Positions 1-64,000 of a DNA stretch of 64,000 nt are shown here, piece after piece. This DNA is from Bolinopsis microptera (Eukaryota > Ctenophora > Tentaculata > Lobata > Bolinopsidae): NCBI RefSeq assembly GCF_026151205.1, contig NC_087079.1, forward strand, positions 1,638,028-1,702,027, in the 5' to 3' direction. The notes under the pieces were generated by a model, which was not told the origin of the DNA, ran no database searches, and saw only the letters and a program-made list of their open reading frames with translations. The stretch's first letter is position 1. Each line of letters opens with the position of its first letter. A program made the translations under genes and the position numbers.

Positions 1-1059
1 AAAGTTGATAAAAATCGTGAAAATAACAATTTTCAGTGATTTTAGCTATTTTAAATCAATTTGGGCGTGTCCCCACGTGTGCAACTTTTCGATTTTCTAC
101 TTTAAAACTAGCCTATTACACAATTTAGACCTTTAAGAAGCAAAATTGAGCTCCACAACCCAAGGGATAGTCCAACACCAGAGAATACTAATTCACAACT
201 TTTGTGTTTTTATAAAATTATTATTCAAAAAAGCACTAACTTCAATAGCGAATATCGTTATGAAGGAGTAAGGTAGGAAACTTTTCCGGTAGATTTTCAG
301 AATGCTTGAACAACTATCTAAGGTGAAAATGTCCTCAGATTTTGAATAAAATTTCTAAATAATGGTTTAAAATCGATTTGAAAAGTTGTTATTTTGTCAA
401 AAATCAAGTTTTAAAAACACTTAAATTGATGACGTCATCAAGTGATGATGATGACGATAAATTATTTTTTGATATAATGTAAACTAAAGTATAAACAATT
501 ATCTTTAAAACATGTGGTTCGAAATGACTGTAGCTTTTATACTTTTGAATCTACGGACACTTAAATAGTTAAATGTAGGCTACAATTGACTGCCAAAGCG
601 TCTATACATACATATTGATATACTTCACGACAATCTGTTGTAAAACAGGGGTTCCAGAAAACCCACTTCCCGATACTCCTGAAACATGAAATTTTGTTTA
701 CAGTCGATTTGGACAAGGTCTAGACGCCCTGCAAAGTTTTAGATCTCTAACTCAATTTTAACATGGTTTTTAAGGCACCTGAATATGGCGATTTTGGGTT
801 TTTTGCCTAATTTCGTATAACATGCTGGCGCGTATTTTGCGCAAAACCTCCACATAACTATTTCTTATTGCTGTCATCTTTAACATTGAATTAGAATGTT
901 TTGAACTTAAATATACCTGCTGAACTACTTTCGATGAATCTTAATGCCTGGAAAACAATAAAAGAATAAAGGGGATATAATAGTATAGGGGGTAAATAGT
1001 GTTGTGAATATAAGGGCAACGGTTATGCTAGCCAGCATTGTGATATTTCTTGCATCCTG
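1..1059. other. Non-coding flank, no gene seen
   Basis: AT-rich sequence with no supportable reading frame, RNA gene or recognisable transposon end. There are short TGACGTCA-like and GATGAT runs near 430-460. It lies downstream (3') of the GPCR gene and may hold its 3' UTR, but I see no clear minus-strand AATAAA close to the stop. Confidence 0.5.
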
Positions 1060-1995
1060 TTAGTCGAAGTTCAAGACGAATTTTTTCAGTTCTTTCATCC
1101 GCCAGAAATATAGCATCGGGTTCAGCGCCGCATTTAACACCATGCAGAAAAGGTTAGACACAAACCACCAGTAAAATCTCATGAACTCTGCCGATTTTAG
1201 CAGTGTAGTATTGTTCAGAATCCTTACAGTAACCAGATACAAGACTCCATTTGTGAAGGCCGCCAAATTACAAGCCAGAAACACTGCTGTAAAGTAGGAT
1301 ATCGTCACGGATGCTTGAAAGTTATTTTTCCTCGATAGTGATTGAAGATCTTTTTGTCCCGTTGTAAGTTTCGTTAGTGTAACAGTGAAAGCCACTGTTA
1401 TTACTATCGGGGGAATGCCAATGCAGATATTGTAGTGGATGTTGTATGCAATACCCAAGAGGTGATTTTGTGATGCCAGATAACAGAATGGATCGTTCTT
1501 TGTGAAGACCGACTTGGCATTGTAATAGTTTACTGTGAACCGCAAAATCAAATACGCCGCGTAGACAGGTATCGATAGAATAACAGCTCTTTTATTAATT
1601 CTAAAGAAAGGAAACATGATGACTAAAGTTCTTGACACCGACATTAACAAGACCAAGAACATTGACATCTTTTGTAGAAATAAAAACATCATGTACCAAA
1701 ATGAACAAAAGGTAGGATTGTCCATTATCCCAGGGTTCCGTTGGTTAAACAGAACTGCAGCTACAGGTAGGTGGAAGATGCTGGTAACACTGTCGATACA
1801 GCATGATGCTATGTACAGGTTATTTGATAAGCTTCGTCCTGGTTTAGAAAGAAAGTATCTCAGAGAAAAAATGTTGCCTGGAAATCCCACCAAGAAGCAA
1901 ACACTCAATACTGTCGCCAGTAAGACATCGCAGATTCTGTAGTGGAGTTTCTCCAATATTTCTGCGTCATCCATTATGAAACCTGTTCCTGTCAA
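1060..1995 (-). CDS. Single-exon rhodopsin-like G protein-coupled receptor (divergent, orphan)
   Basis: An uninterrupted 311-codon frame with seven hydrophobic segments. Family marks: GN in TM1 (GFPGNIFSL, about residues 37-45), a conserved Trp/Cys region before TM3 (FCSFWYMM), a TM3 end reading SVSRTLVI in place of DRY, and NPMLYF in TM7 (NPxxY) followed by a short basic helix 8 (WRMKELKKF). The N-terminus is short with no signal peptide, and there is an NNT glycosylation site in the last outer loop. The receptor should sit in the plasma membrane and signal through G proteins; the ligand is unknown. The altered DRY (SRT) and very short tail are typical of lineage-expanded invertebrate receptors without introns. 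Start: the first Met (1995) is followed by another at codon 8 (1974), so either may be used. No neighbouring gene supports a more specific role. Confidence 0.85.
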   Translation of the reverse strand: MTGTGFIMDDAEILEKLHYRICDVLLATVLSVCFLVGFPGNIFSLRYFLSKPGRSLSNNLYIASCCIDSVTSIFHLPVAAVLFNQRNPGIMDNPTFCSFWYMMFLFLQKMSMFLVLLMSVSRTLVIMFPFFRINKRAVILSIPVYAAYLILRFTVNYYNAKSVFTKNDPFCYLASQNHLLGIAYNIHYNICIGIPPIVITVAFTVTLTKLTTGQKDLQSLSRKNNFQASVTISYFTAVFLACNLAAFTNGVLYLVTVRILNNTTLLKSAEFMRFYWWFVSNLFCMVLNAALNPMLYFWRMKELKKFVLNFD

Positions 1996-2821
1996 ATTAT
2001 AGCATCGTCAAAATATTGTTCTTGTAACTTAACCTGACTGCCACGATTCGTAATAGTTTCTGCTATAAATCAAACCAAAAAATAGATTGAAGTTTACATT
2101 CATCTATTCAAAATAAAGCTAGTTTGATATTCATTATTCATCGAATACAAAAACCATAAATTTAAATTCTGTCTCATTTGAGGCTGAGATTAGTCACAAC
2201 TCACAACAAATTTGCTTCATTGTGCTAATAGTTTATGGAAGTTCAAGATCGCACAACCTGAAGACCTTTTAATTGTTCTATTTTAACTTTAAGAGACTAA
2301 CGCACAAAATTTTTATAAACCTAGTCAAAAACCATGAAAACATCAAATTAAAATATTTTATCTTAAAATGTACACACTACACCACTGTAACTCTGTAAGA
2401 GACTAATGAGGAGTTTGGTAGCTGGGAGGGGCCGTCGCCGACTAAACATACTTTACCTGGACCTTGCGAACATTAACCTCATGAAAAGATGACAATTGGC
2501 GAAGCGAACAAAATGTTGATTCATTCGGTGAAACTGAATGAATCTGAGATTAGTTACATACGTAAGATCGATTTTTATTATTAATGGTAGAGTGCAAAAT
2601 TGTCAACTTAAGTCATCTTTCCAGGCAGCAATAGGAATATAGTAATAGTATGTAAAATATAAACAAAGAACTTACTCTGTGAATGTGCACAATTAAATAT
2701 ATAAACAAAAATAAAGTAAGTAGTATAAACTACAAAGCAGGTGCGTTACTCCTTTTAAAGCTTTAGGACGTGATATCACAACTAGAACGCTCTGCTAAAT
2801 AGTGAACACTGTAAACATATT

Positions 2822-3565
2822 TTAGCTCATTATAATCCTGTGCGGGAAGTGGTTGCTAAATAGTGGTCGATATAATAGTTGGGATGTAATTGTTATGGCT
2901 GATAATTTGTGTTGGTATTAGCGAGATCATATTACCATTGCGCATCTTGACCGAGCATGAGCGACTTTAACTGTTCTGGCAACACCAGCTGACTCCAAGA
3001 AAGTACGTTTTAGGCACACCTAGACCTCGATATTCAACGGTAAGATACGGGCCACATCGCCATGCTGGCAAACGCCTCCGGGGGTTTTAAAAGAAGAAAA
3101 ACAAGTATTTAGACCCAAAAGAAAGTTCATCGTCAGTCCAAATCTGATTCAAACGACTACAATTATGTCCGCTCACGAAATTTCTGTCCAATTTAAAATG
3201 ATTTACGCCCAAATTAATTACAATCTCTAAAAATATCTAAATCAAATTACCTACTTTCTCCCTGAAAGTGAAACTGCACACACTATTTAACAAAAATGAA
3301 AGTGAGCGTGTGATATAAGATATTACTGTTGGAGTTTTAGACCATGATATAACTTGTGATTTACAAATGTTTTAACGATATATTATATAAACAGACTAGA
3401 CGTTAGCTCATTAGAATCCTAAACGGGAAATGGTTATCAATGTGGTCTCTAGTCGGTCAGAGTTAATTGTCATATAACTCAATAATATGTTATGAAGTCA
3501 TGATATTGTTGAGATTGTAACGTGTATCTTGGTCAGCACATGAGCCGCTAACGACCCCAGAGGGC
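2822..3565. repeat. Diverged direct repeat (two copies)
   Basis: Two related stretches in direct orientation, about 2822-2995 and 3402-3565. Both start with AGCTCATTA, continue with an ATCCT...CGGGAA.TGGTT block, and pass through a TTAATTGT/GTAATTGT block to a TCTTG(A/G)(C)C.GA/CAG...CATGAGC block. They look like two old copies of one interspersed element. I see no coding content and no clear terminal repeats. Confidence 0.4.
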
Positions 3566-3588
3566 GGAGACACCCTCTCTATCTCTGT

Positions 3589-3700
3589 ATCTATAAATAC
3601 AAAAACATGCTTTAGACTTTAGCTGCATCTATAAATACAAAAACACGCTTTAGACTTTAGCTGCATCTATAAATACAAAAACACACTTCAGGTTTCAGCT
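3589..3700. repeat. 38-bp tandem repeat, 3 copies
   Basis: Units start at 3589, 3627 and 3665, each beginning ATCTATAAATACAAAAACA. The first two are almost identical and the third has drifted. Non-coding. Confidence 0.85.
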
Positions 3701-4860
3701 AAATATGTATAAATAAAAAGCGCGCCGAGGGCGTTTTGTGATAAGTTGTGGTCTTTACCACAAGCAACGATAATGTTTAAATATGAGATTTATTGCCAGG
3801 TCATAAAACCCTAACGTTACAAAACCCTAACGCATCTGTTTTCAGATGGGTCGGGTTATAGAGGTCCATAGAGAAATTAATCATTTGTCGGTGCATTAGT
3901 CATGAAACGGGAAACCTACAGTTCATTAGTCCTTGAGTTTTATTTGTATAGAGGTCTTCTGTACTCTTGACCAGTTTTTTGGTCATATAGACATAGTTGC
4001 AATGACACTAATGTTTATCAAATCGCGGTGTTAGGTACCTTCAGTGGATCTGTTTTCAGTTGGGTCGGTATAGGTCGTTAATTCTGATGTGACCAATAAT
4101 TTGTTTGCAGTAATCGATTATTTAGATGATCTGAATCGTAAATCTTAAAGTTCATTTATAATTATAGTCCTTGCAACTTTTCCCCAGTAAAGTAGTAATA
4201 ACTACTATAAGTATAAAGTAGTAGAAGAAAGTTATAAACGTTGTGATCTGACCATTAAAATCAGCTTGAACCAGCTCAGCAGGGTGGAGTAAGGAGATCC
4301 CGTGATAGGAATATCACAATAGCCTAGCGAGTTGTGGATATTTTACACCTCAAAGTTGAGCAACATCTCTTTTCGTTTTAGCTTCACTCATTTTTTAAAT
4401 TAGGTTAATGTGTACATAAAAATTATACTGTATGTATTGTAGATAAAATATTCAGCTATCGGATTATATGGTCAAAAAGCAAACATAACTTTTAACAAAA
4501 TATTACATTCGTAATTGAACTACAAATCTTTGACGCGTATTTGTTTAAAAAGTTTGTTATGTGCGGAGTCCCTTATTCATATTATATTATGTATTAACTA
4601 TAAACTTTTACAAATTTTTATGAATATTTTACATTAATGTTTGCCAAATAATTTGCAATCAAATTGTATTATTATTGATAACTCAAATAAAAAGTTGTTA
4701 TGATCATTCGGCTACAAAACGTTTCCTATCAGAACAAGTAATAAAACCGTCCAGGGGAGGTCCCGTCTGTGCGCGCCGGGTTGTCATAAGTGCTAGAAAA
4801 TTTAGAGATGTAGGCAGTAAAACGATTTGTGGCACAAATATGTTTCACCACTGTACTCGT

Positions 4861-5815
4861 TGTAGGATTACAACCTACCAGGACGCGCACCGAATTGGAC
4901 TGTGGACTCGTCGACGGTCATGTATATATGGAACAGATATTTTACGAGTATCACCCGTTAACTGTACTTGGTACTGAAAACTTTTTATTTATAGTCAGTG
5001 TAATAAGCGCCAAGCGCGAGCACAGAACGTTTTCTCCGATTTCGATAAATTTGGTACCAAAAGTTGTTTAAAAATGTGAATTAAATAAATCCACAGTGTA
5101 ACAATTTTCGCTAAAAATGCGTCACGGCGCTTGTTTGCCGCGCGTGCTTTTTGTGCGCAAATTTTTAGTCTTCGGCCTAACTTCACTTTTTCAATTATTA
5201 TCACATAGTTATTATGGTATTGTAATCATGGCTCATCGAGACAAAACTTTTAATACTAATATTTTAACTTAGGTGCTTTAAATATTATATAATCTTGGTA
5301 CCAAAAGTTGCGTCTGATTAAGTTCATTACTTGATTCACGATGCATCAATCCTCCGCATTTCGCCGATCTGCATACGTGGTTGCGAGAAGAATTATTTGA
5401 TGCGCGGCGCGACCCAGTAGTGCATCGCGCTACAAGTTCATTGCATTACGATCCTGTAAGAATTATTTCAAACTATTCAAAATTCTAGGAGTTATAGGCA
5501 TTTAAGGCGATAAATTAACCATTTTTCGTTATATAACGGGTGATACTCGTAAAATATCTATTCCATATATTGGACCGACGAGTCCAACTCGGCGCGCGTC
5601 CTGGTAGGTTGTAAACCTACCAATTTTTTGTCCTTTGTTCACTTTTTGCAATGCACAGGTAAGGATGTAAGGAGGTAAGGAGGCCCACATACATCTCGAC
5701 GTTATCGTGCTACACGGTGAATTTTCATTATTCACAGTCAAAGGCAACTTTTGGTACCAAATTTATCAAAATCAGAGACAAAAAATTCTGTACCAACTCA
5801 TGGCGCTTATTACAT
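4861..5815. repeat. Rearranged inverted repeat, probable decayed DNA element
   Basis: Left arm: block A (about 4875-4960, from ACCTACCAGGACGCGC to CGAGTATCACCCGTTA) then block B (about 5000-5066, from GTAATAAGCGCC to ACCAAAAGTTG). Right arm: reverse complements of A (about 5536-5625) and then of B (about 5747-5815). A simple foldback would give the order A-B-B'-A', but here it is A-B-A'-B', so the right arm has been rearranged. Between the arms is unique sequence including another GGTACCAAAAGTTG motif near 5296. No transposase is visible. Confidence 0.6.
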
Positions 5816-5830
5816 AGACTATTAAGAGCT

Positions 5831-7049
5831 ATTTAAGAGAAAACGAAAACAAATATGGTACAACTGGCTGTAGTCCTCTGCTAGCTAAGTCTCATGTTAG
5901 CTAGCTGATAGGACTATAATACGCGCATTATGTAGAAATCAGCAAGAGTCGTGATGTTTTAGCTTAAATTAGGTCTCGCGCGTTCCGCAAAGTACATAAG
6001 TAACCAAAACAAACCTCTTTGTAACCGTCGTCCAATAATTCAGAACATTTTGAGATAAAAATAAGATTTATCATTTAGATGGCTTCTTGTTCTAAATGTT
6101 TAGAAAGTTCAATTAAGAGTTGTTTCTGTCCTACAAATGATATCTTACGTTTGCTTAAGGATCAATCTTATCAGCTGGGTAATGTTTGATGAGCCTTCCT
6201 GGATGTGACAGTAGATATTCTACAAATGACAGGATTTCGGATGACAAATAGATCTGCTAGAATGTGTCGCCCCCAAAAGCTATGGAACAGCTTGTTCGTA
6301 ATAAGGGGGAACGTGAATGTAAGTCAATTTGACGGTGTTATTTTCGATGCTTTGTGAAAGCTATCAGAGAGGAGTTCAGCATTGATATGAACCGGGACCT
6401 ACGTTATAACAAATGAAATGCAGTTTCAATTATCTAAATAATTAATGTAATAAATAATCAGATGTTCTCATTGATATTGGTAATGATGGGTACAAGTTTG
6501 TTTTAACACGTGATTACGATTAACCATTCAATTTGCAGTATCACGAGTCAAAAAAATCTGACAACTTATTTTGATAGAGCTATCTGTATATTATACTTTC
6601 AATTTTCTTTTATAAATCAACCTTAATCTTATGATCATATTAGTGAAAAAACAAAAGACTAGAGATCGTATTCAACTTTTGAATTAAATAATATAAACGT
6701 TTGTTGCATTATATAATTTATACAAGTTATAACCAATCTGAAAACTCTGTATGTTTTATCATAAACTATGGAAGAAATCGTAAATATTTGGTTCTAATTC
6801 TGTCCATTCTTTACATTATACACCACACGAACAAAGGCTCCAGGCCCTCACAAATCTTAAATGTAATGCTATGGACATTATAATATTATAATACATAATC
6901 TGTACGCGTATGAATATGTACATTATAAAAAACAACCAAGATAAAGTGCTCTCTGAATTAAAATTACATCAAGTAAATAACTTATTTACTAAATAAGTAA
7001 TGTGGACTGAAAATAAAATGTACAAAAAATACATGATAAGAAGCGGGCT
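5831..7049. other. Intergenic, 3' flank of BBS2
   Basis: AT-rich sequence between the inverted repeat and the BBS2 stop codon. It should contain the BBS2 3' UTR (minus strand), with AATAAG-type variants near 6980-7000 but no canonical AATAAA close to the stop. A 36-codon cysteine-rich open frame on the plus strand from about 6079 has no supporting context. Confidence 0.4.
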
Positions 7050-10000
7050 TCAAACACCACCACATTCGATGATTTTGAAGAGTTTTTCAACGTCACCCTG
7101 TTTGATAGCACTTCGGCAGGCTGTTACAACTTGAGTTTTAGGTTTTCCTACCCTCAGACGTCCTGCTTTCTGAATACCCTGGGAAATAAATAAAACTTTA
7201 TAAATTTATATTGTATAATATTAATTTAAAGTATCGAACTGTTAAAGTGCTCTCCAATTTTTCTTAAAGAAAAATAAGCCGGATTCCGAAGAATGGATAG
7301 TGGCATGGATACGTCTAATTTTTAGGGTATATCTTCAAAAAGAATAATTTAAAATGCTGCTTTAACCTGATTGACAATCTTGAGACAGGCGAGTAGCTCG
7401 GAGTGATTGTTACAACGAATATTGTAACCGTTTACAAGATCCCTGTAAGAGAGGAAGTTAAAAATAATATTTCGCAGGGTTTCCATAAAAATGTTCTGAC
7501 CCAAACTTCTGCATCTAAAGAGAAGGCTCCGATTCTCATATTGATGATACTCTAGCTGCCCAATGGGACAGCACCGCGGACTGTGTTCCTTGACTAATAG
7601 TACCGTCCCTGATTGGTCACCAAATAGCACGTGACAAGATCGTTGATCGTGATTGGTGGCCATAGTATTGGAGTGATACAGGTGCGGTTTCCATTGTTAC
7701 GAGATTCGAGCACTTATTATACTAAAATAGGGAACGCTTCTCTTCAGGAAGACAATGCGACATAAAAAGAGCTCGCCGAGTGACAAGATCGCATTTTAAA
7801 GTTATTATAAAGGCAGATCTCAGGGACCTACGAGAGCATGGCGAGATGCTTATTAATAGATCCTTCCTTTCTCTGGTTCAATAAAAACAACAAATCTACC
7901 ACGGGGAGATGGGCCAGAGTGGAGCTTTTATTCGATTAATTGCACAAATAAATACCAAGGGATTCTCTCACAACAGTTCTGTGTCATGAGGATAGGTAAA
8001 AGCTTTATTAAGATTATAAATAGTAATCGAGGATTGCAGTATTTTAAGTTCAGATGATATTTTAACAGCTAAGTATTGTCATGGCGACGTGATGTCCATA
8101 TCCACTTTACATCCATTACCAAAGTACTGATCTCTACCCAGGAATGTGATGTGTTGTTTTAAGTGCTCCAGAGAGTTATTTCCAACCTATTTTACTTTTT
8201 AAAGGACATTCTACAAATAAATACCAATTAACCCCCTTTACAAGAGCAGCCTCAGATATACAATATAGAATCAGTTAAGACGTTGGTAGGATATGCAGTT
8301 GTACCCCGAAATAATGTGCCCAGGGTAAGTGACCATCAATACCATTAATCCGCTACTAATGAACAACAGTATCTTGATTTAGGATAATATGACAAAATAA
8401 TGTGTCAACACTACACAGTCTAGACCCTAGTGCGTTGTCCTTCAGCGGAGACAGGATTACTGGGTTAATTTTCTAGCATTTTCAGGTGCTTTCATATCTT
8501 TAACACTATATCCGGTGGTCTATTGCATCTTTAACCCCATCTTTAACAGTTCGACTGTCCGATTTTAAAATTACATAATATTGTCTCCAGATAGACTCAA
8601 CTGAAATCGTCAACGAATTAAACTCTAACCTGTTAAGATCGTATAACTTGAGATAACTCTGTTTCATACTGTTCATGTCGTTCATGAGGCGCGCGTCCTC
8701 CGCACGTACCACCAGACTCCGGATCAGATTGCTGTGGTCTGCCATCTCTGCTGTAAGCTTCTGTCGGACGTTGTGATACTCGTCAACTTTAACCAGTACC
8801 TGATGTAAGATGGGATTAGCAACAAGCTCTAGGTTGTGGAATATGAGAGATTTATAAAATGGCGTGTTGGTAATAACTGAGACATTATGGCACAGATTTC
8901 ATGGTTAAGCTATTAACTGTAAACGGGGAAACAGGTAAATATTATATAAAGCACCTCTTTAAGCTTCTCAATAAAGTCGGGGAAGTTGGCGGTGGATGTC
9001 ATGTTCTCAATATTAAGAGAGGCAGCTAGAGCCTGTACTATATCCCCAACCAAGTCAATATCCTCACAGTGTATCGTTATTGTACCTGAGCGGATCCGAG
9101 TTAATTCGTATTAGCGATCTTAAAAGCTTAAATGAGGTGGCGGTAAAATCATAAATAGTTTAATCTTGTCTCAGTGGAGCGTTTTTTAACCACCACTTCA
9201 CACATTATATCATTAAGTCAAGTAACAGGCAAAACACAATGTAACTCCCGTGACTAGCAACTGCGGAGTGTAGTTCTGTAGCTGTCAACTAAAAATCAGA
9301 ATTCATAAACTGCGTATGAATTTAAAAGTTTATATTAAAGTTCGTATTAAAGTATTAGCACAACTTTTACAATAATTGGACATTAAATCGGGGAAAGTAA
9401 AATAAATATTCCTGCTGCCAACTTAATTTGTCTCTCAAAATACTTCCAGTGTCTCTCAAAATGCTTCCAGACACGAAAAGTGCGCATTATCTAAATTGCA
9501 TAACTAAACTATTAACCTGGAACCATGTGGAGGAATATTGGACATCCAGTTCTCAGCGCCATCAGTTTTAGATCAAGTTCCGTGTCAGCAGAAATCTGAG
9601 GTATTTAGTTAAGATATTTTGTAAAATACAGCTGTTTAATCACACGTTTGTATGATACTGACAATTGAAAACATTATTATTAAGTCTATTGAGATGGGAG
9701 GTGGGATGAAACTTGAAATAAAGTACGCTTGACAGTCATATTTCTAGTTGGTGATATTAATTATTGCTCTGCTTTGAATACAACTATTTTTGCTGCCATT
9801 TTTTGAATATTTCGTGTGGTCACAGGACGGTTTAAATGCACGTGCAAATAATCGCGCGCAACACACAAAACACACATGCACACAACACTCTCGTGCAGTG
9901 CAGTGCTACGAACTCACTGCGCAAACCTCCTCGTCCAGCAGGAAGTTCTGATTAATCCACATCACCACCCGGTTTATCCGCTCGTTGACCGGGAAGGAGA

Positions 10001-13000
10001 CAAAAGATTTGGGCTTAGCGGTGTTAGTGGGAGCCTGGATGTAGAGGGTAAAGCGAGGGAGCTGGCGGGATAGCTCAAACACGTGGTACTGTGAACTGTT
10101 CTTGTGCCTGAGGGAGGTGAGTCAGAACACGTGGTACTGTGAACTGTTCTTGTGCCTGAGGGAGGTGAGTCAGAACACGTGGTACTGTGAACTGTTCTTG
10201 TGCCTGAGGGAGGTGAGTCAGAACACGTGGTACTGTGAACTGTTCTTGTGCCTGAGGGAGCTGGCGGGATAGCTCAAACACGTGGTACTGTGAACTGTTC
10301 TTGTGCCTGAGGGAGGTGAGTCAGAACACGTGGTACTGTGAACTGTTCTTGTGCCTGAGGGAGGTGGGTCAGAACACGTGGTACTGTGAACTGTTCTTGT
10401 GCCTGAGGGAGGTGGGTCAGAACACGTGGTACTGTGAACTGTTCTTGTGCCTGAGGGAGGTGGGTCAGAACACGTGGTACTGTGAACTGTTCTTGTGCCT
10501 GAGGGAGGTGGGTCAGAACACGTGGTACTGTGAACTGTTCTTGTGCCTGAGGGAGGTGAGTCAGAACACGTGGTACTGTGAACTGTTCTTGTTACTGAGG
10601 GAGGTGGGTCAGAACACGTGGTACTGTGAACTGTTCTTGTGCCTGAGGGAGGTGGGTCAGAACACGTGGTACTGTGAACTGTTCTTGTGCCTGAGGGAGG
10701 TGGGTCAGAACACGTGGTACTGTGAACTGTTCTTGTGCCTGAGGGAGGTGGGTCAGAACACGTGGTACTGTGAACTGTTCTTGTGCCTGAGGGAGGTGGG
10801 TCAGAACACGTGGTACTGTGAACTGTTCTTGTGCCTGAGGGAGGTGAGTCAGAACACGTGGTACTGTGAACTGTTCTTGTTACTGAGGGAGGTGGGTCAG
10901 AACACGTGGTACTGTGAACTGTTCTTGTGCCTGAGGGAGGTGGGTCAGAACACGTGGTACTGTGAACTGTTCTTGTGCCTGAGGGAGGTGGGTCAGAACA
11001 CGTGGTACTGTGAACTGTTCTTGTGCCTGAGGGAGGTGGGTCAGAACACGTGGTACTGTGAACTGTTCTTGTGCCTGAGGGAGGTGGGTCAGAACACGTG
11101 GTACTGTGAACTGTTCTTGTGCCTGAGGGAGGTGGGTCAGAACACGTGGTACTGTGAACTGTTCTTGTGCCTGAGGGAGGTGGGTCAGAACACGTGGTAC
11201 TGTGAACTGTTCTTGTGCCTGAGGGAGGTGAGTCAGAACACGTGGTACTGTGAACTGTTCTTGTGCCTGAGGGAGGTGGGTCAGAACACGTGGTACTGTG
11301 AACTGTTCTTGTGCCTGAAGGAGGTGGGTCAGAACACGTGGTACTGTGAACTGTTCTTGTGCCTGAGGGAGGTGGGTCAGAACACGTGGTACTGTGAACT
11401 GTTCTTGTGCCTGAGGGAGGTGGGTCAGAACACGTGGTACTGTGAACTGTTCTTGTGCCTGAAGGAGGTGGGTCAGAACACGTGGTACTGTGAACTGTTC
11501 TTGTGACTGAGGGAGGTGGGGTTGGGTCAGACTTGGGAGTAGGAACTGAGGTATCTTGGGATCTTTTATCTTTTCTCTAGGCGTGTAGTATTAGCTAATG
11601 GGTACTGAGCAATTAAAAATATCTGTAACTCCTACAAGAGAGTTTTGTAGTTATTACATCTGTCAGCACGTTGACAGACACAATGTCGAGGTTCGTGACT
11701 GCTGAGTGTCATCAGATTCACTTAGCTAATGGTAGATATATAAGTAGTGTCACGTGGGTGAGGTTAGGGCATCAAAATGGTTTTAGGCGAACCCTTTTAG
11801 CACTTGAAGTGCTAAGTGCTCAAGATAAGATCCAATAATGAAACTCAAAGTAGCGTTAAATATAGAAGTTAAATGTCGTATGACCACAAGTTCGTGACAA
11901 TTCGTTTTCATCCCCATTAGAGCATGCTCATTGATCCGGGTAGACTCACATTACGATTTGAAGAAGTTGACGATTCATTAACTTTTAAGTGATTCCCAAG
12001 TAAGTGCCCATTCTCTCCATCATAATAAAAAGACCCACCATTAGCCGAAAATCAAACCAACTTACCCGACGAAAGTCTTGACATGTAAGTCAATGGGGAC
12101 GTCTTTAGGCGGGAATATAGGGACACTGAGAGCGGAGGTGATTCCACTGGAAGGTGGGTGTACCACGTGACTCTCTCCGTTAAATATCCCTTCGGCAAAT
12201 ATCATTACTGCCTGAAATATATGGATATGTTACTGTCTGAAATATGTATTTATAGATTACTTTAAAATACATACTAAAATAGTTAACAGCTAGTTAAGGG
12301 GGCTTCATGAAAATTTTCTCGAAATCAACTTTTTAGTTATTTCTAATAGAAGGGAGTGATATCTATCAGCTGCTTTTGATCACATCGAAAAACATTGCTG
12401 GTCAAAGGTTAGCGCTCACGGGTAATTGTGTTGCGCGGTCTTTGAGGTATTGGCCGTCAGATCAACAAATACAGCTGTTAACGATAACTTAGTTCTTCAA
12501 TGTAGAGTGATATTAAGAAATAAATTCATATACATCAGTTACACAACCAAATTACCATCAGGTACACAGTACACCGCGGTTTGGATATTTAGTACAGTAA
12601 AACCCCGATTTACCGCGTAGTTTGGGGGAAGGTCATTTCCAAAATGGTTAGAGGGTAACTAGGGTAGCTATATATTGAGTGATATTTTTAATTGAGAAAT
12701 TTAACGAATTATTCTTGTAGATGTTTAATAGCTTATTTTTGGTTGTTTTCTTTGTACCGTTTCAAACTCTATACATTATAAAGTTTACCAATTTCTTGCC
12801 TCAACCATTTACTACTTCCATATGATTGCGTAATATAAGGATAAAACATGGTGGAAGCAGTAATCGACCGGGATTCCCGGCGCCGTGAAATCCCGGCACC
12901 GGGGGAGCTATTTCTTCCCGGCCCCGGCCCCGGCCGATTTTCAATTTTTGCCGGGAATTTGGCCGGGAATTTTTGATCGAAATCGGCCTAAAACTTTCAT

Positions 13001-16000
13001 ATAAGTCTTAAAATTACATTAAAAACGAACATTATATTGTCATGTAAAAATAAGTTCAGATCCTAAGTCCTGAAAAGTTCTAACTTGGCCGTGGATTTAT
13101 TAAATTCACGGCCCCGGCCCCGGCCAAATTCCAGAACGGCCAATTCCCGGCCCGGCAAAATTTGGACATTCCCGGCCCCGGCCCCGGCCCCGGCCAAATC
13201 CTACCCCCGGTCGTTTACTGGGTGGAAGTCTTACAGAATTTTGACGAGTTGGACAATTTACAGTAAAACCTCGCTTACCGTAAACCCCGATTACGTGATC
13301 CTATGAAATACGTCTCAAAAATGGGTCGAACTCCTTAATTCCCCTATCGGCTTGAGTGCTTCTAAACCATAACCCCTAGTTGGAAACCAGTACTTTGCAG
13401 AGGAAAGGTTGTGATCTGTCCGGGTAAACCCAGACCTACAGTACGACCCGTTTTAGTGTACTATTTCTCTTTCCTCCAAACTGTAGTGCGAATCGGGGTT
13501 TCACTATAATTATTTTGGTCAACTGGTTAAGTTCAGAGGAAGCCTTTGCCATCGAATTTAATTCTGAAAACATTCAAAAGTGGCTAAACGTGATCTTAAA
13601 ATGGAATAATAATGCACATATTATAAAAACGAGCAAAGTGAAGTAGTTGCTGATCACACAATTACCTGTAAATCATGAAATTATTAACATCAGCTGTAGG
13701 AACAGGTTTTTTTTTTTATTGAAATCTTTCAAATCGATCAATTACATACAAATTTACACAATGAATGAACAACATTAAATTTTCTCAAAAGTATAAGACT
13801 CCGATAAAATCAGATTTTCTAGGACAAAATGTATGTAATCAAAGGACCTGAGGGTCACCAAAACACAGATGTTGAGAGCAAAATGCACCTCCTGCACAAG
13901 TATGGGCCCACGAAAATCTTAAATTTTAAATAGAATTTCAAATAGAAACACACAAAAATATCAAAAGCAATCAAATCATATAATAAAGTGAAATCCATGA
14001 TGTGATGACATGCACTAAAATGAGAAATGAGAAATACAGACAACAGGGATTTAAGCTCCTTATGAACATATTGTTAGCTTTAGGTAAACTGCTTCACATC
14101 TCTGTCTCGAGGGAAAAATCTAGATCATAATCAAAGTCCTCCGGCATAATTTTATCCCACATGTAGGAGGTCAATTTGCTTTTGAACTCAGAAATAGTCT
14201 CTATCTCACGTATATCTAGAGGAATATGATTCCATTTGGAATGGGTCCTAAAGTAAAAGTTCTTAGCAAAAGCGTTAGAGCTTGCTCGTGGTAAGATCGA
14301 GCTTACAAAACATAAGGGGTCCATGTGGCTATTTCTTAACCTTGAGTGGCCTTGATATGGTTGCAAATATGAGGGTAAAGTGACAGGAATATGTTGCTTC
14401 ACAATTTTAAAGAAGAAAATAAGGTCAAGAAAGTCGAAGCGGTCTTCTATGGGCATAATCTTAAGCTGTCTGCATTTCTGAATGTATGTGGATGGTGGAT
14501 AACTCATATACTCCTCGCGAAGAATCCACTTAATAGCACGCTTTTGGAGGCCCTCCAGCTTGCTTATCTGGGATTTTGTGACCGGTCTCCATATAACTGA
14601 GCAATGCTCAAATTGACTTCTCATTAAAGTGAGATACAGTACTCTACGACGATTTACATCTTGAACAAAATAGCAATTTCTCCTTGCCATGCCTAATTTT
14701 TGGTTGGCCTTTGAGAGGACTTTAGAGCGCTGGTCTTGCCAGTCGAGATTCTTGGTCACAAAAACACCCAAATCCTTTTCATGATCGACATAGTCAAGTG
14801 CGATTCTTCCCATGGAGTATACAAAGTTAAAGAGTGGTAGGACACTAAGGAGGGAAACTGTTTCGGATATCCTTCCTGCGACGGTGAGGACCTTACATTT
14901 GTCGGGATGAAATCTCATTTTATTAGAAAGTGACCAGTCATGGAGATAATCAATGTCCTTCTGCAGTCGCAGGATATCAGACTCCGAAACAATCTCACGC
15001 CAAATTTTAGTATCATCGGCATACAGTGACAGTTGTGTGCCAGGTGAAATCCCCACTGATATATCATCAATGAACATAATGAACAACAAAGGTCCCAAAA
15101 TTGACCCTTGTGGTACACCAGATTGGGCGTTTCTCATGGAAGAAAACTTACCACTTATCAAGACCTGTTGTTGCCTGTCTCTTAGATAATCAGTGATGAA
15201 TTTCAGTAGCCTCCCATCAATACCAAATTTGCTCTTTAGCTTAAATAATATAAGATCATGGTTAACTGAGTCGAAAGCTTTGGCAAAATCAAAGTAGACT
15301 ACATCTGTTCTCATATTTTCATTCAGTGAGAGAGCTAGGCTCAGGTCACATAGACCTACAAGATTAGTTGCACATGATCTTTCAGCTCGAAAACCGTGTT
15401 GTTTATCGTTGATCATGCCGTTAGTAAGTGCAAGTAACTCATCTTTAATTATGCGTTCAAGAACTTTGGTGATTAAGCATGTAAGGGATATTGGCCTATA
15501 ATTTGAAACCTCGTGTTTATCACCTTTTTTATATATGGGTACAACGTGTCCCAGTTTCCACTCCCTAGGTAATGTCCCAATGTTGTAACATGAATGAAAT
15601 AATAGTGATAATGGGTATGCAAGCCCAACAGCACAGTTTTTCAAAAGTTTCCCATGAATACCGTCAGGCCCATAAGCTTTGTTAGGGTTAATATTGGAAA
15701 GGATTTTTCGAACCCTTTGGTGGTCAAATGCAATATCAAAGCGCCAATCGTTTGAATAATCAATATCTATGTCGTATAATGATGCTTCAGAGAACTGCTC
15801 AAAGAAAAAGCCATTAAATAAGTTGGCCTGGTCCTCTGGGCAGTTGCGGACAATGCCTTTGTAGCTTACAAACTCAGGAATTCTTTGACTAGCTGTTTTT
15901 GATTTTACATATGACCAGAATTTTTTTGTTACAAGAGCGCTATCATCTGATTCATTTAATGTTTCTCGCATTTTTTGAGCAACCACATTTTTGAAGTTTT

Positions 16001-19000
16001 TCCTGGCAAGGGAGAATGCTATTTGGGCTCTATCGCTTTTATGTCTATCTTTATGCAGTCTTATTTTCTTGCGCCATGCATCATAGCACTCTGAGTCAAA
16101 CCATGGATCTTGTCCATCTGTCTTAACTGAGCATTTCTTGATGAATTTGTCAGTGATATTAAAAAGTTTTTCTTTAAATTTTTTCCACCCAATTTCAGGT
16201 TCTGTGCCATTAAGCAATACATTCCAGTCTGTGTGCCGGAGTTCATGGTTTAACCTCTCCCAGTTCACGTTTTTATAGTTATAGCACATACGCTTAACCG
16301 GCTTCTTCCTATTTACCTTAATGTTGATCTTAAAGTTAAATAATTGAACTGCACGAAAAATTAAATCTATGGTACAGTTAAACCCCGATTTACCGCGGAG
16401 TTCGGGAGAAAGAAATAGGCGCGGTAAATCGGGGTTTGCGGTAAATCGGGGTTTTACTGTATAACTTATCAGTAGCTCGCGCGCAATGTTTAAAATTTAA
16501 ATACTTGCTGGTTCGGTGGCGTTAGTTGTATTGATAAGAAGTTGCACGTGCACGTACCTTGATAACGGTGGTGTTAGTGGTATTGATAAGAAGTTGCACG
16601 TGCACGTACCTTGATAACGGTGGTGTTAGTGGTATTGATAAGAAGTTGCACGTGCACGTACCTTGATAACGGTGGTGTTAGTGGTATTGATAAGAAGTTG
16701 CACGTGCACGTACCTTGATAACGGTGGTGTTAGTGGTATTGATAAGAAGTTGCACGTGCACGTACCTTGATAACGGTGGTGTTAGTGGTATTGATAAGAA
16801 GTTGCACGTGCACGTACCTTGATAACGGTGGTGTTAGTGGTATTAATAAGAAGTTGCACGTGCACGTACCTTGATAACGGTGGTGTTAGTGGTATTGATA
16901 AGAAGTTGCACGTGCACGTACCTTGATAACGGTGGTGTTAGTGGTATTGATAAGAAGTTGCACGTGCACGTACCTTGATAACGGTGGTGTTAGTTGTATT
17001 GATAAGAAGTTGCACGTGCACGTACCTTGATAACGGTGGTGTTAGTGGTATTGATAAGAAGTTGCACGTGCACGTACCTTGATAACGGTGGTGTTAGTGG
17101 TATTGATAAGAAGTTGCACGTGCACGTACCTTGATAACGGTGGTGTTAGTGGTATTGATAAGAAGTTGCACGTGCACGTACCTTGATAACGGTGGTGTTA
17201 GTGGTATTGATAAGAAGTTGCACGTGCACGTACCTTGATAACGGTGGTGTTAGTGGTATTGATAAGAAGTTGCACGTGGGAGGGCATGCTGTCCGTTTCC
17301 GTGGTGACTTGTAAGGAAGTCTGTAGTTGGGTGTTAGCTGGGATAATGCCCATGTGTTGGCCGTCTACGTCGGTTGTAGCGCTCAGTTTCAAACCTCCAA
17401 CCTGTGTGATGGGGTAGAAGTGAGGGAAGATCACTGATCAGGTGAACGAAGTTAACACCCAACTCAAAAACTAAATATTATATTGTTTTAAAAATCATAA
17501 TAAATATTCATTAACTTAAATCGTAATAAACATTGATTAACTGGATGATTGGTTATGGTAATCTACGGATTACAATTGGGCCACAACACAACTTTCGTTA
17601 CACATTATAAAGCTAAAATTATGAACTGACCTCCTTTCCTGCTTTGGTGTTCTCACTGTAGTTCTTAAGTTCTAGGAGCAAGTTGTTCTTCCTCTGCGCT
17701 AGTTCTCTGACCAGGTCTTGTTCTGCATCATTATCCATCAGGTTGTGGGACGAATCCTTGTTGGCGGGAGAGTAACCTCGAACCTTGAGATAGAAGTGTT
17801 ATGACGTCATGACTGAACTGGTCATGAGAAAATGATAACGAAATTATTGATATATTCAACCGCCACATAGCCACATGACTGAATAGTGAATGTTGTTCTT
17901 TCGTTTGACCGTGTATGTGATAATGGTACTATTATTAGTCAAATAGGTTTCTCTTAAAACCACAAAAACATAATTTGAGGTCATAACACCTCAGATGGTA
18001 GAATATACCACCAACTTCAATCTGAAATCTAAAAATAATCAGACGGCCAACCAGATGTCCAGCCACGATATATGGTTGGCACTGAGCCACACGTGACACG
18101 CACGTGACAACACGTGACAACACGTGACTAGTACTCACCTCCCCATCCACACTACAGGTAATGAGCTGTTTAGTCCCGTCCCGCCTGTAGTCGCCCTCTA
18201 CGATGCCAGCCACTGCTGAACCAAAGTTATCTTTAAACACTACCTGGGGGAGGAAACCTTTAGCTATTTCAAAGCGGGGGTGAGGGTAGAAAGATGGTGC
18301 AACTTGCTGAAGATAATTAGAAGATAATATTTAACTAACCATTACCATTTTTACAATTCCACTAAATAATTTTTTTTCTGAGTCTGAAGGCGTCCAATCG
18401 ATGTTCAAATTACCTAGTTTTAAAAATTTAAGGTACCAGTCTGTTTTAAGGTATTGTTCTATCGCCAAACTATTAAACCACCACGAACAAGTTTAGCCCA
18501 CGTGACCAGCACGAACAAGTTTAGCCCAGGTGACCAGCCCACGTGACCAACACGAACAAGTTTTGCCCACGTGACCAGCACATACCTCTCCGTTATGGCT
18601 ACTCCTGGCATCAAGTTTACCACTACTCCACCCCGTGATCAGCTCCGGTACTCCGTCTCCGTTCAGATCATACGAGAAGATGGACACCGCCTGGTTCTTG
18701 GACTTGATCCTCCAGAAGCGTGAGTTACGGTCGTACACTCCCACTGTACCGTTAGCTAGAGCGTACCTGTTGTAGGTCAGGTAAGGAATGTGGCGTGACG
18801 AGATATATCTCTGGTTATTAAACGTGTACCAATACCAACACGCACAATGCAAAATATTATGGATGGAACTAGTAAAATGCCTGGTATTCCACGACAAATC
18901 CAGAACCCATCCAGAATTTCCAAACTCTAGCGACAGCTCCGTGACTGAAAGTATAATCTGCTATCTCATTGTATCCACAGTAAACTTACCCGAACTTGCT

Positions 19001-21496
19001 GCCGTTCATAGCAGCTAGACACGTGACACTCTCGGTCTCAGTGATCTCAGCTATCATCTCATCAGAGTGGAAGACCCTTATCTCGTAGTCCTCAGAACCC
19101 ACCACCAGCTCGTTGATGTTGTCCTGGTTGTAGTCGAGAAGAGCCAGAGAGCACACGTTATCCCCCGTTACTGTCCAGAACTTGTCATCTCCGTCTTCTG
19201 AGAAGCCTGGACAACGAGACAATGTTAGAAATATAGTAGTTATATTACAGTTAGTTGTAAATTATAGTTGTTCTGGATCAAGATGAAGAACTGGGCAGAT
19301 TTTAACATACTTTTAAATAATCCTGTAATTTCTAATTATTATTATATTTGAATAATCACATAATATTCATATTGTTATTTGATACATTGTTGCATAAGAA
19401 CAGCAAGCATATAAAATAATCCTCATACCCTCCACCTACCAGAAATAGAGCAGTTACCACCAGTGAACACCAGTGGAACATCACAATCAGCAATGTAGCC
19501 GTGAGCTATCGTGTTCACCCCGTCCGGACACTCTCTGTAATAATATTGGTGACTTTTTTTGAGATTTTGGACTCGCAGACTACCTAGTTGAGAGTGTACC
19601 ACAACCTAGCACCCTGCCTAAACGTTCAGAACTACCGGACCTATGTGGCAAGCCTGTTCCCTGAACACAAAAAAAGTAGTAATGGTGCAAATAACACTTT
19701 TTGTTGCAGTTATTTTATGTGCCTTTCAGAAAAGTCATTTACAAAATAAAAATTCAGTATACCATGCCCTATAATACCAGAAGATTTATTATGTTTCAAT
19801 CCAGGATTCCAGACCATTTGAAACCGCACAGCTCCGGGGGTCCCGAGTAGTAAGTATATAATAATGCTCACTAACTGACCTACACTAATGGAACCAGCTA
19901 TATCATCACGTGACACAATCACCGAATTATTCCAAACATCCTCGACAAAGAACCCAGGTCACTTAAACCTATAAAATGTTAAATTTGCAGGAACTCTCCC
20001 CCTATTATAACAATAACAGGCAGCTACAAAGTTATTTTGGTACCCTCATATAATCGATTATGCTGTATAAGTATTGGATGTCAGATGTTAAAATAGGGTG
20101 GTGGCGGGTCTCCTTTATTGTACAGACCCCGGTACTGAAATGCCACAACATATTCAGGGGCTGCATTAGGGGCTGCATTTGAGCTCTGAGCTGAAGAACT
20201 TTAGCTGTAGATGTAAGGATGTAGACATAAGCAATTTATTTCAAGATCAACACCCTTCTTTTCTAGACATCCAACTACCTAACAGCCATGACATCATAGT
20301 AAAATATGCAATATTAATCATAGCCACAACTTACATACATGTGACTAAAGAAAGAAAGAAAGAGATTTCCTTGTGTTTTATTGCGTCATACTGAAGATTG
20401 TTATACCTGTAAAAGAGGTCGGAGTTGTTGTGAACGTCGTAGGCCAGGAAGTGAGTCTGTGATCCGACGAACAGGGTATCCTTGTCATCAGCACCCAGGC
20501 ATCCCGCACCCATCGCAGAGATCTGCGGGAGAGAGTGAAGGTGTTATAACAGTGTTATATTAAGGTGTAAATTATAAAGGTGTTATATAGAGGTGTTATT
20601 TTTTATCATACTGTGATCACAACGAATGTGTGAGTTGTTAGTACCTGTAGTACTACTACTATACTACTACTGCTTTACTTTACTTTACGTTGTTTAGCTG
20701 CAAGGGGTCATCTATGAAAACCACCCTTTTTCTTTTACTTCGGACAACCATGGCCGGCACCAGCACTTACAGGAACCCGAAGGATCGATAACTAAGGCCA
20801 GCGACGGTTAAGGTATTATACCACACTTTATTCGCCCGTGGCTCCGCTGTATAGATCATGTACAGCTCCTCATTTAACCCTCACACACACGATTTCTCGA
20901 GAATTCGGCTGAGTAGACCGGGGGGCTGCATTGGTCCATCGGAACCCTTAGCAGAACGGCAACGCCGCTCACCCCATGGCTAGTGGCACAGGCGTAGATC
21001 GAACCCGCAACCTCGTGATTGAGCAGCATATCACGAGTAAGGCAGGTCGACTAACGAACTGCACCGCTAAGCCACTTAGTACTAATACTACAAATAATAG
21101 TAATACCTGTTGCCCAATGTTGAGATAGTAAAGATCAGGTACAAGGTTGTCAGAGGTAACTAGTCTGCTGCTCTTTCCCTCGCTCATCTGGGACCCACTG
21201 AACGGGTTGTGGATAAACACCTAAAATAGTTGTTATTGTTGTTATTATGTTGTATAATATGTTGTCATGGTGCCACATCTCTAACATTTCATGATTTCAT
21301 AATTCCAATTTAACTAATAGTGTGATAAATATTTAAATAAACTATTAATTAATAGAGCGATTACTGTCAATTACTGTACCTTTCCGGCAGAGGTAGCACA
21401 TGCTAAGTTAGGATTTACACCATCAAATTTTCCTAGTGTAACTCTCCGTGGGAGGATCTTCTGTTTTAGCTTTAGTGTAAAGAGTGGAGCTAGCAT
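7050..21496 (-). CDS. BBS2: BBS2, Bardet-Biedl syndrome 2 protein (BBSome subunit), complete 16-exon gene
   Basis: BBS2 is a core subunit of the BBSome, the coat complex that moves membrane proteins in and out of cilia. Coding exons (minus): 21496-21380, 21220-21107, 20522-20407, 19534-19440, 19206-18990, 18766-18586, 18243-18139, 17783-17631, 17401-17234, 12211-12066, 10107-9927, 9595-9517, 9085-8955, 8799-8630, 7442-7367, 7178-7050. All junctions are GT/AG with matching phases and sum to 2178 nt (725 aa; human 721). The start [11 protein letters not shown] matches the family N-terminus. Hallmarks in order: the beta-propeller ([14 protein letters not shown] about 103-116, WTVTGDN about 157, [26 protein letters not shown]), the coiled coil ([20 protein letters not shown] about 335-355), the GAE-like region ([27 protein letters not shown] about 427-441, ELSRQLPRF) and the helical C-terminus ([36 protein letters not shown]). 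The gene lies 1.26 kb downstream of IQCB1 in the same orientation. Introns 9 and 10 are swollen by transposons and by minisatellites that copy the splice borders. Exon 12 is the least conserved part. Confidence 0.96.
10081..11507. repeat. 48-bp minisatellite (about 30 copies) built from the BBS2 exon 11 acceptor
   Basis: On the minus (sense) strand every unit holds a branch-point-like TTCTGAC, a pyrimidine tract, CCTCAG, and then the first exon codons (HKNSSQYHV in the exon frame). The array starts inside exon 11 and fills most of the 3' part of intron 10. Variants (GAGTCAG/GGGTCAG, GTGCCTG/GTTACTG) recur every six units near 10581 and 10869, showing higher-order duplication. A second copy of the exon's ELSRQLP segment occurs at about 10257-10282. 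Because 48 is a multiple of three, a 401-codon plus-strand frame (10301-11506) is open, but it is only the repeat. In the exon frame the standard units end in TGA straight after HVF, so only the acceptor at 10108-10110 gives a working protein. Confidence 0.95.
11508..12065. other. BBS2 intron 10, unique part
   Basis: Non-coding remainder of intron 10 between the 48-bp array and exon 10. No transposon end or reading frame of note. Confidence 0.5.
12298..12440. mobile_element. Partial copy of the TTAA-flanked foldback MITE
   Basis: Starts directly after TTAA (12294-12297) with GGGGGCTTCATGAAAATT and follows the left arm of the element at 39177-39748: TTTCTAATAGAAGGGAGTG, GATATCTATCAG, GGTCAAAGGTTAGCGCT, GTAATTGTGTTGCGCG. 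The second arm is missing, so it is a one-ended relic in BBS2 intron 9. Confidence 0.75.
12595..12660. mobile_element. Solo Tigger/pogo-type terminal repeat
   Basis: TA followed by CAGTAAAACCCCGATTTACC and a GGGGGAAGG stretch, the same end as the MITEs at 16375 and 37674. The matching right end is not visible nearby. It lies in BBS2 intron 9. Confidence 0.6.
12865..13213. repeat. GC-rich element with GGCCCC hexamer runs
   Basis: A sharply GC-rich island in AT-rich intron 9. It has inverted ends CGACCGGG / CCCGGTCG, two arms with CCGGCC(CCGGCC)n, and an AT-rich centre. The arms contain repeated GGCCCC/GGGGCC, which can form G-quadruplexes or hairpins. It is probably a foldback MITE. I could not find a convincing target duplication. 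Confidence 0.55.
13261..13506. mobile_element. Tigger/pogo-like MITE
   Basis: Inside TA dinucleotides, the left end CAGTAAAACCTCGCTTACC and the right end GAATCGGGGTTTCACTA are imperfect inverted repeats of the pogo/Tigger type. About 246 bp, non-coding, in BBS2 intron 9 and directly beside the GGCCCC element. Confidence 0.6.
13707..16360 (-). mobile_element. CR1/L2-like non-LTR retrotransposon, 5'-truncated, in BBS2 intron 9
   Basis: A minus-strand LINE ending in a poly(A) tail (the T run at 13707-13717 on the plus strand). It carries one long open frame (14094-16289) and a 3' UTR of about 380 bp. The frame stays open upstream of its first Met to about 16330 and then stops, and no apurinic endonuclease domain is present, so the copy was truncated during insertion. 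It has the same orientation as BBS2, inside the 4.9-kb intron between exons 9 and 10. Confidence 0.85.
14094..16289 (-). CDS. Reverse transcriptase of a CR1/L2-like LINE (731 codons, no frameshift)
   Basis: Copies LINE RNA back into DNA at the target site. Residues 1-190 are the linker upstream of the polymerase. The polymerase begins at about 200 ([17 protein letters not shown]), then VVPIYKKGD (249-257), NYRPISL (263-269), palm motif [15 protein letters not shown] (332-345), motif [15 protein letters not shown] (390-403) and the catalytic YADD (423-426). The C-terminal part holds LGVF...LDWQDQ and [11 protein letters not shown], normal for this clade. There is no stop or shift over 2.2 kb, and all three catalytic aspartates are present, which points to a fairly recent insertion. 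The N-terminal endonuclease is missing, so this copy could not move by itself. The clade call (CR1/L2/Rex versus Jockey) rests on motif style only. Confidence 0.9.
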   Translation of the reverse strand: MCYNYKNVNWERLNHELRHTDWNVLLNGTEPEIGWKKFKEKLFNITDKFIKKCSVKTDGQDPWFDSECYDAWRKKIRLHKDRHKSDRAQIAFSLARKNFKNVVAQKMRETLNESDDSALVTKKFWSYVKSKTASQRIPEFVSYKGIVRNCPEDQANLFNGFFFEQFSEASLYDIDIDYSNDWRFDIAFDHQRVRKILSNINPNKAYGPDGIHGKLLKNCAVGLAYPLSLLFHSCYNIGTLPREWKLGHVVPIYKKGDKHEVSNYRPISLTCLITKVLERIIKDELLALTNGMINDKQHGFRAERSCATNLVGLCDLSLALSLNENMRTDVVYFDFAKAFDSVNHDLILFKLKSKFGIDGRLLKFITDYLRDRQQQVLISGKFSSMRNAQSGVPQGSILGPLLFIMFIDDISVGISPGTQLSLYADDTKIWREIVSESDILRLQKDIDYLHDWSLSNKMRFHPDKCKVLTVAGRISETVSLLSVLPLFNFVYSMGRIALDYVDHEKDLGVFVTKNLDWQDQRSKVLSKANQKLGMARRNCYFVQDVNRRRVLYLTLMRSQFEHCSVIWRPVTKSQISKLEGLQKRAIKWILREEYMSYPPSTYIQKCRQLKIMPIEDRFDFLDLIFFFKIVKQHIPVTLPSYLQPYQGHSRLRNSHMDPLCFVSSILPRASSNAFAKNFYFRTHSKWNHIPLDIREIETISEFKSKLTSYMWDKIMPEDFDYDLDFSLETEM
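16375..16459. mobile_element. 85-bp Tigger/pogo-like MITE
   Basis: TA-flanked palindromic element with ends CAGTTAAACCCCGATTTACC and its inverse GGTAAATCGGGGTTTTACTG. The right arm has the GCGGTAAATCGGGG block twice. In BBS2 intron 9, directly upstream of the LINE. Confidence 0.8.
16512..17275. repeat. 52-bp minisatellite (about 15 copies) built from the BBS2 exon 9 end and its splice donor
   Basis: On the minus strand each unit is the last coding piece of exon 9 ([15 protein letters not shown]) followed by the donor GTACGTGCACGTG, which itself leads into the next copy. The array therefore repeats the end of exon 9 and its 5' splice site down into intron 9, with almost no divergence. The true exon end is at 17234. 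Use of any later donor would add 52 nt per unit and reads [11 protein letters not shown] and then a stop. Each unit contains CACGTG. Confidence 0.95.
18090..18130. repeat. 10-bp CACGTGACAA repeat beside the BBS2 exon 7 donor
   Basis: CACGTGAC occurs at 18090, 18101, 18111 and 18121, ending eight bases inside intron 7 from the donor (GTGAGT, 18138-18133). Confidence 0.85.
18483..18590. repeat. CACGTG-containing repeat at the BBS2 exon 6 donor
   Basis: Units of about 28-40 bp (on the sense strand GTGCTGGTCACGTGGGC followed by AAACTTGTTC) begin at the donor itself: the donor GTATGTGCTGG is the first copy of the block that recurs as GTTCGTGCTGG. Three to four copies lie inside intron 6. Confidence 0.8.
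20528..20600. repeat. Degenerate AAGGTGTTAT repeat next to the BBS2 exon 3 acceptor
   Basis: Four to five loose copies of AAGGTGTTATA, starting about 7 bp from the acceptor (CCCGCAG) of exon 3. Confidence 0.6.
20672..21082 (-). mobile_element. tRNA-derived SINE in BBS2 intron 2
   Basis: The minus strand begins with an A-box-like TGGCTTAGCGGTGC, followed at tRNA spacing by a B-box-like GGGTTCGATCT (near 21006-20996). These are the two internal RNA polymerase III promoter elements. A unique body of about 300 bp follows, and the 3' end is a short AAAGT tandem tail, as in many SINEs. The acceptor-stem halves do not pair, so it is not a working tRNA gene. The element fills most of the 584-bp intron between exons 3 and 2. 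Confidence 0.75.
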
Positions 21497-22753
21497 CACG
21501 TGACTCAAAGATAACAGAGATCAGATAACAGAGATCAGATAAGACAGCTTATTCCATATCTTCCTACAAACCAAACAGTTGGTCATTAACAAATATCTTG
21601 ATAAAATATGACTCAATTGCACTATAGTTTGAAATTTAATGTATTTATAGAGTTTTTCGCTGATAACGTCGCGTCTTGTATTGACATTCTGTCTAGCAGC
21701 AGTCAATTTCAATGAACGCCCATCATATTGGGTTTGACGGAGCTTAAGATTGCTTAATAACATGACTAGGTCAGACTTTTCCGACTTTATCAGAAACTAA
21801 AATACAAAACTTGATCAGACGAGATCTTATAAATTGCTCAACAATGTTAAGTTCCACACGCACGGCCACTAACAGCAGATATTTTATACCTTGATGGCTA
21901 TAATTAGAATAATTCCACGCACCTCCTATACTCACATATTTTCATATACTCACATATTTTGGACATTCCGCCGCTTTTTTAAGCTCAAACTGACCACTTC
22001 ACTGTTCACACGTTTTTTATCACACCTCCACACACTATTTTGAACTGTAAAAATGTCATGCTCTTAATATTCAAATAAAGCAGACTTTGAATTCTGTGAA
22101 AGTCTTATAAATTTATACAATACATGATGTGTTAAATTTTATAATGCAATATTATGCAATAAAATGAATAAATACAATTCGTAATACTTTATGACTTTAT
22201 TAGGTACATAATTGTGACATCTGTTAATGCCCGAATTACCGCCCCAACTACGATACATTTTTCTGCACTGCAAACCCTACAGCTATATAAAATGTATAAA
22301 ACTGACGTGTCAAGACATACCAACTGTGAAAACACCAATAATTGGCATATTAATTAGTAACTCAGAAGTGGTAATCCACAACTAATTCAATAATTGAAAT
22401 AATGGAATAACGTTAAGTCAGTCAATTTATAAACTCATCAAATCATTCAAATTACCACCCCATATAATAATAGCATAATTTTTACAATTGTGCATCGAAA
22501 CTGTGCCAATATAAAAATAGAAATGAGCGATAAATATCGATACTGAAAGCCAGAAAAATGCTCAAAAATGCTGTCATATAATAATTCTTTGATAAACCAA
22601 TAAATATCTTAGATAAAAACGTATGATTATGTACAATAAAAATACCTTTACAAGAGCTGAAAATCTGAAACAAAGGTGACAAAGTGGCTAGCGACAAAGC
22701 GGCTAGTGACAAAGCGGCTAGTGACAAAGCGGCTAGTGACAAAGCGGCTAGTT
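21497..22753. promoter_or_regulatory. Intergenic space between IQCB1 3' end and BBS2 start
   Basis: This 1.26-kb gap must contain the IQCB1 3' UTR and the BBS2 promoter. CACGTG (21497-21502) touches the BBS2 start codon, and a 14-bp ATAACAGAGATCAG duplication lies at 21513-21540 in the 5' UTR. A possible IQCB1 poly(A) signal (AATAAA on minus, 22201-22196) is about 550 bp past the stop. I see no X-box here. Confidence 0.5.
22682..22752. repeat. 16-bp repeat directly after the IQCB1 stop codon
   Basis: About four and a half copies of a unit read on plus as CGGCTAGTGACAAAG, beginning right at the end of the IQCB1 coding sequence (TGA at 22756-22754) and running into the 3' UTR. Confidence 0.9.
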
Positions 22754-25700
22754 TCAAGAGTCCAGCTGTCTTATCTTGTAAGTTAGAGGAGAGAACTTCA
22801 GATCGAGATCCAGAGCTGATGAGATTAGATCGTACTTGAACCTGTCGTCTCTTTTGTACCCAACACTCTGAAAAACGATGAAAATGATCCCATTAAAGCT
22901 TCTTGATTACCAAAATATATTTCTAAATAAATGTGGATTAATTCATTAAGTTCTTATTCACCAGTTTTCATGTATAATCATATAATGTACAATATACATT
23001 ATACTTTATTAATGTATTATGTATAATGTGGTTATCTGGCCAAGATCAAATAGAAGAATTCTCCATGGCTTTTGTATCTGTTAAATACAATAATGACTTC
23101 TAATTTGATGTTTTCCAGAAACTAAAAATGTCCTCAACTAAATAAGTCTCTACAGAAGAACAGTGGTAACCTGGTGTTGAAAACCGGTGATTAAATGACA
23201 AATGCTTAGCTAGGATCTTAACGCATGTACCAATCGAAATCGTTGCACAAGAAATATAAATAGGTGCTTCGTTAATCCGTATAATATACTGTTATCCTTC
23301 GTGGGTATACCTCTAGAATTGGCTTTGGTGCAAAAATCTCATACAGTACGAGATACGCTCAGAATTAAGATCAAATTTAATCTCACTGTCTCACTGTCTG
23401 TGAAGATAGTTAGATATTGTGAAATTGTAAACAAATTCCCCACTTACCCGCACTCCGCAGCTGGTACAACACCTTGTCAAAGACATATATTCCTTATTTT
23501 AATTATTTTAACCGTCCTCTAACTTCACCCTTAAATTAAACAACCACCTGTCAATTACACTGTCTACTTGACACTGTCTAGGATTCATTACCCCATTATT
23601 TAAAACTCCTTGCACAGATAAAATAAACATTTCTTTGTGAGTTTATGAAGCAGTCTGCTATATATAGTACCATTGCTAACTCTTACTAAAATGAGGCTCC
23701 TCAGCTGCCTGTTTTCACTGATGCTGACTACACCAACTCTGCCACTAGAAGTAAAGATCCTGAATACTCCCGACGGTAAACCCCACCCACCACCCTGCGC
23801 TTTAACATGCTCCGGAATCTCCAAATACAGCGATACTGGAGACTACGAATGGAGGGGCTACCATGGTCAGGCTTACAAAAGAAACAACATTACTGGCTGT
23901 GGGTTTGTTTCAGCTCCAGTGGTTACTGCTGTACTGAAGGGGTACTACACGAGGGGTTGTCCGTCTGTGTTTATAGAGCTGAGTAAAGAGACTAGGTTTG
24001 TTGTTCAGACTGTTGAAGGGGCGACAGCAGGGCAGATGACTAAAGATAGGTGTGATGTTTATTGGACTGCTAACGGTTTCAACTGCTGAGCCACCGACGA
24101 AGAAGATTTATATTACTCGTGGTTCTTTTCCAAATTTTTGTTGTATGTAACTCTATATTGTAAACTATGCAAAATTGTTTCGTTTCCCTCGTTTATTTTC
24201 TCGATTTGTCGCTATTAAGCTATGATATTATGGATTGTTTTGCAGGACTGATTTTATTCCATGACCCAATTTAAGAGTAAAAAGTAATTTTTTACTCGTG
24301 CAAAAGATGATAGGAGTCATGATAATAAGATTATCACACCTATAGAGTATAGACTATAATAGACTATAGGCTGTAGACACCAACCAAATGATGATATAAG
24401 GGCTACCCCAGCCAATAACGCATAGTAACGATGACATAATGCAGCTCCCTATTGAATATTCGATCCAATAACCCACAATAATGGGAGCAACTAGCTACCT
24501 TTATTGTAGATATTCTGTTATAATATATCCGTACAACTTATACTCTGCTGTTTTAGAAGACGTTTAGTTCCTTACACCTCTTTCAAAAGGTGTAGTTCCT
24601 TACAAAAGGTGTAGTTCCTTACAAAAGGTGTAGTTCCTTACAAAAGGTGTAGTTCCTTACAAAAGGTGTAGTTCCTTACACCTCTTTCACCCTCAAACTA
24701 AATCAACAGTACGCTCTGATTTATTGACAAGAACCAATTTCAATGATGTGAACAACCCCAACAACAAATCCAACACTGAACAGGTCGAGCATGCAATGCT
24801 AAACAGTTACCTGGTAAGGTGCTACACAGTTAGGGTAAGGTGCACACTACACACTAGGAGGGGGTTTGTTTAGCAGAAGCATTCAAAATACAGCTTCAGC
24901 AGCTTGAGCTGCACAGTGCACACTAGTCACCCCCCCTCCCCTCCAACCCCTGCAGTCACCTAACTAACCGTGTTATCGGAGAGGGAGGTAACCGCATTCC
25001 TGTGGTTCTTTCGAGCCTGTTCCAGTACCACAGGGTCACAACAAGACATGAGCTTTGCTTCCTCTGGTGTGCAGTCTTCTAGGGTGGGGGCGTTCTTTAG
25101 CTGCGTCAATCTGTCTGATATCTGAGTGGGAGGGGGTACTGTTAGAGTGGGAGAGGGGGGGTTAGAGTGGGAGGGGTTCTGTTAGAGTGGGAGGGGGTTA
25201 GAGTGGGAGGGGTTCTGTTAGATCGCTTGAGTAATTATGAGTAAGCTATTATTGCAAGAGTTAGATATTATGTCAAGTTTATGATTGCATCTTGTGTAGA
25301 TATTATCTTCATTATATAATTATGATACCATACTAAAGTACTAAGATACTGTAAGAATACATCTTTAAACGTCAAATTTCATGCTAGAATGTATGATTGA
25401 GTCTGAAGATGTCAGTCTTTAAAAGCTTAATAACTGCCAACGACTAGCTAATCGCACCATGTCGTAAAGGCCACGAAATCATGCTTGAAAGATCATGATT
25501 ATGAGACGTCAATCTCACCATGTTCATTTAATGTTCTAATGCATCTAACTACTTATCATTTTCCTACTGGTCATGCTCCTGGTATCATGGTCGTGACATT
25601 TCCTGAGAACATCTTCTTGAAAGGCTGTCAAATCATTGCACATATTATTCCATATTATTACATAATATAATAATACTCTGCAATCTTAAATAAAATGATG

Positions 25701-28700
25701 ACTTTAAGAATATCCACCAGAAGTTAAATGGTTGCGACTGTTAAATACTGTTTAGTGAGAGCCGTAAAATATAATGTCTCGAATGTTAAATTTCACAATT
25801 CTCGGATCATACGTAACGTGGAGAAAGTTGTGTACATATTATAACAATGTTAAACGTTAATCTTAATCAATAATAACGATAACATCATGCACATGTAAGT
25901 AATAAAACGAAGACCTTGCAGAGCACATTATTACTTTACTTGTCACTGTAATGTACTAGCTGTCTCTAATACGCTATTACACTGCTTGTCACACTAATGT
26001 ACCGAGTGTGCAGGAGTACAGCTTGACAATGTACACTGTACACACGGCCACGTGACATACACACGTGGTATACATTGTACACTATTAGCAAATTAATAAG
26101 ACCAGGTTATGGAATGTACAGAATGTACAAACACCCGAGTTTGTATCCTGTAATATAGCTACTATCCGCTCCAGCGAGCTTGTATATTTCTATTTTACTT
26201 TTTAATTTTCCCCTGAGTTCGGAAAAAGTGTTATTACTTTATTAGAGCCTTGTGCAGGCTTCAACTTAAGTTGGAGATAGTTAAGTAGAGGTGCCATCGC
26301 CGATAAAATAAACAGGTTTGAAATTGAAACCTCTGATATTATAGAAATTAAACGCAGGTAATTATAATCATGCGATGCTTGTGACTACAATACTCGGTCA
26401 CACATGCGAAACAATTTTACCTAATAAAGAACATAAATTAGAACTCCGTTTAGTTCAAGTAAAAGCAGGTAGAGGTAGAGCTGTATATTTATTTATTGGC
26501 CGTCATTTTTACTGCTTTTCGAAGAGATATTGCAGAATAACAGGTAATAATAATAGAAATAATAATTAGAGATGTAACAATATCTTGCACATGATAACAG
26601 GCGGGGCCAGCGTGTTGATTAGATTATTGGAGTGCTACAGTTCAACATAAAACATCCCGGCATTAAACTAGAATAAAATATAGAAATAATAATTATGAGT
26701 GGAGTTAAAATTAACTGAACTGTTCACCTGAAACTCGTATTATATAATAATGTCTTGTCCATTTTTGGATGTCTTAATTTCTCAAAAAGAGACCGACTTT
26801 TGCAAGTTCATTTGTAGAATCCTTAAACATGCATAATTAAACGGTGTTAATATTCTGCTGTTTTCACCCTAACAAGCCTTACCAATGTATCACACGAAAG
26901 TCAACAAGTTCTTTTCTTTCATTCTAATTTTACAAGAACGAACTCAATCAAAGCCAAATAAACCTGATTTGAGTGCTGAATCCTGTTCACTGTATTTTGT
27001 CACAGTATTTGAATTTGTCCTAGCGTAAGAATAAGATTTTTGAAGGTGGTAAAATTCGTTGTGACAGCGTTTAACTGATCAGCTTACAGCAACGATCAAT
27101 CAAACGCTAACTTTAAAATTTCAATAAGCTTGGGAAAAAAAGTCTCAACATTTTTATTCTCTTTAAAAAAATATCAATTTACAAAGTAACATCACAGATA
27201 AGTAGTTTTTCATATTATGATTTATGAGTCTGTAAAACTAACTGTAGGACTAACTCTACTCTTAAAAGCTTATTTACTTGCCATGATCTGCAAGCAATCA
27301 CAATCCACCTATCCTTGTGGTGGTCCTGTGTAAATTTCATGAGTATTGGATCCTTCACAATTCACCTATCCTTGTGGTGGTCCTGTGTAAATTTCATGAG
27401 TATTGGAGCCTTCACATGGATATTTGAATTTATATTATTAAAAGTTCGCTGAGTCAAAACATCAAGTAACAATCTAGCACATTGAACGTTCAAGCCTAAA
27501 GAAATTCAATAAACCAACATACCTATAACAGAATGAAAGGTTTTTCTCTTATTTCAGTAGTTTACTTTGAAAAGTACATACGTAAGTACATTCTATATCC
27601 CAGAATGGAAGTGTACACATACTCCCAATATGCCAGCTGAATATGACCAATGGTTCAGATACCCCCATACTAATCAACATGATTGCCATCAGCTTCTCTA
27701 GTATAATATAGAGCCTGCAGTATTATTAAAGTTTACACGTCTTACAGTCAGAGTACATCCAATATACCCTCGCACTGAGCAGCATGTTCCATATTAGATG
27801 TTAGCACTGGTATTCTATACTGATAACATGTTTTTTGTTATTTTACTGATAACAACTTAGGGACATCAACACTCATATCAGTAAATACTGAATATTATCA
27901 GTATAATTGTACCACCCATGTCCCATGTGTCTTTATTTCTAATATAAAATACTGGAGAATTTAACAGAGAGGTGTCATCGTTATTTCCACAATCGACCTT
28001 TGAGAACTCCTAAATAATAAATGGCGAAGAAATTGTCTCCATTTTAGCAGTTTAATTTTGCAGCTAAAATTGAGTATTAATTTCTGTCAGACAATATTCA
28101 TTTTATCAGGCTATGAGGCCGCAATTTGAATCTTATTAAAACTTTAAAAGCACTGCAATTTGATAGCATTTTTCCGTGAATATTAAATTCCTCTGAAAGA
28201 GAAACCAGTTTTACTGGAAGGAATTTAGAATTTACAGGAATATTGAGACTTGGCAAATGGCAGACTTTATATTGTCCTGTATTGACAATACTTGTGGTGA
28301 TACTGCACTTACTGGATAATGGAACTATTATATTTTGGTGAATGTTGGCTACGGTTAATAAACATTTACTACGCGTACGTAAATAGTCGGTAAACAGTAG
28401 CCAGTCAATACTTTAAAACATATTTTACAGACGTTACCAATACCATTGTTAGGGAAAGGGTATTGTGTCCGGAGAACACAGATGATCGCAAGTTTTAACA
28501 GGTGTTATGGTAAAGTGGTGATAGATGACGATAAAGCCCGCCCAATCCGGGGATACCATGTCTTTGAGAGTCCTTTAGACAATGGAATATGATGGGGGGG
28601 GTACCAATGGCATAGAATGGAGACAAATGGCATAAAATTCATCAAATGGCATAGAAATTTCATGGCATAAATGGAAATTTTGTTTGGCCAATTCTCCATT

Positions 28701-31700
28701 TATGCCAATTTATGCCATGAATTTAGGTCTTCATATTTGACCTTTAGGATGACTTTAAATTCGCAAATATTATTAGTACTTGAATAAGAGACATGTTTCA
28801 TGCTTTATAACGCTTGGAATGATCTTTAAAGATTCATATGACAAATAAAGAAAATAGAAATGTATTATATCAAACATATACCAAACATTTGACTATTCAA
28901 GAAAAACAAATTCGAAAGTAGGACCCTAGAGCGGAGTCAAATCGCCAGGGTAGGACTCTAGAGCGGAACCCCCTTACCCGTACCGGACCCATACTATGAG
29001 GACCCTAGAGCGGAGTCAAATCGCCAAGGTAGGATTCTAGAGCGGAACTCCCTTACCGGACCCATACTATGAAGACTCTAGAGCGGTACCCACATGCAAA
29101 TTTTAGAGCGGTTAGAAATTTGAGAGTAAAGTTAGTTTTGAAGATTGAGCTATGTTTTTTAATCAATGATTAATAATAGTCGTCACATAATGATGATAGA
29201 ATTGATACAACTTATTATACATTAATACTGCGAATCAAATATCTTAAAATAGTTCACTCAGTTCCAGGTTCCTCGACCATCACGTTCCTCAACATGTCAA
29301 GGTGGGAGAGTGAGACAATGTCATGATCGTCGTAGACTTTTACTAAATGTGCCAGTCGGCTATCCTTGGTACGCTGACGGGCTCGTTTTGCAGGAGGAGC
29401 ATCCCCGTAACCCTCCTTGAGCATCATCTCATCTGTAGTGGACTGTTCTATGTAGACGGCTTAAAGAAAGGTCCAGATAGTTGGGTAAGAGTGTCCCAAC
29501 ATTGCTGCAAACTTTCTGTTAAAGGCCTCTGCGTAGTTGAAGTTGCAGGTAGTCCGGTCGACGAGGTTCCAGGATTGCGGAGGAAAGCGGGCAGGTTTGG
29601 TGCTACGAGCGGTGGAAACTCCCTGTACCCAATTCGTCATGAAGTAGTTAAGGAAGTCGTCGAGGCCAAGGTGGGAGGGCATAAGATCTAGGAGCTCCAT
29701 GAAAGAAGGGAGAACATCGTCCACTGAGAGAAAGGCAAGATGCATAGTGCATAAGTCTACGTATCCACACTCGAACAGGACCTGAAGTCCAGGAATTGGT
29801 AAGGGGGTCGTTAATTCCTTCGTCGTAGTCCTTCTTCAGTCCGTTCTCCCGTACCCATCTCAGCTGTTCGTCCCCGGATGAAGACGGCCTTCTCAGGAAG
29901 AGTTAAGTAATAACTGTTACTCAGCATATTGTAGATAGTTGTGAAGAGGAGTAGGAATCGAATGTGATATACTAAACTAAATTCTCTGTGACATTTATAC
30001 TGCACTATCGAAATCACTAACAAGAACCGCTATGCGATGGGATCTGATCTGGAACATACCCTGTCACTAGACTGAACATGAGATACCCTTAGTAGGTGCT
30101 AAAGTGTCACACGATGAGATCCTCATTCCTAAATGATCTGCTTGAGTGCACGTACTTGGTCGGTATTTCGCTTAGCGAAATCACATCGACCAGTTCATAA
30201 TTATACCTCTTTATCAAAGAATCTTTTTGCATTTTAGAGTAGCATCAGGATATTTCAGTCAAATGGAAGAAGTTTATACCGAACAATTGTCTAACGTATC
30301 TAAAAATTACAATATGATATGATGTATAATATAAATAATCTAGGACAATTTTCTGCTTCAACAACTCCATGAATTATTCTAATCTCACTATTATAATAAT
30401 CAATCACGAGTTGTATCTAATCTGATTTCAATCTTCCGACCAAGTCCACTCTACAGTCCGATCTCGAATTTCTAACCGCTCCAAAATTTACATGTGGGTA
30501 CCGCTCTAGAGTCCTCATAGTATGGTTTCGGTAAGGGAGTTCCGCTCTAGAGTCCTATCCTGGCGATTTGACTCCACTCTAGGGTCCTTATAAGCTTATA
30601 GTATGGTTCCGGTAAGGGGGTTCCGCTCTAGATTCCTACCCTGGCGATTTGACTCCGCTCTAGGGTCCTACTTTTGACCAAGTACGCCATACAGTCCCCC
30701 GCTCTACAGTCCTACAGCCCAAATTGTGAGATGTTCAAAATCCTACAATGATTATACTAGATTAACGTTATTATAGAAAAATAATTAAGGAGTGCTATGT
30801 CGCCATGCAGCAGTGAATATGAAGATATTTAAGCAATATATTATGTAATCATAATTTTGTATAATAGGAAGCAAGTATTTCAGGTTATTTGGTGAACTGT
30901 TATGTAATACTAATATACAGGTTCATCGAGATATCAATGAATATTACTTTTAAGAGGCTACCCATTCGAAACACAGATCATTATCAATCTTATGAAAATG
31001 TTTAAATTTCAAAACCTTCAACATGAACACGGCCCCGACACGATACATCTGTACACATCATTATTATTAACAAATAATATTTTAATCGAGTTGGTAATGT
31101 TACAGTTTTCCACTGTTAATTTGGATATCCGATTGACTGGGAGCATTCAGTCGACTGTCCTCTCTGTTATACGGTGTGTAGCATGAACTATGCCATACTG
31201 CCCGGTCACTTGTCCACAATCAACCAAATCATCATAGGGGGGGGGGGGGGGGGCCAAGTGGATATTTGTAGATATTTGTAGATTAATGTAGAGTGGATAA
31301 TCCACGAAAAAAGTGGATGACATTCTACAAATTTATACATTTATCTCCAAAAATTCAGTCGAATTTCTGGGCACATATTTGAGATTACATTTTTTGTAGA
31401 TAAATGTAGATATTTGTAGATTATTGTCAATGGATAATTCACGAAAATTCTACAAATTCTACAAATTTATACATGTATCTCCAAAAATTCAGTAGAATTT
31501 CTGGGCACATATTTGAGACATACATTTTTTGTAGATAAATGTAGATATTTGTAGATTATTGTAATGGATAATTCACGAAAAAAGTGGATGACATTATCCA
31601 AATATCTACAAATATCCACTTGGCCCACCCCCCCCCCCCCCCCCATCATATCATATTGATATACATTGAACGTAATTATAATCAATAATGCCCATTGCTA

Positions 31701-34700
31701 GGGATATTTTGAGGAATTTAATGGGTGAAAATAGATGTTGTAGTACAATAAATAGAGATAAAGGTGGACAGTACTAGTGGGGTGCAGACAATTCGTTAAA
31801 TTAAATTCTCAGTTCAAAGTTTTAAAATTTCATATTTCGAATGGCATAGAATGGAGACAAATGGCATAAAATTCATCAAATGGCATAGAAATTTCATGGC
31901 ATAAATGGAAATTTTGTTTGGCCAATTCTCCATTATGCCATTTATGCCATTGGTACCCCCCCAATATGATCAATTGTATCGGATTATAACCGTGTTGTTA
32001 TCCAGGACACATTTAGAGAGGCCAGATAATGAACTTATATTAAATAAATGTAGTACCGATCCCAAAGGGAGTGTGTTTTAGGGTGTTGTGTCTGGTGAGA
32101 GGTGCGTTTTAGGGTGTTGTGTCTGGTGAGAGGTGTGATTTAGGGTGTTGTGTCTGGTGAGAGGTGTGTTTTAGGGTGTTGTGTCTGGTGAGAGGTATGT
32201 TTTAGGGTGTTGTGTCTGGTGAGAGGTGCGTTTTAGGGTGTTGTGTCTGGTGAGAGGTGTGTTTTAGGGTGTTGTGTCTGGTGAGAGGTGTGTTTTAGGG
32301 TGTTGTGTCTGGTGAGAGGTTAAAATCTTATGTTGAGACGGTACTAACAGGATACAGATTACAGTTGTAGTAGGGTGGAGACTGTATATAGTATGGCGTG
32401 AGACTGAAACATTATTCAAAAACTAAATTATATTTGATAAAGTGATATTAAGATGCCAACACATTGTGACTAACCATGACATGGCCTCTGGTAGCCACTT
32501 CAACCCCTCACAACCTTTAGTAGAGCTGGTACCCCTCACTGCAACACTCGCAAACAAGGTGTAGAGCTGGTATCGTATGTCACTTCTCCAAGGACCATGT
32601 TATTATAACACCAGAAAAAACATAGTTATTTTTGGCAAGCCACCCCGTTTCAGTGGCACCTGGCACCACATGCTCCCGCTAGAAATAGCCACCCATCGTA
32701 AATAGTACATACCAATATGTTATGTAGCACTGTATTACTCTACTCTAGAAGAGAGTTATCAAACCTGACTTATAAATAATAAAAACTTATGTATCTCTTG
32801 TTAAAACTATTCTAATCCTAGGTATAGGTTTGCCGTATAGTAAAATGAAACGATGGTACTTACAGTTCTGCAAAAAAATTGTTTCGTTGTTTAAGAGTTG
32901 ATATAAATATAAAATAATATTATGACACGGATAACAATATGAAAGTTGGCACCCCGGCCCTGGTTAATAATAGTACCCAGTCAGGAGATCTGGCGGGAAT
33001 ATTACTCGTATTATCGAAAAGATGAATTCTGAGGAATCAAAAAGCTTCTCAACATTTAAAAACCGCTTTTGAACAGCCAAGAATTTGTCCGGATAACAAG
33101 CTCTCCGTTGTTTCACGTGTTATTTGGGCCAAAATCTGAAAATAATCTTTTGACGAACGTACAAAAGAATGTGACATGATAATAATATATAATAATGTCT
33201 AATAATATCCCGTGAATACATTAGTACTGTGTCTCTACTGTACTCTACAAATGTCGTCGTAATAACCAGCTGAGTGTTATTAGTGAGTACAACACGTTGG
33301 GAGCTCTGTTTAAACTTTAAACTTTAAAATGTAATTTGGAGTGGAGCCAAATTTAATTGCAGAGGCCAGGCACAACTCACCAGTTGTAATGTACGGACAC
33401 CTTTAGTTGTTCAACCAAGGCAATGCTGGCTTCTTATTGGCTGGCTCCTCGTTCAGAATTACCTGCTCGGCATTTTATATCTAACTGCTTTGCAGTTTAA
33501 AGTAGTATGGCATTTATAACATAGATGAACTGAGTAAAAATTTAACATCTTAGCTTAATTTTGTAGAACTTGCAAATAATATATGGGGTATGCGATGAAA
33601 CTGCAGAAAGTGGATTTTTTGTTATAATATTTTCCGGGAATTATTTTCCCGAAAAGTCGTGGACACTGGTAACCGATAATTTCACGCAAGGGTTGCCAGA
33701 GTATTATGAGGACAGACTGCGAGTCACCTCAGGGAAGTTTCAAAACAAATAACAGCTAATTTAAAAGCAGACCAAAATTTTAGTAGGGCATAGTATATGA
33801 CATAAATATTGAATATTATTGAGCTTACGTTGTTTATAATCAATATAATGGCATCACCGTTCCTACTGCTGAACTACTTTGACTATTACACGTGTAATCC
33901 ACTGCTTTTATGCTTTCACATTCTCCTCCTTCCTTTTCCCATCAGGCAGTGTCTGCATCTAGTTTAACTCTAGAATTGAACTTTTAAAACTGCTGCTATC
34001 ACTATATGTTATCATAAACCATTAAACATCGCTAACTGTACACAGCCCAAAGGATCCTACTGCATGAACTAAGAAATTTGATGTTATGTTATGTAATGTA
34101 ACTGATGGATGTAATGTTGGCTCGTCGTTAGAATTCAAACAGGGAGACATTGAATGTAAATCATTTAATCGACATGCCTGACTTTAAAGTATGACTTCAT
34201 GTGCGAAATCGGGGAAAAACAGCTAAATAATGGAAAAATCAAATAAATGGAATTTTAAATGGTCTCGGAAATTCGGAAAAAAAGTGACTAAAATTGTTGT
34301 AGACTAAAAATTTGCGAAATTTTTGACTAAAATTATGGTAACCAAAATTTGTGTAGCCCTAATTATTGTGCCCTAAATTTATTGGCCTTAAGGTATTATA
34401 TTGTTACATCATGAAGTCAGTTTAGATAATTTTATCTGAATTTATTGTCTTATTTCGCTTTCTGTTAACGTGAACGGCCTGTTACGGTTAAATGTTACGG
34501 ATAAATGACCATTGTGTTACGGTGAAATGACCATTGTGACGTCATGACCATTGTGTTACGGTTAAATGACCATTGTGACGTCATAACTTTTAGATAATTG
34601 TAATCTGAAGGACTGGCTTATCGCAGAAATAATCAGTTTAGTTCATACCCAAATTATAAGATAATTTTTCCTAAGAATAATTTTCAGCTGTAAAATCACA

Positions 34701-37700
34701 TTTTTTGAAGAGTTACAATATATCAGTGCGAAGTAATTAGAAATATTTGGGAGCGCAAGTCAGTATTCAAGTCTGAGATCAAGTCACACAAGCATACAGC
34801 GATGCAGTCATGTCAAGTCACATTATATAATATGTAAGCATACAGCAGTCATGTCAGTACAGTTTAGGAAAAAATAAAGCAGTGAAAATATTCAGTACAC
34901 ACCTGACGGCAGAGATTTTCCCTTCTCGTTTGAACCTTCCGAATATTAGCCTGATTCTTCCTGTACTTTAAATACATATCTTGTGACTTCAAAACCAGCT
35001 TTTCCAGCTGAAACATTGTTGTGTCAAATGTGTTTAAAAACACACGTAATAAAGCACAGTGCCATAATACACGATAAATTACGAACAGTGCTGTAACTTA
35101 TCTGGTTTACTGGGTCAAGTTACTGAAGGATAATCTATGTAATTCACTGTGTAATTCACTGTGTTTAACAAGAAGCCTGTGTATTATGTTATATTGTAAT
35201 ATTATTATGTTAAAGGCCTTTCTTTTCGATGATTTACTGGTCTTACTGTGAGAAGAATTTTCTCATCAGAGGTATTGAAAGTTAGGTATTAGCATTTTAG
35301 CACTGTAGAATAACATTTACAATGTTATATAATATGGGTGGAGCACAGTTTATAATTTCATTAACAATGATAATTTATCATCTTATCACTTCATCATGCA
35401 GCCATTCTCTTATTCCATCCTTTAAATGGCGTGACAACAAATTACAAAGTGAGGAAATTCATGATATGATATGAGCTTAAAATATTGATTACTTAGTCCG
35501 GTGTTGTAATAAGATGTGGCAAATCTAAAAAAGGGATAAACTGAGGTAAAATCTAAAGTGGGGTTAACGGAGGTAAACGGTTCTCTATCCAACAATCTTG
35601 TAATTTATCTGGATACTCGCGACCAATCAATTTCCAGCATGTGAAGTATTGACCAATCAAATCCCAGGATAACTGTCACGTGTCAAACCTAACATGGTTC
35701 ACCCTCTGTGTTCAGATATATATATATTATATATACACAGAACTAAACTCTAAAACTTTGGTAAACTGTGTAAGTTTAAAAGTTGATAAGTAGAAACTAA
35801 CCTCTTCCTCGCCCTTCTGCTCCCCTTCCTCCAGCTGGTTAAGCTTTTGTACTTTACTGTTGAGCTCCCTGACCTTGTCTGCAGTTAAACCCGGGGGTAA
35901 CAATCCTGTGCTACTGTAACTAGCTCCAGTCCTGAAGGTGTAACATATCGGTAATAGAGGGTAATTAGAGGGTAACATGAGTTCTGTACTACCGTAACAG
36001 GTAACTACGCGTGTCGTCACCATGGTGATAGCCGATAGGTGTTTATAACATGCCCCTCACTTTACCTGTAAAGACGATACTGTCTCTGGATTGAGACAGC
36101 AGCTCTGGTCTGTTCTCTGTGTTTCCTCATCTTCTCTACCTCCCTCTTCGCACTGTAACCTCTCCAGCTGGCCTGTATTTTACTAGCAGCTGCACTTGCC
36201 ACCTGAGATTAATTAATTAATTATTCTCTCCATAAATATTATTTGCAGAAACTCTTGGGATAACTCATGCCAAATTTCCATGATCCACTTCTCTGTTCAC
36301 TTCATGTTCGATAAAGTTTTAGGAACTACGGATTCTTAATACTCTACCCTCAGGCTTCATTGCAGATATGCAGGTTATAAAGTATTTTATAAGGTATTTC
36401 AACACTTCAACAGTATACCTGGGCCTAGAAATGCAAATATTTGAACCCAGCCCCAAGGTGCAATTAATCAAAACATTCCCAGAGCTCTTTTCATTTTACT
36501 GTAACACCTCCACAAATATAATGATAGTAATATAAATCACCCCGAGTGTTGTATAGACTAGTATGTGTTAAACACAGCTGAAATTGGCTGGTAAATATGC
36601 CACCACGCAAAACAGCATTACGCCTATAGTTTCGCAACATGGTTACCATGGCAACATGCACGTTTTCACACAGTATAGGTTAAAAGTTGTCTCACTTTCG
36701 GGCGTGCTTAATTGGGGTTAATAATGCAAATGGTTATTGTTTCCAGACATGGGTTGATCGCTTTTGATGACGTCACTTTCAACTTTGACTGTGAGTAGTT
36801 GATGTTTATTAAACAAAACAAAGGTCACGTCATGTATGACGAATCATCCAGATCATCCAGATCGCAGACAAAAACCTTTTGAACTGCTAACCTACTGCCC
36901 TGGTTGATCAGTGACGTAAGACGTTTAGATTTCTTTAAAATTCGAAGAGAAAGTTACCAACGTAAATTTCAAAGCACTTAATGAGTTAATGCCTCTACGA
37001 AAGAACAGCCCTCTTGTTCTTTCATTCGAGGACGAATAATCACAAAATTACACATAACTGACATCGCGTGTCAAATCATACTCAACAGCTAGCTGATATT
37101 ATGATCATAATATAATGCTCAATAGCTAGCTGATATATTATGATCATAATATCATGTTCAACAGCTAGTTGATATTATGATCATAATATCATGCTCAACA
37201 GCTAGCTGATATGATCACTACCAAAAACTCTGTTACAAAGTGTTAACTCTTTAATAATCTAAAGTGCTGATCTCAGTGCTAAAATACACGTATAGTATAT
37301 TAGTAATGACGTATAGTACTACATAATGATTGTCGCTGTATATTGCGTATACAGTGTGTCCACATGTCTGGATTCAGTCTAAATCACTTGTCATGACAAA
37401 AATTAACACTTTGTACACTACTATTATAACTACGCTAAAACATGTCATTCGGCCACGTTTTGTAACACCAAACTTCATTGTTTAACATTACATTTGAAGG
37501 GATCGTGCGTGTAACCACGTGTCAAAAACCACATCCTTACTGTTTAAACACTGCTAGACCACGACAAAATACCAGACTGTAAATAAAACAGTCATACTGC
37601 AGAAAACCTTCGTTATTTTGCACTCCCGTGGTGTTTAGCTTTCACAAATCACTGGTTACAATAATACACAGTACAGGAAAACCCCGATTTACCGCGGAGT

Positions 37701-40700
37701 TAGGGGGAAAAGGAAACATCCGCGGTAAATCGGGGTTCGCGGTAAATCGGGGTTTTGTTTGTTTACACTATGCATGTTAAGCCCTATTTGGGGGAAGGAT
37801 ATGTCCACGGTAAATCGGGGTTTGCGGTAAATAGGGGCGCGGTAAATCGGGGTTTTAACTTTTACTGAACTAGTACCCATCTTGATAAAATACACACTTT
37901 TATTGACCATAGTCTCAAATGAAAGCTCTACCTTACCACATACACTGTAAAAAGTAACAAAAAACTTCACATTGTGCAGCTGTTATAATGTTAATAAGGA
38001 GTTAAAGTTTCTCAAATCACAAGTGTAATAATATAATGCAGCTCAGTACACGTCTTGATAAAATACACACCCTCACGACTCACATAGAACTGACTGGAAT
38101 GTCTCGAATGTATGTCACAGAGGCACGTGAAGCATGTAACTATTGTAACTATTTGGCTCACTGTAATCTAGCGTGGTAGAGTGAAGACATACTAGAGCTG
38201 TGGTAAACCGTTAACCGACACAATAATCACTGACATTGGTAGACAATAATCACTGACATGAGTAAAAGATAAAACAATAGTAATTGTCTTCCTCGTGAGG
38301 CAGAGCAATTGTTAAGATAATAGCTACAATAATAATATAAACAAGACGTGGTCCGATATTTGGAGGTATTTGAGGCTGGTTATAATAACATAGCAGGAGG
38401 GGAAATGATTTTCTGATTTAACTGTTCATTAATTAGCTAATTAGTGAACATTTAATTAGCTCATCAGCCAATTAGAAGCTCTAATACATACCGCCCACAA
38501 TTAACATTATCATAAGCAAAAGATAATTAAATAATAATAATTAAAAACGAGAAGCCAGACTCAGCTCCGTAGAATTCCACCGAATTAATATTACAGTGGA
38601 ATTAGGATTGGGATCAGGGTTAGACTTATATTATATGGGCGATTTCACGTAAAGTAAATTACACTTTGCACAAAAATTTGGCCTTATTCTGACTCTCAAG
38701 CATTACACAAACATAACAGAATCATGATAAATTGCATGAAACATCTCTTATGTACTCCACACACAGCTATATTAAGATTTTTACTCCAACTGCTATGGCT
38801 TTTGAGTGAGGCACGTTTGAAAATGTAAAGTAAATTACAGGGCACAAATTGACATTCCTGACCAACGTGTATTGAAATCTCATTTCGTGCCCAGGTGTGA
38901 GAGTAAACATTTAAATATTTTTCATGCACACTGGCAAATGTCTTGCCTGTACTGGAAAGGGTTTGTTTTGGTAAATAGTTAATAGCTGTGTTCTGTAGAA
39001 GCCTTTGTTCCTTGTAAAGTAAGTTACTCTTTTGTGTCAAGTAGTTTACACTGTTACACAATCCTTTGATTTTAACTGTTTAAAGCTGCCCCTTTGTCTT
39101 TAATTCGTTTGCTAAGTGTATGAACTATGTAATATATGATTAATAATGATATATCAGTTTATCATTAGCCAATTAAGGGGGCCGGGGGGGCCTTCATCAA
39201 AATTTTCTCGAAATTGACTTTATAGTTGTTTCTAATAGAGGGGAGTGATATCTATCAGATGCTTTTGGTCCCATGGAAAAATATTGTTCCTAGACGAAAT
39301 TATTATCGGTCAAATGTCAGCGCTTATGTGTAATTGTATTGCGCGAGCGATTTTCAATTTTTGAAAATCTTGGACCTCAAAAAATCGTCAAAAAACGAGG
39401 TTCAAGATTTTCAAAATCGAATAAAATATGTTTAAAGGCCTATCTCAAAATTCTGTTTGGCTCATCTCTTTTAAATTATCTCTAGAACATATCCTGAAAG
39501 TTTCAGGGTGATTGCTCAAAACATGTAGGAGAAAATAGATTTTTAGACTCGATTTTCAGGACACGTGATTGAAATTCGCTCGCGCAATACAATTACACAT
39601 AAGTGCTGATCTTTGACCGACAATAATTTCGGCTAGGAATAATATTTTTCCATGGGACTAAAAGCATCTGATAGATATCACTCCCTTCTATCAGAAACAA
39701 CTAAAAAGTCAATTTCGAGGGAATTTTGATGAAGACCCCCCGGCCCCCTTAAGCCCTTAATTGGTTGATTGATCCACTGATTGGGTCCACAGTTAGCCCA
39801 GTTATACAGAGTAGGTAGATGGGCGTAAATGTACGAATGTTTCCCAGCTCAAAAATTTGTGTTCAAGCAGGCCACTGAATTTTCTGTAAAGTAAAGTATT
39901 ATTTATATTATATTTTCGAAAAGTCAATTTTTAACCATTTTAAACCATTTTTATAGATTTCTTTAATGAAATTCTGACCAGAACCAATCTATTATCACTT
40001 TTAAATAACTTTTATTCTGTTTGACAATCGTTACTTGTTGTGTTTTACTACTATTACTGAATAAAAAGCATATGTGTAAATTACTTGACACGTAAATTAC
40101 TTGACATGTAACTTACTTGACGCTGGTATTGACATGATCTGATATCTATGGATCTAAATAAACAAGTACATTATGTCTTGACATCAGAATTAGCTTGTTT
40201 TAGCAAGATTTCAGCAAGAAATAACATGAAATGTGGCCAGCAGAAAACTTTTTTGTTTTTTATGTATAGTAATTTACACTAAAAACAGGAGAAAGTAGAA
40301 TAGCATTGCTCAGAATCTGCTTAAATTTTGAGTCCCAAATTTTGCATACAGCTTCAGTGAAGTGGTATGCACCTTTACAGATCAAGAATTAATGAATATT
40401 ACAACAATCTCTTTTTAGTAAACAGCTTTTATTATAGAGTAGTTTTAGCCTGTAAAACATGACAATTTATGGGTATTTTGAAAACGCGATAACACAGAAA
40501 CGAAGTGAGATATTTATAAGCGGTTTTTTGTGTCTAACAGTTTATAATCTTCTCTTTCAGACTCCAATCAAAGCTAGTGCCATAACTGAAATTAATTTTT
40601 TCCCTCCTTGTTCATGTTTCATGAAATTGCCCATATAGTGTTCGATTATAGGGTACTAGGCGTATGATATATTTCTGTAGAATTCTACAGAGCATAGAGC

Positions 40701-43700
40701 TGTGTTGGGCCTCTTGGATAATGGATAATTAAGTGCACATGAGCATAATATATAATATATAACATATAATAATACAATTGATCAACTACTAAACCAGACT
40801 CTAATTACTTCTAGGTAGGTACTATTTCTAAAATGAATATTGAGTACACTGACATGTTATATAATATAAATAATATCACTAACCTCATGTTGGTGCGATG
40901 GTATCTTGCTGGCTGGTATTGTACGGAGCTTGCTCGCCTCTTCTTGTAGCCTGGTTCTTCTCCTCTCACGTGCCTGAACACAAGGTAGTTACCATGGTAA
41001 CCTGGTGTATACTGTATAATGGAACATGTTGAGATCCAGCAAGCTCTTATTGATATGGTGTCTCACAAAAACGAGCGAATATTTAAACTGAGTCAATTAA
41101 TTTCCTGTCCAACTTAAAGTTGAGGCTCAACTGAACCACATTTAGTTACAGCAATGGGCTTACTTTGTCTGTAATTGCTCTTAATTTCATAATCTTTTAG
41201 TATTTCTGTGGCACTAAATATGAGATACATATTTAAAGCTCCAACTATCCAACAAGTCAACCAGTAAGAACAAATGTTCCTGAATTCAAATGTAAAATAA
41301 AGGGCAGCTATTTTCGTTCGCACCTTTCTCGATGACAGCTCTTTTTCTAACTCTGTATCCTTTTCCTCCTCCTCCCTCTCCTTCTTCTTCTTCAACCAGT
41401 CCCTGAACTTTAGCTGGAACTTGCTGATACGCTGGGAGTTGAGGCGCAGCTCCCTCCGTGTCACGTAACCTCTGTAAAACGCTTGTATTTTCGTGGCAGA
41501 GGAGTCTAGACGCGCCTTTTCTGCTTCATCTCTTCTCAGTTTGTCAATATACCTAAAGAATAATTGTTTGGTTAAAACGAATTATGGATATTGTAATTAA
41601 AACCGTTTCCTCATTTAGCTGATGATAACTACTAATGAGCACCTGGGCTTAAATAAATATTTAGTTCAAAACGAAATTATTTAAGTTTACGTTTAGTGTA
41701 AAGTAGACAATAGTATTTGAGTAATTATTATCAAAGACGTTTCGAGTTATTTAATATGTAGGCAATACGGCAACTCTCTAGTTTCTACTGTCTGCTGCCT
41801 CCGATACCGGTAAACGGTTACCATGGTAACGTGGTGTAACCTGAAATGTAGTTACCATGGTAACAAGTTACACCACGTTACCACGGTAATTGGTAACGTG
41901 GTGCAACTTATAACACCGTTACCATGGTAACATGGTGTAACTTATAACGCCGTTACCATGGACACGCAGTATTTACAGGTAGGAACAGTGGTGACAGTAA
42001 ACTAACCAAACTGTCAAGAACAATTGAATTGGACTGAACAGCTGCCCTGTACAAGTGTACACAAGCTCTTACAACAGTCTACAGTACGCGTAATTATTAC
42101 TGGCACTTGTACAAGTTTACATCATAGCTCTATCAGGAATCTGTGTTGAAGTACTGTGTACCTCCTAAACTGGGATAATACCACACCAACCACTAGTTTT
42201 ACACGTGGTGGAATATAGGGTTAAACTTTATCCGCCATTATATTACCCCATTATCCTTAACAGTATGGTTACCCGAGAAAATGGAGGACAATCAACGTTT
42301 TACACCTATTACTATCACGGTGCAGGACACTGTATCAGACATCCTGAGCTACTTGCCAGTGATTTAGTCTTATGGGAACCTATGCATGGTACAGCACAGC
42401 AAGGCCAACCAAAACAAAGCTACTTGTCTATAATACTGAAGGAAGTTGGGACAAACTCTAAAGAGGAACAGCAAACCCTGATGCGGGACAGGGATATATG
42501 GAGGGAATTATCTGGAGTAGATCGGACTTAGTTCCGACATAGTAGTAGTAGTACTATCACAGTGATATGATCGGTTCATTAAATAACTTTAGTAACTTTA
42601 GTAACTTTAGTAACTCACTTGAGTAGCATGTTAATGTTATCGTGGGCACCGGGAGCTGTGTTGATAACCTCCAACAAATCCACAACCTCTTCTCCGTTCT
42701 CCAGCAGTATACTCTGAACATTTATGAATTAGACTCATAATTATATTTAATTAGATAATAATGATAATTGGGATCATATTATGATAATCGATGAATTATG
42801 ATAATAGTTAGCAATGCAAATGTATTATTGAGTGTGAGAATTAACCATGCGTATCTTAACACGTGTCTTAAGACTGAGAAAATACAAACAACTTGAGAGG
42901 GGATTCTTGAAACAGATAAATGATAGCATGGTAGCAGGAGCTTTCGAAATACAAATTTGGAAATATCGTCTTCAACTAACTCAGTAACTCTGAAAGGTTG
43001 GTGCCGTTTAGCAGCCTGATAGAAAATAAGAACTAACTCTGAAAGGTTGGTGCCGTTTGGCAGCCTGGTATAAAATAAGAACTAACTCTGAAAGGTTGAT
43101 GTCGTTTGGCAGCCTGGTAGATGACATCAGCTCCAATCTGTTGTAGTGCCGGAATATCTTGTTCTGTCATCTTCAGCATTACTTCGTCAAATATCACCTG
43201 TAGTTAATGGAAACTTTTAATGAAGGTAATTATGATTTTAATCAAGGTTATTATACACTTGAGAGTTACAGCTCATGATGACTTCATGGCCAGTATGATT
43301 CGATTATCTGCAGCAAATTCTTGCAGACACAATCAGTAATGTGCAATAATTTCAACAGACTTCTATTCGTTAGTCGAATAGTCCTAGCAATAATATGAAA
43401 ATTAAAAAACGCTGTTTCTCAAAATACCTTAAACTGAGTATATTAGCATAATAGATAATACCTTAGTTCCCAAAAAATTGTGTGCCATTATATTGAGCAC
43501 AATTTATTTGAGCCCGAAAAATTTGGGCAGAAAATTTGAACTCATTTGGGCGACCGAAAATTTGGGCACAAATTCTTCGAAAAATGAACGATTTTCCACT
43601 AAAATTTCAGTTAGATATTTGCCTTAGTTCATTATTATTCCTTATTATTCCAGTCATTTTGCTTTCAATTTTAAGCATGTAGGTGATAGTCTGAGTTGTT

Positions 43701-46324
43701 TCACATTATGAAATTTACGATCTGCCCAGTAACTACTAAAAAATACAGTGATGATGGCACAGTACAAAATGATAGATATACAATAGTGATATTTAGTCTC
43801 TCTTTAGCCCCTGGACTGGCTAAGAAATTCATGCGCAATAAGTACGAAGATTGGTACCGAAAAACATAGTGTGTCAGCTCAATGGAGGAGTTTCATCAGA
43901 CAATGTGAAAATTGATATCTGCTTGACAGTGATCCGTGAAGTACACGCTCGTTGGATCAACGAACTTTTTGTATATTTAAAAGGGAAGCCAGATGACATA
44001 AGGAAAGGCTTTGAGAAATCGCCAATCGGATATAACTGATGCTTGTAGATCAAACTTTACTGTGGATGATAATCCATTTGCAGATCTTGTTTAAATCTCT
44101 AGCTATCTGTACCTCTAGCCATTTGTTTTATAAGTAGCTGTTAGCTATTCCAGTTATTTCTATTCGCTTAAAATATAAGCCTTTTTACTTGGCCAAGCCA
44201 TGAATGACAGATTAGAAAACTAAAATTTCAAATATTATTTCACTTGGATATGAAGAAAAAGCCATCTTTCTATAGATTTCAGGGCCACAGGCCAAATGCC
44301 AAAAGTTTGGTTAGCAAAAAATTTAGCAGACGGAAAAGATTTATGCAATAAATTTGGTCTGCAAAAAATTTGGGCGAGAGGCCCGCTCAAATTTTTGGTC
44401 GCCCAAATTTTTGGGAATTAAGGTAATATTATATATAATAGATAATATGAGATGTAATAGTAACTTACCAGAAGTTTATCACGTTCAATGTAGTACCGTG
44501 CAGCAGTAGATTGGGTCAGCACTACTCTCAGTAACTTCAATAAACACATGTCTATACCCACACTGCCTGTTAACATGGTTACTGTTAACATGGTTACTGT
44601 TAACATGGTTACTGTTAACATGGTTACTGTTAACATGGTTACTGTTAACATGGTTACTGTTAACATGGTTACTGTTAACATGGTTACCATTAACATGGTT
44701 ACAGTTAATATGGTTACTGTTAACATGGCTACTGTTAACATGGTTACCGTTAACATGGTTACAGTTAATATGGTTACTGTTAACATGGTTACTGTTAACA
44801 TGGTTACTGTTAACATGGTTACTGTTAACATGGTTACTGTTAACATGGTTACTGTTAACATGGTTACTGTTAACATGGTTACTGTTAACATGGTTACTGT
44901 TAACATGGTTACTGTTAACATGGTTACTGTTAACATGGTTACTATTAACATGGTAACTTACTCTCAGTCATGAGCATGGTAAGGAGTCTCGGGGACTCAA
45001 TGATGGTCTGTCCGAAGGAGGGGGAGTAGTCCACCAACCAGAACACACATTCCAGACATTGTCTGAAGTCTTCCTCGTCTGGAGATACAAGTCCTGGGGG
45101 TGATAGTCAGATTTGGATGATAAAAACGGCTTTAAATGTGATAACCATAGTAACGAGGTGATTCACAGGGTAACAAGGGGAATTAACAGGGTAACAGTGG
45201 TGATGGAAGCTAATAGAAATATCTTTCCCTAGAGGCTAGAACTATGTACTTTATTAACGCATTACGTAATCTACCAGAGCTACAGTGTGAGACCAAGGTT
45301 AATGGTTATACTGTTATCCAATTATGATTTATTAAATTTAACGAGGTATGATCGTCATCTTCTTAGAGCGTTTGATGTCTGTGTGAAGGTAAAATGGTGA
45401 CATCCCATAACTTTAGTATTGCTATACAACTACTACAGATTTATTAAATTGATTAAATGTAAACCATGCAGGCTCTCAACTAGGTGGTTGGTCAGGAAGT
45501 CAGGAATTTGATTTAAAATATTGATCAACCAAAACTAATATATAATATGGTCAGTGCACAGTTGGTGCATAATATCGAGCGAGTGTACTTAATGTTGAAC
45601 CTTGAATGTTATTGGCTAGTTCCATGAAACTATCGACCACCAAAGGGAGGAAAACACCAGAAAACTCCTGTGACTGAGTGAAGCCCATGCAGCACTTAGC
45701 TAGGAGAGTGCAGAGTTTAGTAGCCGTGCTCCAGGGCACCCTCAACCCCTCAAAATCTTGTTTTATCACATCTGTCATGGTGCTGGGGTGATGGAGAGAG
45801 ATGTAAGATTTATGTGCAATATCCTGCTTTTCATGGTATTGATAATATTGTTGAAACACTAATCACTATTTAATTACGGATATAAAACTTCTTGTCAGAT
45901 TATGGTCTGACAAAACCACAATTATCAGTTACTTAATAACCCTGAAGGTATCATGTCTCAAACGTACCTCATGATCTCGTTCTCCCAGAGCAGTGATCTG
46001 ATCTCCCTGTTATCATGCTGTTCCAGCAGCTGTTCTATCTGGTAGATTGGAACAGTAACAACTTCATTATCGATCATGATTTTAGGGGAGTTATTCACTT
46101 TACTTGTTAGTGATGTAGGATTCATCGCGGATATCATTGGATTTCAACAATATTCCCAGAACAAATAATAATTTATAACAAAATTGTAGATTTTAAGCTA
46201 ATTGAAAATTATGTTAAAGCAAGCAATAAGTTAAACAAACCTGTAAAAGTAGAGTTGGTATGTTGCTATCTCCCGCTTTAGACAGCTTGTACAAGAGAAC
46301 ATCAACCTCTTGTTTCGCAGCCAT
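22754..46324 (-). CDS. IQCB1: IQCB1 / NPHP5 (nephrocystin-5), complete 14-exon gene
   Basis: IQCB1 is a calmodulin-binding ciliary transition-zone protein that partners CEP290 and helps BBSome assembly. Coding exons (minus): 46324-46241, 46038-45968, 45782-45601, 45093-44962, 44566-44469, 43197-43087, 42713-42619, 41552-41324, 40973-40884, 36202-36066, 35931-35802, 35007-34903, 25121-24969, 22867-22754. They sum to 1731 nt, 576 aa (human 598), and all phases match. Evidence: NIPTLLL near 21-27; QDFEGLRVPWSTATKLC (about 63-79), matching the human QDYSRIQGGWTT segment; helical N-terminal half; IQ motif 1 ATKIQAFYRGYVTRREL (about 277-293); a highly charged helix (KKKKEREEEEKD); IQ motif 2 SKIQASWRGYSAKREV (about 371-386) and a weaker third (SIQRQYRLYR); acidic C-terminus. 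The exon 3 donor could instead be at 45589 (same phase, four more codons). Introns 4, 6 and 7 and the exon 13 acceptor carry tandem repeats, and intron 12 (9.8 kb) is full of transposons. Confidence 0.93.
23659..23667 (+). promoter_or_regulatory. TATA box of the nested secreted-protein gene
   Basis: TATATATAG lies 23 bp before the ATG at 23691. If it sets the start site about 30 bp downstream, the 5' leader would be only a few bases long. It may therefore drive a start slightly downstream of normal, or be a chance match in AT-rich DNA. Confidence 0.4.
23691..24089 (+). CDS. Small secreted protein with a CGF-type domain, nested in IQCB1 intron 13
   Basis: An intronless 132-codon frame. Met at 23691 is chosen because a signal peptide starts there (MRLLSCLFSLML, cleavage probably near residue 20). 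The mature part is about 110 residues with the core GCGFVSAPVVTAVLKG (about 67-82) and the end DVYWTANGFNC. From memory this matches a widespread but poorly named family of secreted marine-animal proteins that share CGF.xxP..xT.L.G and a C-terminal W.A.G(Y/F).C, often attached to collagen-like repeats; there is none here. Six cysteines lie in the mature part (CALTC, GCGF, RGCPS, DRCDV, FNC), so it is probably disulfide-bonded and extracellular. It sits on the strand opposite IQCB1, wholly inside the intron between exons 13 and 14. Function unknown. Confidence 0.75.
   Translation: MRLLSCLFSLMLTTPTLPLEVKILNTPDGKPHPPPCALTCSGISKYSDTGDYEWRGYHGQAYKRNNITGCGFVSAPVVTAVLKGYYTRGCPSVFIELSKETRFVVQTVEGATAGQMTKDRCDVYWTANGFNC
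24580..24690. repeat. 19-bp tandem repeat in IQCB1 intron 13
   Basis: About five copies of AAAAGGTGTAGTTCCTTAC, with a CACCTCTTTC end on both sides (24575 and 24680), so the array seems to have grown inside one CACCTCTTTCA segment. Confidence 0.9.
25128..25222. repeat. Repeat copying the branch-point/pyrimidine-tract zone of the IQCB1 exon 13 acceptor
   Basis: On the sense strand, blocks of CTCTAACAGAACCCCTCCCA occur four to five times and end in the acceptor CCCACTCAG of exon 13 (exon starts 25121). Each block carries a branch-point-like CTAAC, an AG and a C-rich tract. Confidence 0.8.
25223..28585. other. IQCB1 intron 12, 3' part, no gene seen
   Basis: AT-rich intronic DNA. The only structure seen is a two-copy 59-bp direct duplication at about 27300-27416 (CCTATCCTTGTGGTGGTCCT in both). 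The open frames here are short and not protein-like. Confidence 0.5.
28915..30676. mobile_element. Mutator-like (MULE) element with about 200-bp inverted repeats
   Basis: The left arm (about 28915-29125) and the right arm (about 30465-30676) match as inverted repeats for about 200 bp. Both start AAAGTAGGACCCTAGAGCGG, repeat a CTAGAGCGG word several times, and share CCCTTACCGGA, CATACTATGAGGAC and GGTACCCACATG blocks. Extra GCTCTACAGTCCTAC words follow the right arm up to about 30715. The interior holds a decayed transposase C-terminus on the minus strand. I see no clear 9-bp target duplication, so the outer edge is uncertain. Confidence 0.8.
29254..29790 (-). pseudogene. MULE transposase C-terminal fragment (frameshifted)
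   Basis: The minus-strand frame 29790-29461 reads LQVLFECGYVDLCTMHLAFL, then LNYFMTNWVQG, ARFPPQSWN, FNRKFAAMLGHSYPTIWTFL. This is the usual tail of animal MULE transposases (the YF..TY..G, PP..WN, HR.F...LG..HP.IW.F series). A second frame continues 29460-29254 (VYIEQSTTDEMMLKEGYGD, PAKRARQRTKDSRLAHLV) and ends at TGA 29256-29254. One frame break lies near 29461. The catalytic DDE core is absent and the N-terminal side decays beyond about 29800. The usual asparagines of the family's T.N..EG.HR motif are also changed. Non-functional. Confidence 0.75.
31237..31644. mobile_element. MITE with 17-G / 17-C ends and 6-bp target duplication
   Basis: Left end: 17 G then CCAAGTGGATATTTGTAGAT. Right end: the inverse, then 17 C. 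The exact direct repeat ATCATA flanks both sides (31231-31236, 31645-31650). The interior is two to three tandem copies of a block of about 125 bp with TTTTTTGTAGATAAATGTAG and AATTTCTGGGCACATATTTG. Non-coding. Nested inside the 3.4-kb composite structure. Confidence 0.85.
31971..34902. other. IQCB1 intron 12, 5' part
   Basis: Non-coding. Holds the 31-bp minisatellite (32060-32325) and a repeat near 34477-34590 in which ATGACCATTGTG recurs and TGACGTCA (a CRE-type palindrome) occurs twice. Nothing else recognised. Confidence 0.5.
32060..32325. repeat. 31-bp minisatellite, about 8-9 copies
   Basis: Units of GTGTGTTTTAGGGTGTTGTG followed by TCTGGTGAGAG, nearly identical with single-base variants. 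Contains TTAGGG once per unit but is not telomeric in pattern. Confidence 0.9.
36642..36655. promoter_or_regulatory. RFX X-box palindrome, IQCB1 intron 9
   Basis: GTTACCATGGCAAC fits the RFX consensus (GTTNCCATGGNAAC) at every position. RFX factors control ciliary genes in animals, but such sites are usually near promoters; this one is intronic. Confidence 0.5.
37075..37215. repeat. About 39-bp palindrome-rich repeat, 3-4 copies
   Basis: Units carry CAACAGCTAGCTGATAT and ATTATGATCATAATAT, each half a near-perfect palindrome. IQCB1 intron 9. Confidence 0.85.
37674..37868. mobile_element. Tigger/pogo-like foldback cluster
   Basis: Begins after TA with CAGGAAAACCCCGATTTACC and contains four inverse blocks (GCGGTAAATCGGGGTT-like), ending near TTTTACTG. 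It appears to be one MITE inserted in, or duplicated within, another of the family seen at 16375. IQCB1 intron 9. Confidence 0.7.
39177..39748. mobile_element. PiggyBac-like MITE (TTAA target, long inverted arms)
   Basis: TTAA stands directly outside both ends (39173-39176 and 39749-39752). The left end GGGGGCCGGGGGGGCCTTCAT is mirrored by the right end GAAGACCCCCCGGCCCCC. The arms are inverted over about 190 bp (GGGAGTGATATCTATCAGA, GCTTTTGGTCCCATGGAAAA, GTGTAATTGTATTGCGCG). TTAA is the hallmark of piggyBac insertion. No transposase inside. IQCB1 intron 9. Confidence 0.85.
40988..41001. promoter_or_regulatory. RFX X-box palindrome, IQCB1 intron 8
   Basis: Perfect GTTACCATGGTAAC, 15 bp inside the intron upstream of the exon 9 acceptor. 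Confidence 0.5.
41817..41965. promoter_or_regulatory. Cluster of RFX X-box palindromes in IQCB1 intron 7
   Basis: Perfect GTTACCATGGTAAC at 41817-41830, 41851-41864 and 41918-41931, with near matches at 41877-41890 and 41952-41965. They sit in a loose repeat of about 35-40 bp whose other half reads GTGGTGTAAC. RFX dimers bind exactly this palindrome and drive ciliary genes, including BBS genes, in worms, flies and mammals. The cluster could be an intronic enhancer, or a minisatellite seeded on a palindrome. Confidence 0.55.
42330..42531 (+). pseudogene. C-terminal tail of a non-LTR retrotransposon (relic)
   Basis: The last part of a plus frame (42205-42531) reads LASDLVLWEPMHG, GQPKQSYLSIILKEV, LMRDRDIWREL. 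LINE proteins commonly end this way (...RGRP..TY...L..D.G.....L...M.DR..WR). Only this tail remains, on the strand opposite IQCB1, in intron 7. Confidence 0.6.
42590..42618. repeat. 9-bp repeat at the IQCB1 exon 7 donor
   Basis: Three to four copies of AACTTTAGT end at the donor: on the sense strand GTGAGTTACTAAAGTTACTA. The repeat starts inside the splice signal itself. Confidence 0.8.
42985..43130. repeat. 49-bp repeat copying the end of IQCB1 exon 6 with its donor (3 copies)
   Basis: Copies start at 42985, 43034 and 43083 on the plus strand. On the sense strand each holds the last ~34 nt of the exon (ending CAACCTTTCAGA), the donor GTTAGT and a few intron bases. The exon-proximal copy differs from the other two by two bases in this segment (CGACATCAACC versus CGGCACCAACC). 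Using a later donor would add 49 nt and shift the frame. Confidence 0.9.
43461..44423. mobile_element. TA-flanked pogo/Tc1-type element, 963 bp
   Basis: Flanked by TA on both sides. Inverted ends CCTTAGTTCCCAAAAAATT and AATTTTTGGGAATTAAGG, with further internal inverted GGGCGACC...AAATTTGGGC blocks. It contains a short piece of transposase (next entry). IQCB1 intron 5. Confidence 0.8.
43851..44039 (+). pseudogene. Pogo-type DDE transposase fragment
   Basis: A 62-codon open stretch with IDICLTVIREVHARWI and IRKGFEKSPIGYN. It resembles the end of pogo/Tigger DDE transposases, where a (D/R)(I/L)..(S/T)(V/L)(I/M)(K/R).(L/V)HA.W(I/L/V) segment is followed by I..GF..(A/S)GI. The catalytic DDE residues are not in the fragment. 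It lies between the inverted ends of the TA-flanked element. Confidence 0.5.
44567..44958. repeat. 15-bp minisatellite filling IQCB1 intron 4 (about 26 copies)
   Basis: The sense-strand unit is AACCATGTTAACAGT. It begins next to the donor of exon 4 (GTAAGTTACCATG) and runs to the acceptor of exon 5 (TGTTAACAG). The 395-bp intron is therefore nearly pure repeat, and every unit offers a TTAACAG acceptor-like site. The long frames on both strands (44548-44973 and 44418-44951) exist only because 15 is a multiple of three. Confidence 0.95.
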
Positions 46325-46930
46325 TTTACAAACCGACTTCACAGGCTTTTTTTTCAGTTACAAACTTGCTTTGCTCTTGTCTTACACCTAAAGCTGTGCT
46401 TTTGTTAGTCAGTTGATTGTTTTTTTGATATTCACAAAATTTGAATGATGAAATTTTTCGAATAACTAGTGAACATATAATAATGCTTTTGGACAAGGCT
46501 TGAAAAAAAAAATCTTCGTAAAACTACATCATTAGAGCCTGGAAAAACATTTAACTTTAAGATTAAGCACTCTATCAAGTAAAATTCATATATAATCATC
46601 ATAATTTATTAACTCAAACGTAAACTAGTGAACATAATTGGAAAAATCAAAACATACAATAAAACTTATAAAAAAATCACATAATCAAAACTTGCAATAA
46701 AATTTATATTATAAAAACTTGTATTATAAAAACTTACAATCAATAAGAATTTAATCATCGTTGAATTCTATACAATAGAAAATTAACAACTTAAAAAATG
46801 CAATCAAAAACATAAATACGTGATTTAAAAACCCAGAAGAATAATTTTGTTTGCATATGCATAGTTTACCCATAATTGGCATATTATTCATTTACTATTC
46901 ATCTCCTCACAGTCTAGTTCCTCACACATT
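46325..46930. promoter_or_regulatory. Intergenic: IQCB1 promoter side and ISG12-like gene A 3' flank
   Basis: AT-rich 606-bp gap. It must hold the IQCB1 5' UTR and promoter. A minus-strand AATAAA (46610-46605) about 320 bp past the ISG12-like stop may be its poly(A) signal. I see no X-box or TATA box here. Confidence 0.4.
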
Positions 46931-47409
46931 CTAACAAAATACATAGTATGACACAGCTCCTCCAGCGCCAGCAACTGCAAAAACCGGAGCTGCAGCAGTA
47001 CCAAGAATTGAGGTGGCTCCCAGACTTTGTAAGAACGCGAAAGCAGAACCGGCAGCGACATTCCCAAAGTAAGCTTGTATTGCAGCAGCGATTGACCCAC
47101 CGGCTATACCATTTGCAGTAAATCCTGCCATCCAGGGTATACTGAGGCTGGAGAAAAGGCCGGTAAGAGCGCCGACTCCTTCCGCCCCTATTTCACATAG
47201 ATTGAAACTGAAAAGAAATGAAAAAGGTTACAGGATAGAACATATAATAATTATAATTAACCATATTCTATCTTTCTATCTAATCAATACTCAATAGTAA
47301 ACATTTCTAGATCGTGATAGAGTTAGTTTTCAAAATAAAGGCATCCGGAAAAAGCAAAACGTTTTAATAATTACTCATTCGCAGATTCTCCTTCAAGTAC
47401 ATCTTCCAT
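46931..47409 (-). CDS. ISG12 (IFI6/IFI27)-like small membrane protein A
   Basis: Two coding exons: 47409-47375 and 47207-46931 (phase 2 junction, GT/AG), 103 aa. Exon 1 gives the acidic start MEDVLEGESAN. Exon 2 gives a Gly/Ala-rich hydrophobic body: GVGALTGLFSSLSIPW, MAGFTANGIAGGSIAAAIQA (about 43-62), FGNVAAGSAFAFLQSLGATS, then a hydrophobic end. The GFT..GI..GS.AA......GNVAAGS....LQS(L/V)GA order is the ISG12 family signature. Family members are small multi-pass proteins of mitochondria and other inner membranes; the vertebrate ones are interferon-induced and affect cell death. Animals without interferon have many copies, so the role here is open. It is paired with paralogue B, 0.65 kb upstream on the same strand. 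Confidence 0.8.
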
Positions 47410-48059
47410 AATCCTATAATATTATCAAAATTCACTTGAAATTATTCGAATAGCTAAATGAGATAAAGAACCTCCCTAATGTAATGCTATTATCACAATA
47501 ATGAATGATACTTAACAAACATTGCTTATATTCATTATCCCCATCTTGGGAAAACCAACGCAGAAAACGAAGTTTTACTCAATAACGAATCAATAACAAA
47601 GCGGAATTGAATGATCTACATTGTTTAATATCTCAAATACTCAAATAGCCTGAGTTATATCAATATAATAGTTTCTACTACTCTATATCAATAGTCATTA
47701 AATAAGTGAAACAATCGTTAGTTCTTTAATTCTATATAGCAACATGAAACTGTATCCTCTAAACTTATTAGTACAAAAATATAGCACTACGAAAATGAAC
47801 AATACGAAATACTCTAGAGATAAAATAAAACATTATACTGTAATATATTCTCTGAAATGAAATGAAATACACAATTTGCAAAATTGAATGCAAAATCACA
47901 CATTTTCTAAGGTAAAAAAGTGTAAAAAAAGGCATGATTCGGCTGCTGGCCAAACCAAGCGAATTATAATAAAGTATGGTTTTGTCTAAAAAGTCATACA
48001 GTTCTCTCTCTACAAGTACAAGTAATTTCCCTCACATCAGTAAAACAGCAGGATTCCTT
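47410..48059. other. Intergenic between the two ISG12-like genes
   Basis: AT-rich, no repeats of note. Should hold the promoter of gene A and the 3' UTR of gene B. Confidence 0.4.
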
Positions 48060-48542
48060 TTAAAGCAACTTCTTGACGAGAACTGCTGCACCCCCTACGA
48101 TGGCAACCCCTCCTACAATAGCAGCTGCAGGAGTTCCAAGTGCTGTTGTGGCAGCAACACTCTGCATGAAAGCGAACCAACCCCCTGCAGCCACGTTTCC
48201 AGCTGCAGCCTGTGCAGTTGCCGCTATTGATCCTGCTACGACTCCAACATAAGTAAAGCCCGTTACATATGTAGCGCTAGCCGCAACCCCTGTCAAAATG
48301 CTGGTAACAGCGCCCACTGTTGATTTGTCCCTGCGATAAAAAATACCCTTAGATAGTTGTTTTATTGCTCAAGCAGGGTTATTTGGTGAATTAAATGATG
48401 AAATTGTTATTGCACAAGCTTTTGGAATTGAGGTTACTTAACACGTTTGTTTATTTAACAAATAATGCATTCGTTTGGTTATGGTAGTTACAATTATAAA
48501 AAATTGAAAAAAAAAAAAATCAAAATCAAATACTCACGGCAT
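48060..48542 (-). CDS. ISG12 (IFI6/IFI27)-like small membrane protein B, with a 5-nt first coding exon
   Basis: Exon 2 (48330-48060) has no usable ATG before the conserved body. The only start I find is ATGCC at 48542-48538, followed by a strong donor GTGAGT; joined to GGACAAATC it gives MPDKSTVGAV in frame, 91 aa in total. The body reads TGFTYVGVVAGSIAATAQAA, GNVAAGGWFAFMQSVAATTA, GTPAAAIVGGVAIVGG and ends VLVKKLL. It has the same signature order as gene A but a longer Gly/Ala/Val hydrophobic end and a basic C-terminus. Likely a tandem duplicate of A. The five-base coding exon is an inference from phase and splice signals. Confidence 0.75.
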
Positions 48543-48545
48543 ATT

Positions 48546-51500
48546 TGAAATGTCTTATATTCCTACGAAAAGTATGAATTATTGATAATATACAGGGTGT
48601 TCACGATACATACACACTTTTAAAAACGGTTAAAATTTTATTACAACCATGACCAGTCCATGTCCCAAAAATTTAACTCAGTTCTCAAACAATTTTATTT
48701 TCATAGATTTAGTTTAAGCGTTGCATGGAGGATGAAATAAAACGAGGAGATTGATTTAAATCAACAACTTAACATTGTTATTACATAACCAATAATGTTG
48801 TTAAACAGCATTTAAAGATAACGTGAGGTTAATATTTTATCAAGATAGCAACACATGTTGATATAATAACAATAACATATTATTATTAACGAGTAAGATA
48901 ACAAAACATCAATTAGGATACAAATTATACCAGCATTATTAAGGTTATTATAAATTTATAAGTTTATAAAAACGTGTTGTTTTATAAGTTTATAAGTTCA
49001 ATGGCGTTCAACCCAAGAATAAGATCTAAATTTAAATTAAAGACTCGAAGGATTATTAAACAACTAATGATGATAATTTTAGGTATCGTTCGACTCGTCA
49101 AACCGATTTACGGTACCCTATACCTTCAAATTTTAGTTCAACATAATATTATAAGCATACCTACAGGTTATTCGACATTCTGCAAAATAAATTCAGAAGA
49201 TTATTTCGTTTAAAATGTTGTCTTAACTATTCATCAGAATACAAAAAAAGAGATTCTATTGTTTAAAAACCAAGTAGATATATTCCATCATTAAGGCTTG
49301 ATTATCACAAAAATTTCAAAAACGAATACTGCATGAACGGGGACAGCCCATAAACTGCATTTAAACAGGACATGCAAAAAAAAGATTAATAACAAATAAT
49401 TCAGCAATTTCAAAGTATTAAAGCATTTAGTAAATTCCGTTATGCATCATGAGTTAACCAGGTGTTATCGAGTTTTCAAACTGAGTTTCTAACCAGCAAA
49501 ATTTACAAAATTTTATAAACCCACAACAAATTAAACTTTATAACCAAACTAGCAACTGCATCAAACCAATTAAACACTAGCTATGATTTCATATCCAGAT
49601 AAACCGATATAAATGTTGAATAATATTAATGCTATCAAAAATGATCAGAGTAGATATGATTAAGGATGTTGCTCTTATCTTGAAAGAAGTTTTATAATTA
49701 TAAACCTATCAGTTACACCTACCAAAAGTTTAATTGCCATAATAATTATTATATGTTAATAAGAAAAATAATCGATACAAAACGCAAGTTAATTGAGCAA
49801 TTTAAAAGTAAATTATTTTGAATTTCATAGCACGAGACCATGACACATATTACATAATATCCTGAAATTTCGGCTTGCTCAAAAAATTTCAGGAGAGAAG
49901 CTCCAAAAGATTTTATCCCAATGATTTAACGATTTTTGTCAAATTTTGCAAGGCCTTGCAGTGTTTATTTCTTAATCTTTTAACGAGTAAATGAAATGAT
50001 CCAGATTCACGAATTTAGTACTGATTAATAACAATTCGACAATTATTACAGACAGCGAATTGTTGAACCAAAAATAAACGCGTGTTTAGTCCCGTATCTA
50101 GCTCCCGCACTAAATTCTGGTTAGAAAAAGTAGCAAAAAATTAAATACAGATTAGTTAACAGCAGTAGAGATTGTTAAAGCTAATCGGTGAGGGTTCATA
50201 GGAAATGAGTTCCGTTATTATCCCATCTCTCTTATCAGATAATGTGCTGTTTCTGCCAACAGATTCTTACGGAAGTGTAATGTGTATACTCTACTCACAG
50301 AAACGTTTCAACCTACCATTCTAGGTATTCTAGATCCTTATTAGGAGATAAGAAACTGAGCACTGTTTCTACTGCATGTACTTCATACAACAACACCAAC
50401 AACAACAACAACACCAATAATACGGAACACTGTTTCTACTGCATGTACTTCATACAACAACAACAACACCAATAATACGGAACACTGTTACTACTGCATG
50501 TACTTCATACAACAACACCAATAATACGGAACACTGTTTCTACTGCATGTACTTCATACAACAACACCAACAACAACAACAACACCAATAATACGGAACA
50601 CTGTTTCTACTGCATGTACTTCATACAACAACAACAACACCAATAATACGGAACACTGTTACTACTGCATGTACTTCATACAACAACAACAACAACAACA
50701 CCAATAATACGGAACACTGTTTCTACTGCATGTACTTCATACAACAACACCAATAATACGGAACGCTGTTTGAAGCACCACGTGTTACGTCAGTTTTTTC
50801 ATTTCATATTTCATAGATAAGACTTTAGACAGGCTAGGTGTTGCAATAAAGTTTGAATTTCTAGATTATATGAATTGAGCTAGTACAGTGAACTGAGATG
50901 CTAAGTGTATTATAATCTCACAAATAATGTGAAGCTGTGAGGACTGTAACAGCTGGTACAAGGAGTGGTTTGCTAGTTCATGTCAAAGACAAGGAGAGAA
51001 AGGAGAGAGAAGAAAGAAAAAGAGAGAAAGCTGTGTATTTAAAAATATAATGTAAGTTATGTCATTACTTATATAAATAAAGGCTAAAGAGTTAGGGACT
51101 TGAAGAAGAGGGAGTATATACATTGTCCACATATTATGAGACAGAGAAACGCTATCTTAGGCGAGAAGGAGTAGGACTCCTCGAACTACATTAAATCCTA
51201 CTGTAAAGTCCTCAATAAATGTAAAGATTTGAAGTGTTGAAATAAGTTAAAAACATATATAACTGGACCAGACGTTTATAGCCATAAAACAATATACACT
51301 AATGACTTAGGTGGTACTACTTTGAATTTTAGTTATTTAACTCCTGTGGTGTCTGATGTTATCATCGTAAGTATTATTAATCAGTAATTTAAATCTAAGA
51401 TGATCATGAATCTATGCACATTTTCATGTTTAAATTCGTTGAAACTTAGGTCAGGTTGCGGTGGATTGAATTTTTAAAACAGCTGAAGTTTTCTTCAACA

Positions 51501-51792
51501 TATTAAGTGGAATTCAATTTATGGGTAACTTACGAAAAATGTTTTCTCTAGAGTGAAAAATTCCTTTCTAGTGACTTTATTGAGGCTTATTCAGCTCTTT
51601 AGTATTTGTATTGGTGTGGAGCTCCCATTTTATACCATAATTTAATAAACAGCACAAATCGCTGAACAGCAGCGTTTCAACATATTTCAAAAGTCTTGCA
51701 ACCAGTTACAAACTCCCATTAACTCAGCAAAACATAATACGCCTAGAGTCTATTAATGAGCAAATAAAAAAGCGAAGATATATAAATTATAT
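48546..51792. other. Intergenic, ISG12-like B to TRP channel
   Basis: AT-rich. An ACAGGGTGTTC word at 48593 resembles mariner-type ends but has no partner that I can see. A 79-codon plus frame (48974-49213) is not convincing as protein. The region contains the 50.36-50.77-kb repeat and an AATAAA on minus (51581-51576), about 210 bp past the TRP stop, which is a good candidate for its poly(A) signal. Confidence 0.5.
50357..50770. repeat. Minisatellite with embedded CAA microsatellite, 7 copies plus a partial
   Basis: The fixed part is ACGGAACACTGTTTCTACTG then CATGTACTTCATA. The variable part is (CAA)n with CACC and ends CCAATAAT. Copies 1-3 and 4-6 have the same order of CAA lengths and of the TTTC/TTAC variant, so a three-unit block was duplicated. 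Confidence 0.9.
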
Positions 51793-54700
51793 TTAACATT
51801 CAGAGCTGTGGTTGTTACTTCGAACACGCTTTAACAGGATGTCTAGCTTTAGGGTGAGCTCCTGGTTGGCCCGCCTCAACTCCGATATAGAGTGCTCCTG
51901 AAAATTCAGAGATGTAATTTGGACATAATTCGATCTCCGCAAGCAGTTAGCTAAGTCTGGTATCTAAGTGTAAAAGCAAATTTACAAGCAAGGTGGTAAT
52001 GTGTTTCTTAGATTGTAACAAATTCTTACAGGTAGTCGACTTTAAATAATAATTAACAGTTCAAAATAAAATCGTGAATTATATTAAGTTAAGTAATATT
52101 AAGTTATATTAAGTTAAGAGTACTATATACCTGTTTTTCGAGGTTGCAAGACATCCTCTCCAGGGCGAGTGCTGGGTCCAGAAGACCAGTGGGGGACGAG
52201 GTCATGGACTGAGCGTCTTCTTCGTCTTTAGCTCCAGGGTTCTTCTGAAGCTCTGAACAAGCAAATTATATGTAAAATATGTAAAATATGTAATAATATG
52301 CAAATATGGAAGACAAAAACAACTTTCTACTTTTGTAAGATGTAAACGTACGGCAGTATCCAAGAAGCTCGACCCAGTCCGCGGACAACATATGATATGA
52401 TTGTATTATTGTAAGCAGATCATATAATATGTCCGCATAGTAGTTGAATGATATGTATGAATGGTATGTACATATGAATGGTATCATGGTATCTTGGATG
52501 CAATTAGTTACGACTAACATTAATTGTAATTACGTAGTAAATTGCTCAATGAAATTAACGATTTTTATCAAAGTGTGGTGTATAAATCATTTGATTCCTA
52601 TGGAGTATTATAAATTACCGTTATCATCAACAACAACTATTCCTCTGGAGTCTGGAGACGACTAGGGATTTACCGACTTGATTAGACTTGTCAAGAGAAG
52701 CGGTAGTTTTACAAATGGGATCACAGGATAGGAGTTAGGACCATGGAGAATTGATTAGGAAATTGTTGTGGAGGTAGGAGCCGGTGTTGTTGTAGGTGAA
52801 AATGAGTGATGTGGTCTGATAATATTGAGTGTTTATATATTGCATGATGTAAAGGCTAGGTAGTTTAAACGAGCCTATTGCCTAACAAGCTTGACACCAT
52901 TGAAATTGGCGTGCGATGATGTGAACTATCGACTAACCCTACTTGCGATGATGTGAAACTTGCTTTAGTCACTAGTAAGTGGACGGCTATGTGTACATAC
53001 ATGTTTGTATGATCTGCTTATCATCATGTCATAAGTAGTCTGCGGACTGGATAGGGCTTCTTAGGTACTGCCAAACTTACAAATTCAAGCTATGGCATAA
53101 TTATGGCGACAGAATATAGTCCGAAAAAAAAGACGGTGTTCTTAACTTCTTTCAATACTGCAGCCACTAAAACTAACAAATATTCGTAATATGAAACCCA
53201 TCATCTAAAGTAGTAGTACTTACTATTAATAGAGATTCCGGGCCATGATTTGCGTGTGAGATGAGAAGTAGCAAGGGACTGGATGAGAGCTGTCTTTCCT
53301 CTTCACAATCAGGGTTAAGGATCACTTTGCTCTGAATGTAGTACACGAGGTGTGGCTCCACAACCTGAACACAATGTTAATGTCAACTCTATATTCAGCT
53401 TATATCATTATTTTATTTGGTGATTTCATAAATTATTCGTCAAACACATCGACTTTTTGGTTTTAATTCTCCTCAAGAAATCTCCGCAGTTTTGATATTG
53501 TACATTAGAAACGATTTGAATTTCTCATCTTACTATCTTGTCATGTATTATCGGCAATATTACCGTATTGCACGGATATCATGTACGGAAAACAAAAATA
53601 GGCCAATATAACAATACATTAATGAAGTCATGCATATCAAACTCAGTAGTATGCAAAATCATGTAAAAGTTAGAGTAACTGTGTAATATGTACACTGTGC
53701 ATGGTAACAATTGTAAGATTTACCTGATCCTTGCCTCCAAACAAAGTTAGCTTGTTTGAGTCACCAAACATCCTGACCAGCGCCTGAGCAGTCAGGCTGA
53801 TAGGCAGGGAGATCAGGTTGAAGGGTATGATGGAGGGGTGGAGAAGGGAGAACTCGTGGGTGAGCTTGACTGATAGAAACTTCCACTCTGTCTCGAACCT
53901 CTTCTTAGCTTTGGTGTACTGATAATTAATCATGGCAAAGAGCAGCATTGCCAGCAGCCCCGATGAGAGGATTATGTAGCAAGCTATCAGGAGCAGAGCC
54001 ATTATATGGGCACTGTACTCCTCGAAATCATTGAGGTCAACCAAGGAGAAGCTAGCCCAGAATAGGGTGGTACTGATGGTGATGTAGTGGGAGAAGTTGG
54101 CGGTTAGGGAGGGGTTCGATGTTGTGTTATCATTTGCATACACATCATAAGCATTAAATATTTTAGTAATAGCAATACTGAATGAAATGTTCATGATCAT
54201 CAGGATTGCAAGGAACCTGAGTAATTCCCAGAAGAAGTGTCTCATGGACACGAGGATGGGTCCCAAGAACTTGGTGACTTGCAGCACATAGACTATCTGG
54301 AGTATGTGCAGAATTGTTCCTACTGCATAAAGCACATCTGCCACAAACACTAGCAGAGATATATTTGAACTTTGAGCACTGCTTGCTGTATAAATTCTGA
54401 TACCAAACAGCACTGCAAAGAAAAGTGTATAGAAACAGTCAAATACTCCCCTCAGTGCAGATACTTTGAACGAAGTCAACCTTATGACTTTATAATATTT
54501 GATACAGTCTGATAAAAGTTTTCCTAACAGCCAACAGTAGGCTATTTTTTCTGCATACGTCAAATGTTGTCGCGTTTTGTCTGTGCAAATAAACATGAGT
54601 ATTACAAAGAAGATGATGTGTGAGGTAACAAAGGAGAAGAAGCAAAGGCAAGGTGATCCAATAAGTTGTATTAGCTTGTTAAGATGCTGCAGGTTTCCAG

Positions 54701-55985
54701 CGACCAGTCCATACAGCAACCAAGTAGGTACCAGGACAGGTGCCAGCAGCACTTTGATAATAGCACTGACACAGGACCACCAGCTATTCTGAACTCCATC
54801 AAGTTCACCAAACCACTGTTTCTCACACACAACTTGTATCCAGGGCTGGGTCAGGAACTCCTTCTCATTGTACATCAGAGCCCTCCCAAAGGTGTTGTCA
54901 GCATTCTTCATGGACAGCAGCAGCTCTGCATCACTCGGTACCTGACAACAAGCAAGGAAATCCTTAGCAAACGTCTGACATTGCTTAGCTAGCTGTTGAT
55001 ACATATCTGCATGTTCGGTACAGATACGTGCAGCAACAAGGCTAGCCTCTTCCAGATCTAGAGCCATGTCTATCGGACTGAGACACGAGCAAAACACTTC
55101 TGATTCAACAAGCTCCTGTAGTGCTTCAAAGTTTGGAGGTGTTTCTTGAAGCTCTAAGATGCTTATCTCGCTCAGCTCCATGTCAACTTTAACATTGAGT
55201 GTTTTGTACAGCTCAACATCATTGACATTAGAAAGAACAGCAAATGCTAACTTCATATCTGCTCCCTTGGAAACAATATGTTTGATCACATCTTGATTCC
55301 TGCTCTCCAAAGCACAAACTAAAGGATGTTTTCTTGCTTGTTTGTCCAAGTGTCTTGATGGGTTGAGCTCTGCTCCATACTCCAGCAAGAGGTCAATACA
55401 AGGAATGCTCCCATTTTTTACTGCACAACTGGGATATTGTTCATGTTAGTGATATATTATGCTAAGTCAAAATATATAAAGATACCACACATTTCTGTTT
55501 TTATCAGCACCATTTACCGAGCAAGTTCAATTGATATTAAACTACACACCTGAGTGGAGTCAAGGGATCTAATCCCTCCGTCCTGCACAGAGAGTTGACA
55601 TCTACAGTTCCAGAATCCAAAATGGTTCTCAAACCTGATGGTAATTGATCAGTACAAATCTAAACTCAAAATATATGACATTATGTTCAAGCAGAGATTA
55701 AAACATAAAGTGAACCATCACAAAGTACAAATTTGTAAGATTACCACAGAAAATACATTATAATGTTTATTTAAACATATTGCGGAATTCCCATGAATTT
55801 GAAATCAGTACAATATTACCTTCTAGTTGACCATTCCTTGCTAGCTCATGCAATGATCTCGTATGCAAGTAAGCTTCAATGGCAATAGAGTCATCTTTAG
55901 TTATAGTTGAATCTTCGATCATCAGATCTAGGGAGGAAACAATTGTTTGAAGATCGAAAGTTGTATCAAAAGCTATAGTAGACAT
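51793..55985 (-). CDS. TRPC-like cation channel, complete 7-exon gene (788 codons)
   Basis: A six-transmembrane TRP channel of the canonical type: a non-selective, Ca2+-permeable plasma membrane channel, usually downstream of receptors and phospholipase C. Coding exons (minus): 55985-55820, 55634-55550, 55428-53724, 53364-53224, 52661-52619, 52252-52131, 51897-51793; phases agree throughout. The N-terminus (about 40-130) is ankyrin-like: TRSLHELARNGQLE, LTPLSCAVKNGSIPCIDLLL, VCALESRNQDVIKHIVSKGA. A helical linker follows. S1 lies about 342-365, S5 about 483-509, the pore about 529-555 (STTLFWASFSLVDLNDF, close to the TRPC pore helix), S6 about 557-587. The TRP helix has ETEWKFLSVKL (about 596-606), where TRPCs have EWKFAR. 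The C-terminus ends in a coiled coil (ISELRRANQELTLKLDILLKR). Exon 5 (43 nt, SSPDSRGIVVVDDN) is small and rests on splice signals and phase. The subfamily is TRPC-like rather than proven TRPC. Confidence 0.9.
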
Positions 55986-58900
55986 AATAAAGCATCGATA
56001 ATGAACAACAATTAGTATTCATTCGCACAACTTCAAACAACTTTAAGAAAATTGTAATTCAAAAGGTAGCACTATGAATCGAGTTATAGAAGGTTAAAAA
56101 TGGAATGAGAATCAAAATATAAAACATCTCACACCAAACCAGAGATAACTTTTAAAACGGAATTTCTGTTACAATTCAGAGTTGTCTTTCTGTTTTGAGT
56201 CTGTCCACTTGCAAATTGGGTGGGCAAAAATGAGAAGGTTGCTTAGTAACAAGTATGGAAATGCATATGCAAAACTTATTGAAGCAGCATTACGCTGGTT
56301 TGTTGTGATTGCTTTGTGCTTAGGGCACGTCACATTTAAATCGGTTGGGATGGATATTTTTCGTTGCCATAAATACTGTCTGTCACAAAGATTTCTATCC
56401 ATTACCACGGGCATCCTAGTTATTATACTGCAAGGATGTGCCAAGACAAAGGGATACTTGTCATAAACTGCAACAGCCAGGCTACTTTAATGGCAACAAG
56501 CAGTACTGTAAACTCTAATAGTATCAGCATAACAATTTTTGAGCTAAACCAGCTCAGGATGGATAGCTAAGTTCACCTTACAACACAGCATGCTCACTGC
56601 TCAGGACTCTCTAGCCAAAAAATCTAAAACTTCATAATTTGTATTCCTTAAGAAGTATGGCTGGAAAAAGTTAGGTAAGTCTAACTTGGAAAAGAGAGCT
56701 CGAAATCAGCAGCAAATCTGTAAACTGGACATTGAGAAATCAAGCACTAGTCACTAGTCACTCAAGTACTAGTCCCTAACTTCAAGAAGCTCAAAAACAT
56801 CAAACATATCCACATTTTCTCATAATTATAGGGGAGGAGACATTAAACCACGTCGGTGGATAGAGCCTCATTAAGTGAATTCCTCAATAAGGAAGCTTCT
56901 GTAACTCCTTTAAGTGTGTCGGATTGACTGGACGAATTTTCAAGATTCTCAGCCCTTCACACTTTGTTTCTGCCTGGTTCTAATGTACCGTCACAATAAT
57001 GGAAAATTATTCAAACAATATACACATAATATAACAATAACCCTATATAAAAATTCTATATAAAAATTCAATACAAAATCTTAGAAAATTTCATAGAAAC
57101 CCTTTGTTGTAGTAGTTAAAGTAGCCGTCACAAAAGTGACTTTAATATTAATCAAGAAAAGTTTAAAAACTGTTAAAAAAATATATAAATATTTAGATTA
57201 ATATTTTCCGGCTATAAGGTTAGACAACCCAACAATGTACACACCAGTTAAATATAAAATAGAAATTTTTAAAAATTGGAGTATAAATTGTGAAAAACAT
57301 ATGTTGTGACTTGTGTAATCAGTAATATACCCAGCCAATCAAAAATAGATTTACATTTTTTTGATGCAGATTTACTGAGCTTATTTTAAATTTCCGCTGC
57401 AACGATCAGTTGAGACTTTTACTCAACAAAATTCCTTGTAAGAATTATGATGATCAATTGATCCTTAAATCAAATAACTTTTTGTATACTTTAACAAATA
57501 GTGATTTTAACTTTGAGATAAACTGCTAGATTATTATATTTTTGTACCAATGTTCACCTAACTTAACGTCTCTCACTGACACCATCACCCGGCAACCAAT
57601 TTTAAAGTATAATTTATTAACGATCTGACTACAGACTGGCGGTCAACGTTCCCCGTATAGCAGCTCAACGGAGAGGGTAATCAGGGCACGTGTTAATGAA
57701 AAATGTACGTGTCCTTCCACAATCCCCTCTGTTGGGTCACACGTTATTGGGAACTGAGATCGCTATCGTGTAACTAGAAGCAGTATATGCAAAGTAACTT
57801 AGGTGATAGGTGATAGGCAATATGAAATAACACATCTTACTTTAACTTTATCCCGTCACCCATGGACTTATCAATTAACGGCTGGTGGTGGTGTCATCGT
57901 TTGTCGTACTCAAAACGTTTCGCGGTTGCGAATGCCGGCCCATCGAGGAAAATCTTTTTACTTTGTATTTTAACCATTATAAAGTGTGATTAGTCGGATT
58001 TGTATCACGTTGCGACCCCCACGGTCGTTTCACTATGTGGGTGTCAAGTAATTTGCGAGCCGCACGAGAAATCTCAGGTGCAACTGTACGAGAAGAACTC
58101 GCGTGCGCGAAGCGATAATCTCAGTGCTAAATAGTTACTGCGTGCACTGTAAAGTCACATTTAGAAAGTTCCAGACTATTTGATGTTGTGTGTTAACTTT
58201 TTTGATGATGTGATCGCTATGTTGACAAAAAGCTTATCTCTGGCTTTGGGCTCTGGCTTTTTAAATTTTTGACTTGCAACACATTCTTAATCAATTATTC
58301 TTACTTGCTTACATGGGGACCCTGGGCTTTACTGTATAAATACTTAAGTCTTGGTATTGAGACTATTAAATCAGTTAAAGCCATAATTTCAGTCACAATA
58401 TTTACAGAATGGAGCTTCCAAACTAACCACATAATTCAAAATTGTATTATTGGTATCCTAAGAATAATACATAATATTTAACAGAACTAAAATTCATCTG
58501 TATAATAAACTATCAATATTACATACGTCAGTGCTTCAATGAACTATGTTTTTGAAGAAGTTTCAAAGTTAATATTCGGTTCCATATCGGGTAAAACTAT
58601 TAAAGGGCATGATAACAGGAAAATAGACTGATATCATACTGTTTCCGGTCCAGTAGCCAAATCTCTAGACGGGTACTCTGTTACTTGTCGTTTGTGATAA
58701 CATAAAAAGGTGGTATGTGGTAGAACTAGATATTTATATAGCATACTCTACAATCTAGATCTTTAAAACGAAGTAAGAGTTATCACGCCTATATTAGTCG
58801 TTTATCTCTCCGTTAAATCTACAATTCTAACATCATTGGGCAGCATGAGACAAGCAAAAAAAAAAGACATACGAATAGATTTCAAGCTCATAAAGGATCG

Positions 58901-60200
58901 TTGTTGGAGACCGGAGATTTCAAAACTAAAGTTTGATAGTCGAAGTTCTCTTGTAGAATTTGAGTCCAGGTAGAGCACTTTCGTTCGACAAAGTCCAACC
59001 TTAGGGTTTGTCGAACTACAGTTGTACGTGTCGAACTTGAGTATGTGTACCGAATTTACCGTGGTAAAAAACATCGTCACACCGTGAAATGTGCAAAAAA
59101 CTACAAAAGGTTCGCCTTAAGATCGTGTATCAATAATTTAAGGAGGCTTTGCCGAGACAACCTATACGCCCGGTTAATTTTTACAGGACAGCCCAGAAGT
59201 AATAGGTTCTGAAACAATTCAAGATTTAAATCTAATCCCTTTAAAGTAGGCGGCTCAGTTACTTACACATTATTACCAAAACAATTAAAATATACCCAAC
59301 TACCATCTATAGCCTATTTTCTAATAATAGAACAATCTTCAGCTAACATGGCAATTAGAACAGTTTGGGTTCTGCTGGAGGTTGAGGTTCAGACGAAGCG
59401 AAGGTTTAGGTTCTGCTGGAAGTTGAGGTTCTGCTGTAGGTTGAGGTTCTGCTGTAGGTTCGGATGGGGATATTTTTATGAAGTAAGGTCCAGGAAACGA
59501 GCTGCGGAGCAATATCTGTTCATCCAGCTCGGCCTTTTTCTGTTAAGGTTCATAAAATTGGTAATTGGTCCTCTGACTGTCTTTATTGGCTCTATCTTTG
59601 GATTTCTTCAGTCTCCTGAAATATATTAAGCCACATTAGATGATACGTAAAGATTTGTTTAAGCATACCCAAAAGGATTTCTTTTATATTTATAGCTTAA
59701 TAAAAATCCAACATTAAGATGTATTTGAAAAGTAACTTAAAAGGACATGCAGAGCAACCAATATCGACTGAATCAATGCTTGGTAGCACAAACCGGAGGT
59801 TAGAAATGAATAGAAACCACATGGTTGTTGCATGGGTCACTTGCAACATATATCACATACCTTGGTTTTACATTTCCTTTTCAATAACTAAATTGGAGCG
59901 ACCTCCAATCTCTATAGTTTTTCAAACGCATGGTCCAACCATATCGACGAGAATTTTCAAATGATTTCGGCATTACAATTCCGGCCGCGGTTGCTGAGTT
60001 TCTGAAAAATAAATCATTATAAAACATTATTGGGATTTAATATTGTCTGAAATATTCGAATTTTCGAATGTTGACGACGGACTTCTCGAATGAATAGTTA
60101 CATAATAATGCCATCTGCAAAATTACAGGTCTCAAAATATTGAACACGTGTGTAACGGCGTTACGGCACTTTTGGCCCCCTCTATTACTCCTAGTATATC
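55986..60200. other. Intergenic, upstream of the TRP channel
   Basis: No confident gene. The 56182-56466 region is open on both strands (94 and 91 codons) with no recognisable domain. The minus strand at 59534-59347 has a protein-like Glu/Pro repeat frame with a possible acceptor (separate entry). The rest is AT-rich with no repeats of note. Confidence 0.4.
59347..59534 (-). other. Possible exon: Pro/Glu repeat reading frame, unassigned
   Basis: After a plausible acceptor (CCTTAACAG) the minus strand reads KKAELDEQILLRSSFPGPYF and then EPTAEPQPTAEPQLPAEPKP, ending at TGA near 59347. The repeat is an 18-bp tandem (about three copies). Another stretch with good splice signals lies upstream (acceptor near 60002, donor GTATGTG near 59868), but I could not join them in one open frame. 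It may be a 3'-terminal exon of an unseen gene, a pseudogene, or chance. Confidence 0.2.
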
Positions 60201-60214
60201 TATAATATTAGAGC

Positions 60215-60410
60215 TATTCTGGTGTATCTGAACAGTGAACAACGTTAGAGCTGCTAAAGTCTGGTGTATCGTAACAATATAAATACTAGTGAAGTATAGT
60301 GTATCTTAACAATATAAGAACTAGTGACGTCTACGTCTGGTGTAACTCAACAATAGTGTATCTGAATAGTGAACAACGTTACACTTACAGCTATTAAATT
60401 CTGGTGTATC
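60215..60410. repeat. Diverged tandem duplication around GTGTATC
   Basis: GTGTATCTGAACAGTGAACA (from about 60222) returns as GTGTATCTGAATAGTGAACA (from about 60356), both followed by ACGTTA...CTGGTGTATCGTA; the TCTGGTGTA word occurs several more times between. It abuts the start of the retrotransposon fragment. Confidence 0.6.
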
Positions 60411-60439
60411 GTACATAGAAAAGCACCAGCTATCGAGCA

Positions 60440-61277
60440 TCTGCGTGACCAATCTAAGGTGCAGGAGTATTGCATCGCACTGCATAACCGATTCAGTGGT
60501 CTGCCGGTGGAAGAGAGTCTGGATGGAGAGTTGGAGTTGGTCAAGGAGGGCATCAGGGAGGTTTCTTTGGAGGTTTTGGGTCAACGCCCGCGCCGGAGGA
60601 AGAAGCAGCACTTGTCACAAGAGACAAAGGATCTTATCTCGGAGCGGAGTAAGGTCAAGCAGAAATGCCCAAGTGATGGATTCAATAGATCTGAGTATTC
60701 TCTTGCTAATAAGCGTGTTGAGAAGAGCTGCAAGAAGGACGATGAGAACTGGGCTTTACGGGTTGCAGCCGATCTGGAAACAGCTTCTTCACACGGTCAG
60801 CAGAGGGAGGTCTGGCAGATGATCAAGTCCTTGTCAGGCAAGAAGAGTCGGAAGTCAACTGCTGTCAGAGATAAAACCGAGAAGTTGATTTCTGACCCAG
60901 CTGCTCAACGAAAACGATGGGGTGAGCACTTTGCTGAACTACTAAACCCGCAGATAGGAGACGTGGACCTTTCAGACCTAGAGGTCGCACCATGTTTTCC
61001 GTATCTGAGTGATAGTGATTTACCCCCTAGCAGAACAGAGATCTCTGAGGCTTTAAAGAGTCTGAAGAATCACAAGAGCCCTGGAATTGATGAAATTTCC
61101 AACGAACAGCTGAAGTATGGGGCTCCTGGTCTTTTAGACAGGCTTGAGAAACTGTTTGCACGTGTTTGGGAGACGGAGAATGTGCCAGAGGATTGGGTTA
61201 AGGGTATCATTGTTATTGTCCCGAAAAAGGGTGATACATCATTCTGCTCGAACAACAGGGGCATAACCCTACTATAG
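60440..61277 (+). pseudogene. Non-LTR retrotransposon fragment (RTE/CR1-like): linker and start of the reverse transcriptase
   Basis: The open frame 60369-61277 (302 codons) reads in its retrotransposon part: RPRRRKKQHLSQETKDLISER, AADLETASSHGQQREVWQMI, RWGEHFAELLN, SLKNHKSPGIDEISNEQLKY, VPEDWVKGIIVIVPKKGD, and stops after NNRGITLL. This is the region between the endonuclease and the palm of a LINE reverse transcriptase. The catalytic FADD/YADD block and everything after it are missing, and there is no endonuclease before it. The first ~25 codons come from the unrelated GTGTATC repeat. Different in sequence and strand from the LINE in BBS2 intron 9. Confidence 0.8.
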
Positions 61278-63300
61278 TACTAATATAAACATGCATCTTA
61301 GGCACATTTTGGTTTATGTCTGAGGTCTGTATCTCAATCAGAAGCTGAGATAATCAATGGTGGGGGTCGCGATGTGGGCGCGGTCAGAAAGGGCGTGATT
61401 CCGGAAAATGCCCCACTCGTGAAAAAGTGTACCCGAGTCAATTGTGTTATTTAGGGTCATATAAGGCGGATTACATCGAGAAACTTAGCGCCAGTTCTTA
61501 GGTGAGCAGGACTTTTGCCTGGTACAGGATTATAATGCGCACTCAAATTTTATAACAAATGCTGAAGGAAGTGTGATTTATATGAAACTTTGCCACATTT
61601 TGGACTATAATTCGGTGTGTCTCTAATATGATATTTGCCAAATAATTGTGGCGTGTTCAGAGCCGCGCACACGTGCGAGTTAAGCGAGTATCTATCAACC
61701 AATGGAATGTACAAATGTGTGTCATGGTGTGTGCGAAGCAAATTTCAGCGTAGCCGATGTAATCTATCAAAACATATGCTATGATTCCGTTTTATTACAG
61801 GATCTGGCATCTGCCGTAAATATTACTGATTTTATCATTGACACACACTAACTGTGCAATGTTACCTGTTTCTCTGATAAACTGCTCGGACAAGTATACG
61901 GCTATAGGGACTGCGAGTCTATCAGCTAAACCAATATCAATAAGGAGTACTCCTCTTAACGGAATTAAATAATGAAAGTAGAAAGTGATCGATGGAGCGG
62001 ATTTTTAGAAGAACAGGAGAGTAAAAACTCAACGGTTGCCATCGTGTCTTCCGAGACTAGTGATAAAGGCGCAGATCAGCTGGATACTGGAGAACAGAAC
62101 CATCAATTAATGATCAAGAGAAACAGGAACCAGAACTTAACCACGATATGGGTTGAGTAACAGAGCAAGTTTGCGACCTCCGGACTATTACAGTGATAAG
62201 TGATAACCATGTCATCTACAATTAGACGGGTGACTGATTAACAATCACAAGCAATATTTCAGTAATGCCAGATAATCAAAAATGGGATTGGATGTTACTT
62301 AGGCCCAACCGAGCACAGTTCATCTATCAATTATAGTTGGCATAGTTCTAGCCACACTGCTAGATTACATCAGTATGAGTCAGGATGTTTATAGTATTTG
62401 TCTTTGCGAGGGGTGTCCAGGGTGGGGGGTCGTGAACTTGATTCTGACAGCAGCAGACCAACAAACTATGAAAAATCTGATATAAAGCTGATAAACTCAA
62501 GCAGGACTGGTACTGTCTTATTGGAAAGTCTTTGTGGCCGTGTAAACTGACTTGTTCTGATATTTGGACCTATGTGGGTATGGTGGTATCATTTCGAACC
62601 CGTTATATGTGCATAATAGGACCTCATAATAAAATTAAACCCTACAATTTTATTTCATTATTGCTAATTGCTTTGGTTGTACATTCCGCAGCTCTCTTAT
62701 CTCTATTGATAAAACGGTATTACTGTGCTAACCTTGTGTACAACGTGTGTAACTGTACAAGAAGTGTACAATGTCAGGCGATAACTCTAATGAACTGGCT
62801 ATTGGGAACCTGCTTCTCCGTACAGGAAGTAACGAAATTGTGAAACGTGTCATTTCATTTTTTGACCACTCTGCAAAGAGTTTAGCAAATGTCAAGTCAA
62901 TATCTGCTTTTAATCTTGATATGTTGTGTGAGGGCCGCCTTTTATGCCTTGGGCTATCGGTTAGAGAAATACTATGATGGTCATTCACATTGATTGGGAT
63001 ATCTAGTTTGCTTAAAAACATTATCTAAGAGCTAATTAGACGTTGATTATAAAATAAAGAAAGGGTACATAACCTGATGTGAAGTTGAGTCGATGAGAAG
63101 GGAGAGGTCAGGATTGGATCATGATGAATCAGCACCAAGACGGTTAAAAGGTTCCAGCTAGGGATTGGCTGAGTTACCAAAACTGTAACGAGGAAGCGTT
63201 ACAATAATCTTAAATTAAGTTGCACTATAATATTAGTAATGAAATATTTATAATAAGTAAATGAAAATGTTCATTAACTCCATGACTTTTTAATAAAGTT
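61278..63300. other. Right-end region, no confident gene
   Basis: Two protein-like plus frames: 61972-62160 (62 codons, acidic/polar, possible donor near its end) and 62771-62977 (68 codons, with IVKRVISFFDHSAKSLANVK, slightly like an F-box). Neither shows a second exon that I can join. The rest is AT-rich. Confidence 0.35.
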
Positions 63301-63369
63301 ATCATCCTAGAATGTCATGACCATAATCAATCACGAGTTACAATGTATAACTTAGCTTTGTTGAGTGTT

Positions 63370-63550
63370 CAATCTTCAAATTTTCAACCGCTATAGAGTC
63401 CTCATGTTATAGGAGGGCACCGCTCTAGAGTCCTCATGTTATGGGATCTATAAGGGAGGGCCGCTCTACAGTCCTACTTCCGACCTTCACCGGCCTACAG
63501 TCCACCGCTCAACAGTCCACCGCTCAATAGTCCTACATGACAGCCGTTCT
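63370..63550. mobile_element. Terminal repeat of a second MULE of the CTAGAGCGG family
   Basis: Repeats CCGCTCTAGAGTCCTCATG, AAGGGAGGGCCGCTCTACAG, CCTACTTCCGACC and CCACCGCTCAACAGTCC, matching the right arm at 30465-30715 in order and orientation, including the outermost GCTC..CAGTCCTACA word. Its left partner is not in this window or has been lost. Confidence 0.7.
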
Positions 63551-64000
63551 ACGGCCATGGTGAGGTGAATAATCTCCTCTCAAACTAAAATTGTCCGGGA
63601 GGCTACCGAATCAAAAATCTCTTATCCCGTGGAGCTCAGGAATTCATTGATCCCAGACTTCCGAAGCCTTATAATTGTGTTGAAATCTTTTAGTGGATTT
63701 GTGCTCGGAAATGGCAACAGGGGCTCGCCCTGTTGTCCAGGAAATTTCTTTATAAAATCTTTTTAATCAAAATTTCTGTCAACGTGTTTTGTCGGTCAGT
63801 TTTACATTTCTAAGAGGGCTGTTAGCGTATCTGATTGGTTAGGATAAATTAGTATCGGGCTCGAGTCGGCTTCCCTAATACCGCTCGTAATTGGGGCTTG
63901 CACTGGGGATGATTTAAGAAGCTTCATGGCACTCCGCTGGACTGGTGCAATATGTAATATCATAGCGTACCGTGCGGGGTTGCCAAAACATTAATTGTAT
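63551..64000. other. Window end, no gene recognised
   Basis: Mixed-composition sequence with no frame or repeat I can name. Confidence 0.4.

Follow-up and report, generated by a model that had tools for sequence, protein, structure and literature searches.

The window analyzed here, a stretch of 64,000 bp from the genome of the ctenophore Bolinopsis microptera, carries two adjacent genes on the minus strand, BBS2 and, as its upstream neighbor, IQCB1. The identity of BBS2 is certain: its spliced protein aligns with PDB 6vbu_2 over residues 1-737 of 739 (E 6.7e-269). The product of IQCB1 shows weak homology to the human protein and contains two IQ stretches recognized by Pfam. TRF returned 56 rows for the window, and all eight arrays that the sequence-only reading had assigned to exon borders of the two genes are present. 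The genes and arrays are as follows:

7050..21496, minus strand: BBS2 gene, 16 exons (spliced product compared with PDB 6vbu_2)
18477..18579, minus strand: 28/41 bp array at the BBS2 exon 6 donor, beginning after 6 bp of intron 6, purely intronic
18089..18128, minus strand: 10 bp array at the BBS2 exon 7 donor, beginning after 10 bp of intron 7, purely intronic
16514..17278, minus strand: 52 bp array, 14.7 copies, at the BBS2 exon 9 donor (TRF, splice junction and copy count)
10078..11520, minus strand: 48 bp array, 29.9 copies, at the BBS2 exon 11 acceptor (TRF, splice junction and copy count)
24960..46324, minus strand: IQCB1 gene, 13 exons (several borders placed by eye; IQ motifs recognized with Pfam)
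44567..44958, minus strand: 15 bp array, 26 copies, filling IQCB1 intron 4 from donor to acceptor (TRF)
42985..43121, minus strand: 49 bp array, 2.8 copies, at the IQCB1 exon 6 donor (TRF and exon model)
42584..42615, minus strand: 9 bp array at the IQCB1 exon 7 donor, beginning after 3 bp of intron 7, purely intronic
25124..25222, minus strand: array of about 20 bp units at the acceptor of the last IQCB1 exon, within the pyrimidine tract and 2 bp away from the exon, purely intronic

Other genes of the window had been cited as array-free. These are known here as single open frames and are therefore weak controls: a TRP-like frame of 591 aa, two adjacent Ifi-6-16 (ISG12-like) frames on the minus strand (46934-47227 and 48063-48368; Pfam E 6.4e-10 for the former and 1.3e-5, under the Pfam cut-off, for the latter) and a frame of 315 aa, formerly taken for a GPCR, to which neither Pfam nor NCBIfam assigned a family. 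Intron 9 of BBS2 contains an 800-codon open frame (14097-16496, minus strand), which may encode a retrotransposon protein. A dispersed repeat lies at 30000-30400; 45 genome matches were listed, many of them 97-100% identical, which suggests a recent spread.

Arrays on the exon borders of BBS2 and IQCB1

The initial claim that the arrays start at or inside the splice signal holds in the strict sense for three of the eight, which enter the exon by 30-45 bp (BBS2 exons 9 and 11, IQCB1 exon 6). The array of IQCB1 intron 4 occupies the whole intron, and the other four begin 2-10 bp away from the exon and are purely intronic. A weaker array near the BBS2 exon 3 acceptor is 15 bp off the border. An additional 19 bp duplication (1.9 copies, 44424-44460) was found 8-10 bp past IQCB1 exon 5.

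The two large BBS2 arrays show the arrangement most clearly. Exon 9 ends at 17234, so that 45 exon bp lie inside the 52 bp array, whose unit combines exon end and intron start, ATCAAG|GTACGTGC. The exon is made by the first copy; beyond it, 13 more donor copies were recognized, all 13 with GT. Exon 11, in turn, starts at 10107, with 30 exon bp inside the 48 bp array; 30 acceptor copies were recognized, all with AG, and the coding one, which gives the homologous protein, is the last. As read from the sequence, use of an earlier acceptor copy in frame would lead to a TGA ten codons on. When the first donor and the last acceptor are taken, the BBS2 protein has zero extra residues relative to 6vbu_2 at both the exon 9/10 and the exon 10/11 junction and thus fits this choice, which suggests that the first donor copy and the last acceptor copy are those used in the cell.

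In IQCB1, exon 6 ends at 43087, which places 35 exon bp inside the 49 bp array. The array of intron 4 (395 bp) begins 3 bp after the exon and reaches the acceptor, touching both splice signals without including exon sequence.

Two short motifs recur in these regions. CACGTG occurs in all four BBS2 border arrays (18090-18121, 18499-18568, 10080-11479 and 16545-17273) and is also in excess in the rest of the window: with the two large arrays set aside and the two small ones counted, it occurs 32 times vs the 7.2 that base composition predicts. The palindrome GTTACCATGGTAAC has 786 matches in the genome vs 1 for its reversed control, and is partly tandem (window 41891-41961). It presumably resembles the RFX X-box of ciliary genes. 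A sequence similar in appearance to GTTACCATGGTAAC, namely GTAACCATGTTAACA, forms the 15 bp repeat unit in IQCB1 intron 4.

Donor and acceptor borders in a sample of introns

The sequence-only reading had argued that arrays scattered at random over tens of kb of intron would not meet borders so often. This was the wrong null, as the introns are mostly a few hundred bp long (median 226.5 bp in the first 158 introns of the sample described below) and arrays have to be collapsed to one unit. In introns this short a unit of 35-55 bp often covers a border, so that random placement alone often lands there. In our null, each array was therefore reduced to a single unit and placed randomly wherever it touched the collapsed intron. 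For the window itself (27 introns, 31 arrays), three arrays span an exon border vs 2.4 expected, and nine lie within 10 bp of either border vs 3.2 expected; by end, seven lie within 10 bp of donors and three within 10 bp of acceptors, vs 1.9 expected for each. These counts are biased because the window was chosen for its arrays, and in them some IQCB1 exon ends are 1-4 bp off and the start of BBS2 exon 14 is 27 bp off, the latter at an intron without arrays.

We therefore assembled a sample of B. microptera introns independent of arrays, comprising 170 introns from 55 loci (57 were fetched) with 73 arrays. The introns lie between adjoining exon matches of kinesin, myosin, TCP1, dynein, G-alpha and tRNA-synthetase domains, and were accepted if the neighboring matches adjoined in the profile (gap -25 to 15) and the GT/GC-AG pair scored >2.8. 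For kinesin and myosin, 163 of the 182 listed exon matches entered, with single-exon, isolated and unfetched ones left out; for the other four families part of the exon matches entered. Counts for either border (96 introns, 158 introns, window) use the best-scoring TRF period, and the donor/acceptor split (170 introns) uses the shortest covering period.

A general excess of exon-spanning arrays was not found in this sample: over both borders they number 6 vs 5.1 expected in the first 96 introns and 8 vs 6.8 in 158 (P 0.36). Eight of the 73 sample arrays reach into the exon and 65 stay out of it. Within 10 bp of either border, a limit that is one of five tolerances looked at in the first 96 introns (0, 1, 6, 11 and 21 bp), we counted 15 arrays vs 9.7 expected (P 0.033; 158 introns). 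This excess comes from the donors, and the border effect is thus a donor effect. In all 170 introns, 13 arrays lie at donors, in the exon or within 10 bp of it, vs 4.7 expected (2.75-fold, P 0.0003-0.0004), and four lie within 10 bp of acceptors vs 4.7 expected, so that acceptors are not depleted. A bootstrap over loci gave ratios of 1.55-3.89 for donors and 0.18-1.84 for acceptors. The test of array distance to splice sites proposed with the original observation, run here on the 170 introns, hence bears out the border excess for donors and not for acceptors.

Compared directly, donors and acceptors stand at 13:4 (two-sided P 0.049). At zero tolerance, exon-spanning arrays number seven at donors vs 3.1 expected (P 0.028) and one at acceptors vs 3.1; this 7:1 ratio has a two-sided P of 0.07, and with the window added it becomes 9:2 (P 0.065). 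Removal of two multi-array loci and two near-copies left a donor count of 8 vs 3.7 (P 0.024). When the last 45 nt of introns were closed to arrays, donors still stood at 13 vs 7.2 (P 0.010), and in the reduced set at 8 vs 5.3 (P 0.13). Six arrays have their start at 0-10 bp of the intron and leave the exon untouched, and the later 11 bp bins hold about one each.

By family, donor-edge arrays are distributed as 8 in 61 kinesin introns, 2 in 42 dynein, 1 in 35 myosin, 2 in 9 G-alpha, 0 in 20 TCP1 and 0 in 3 tRNA-synthetase introns. Kinesin and dynein genes thus supply 103 of the 170 introns and account for 10 of the 13 arrays; a tilt to kinesins is visible, and there may be one to ciliary genes. 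The phenomenon is not confined to ciliary genes, since donor-edge arrays also occur in G-alpha, myosin and DDX1 genes.

The further donor copies are largely intact. In eight donor arrays (the IQCB1 exon 6 array being left out of these counts), all 109 recognized copies have GT, and for 106 of the 109 the score equals or exceeds that of the true donor. A copy was recognized if it had no more than three mismatches in the 14 bases around the donor, so these figures leave badly decayed copies uncounted. Of nine unit lengths, eight are not multiples of 3.

Two kinesin genes on contig C13 share the same junction sequences and differ in one intron: in L001 it is 1062 bp long with three arrays (1193-2254), and its counterpart in L002 (1079-1200) is 122 bp long with none listed. 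They may form a young pair, which would allow the growth of the arrays to be dated. The kinesin donor-edge array at L019 (2290-2911) is built of a 21 bp unit, TTACCATAGTTACACTACTAG. On another contig, at L055, a near copy of this unit immediately precedes the exon, and dispersal of some units is therefore possible. Two AT-rich donor-edge arrays at L070 (1030-1063 and 1825-1962) lie in neighboring introns of a single G-alpha gene.

The genome (264.65 Mb in 232 contigs) was also surveyed with patterns of three copies of an 8-mer spaced 26-56 bp apart, the same pattern read backwards serving as the control. The donor motifs AGGTAAGT and AGGTTTGT gave 1426 matches vs 12 backwards and 1090 vs 199, and the acceptor motif TTTTCAGG gave 369 vs 90. 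AGGTAAGT and TTTTCAGG are about equally frequent at true sites (5/158 vs 6/158), and in the overall sequence (301,751 bases, both strands) TTTTCAGG is the commoner (70 vs 13). TGTTCAGG, intended as a second acceptor motif, gave 1133 matches vs 140 backwards, above the count of AGGTTTGT. Matches of this kind are not arrays, as a single array yields many of them, and some of the places closely resemble others. Among the matches listed, AGGTAAGT marks seven array places, up to 14.1 Mb of contig C1; TTTTCAGG marks two on C1 and then two similar ones on C3; and TGTTCAGG marks seven on C1, four of which read CAG|GT and may be donors. TGTTCAGG was for this reason dropped as an acceptor test and lends no support to a donor bias. 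The patterns show that donor-motif arrays are many; for a donor bias, the comparison of AGGTAAGT with TTTTCAGG speaks in favor, and TGTTCAGG does not.

From the 20 donor-like places among the matches listed (seven of AGGTAAGT, nine of AGGTTTGT and four of TGTTCAGG), 14 were picked and fetched. One of them, found via AGGTTTGT, has a firm exon: the first coding exon of DDX1 (39 residues, PDB 8tbx, E 3.8e-13) contains the start of an array of 51 bp units. By Pfam alone, its peptide gave no more than a chance match. At three places Pfam matched weakly and below its cut-off (Sushi 0.0024, Reprolysin 0.0091, DZF_N 0.013), three have an open frame only (L056, L060, L065), two lie largely inside the array (L058, L064) and five gave no convincing exon (L054, L057, L062, L063, L066). 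Not every donor-motif array is thus shown to lie at an exon. For TTTTCAGG, two of the four places among the matches listed were fetched; one has a weak match to MFS_1 (0.039) and the other has none.

Origin of the arrays

The sequences show the anatomy of the arrays, the intact decoy sites, the donor bias in the sample and the occurrence in several gene families. We consider it probable that the arrays are mirages, a class known from amphioxus, i.e., ordinary tandem duplications that cover a junction or start at a donor in a minisatellite-rich genome and are tolerated if the outermost copy makes the correct exon. Pieces of some 10-65 bp are often duplicated in the B. microptera genome, and with short introns junctions would often be covered. 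A duplicated junction piece would then expand and homogenize as any minisatellite does, surviving on the condition that the outermost copy, the first of the donors or the last of the acceptors, is right. A donor duplicate would leave the exon, the donor and the reading frame of the first copy intact, the further copies being transcribed later; as the correct donor would be transcribed first, identical donors behind it should be harmless. At an acceptor, decoys would precede the true site and be purged more often, which would give the asymmetry between the two ends. The sequence-only reading had offered selection that tolerates the copying of a whole splice site as one possible cause, and this fits well. 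We infer selection as the cause of the donor bias, and likewise the mechanism by which the duplications arise.

Some observations sit less easily with this account. Selection alone predicts few acceptor arrays and not an excess at donors, and within 10 bp the acceptors show no shortage of arrays (4 vs 4.7), only the exon-spanning ones appearing few (1 vs 3.1). Published amphioxus mirages occur at both intron ends, as far as the excerpts of the source describe them (PMC3087553). Moreover, the six arrays that start 0-10 bp inside the intron are unexplained by selection for an intact site, which leaves room for a mutational preference for donors. Donors would then be hot spots: nicks or breaks at co-transcriptional structures such as R-loops or U1-bound nascent RNA would be closed by a fill-in that leaves a tandem duplication, which would later expand. 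The persistence of the excess with the acceptor-near zone closed (13 vs 7.2, P 0.010) and the peak of array starts 0-10 bp past the donor (6 vs about 1 per 11 bp bin) argue in this direction, as do the exon-spanning two-copy duplications of the sample, three of three at donors (L004, L021, L050), whose TRF spans exceed two full units by 0-1 bp, as in fill-in and not long homology. Yet the numbers are small, L019 and L070 hold 5 of the 13 cases, and the excess is weaker in the reduced set (8 vs 5.3, P 0.13); we regard such hot spots as a tentative and somewhat unlikely explanation. Its furthest extension is also unlikely: the 5' splice site itself would seed tandem duplications, donors would be a recurrent birthplace of minisatellites genome-wide, with thousands of introns carrying rows of identical donors, and the spliceosome would always take the first, so that the arrays would record both transcription-linked DNA damage and first-come-first-served splicing.

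Pure chance, with borders covered at the random rate in a minisatellite-rich genome of short introns, agrees with the exon-spanning counts over either border (8 vs 6.8 in 158 introns, 6 vs 5.1 in the first 96) and is at odds with the donors taken alone (13 vs 4.7, P 0.0004; at zero tolerance 7 vs 3.1, P 0.028), and we judge it unlikely. The arrays could also be functional, e.g., in regulated splicing or in the spacing of ciliary genes, as the 109 of 109 recognized decoy donors with GT and the share of kinesin and dynein genes (10 of 13 donor-edge arrays, from 103 introns out of 170) might suggest. However, young near-identical copies remain intact without selection, use of an inner donor would shift the frame for eight of the nine unit lengths, and similar arrays occur in G-alpha, myosin and DDX1 genes, all of which makes a function very improbable. 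Tandem arrays are known to be prone to misassembly, but no sign of this was seen; the copies differ by substitutions and the arrays lie at many separate loci on large contigs, so that an artefact is hardly credible.

The arrays offer a natural experiment on splice-site choice: in rows of up to 52 near-identical donors (52 in the kinesin locus L012), the true donor lies at the upstream end, and the sites are of equal strength and differ by position alone. If the inner donors are never used, this would argue for first-come or exon-definition choice; if they are used, it would show how repeats make new exons. A donor bias, if genome-wide, would help to separate a mutational from a selective cause, and would turn mirages from a lancelet curiosity into a trait of minisatellite-rich genomes.

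Mirages and related systems

The sequence-only reading knew of no described class to which such arrays could belong. One exists: in amphioxus globin genes, minisatellite-like duplications of intron-exon boundaries have been described and termed mirages after the Adh3 gene (PMC3087553). According to the excerpts consulted, they occur at 5' and 3' borders, are unstable in length and give a regular mRNA, splicing being undisturbed (PMC3087553). In amphioxus PGBD5, repeats of 60 and 108 bp lie over splice sites, and troponin C is mentioned as well (PMC3902484), so that the mirage genes named in these excerpts are Adh3, troponin C, the globins BflGb6 and BflGb9, and PGBD5 (PMC3087553, PMC3902484). 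Our literature search, conducted mostly outside subscription journals and on partial texts, yielded no mirages outside lancelets, no genome-wide count and no donor bias.

Two other known systems are related. Introns can be gained via tandem duplication of AGGT-bearing exon segments (PMC4974935), and this resembles our case in that a short tandem duplication copies the splice signals. As far as the consulted part of that work goes, the outcome there is a new intron inside an exon (PMC4974935). Here the duplication occupies one edge of an intron and leaves the BBS2 protein unaltered. With ordinary intronic minisatellites the B. microptera arrays share a mostly purely intronic position (65 of 73 in the sample), and they differ from them in that the donor-edge arrays start within the splice signal or beside it in excess of the random rate.

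As in mirages, both the window arrays and those in other genes are tandem and minisatellite-like by TRF; the unit spans the boundary in three of the eight named arrays and in 8 of the 73 of the sample, and stays inside the intron in the four intronic ones. Judged by the available excerpts, the common features are a tandem unit over an exon-intron boundary, at donor or acceptor, with many copies keeping the signals. Units of about 10-160 bp are a common feature as well. Regular mRNA is reported for amphioxus, and the alignment of the BBS2 protein suggests regular splicing here. The arrays described here differ in their occurrence in a ctenophore, in several gene families and in up to 52 copies, as well as in the donor bias, none being stated for amphioxus in the excerpts of the two papers (PMC3087553, PMC3902484).
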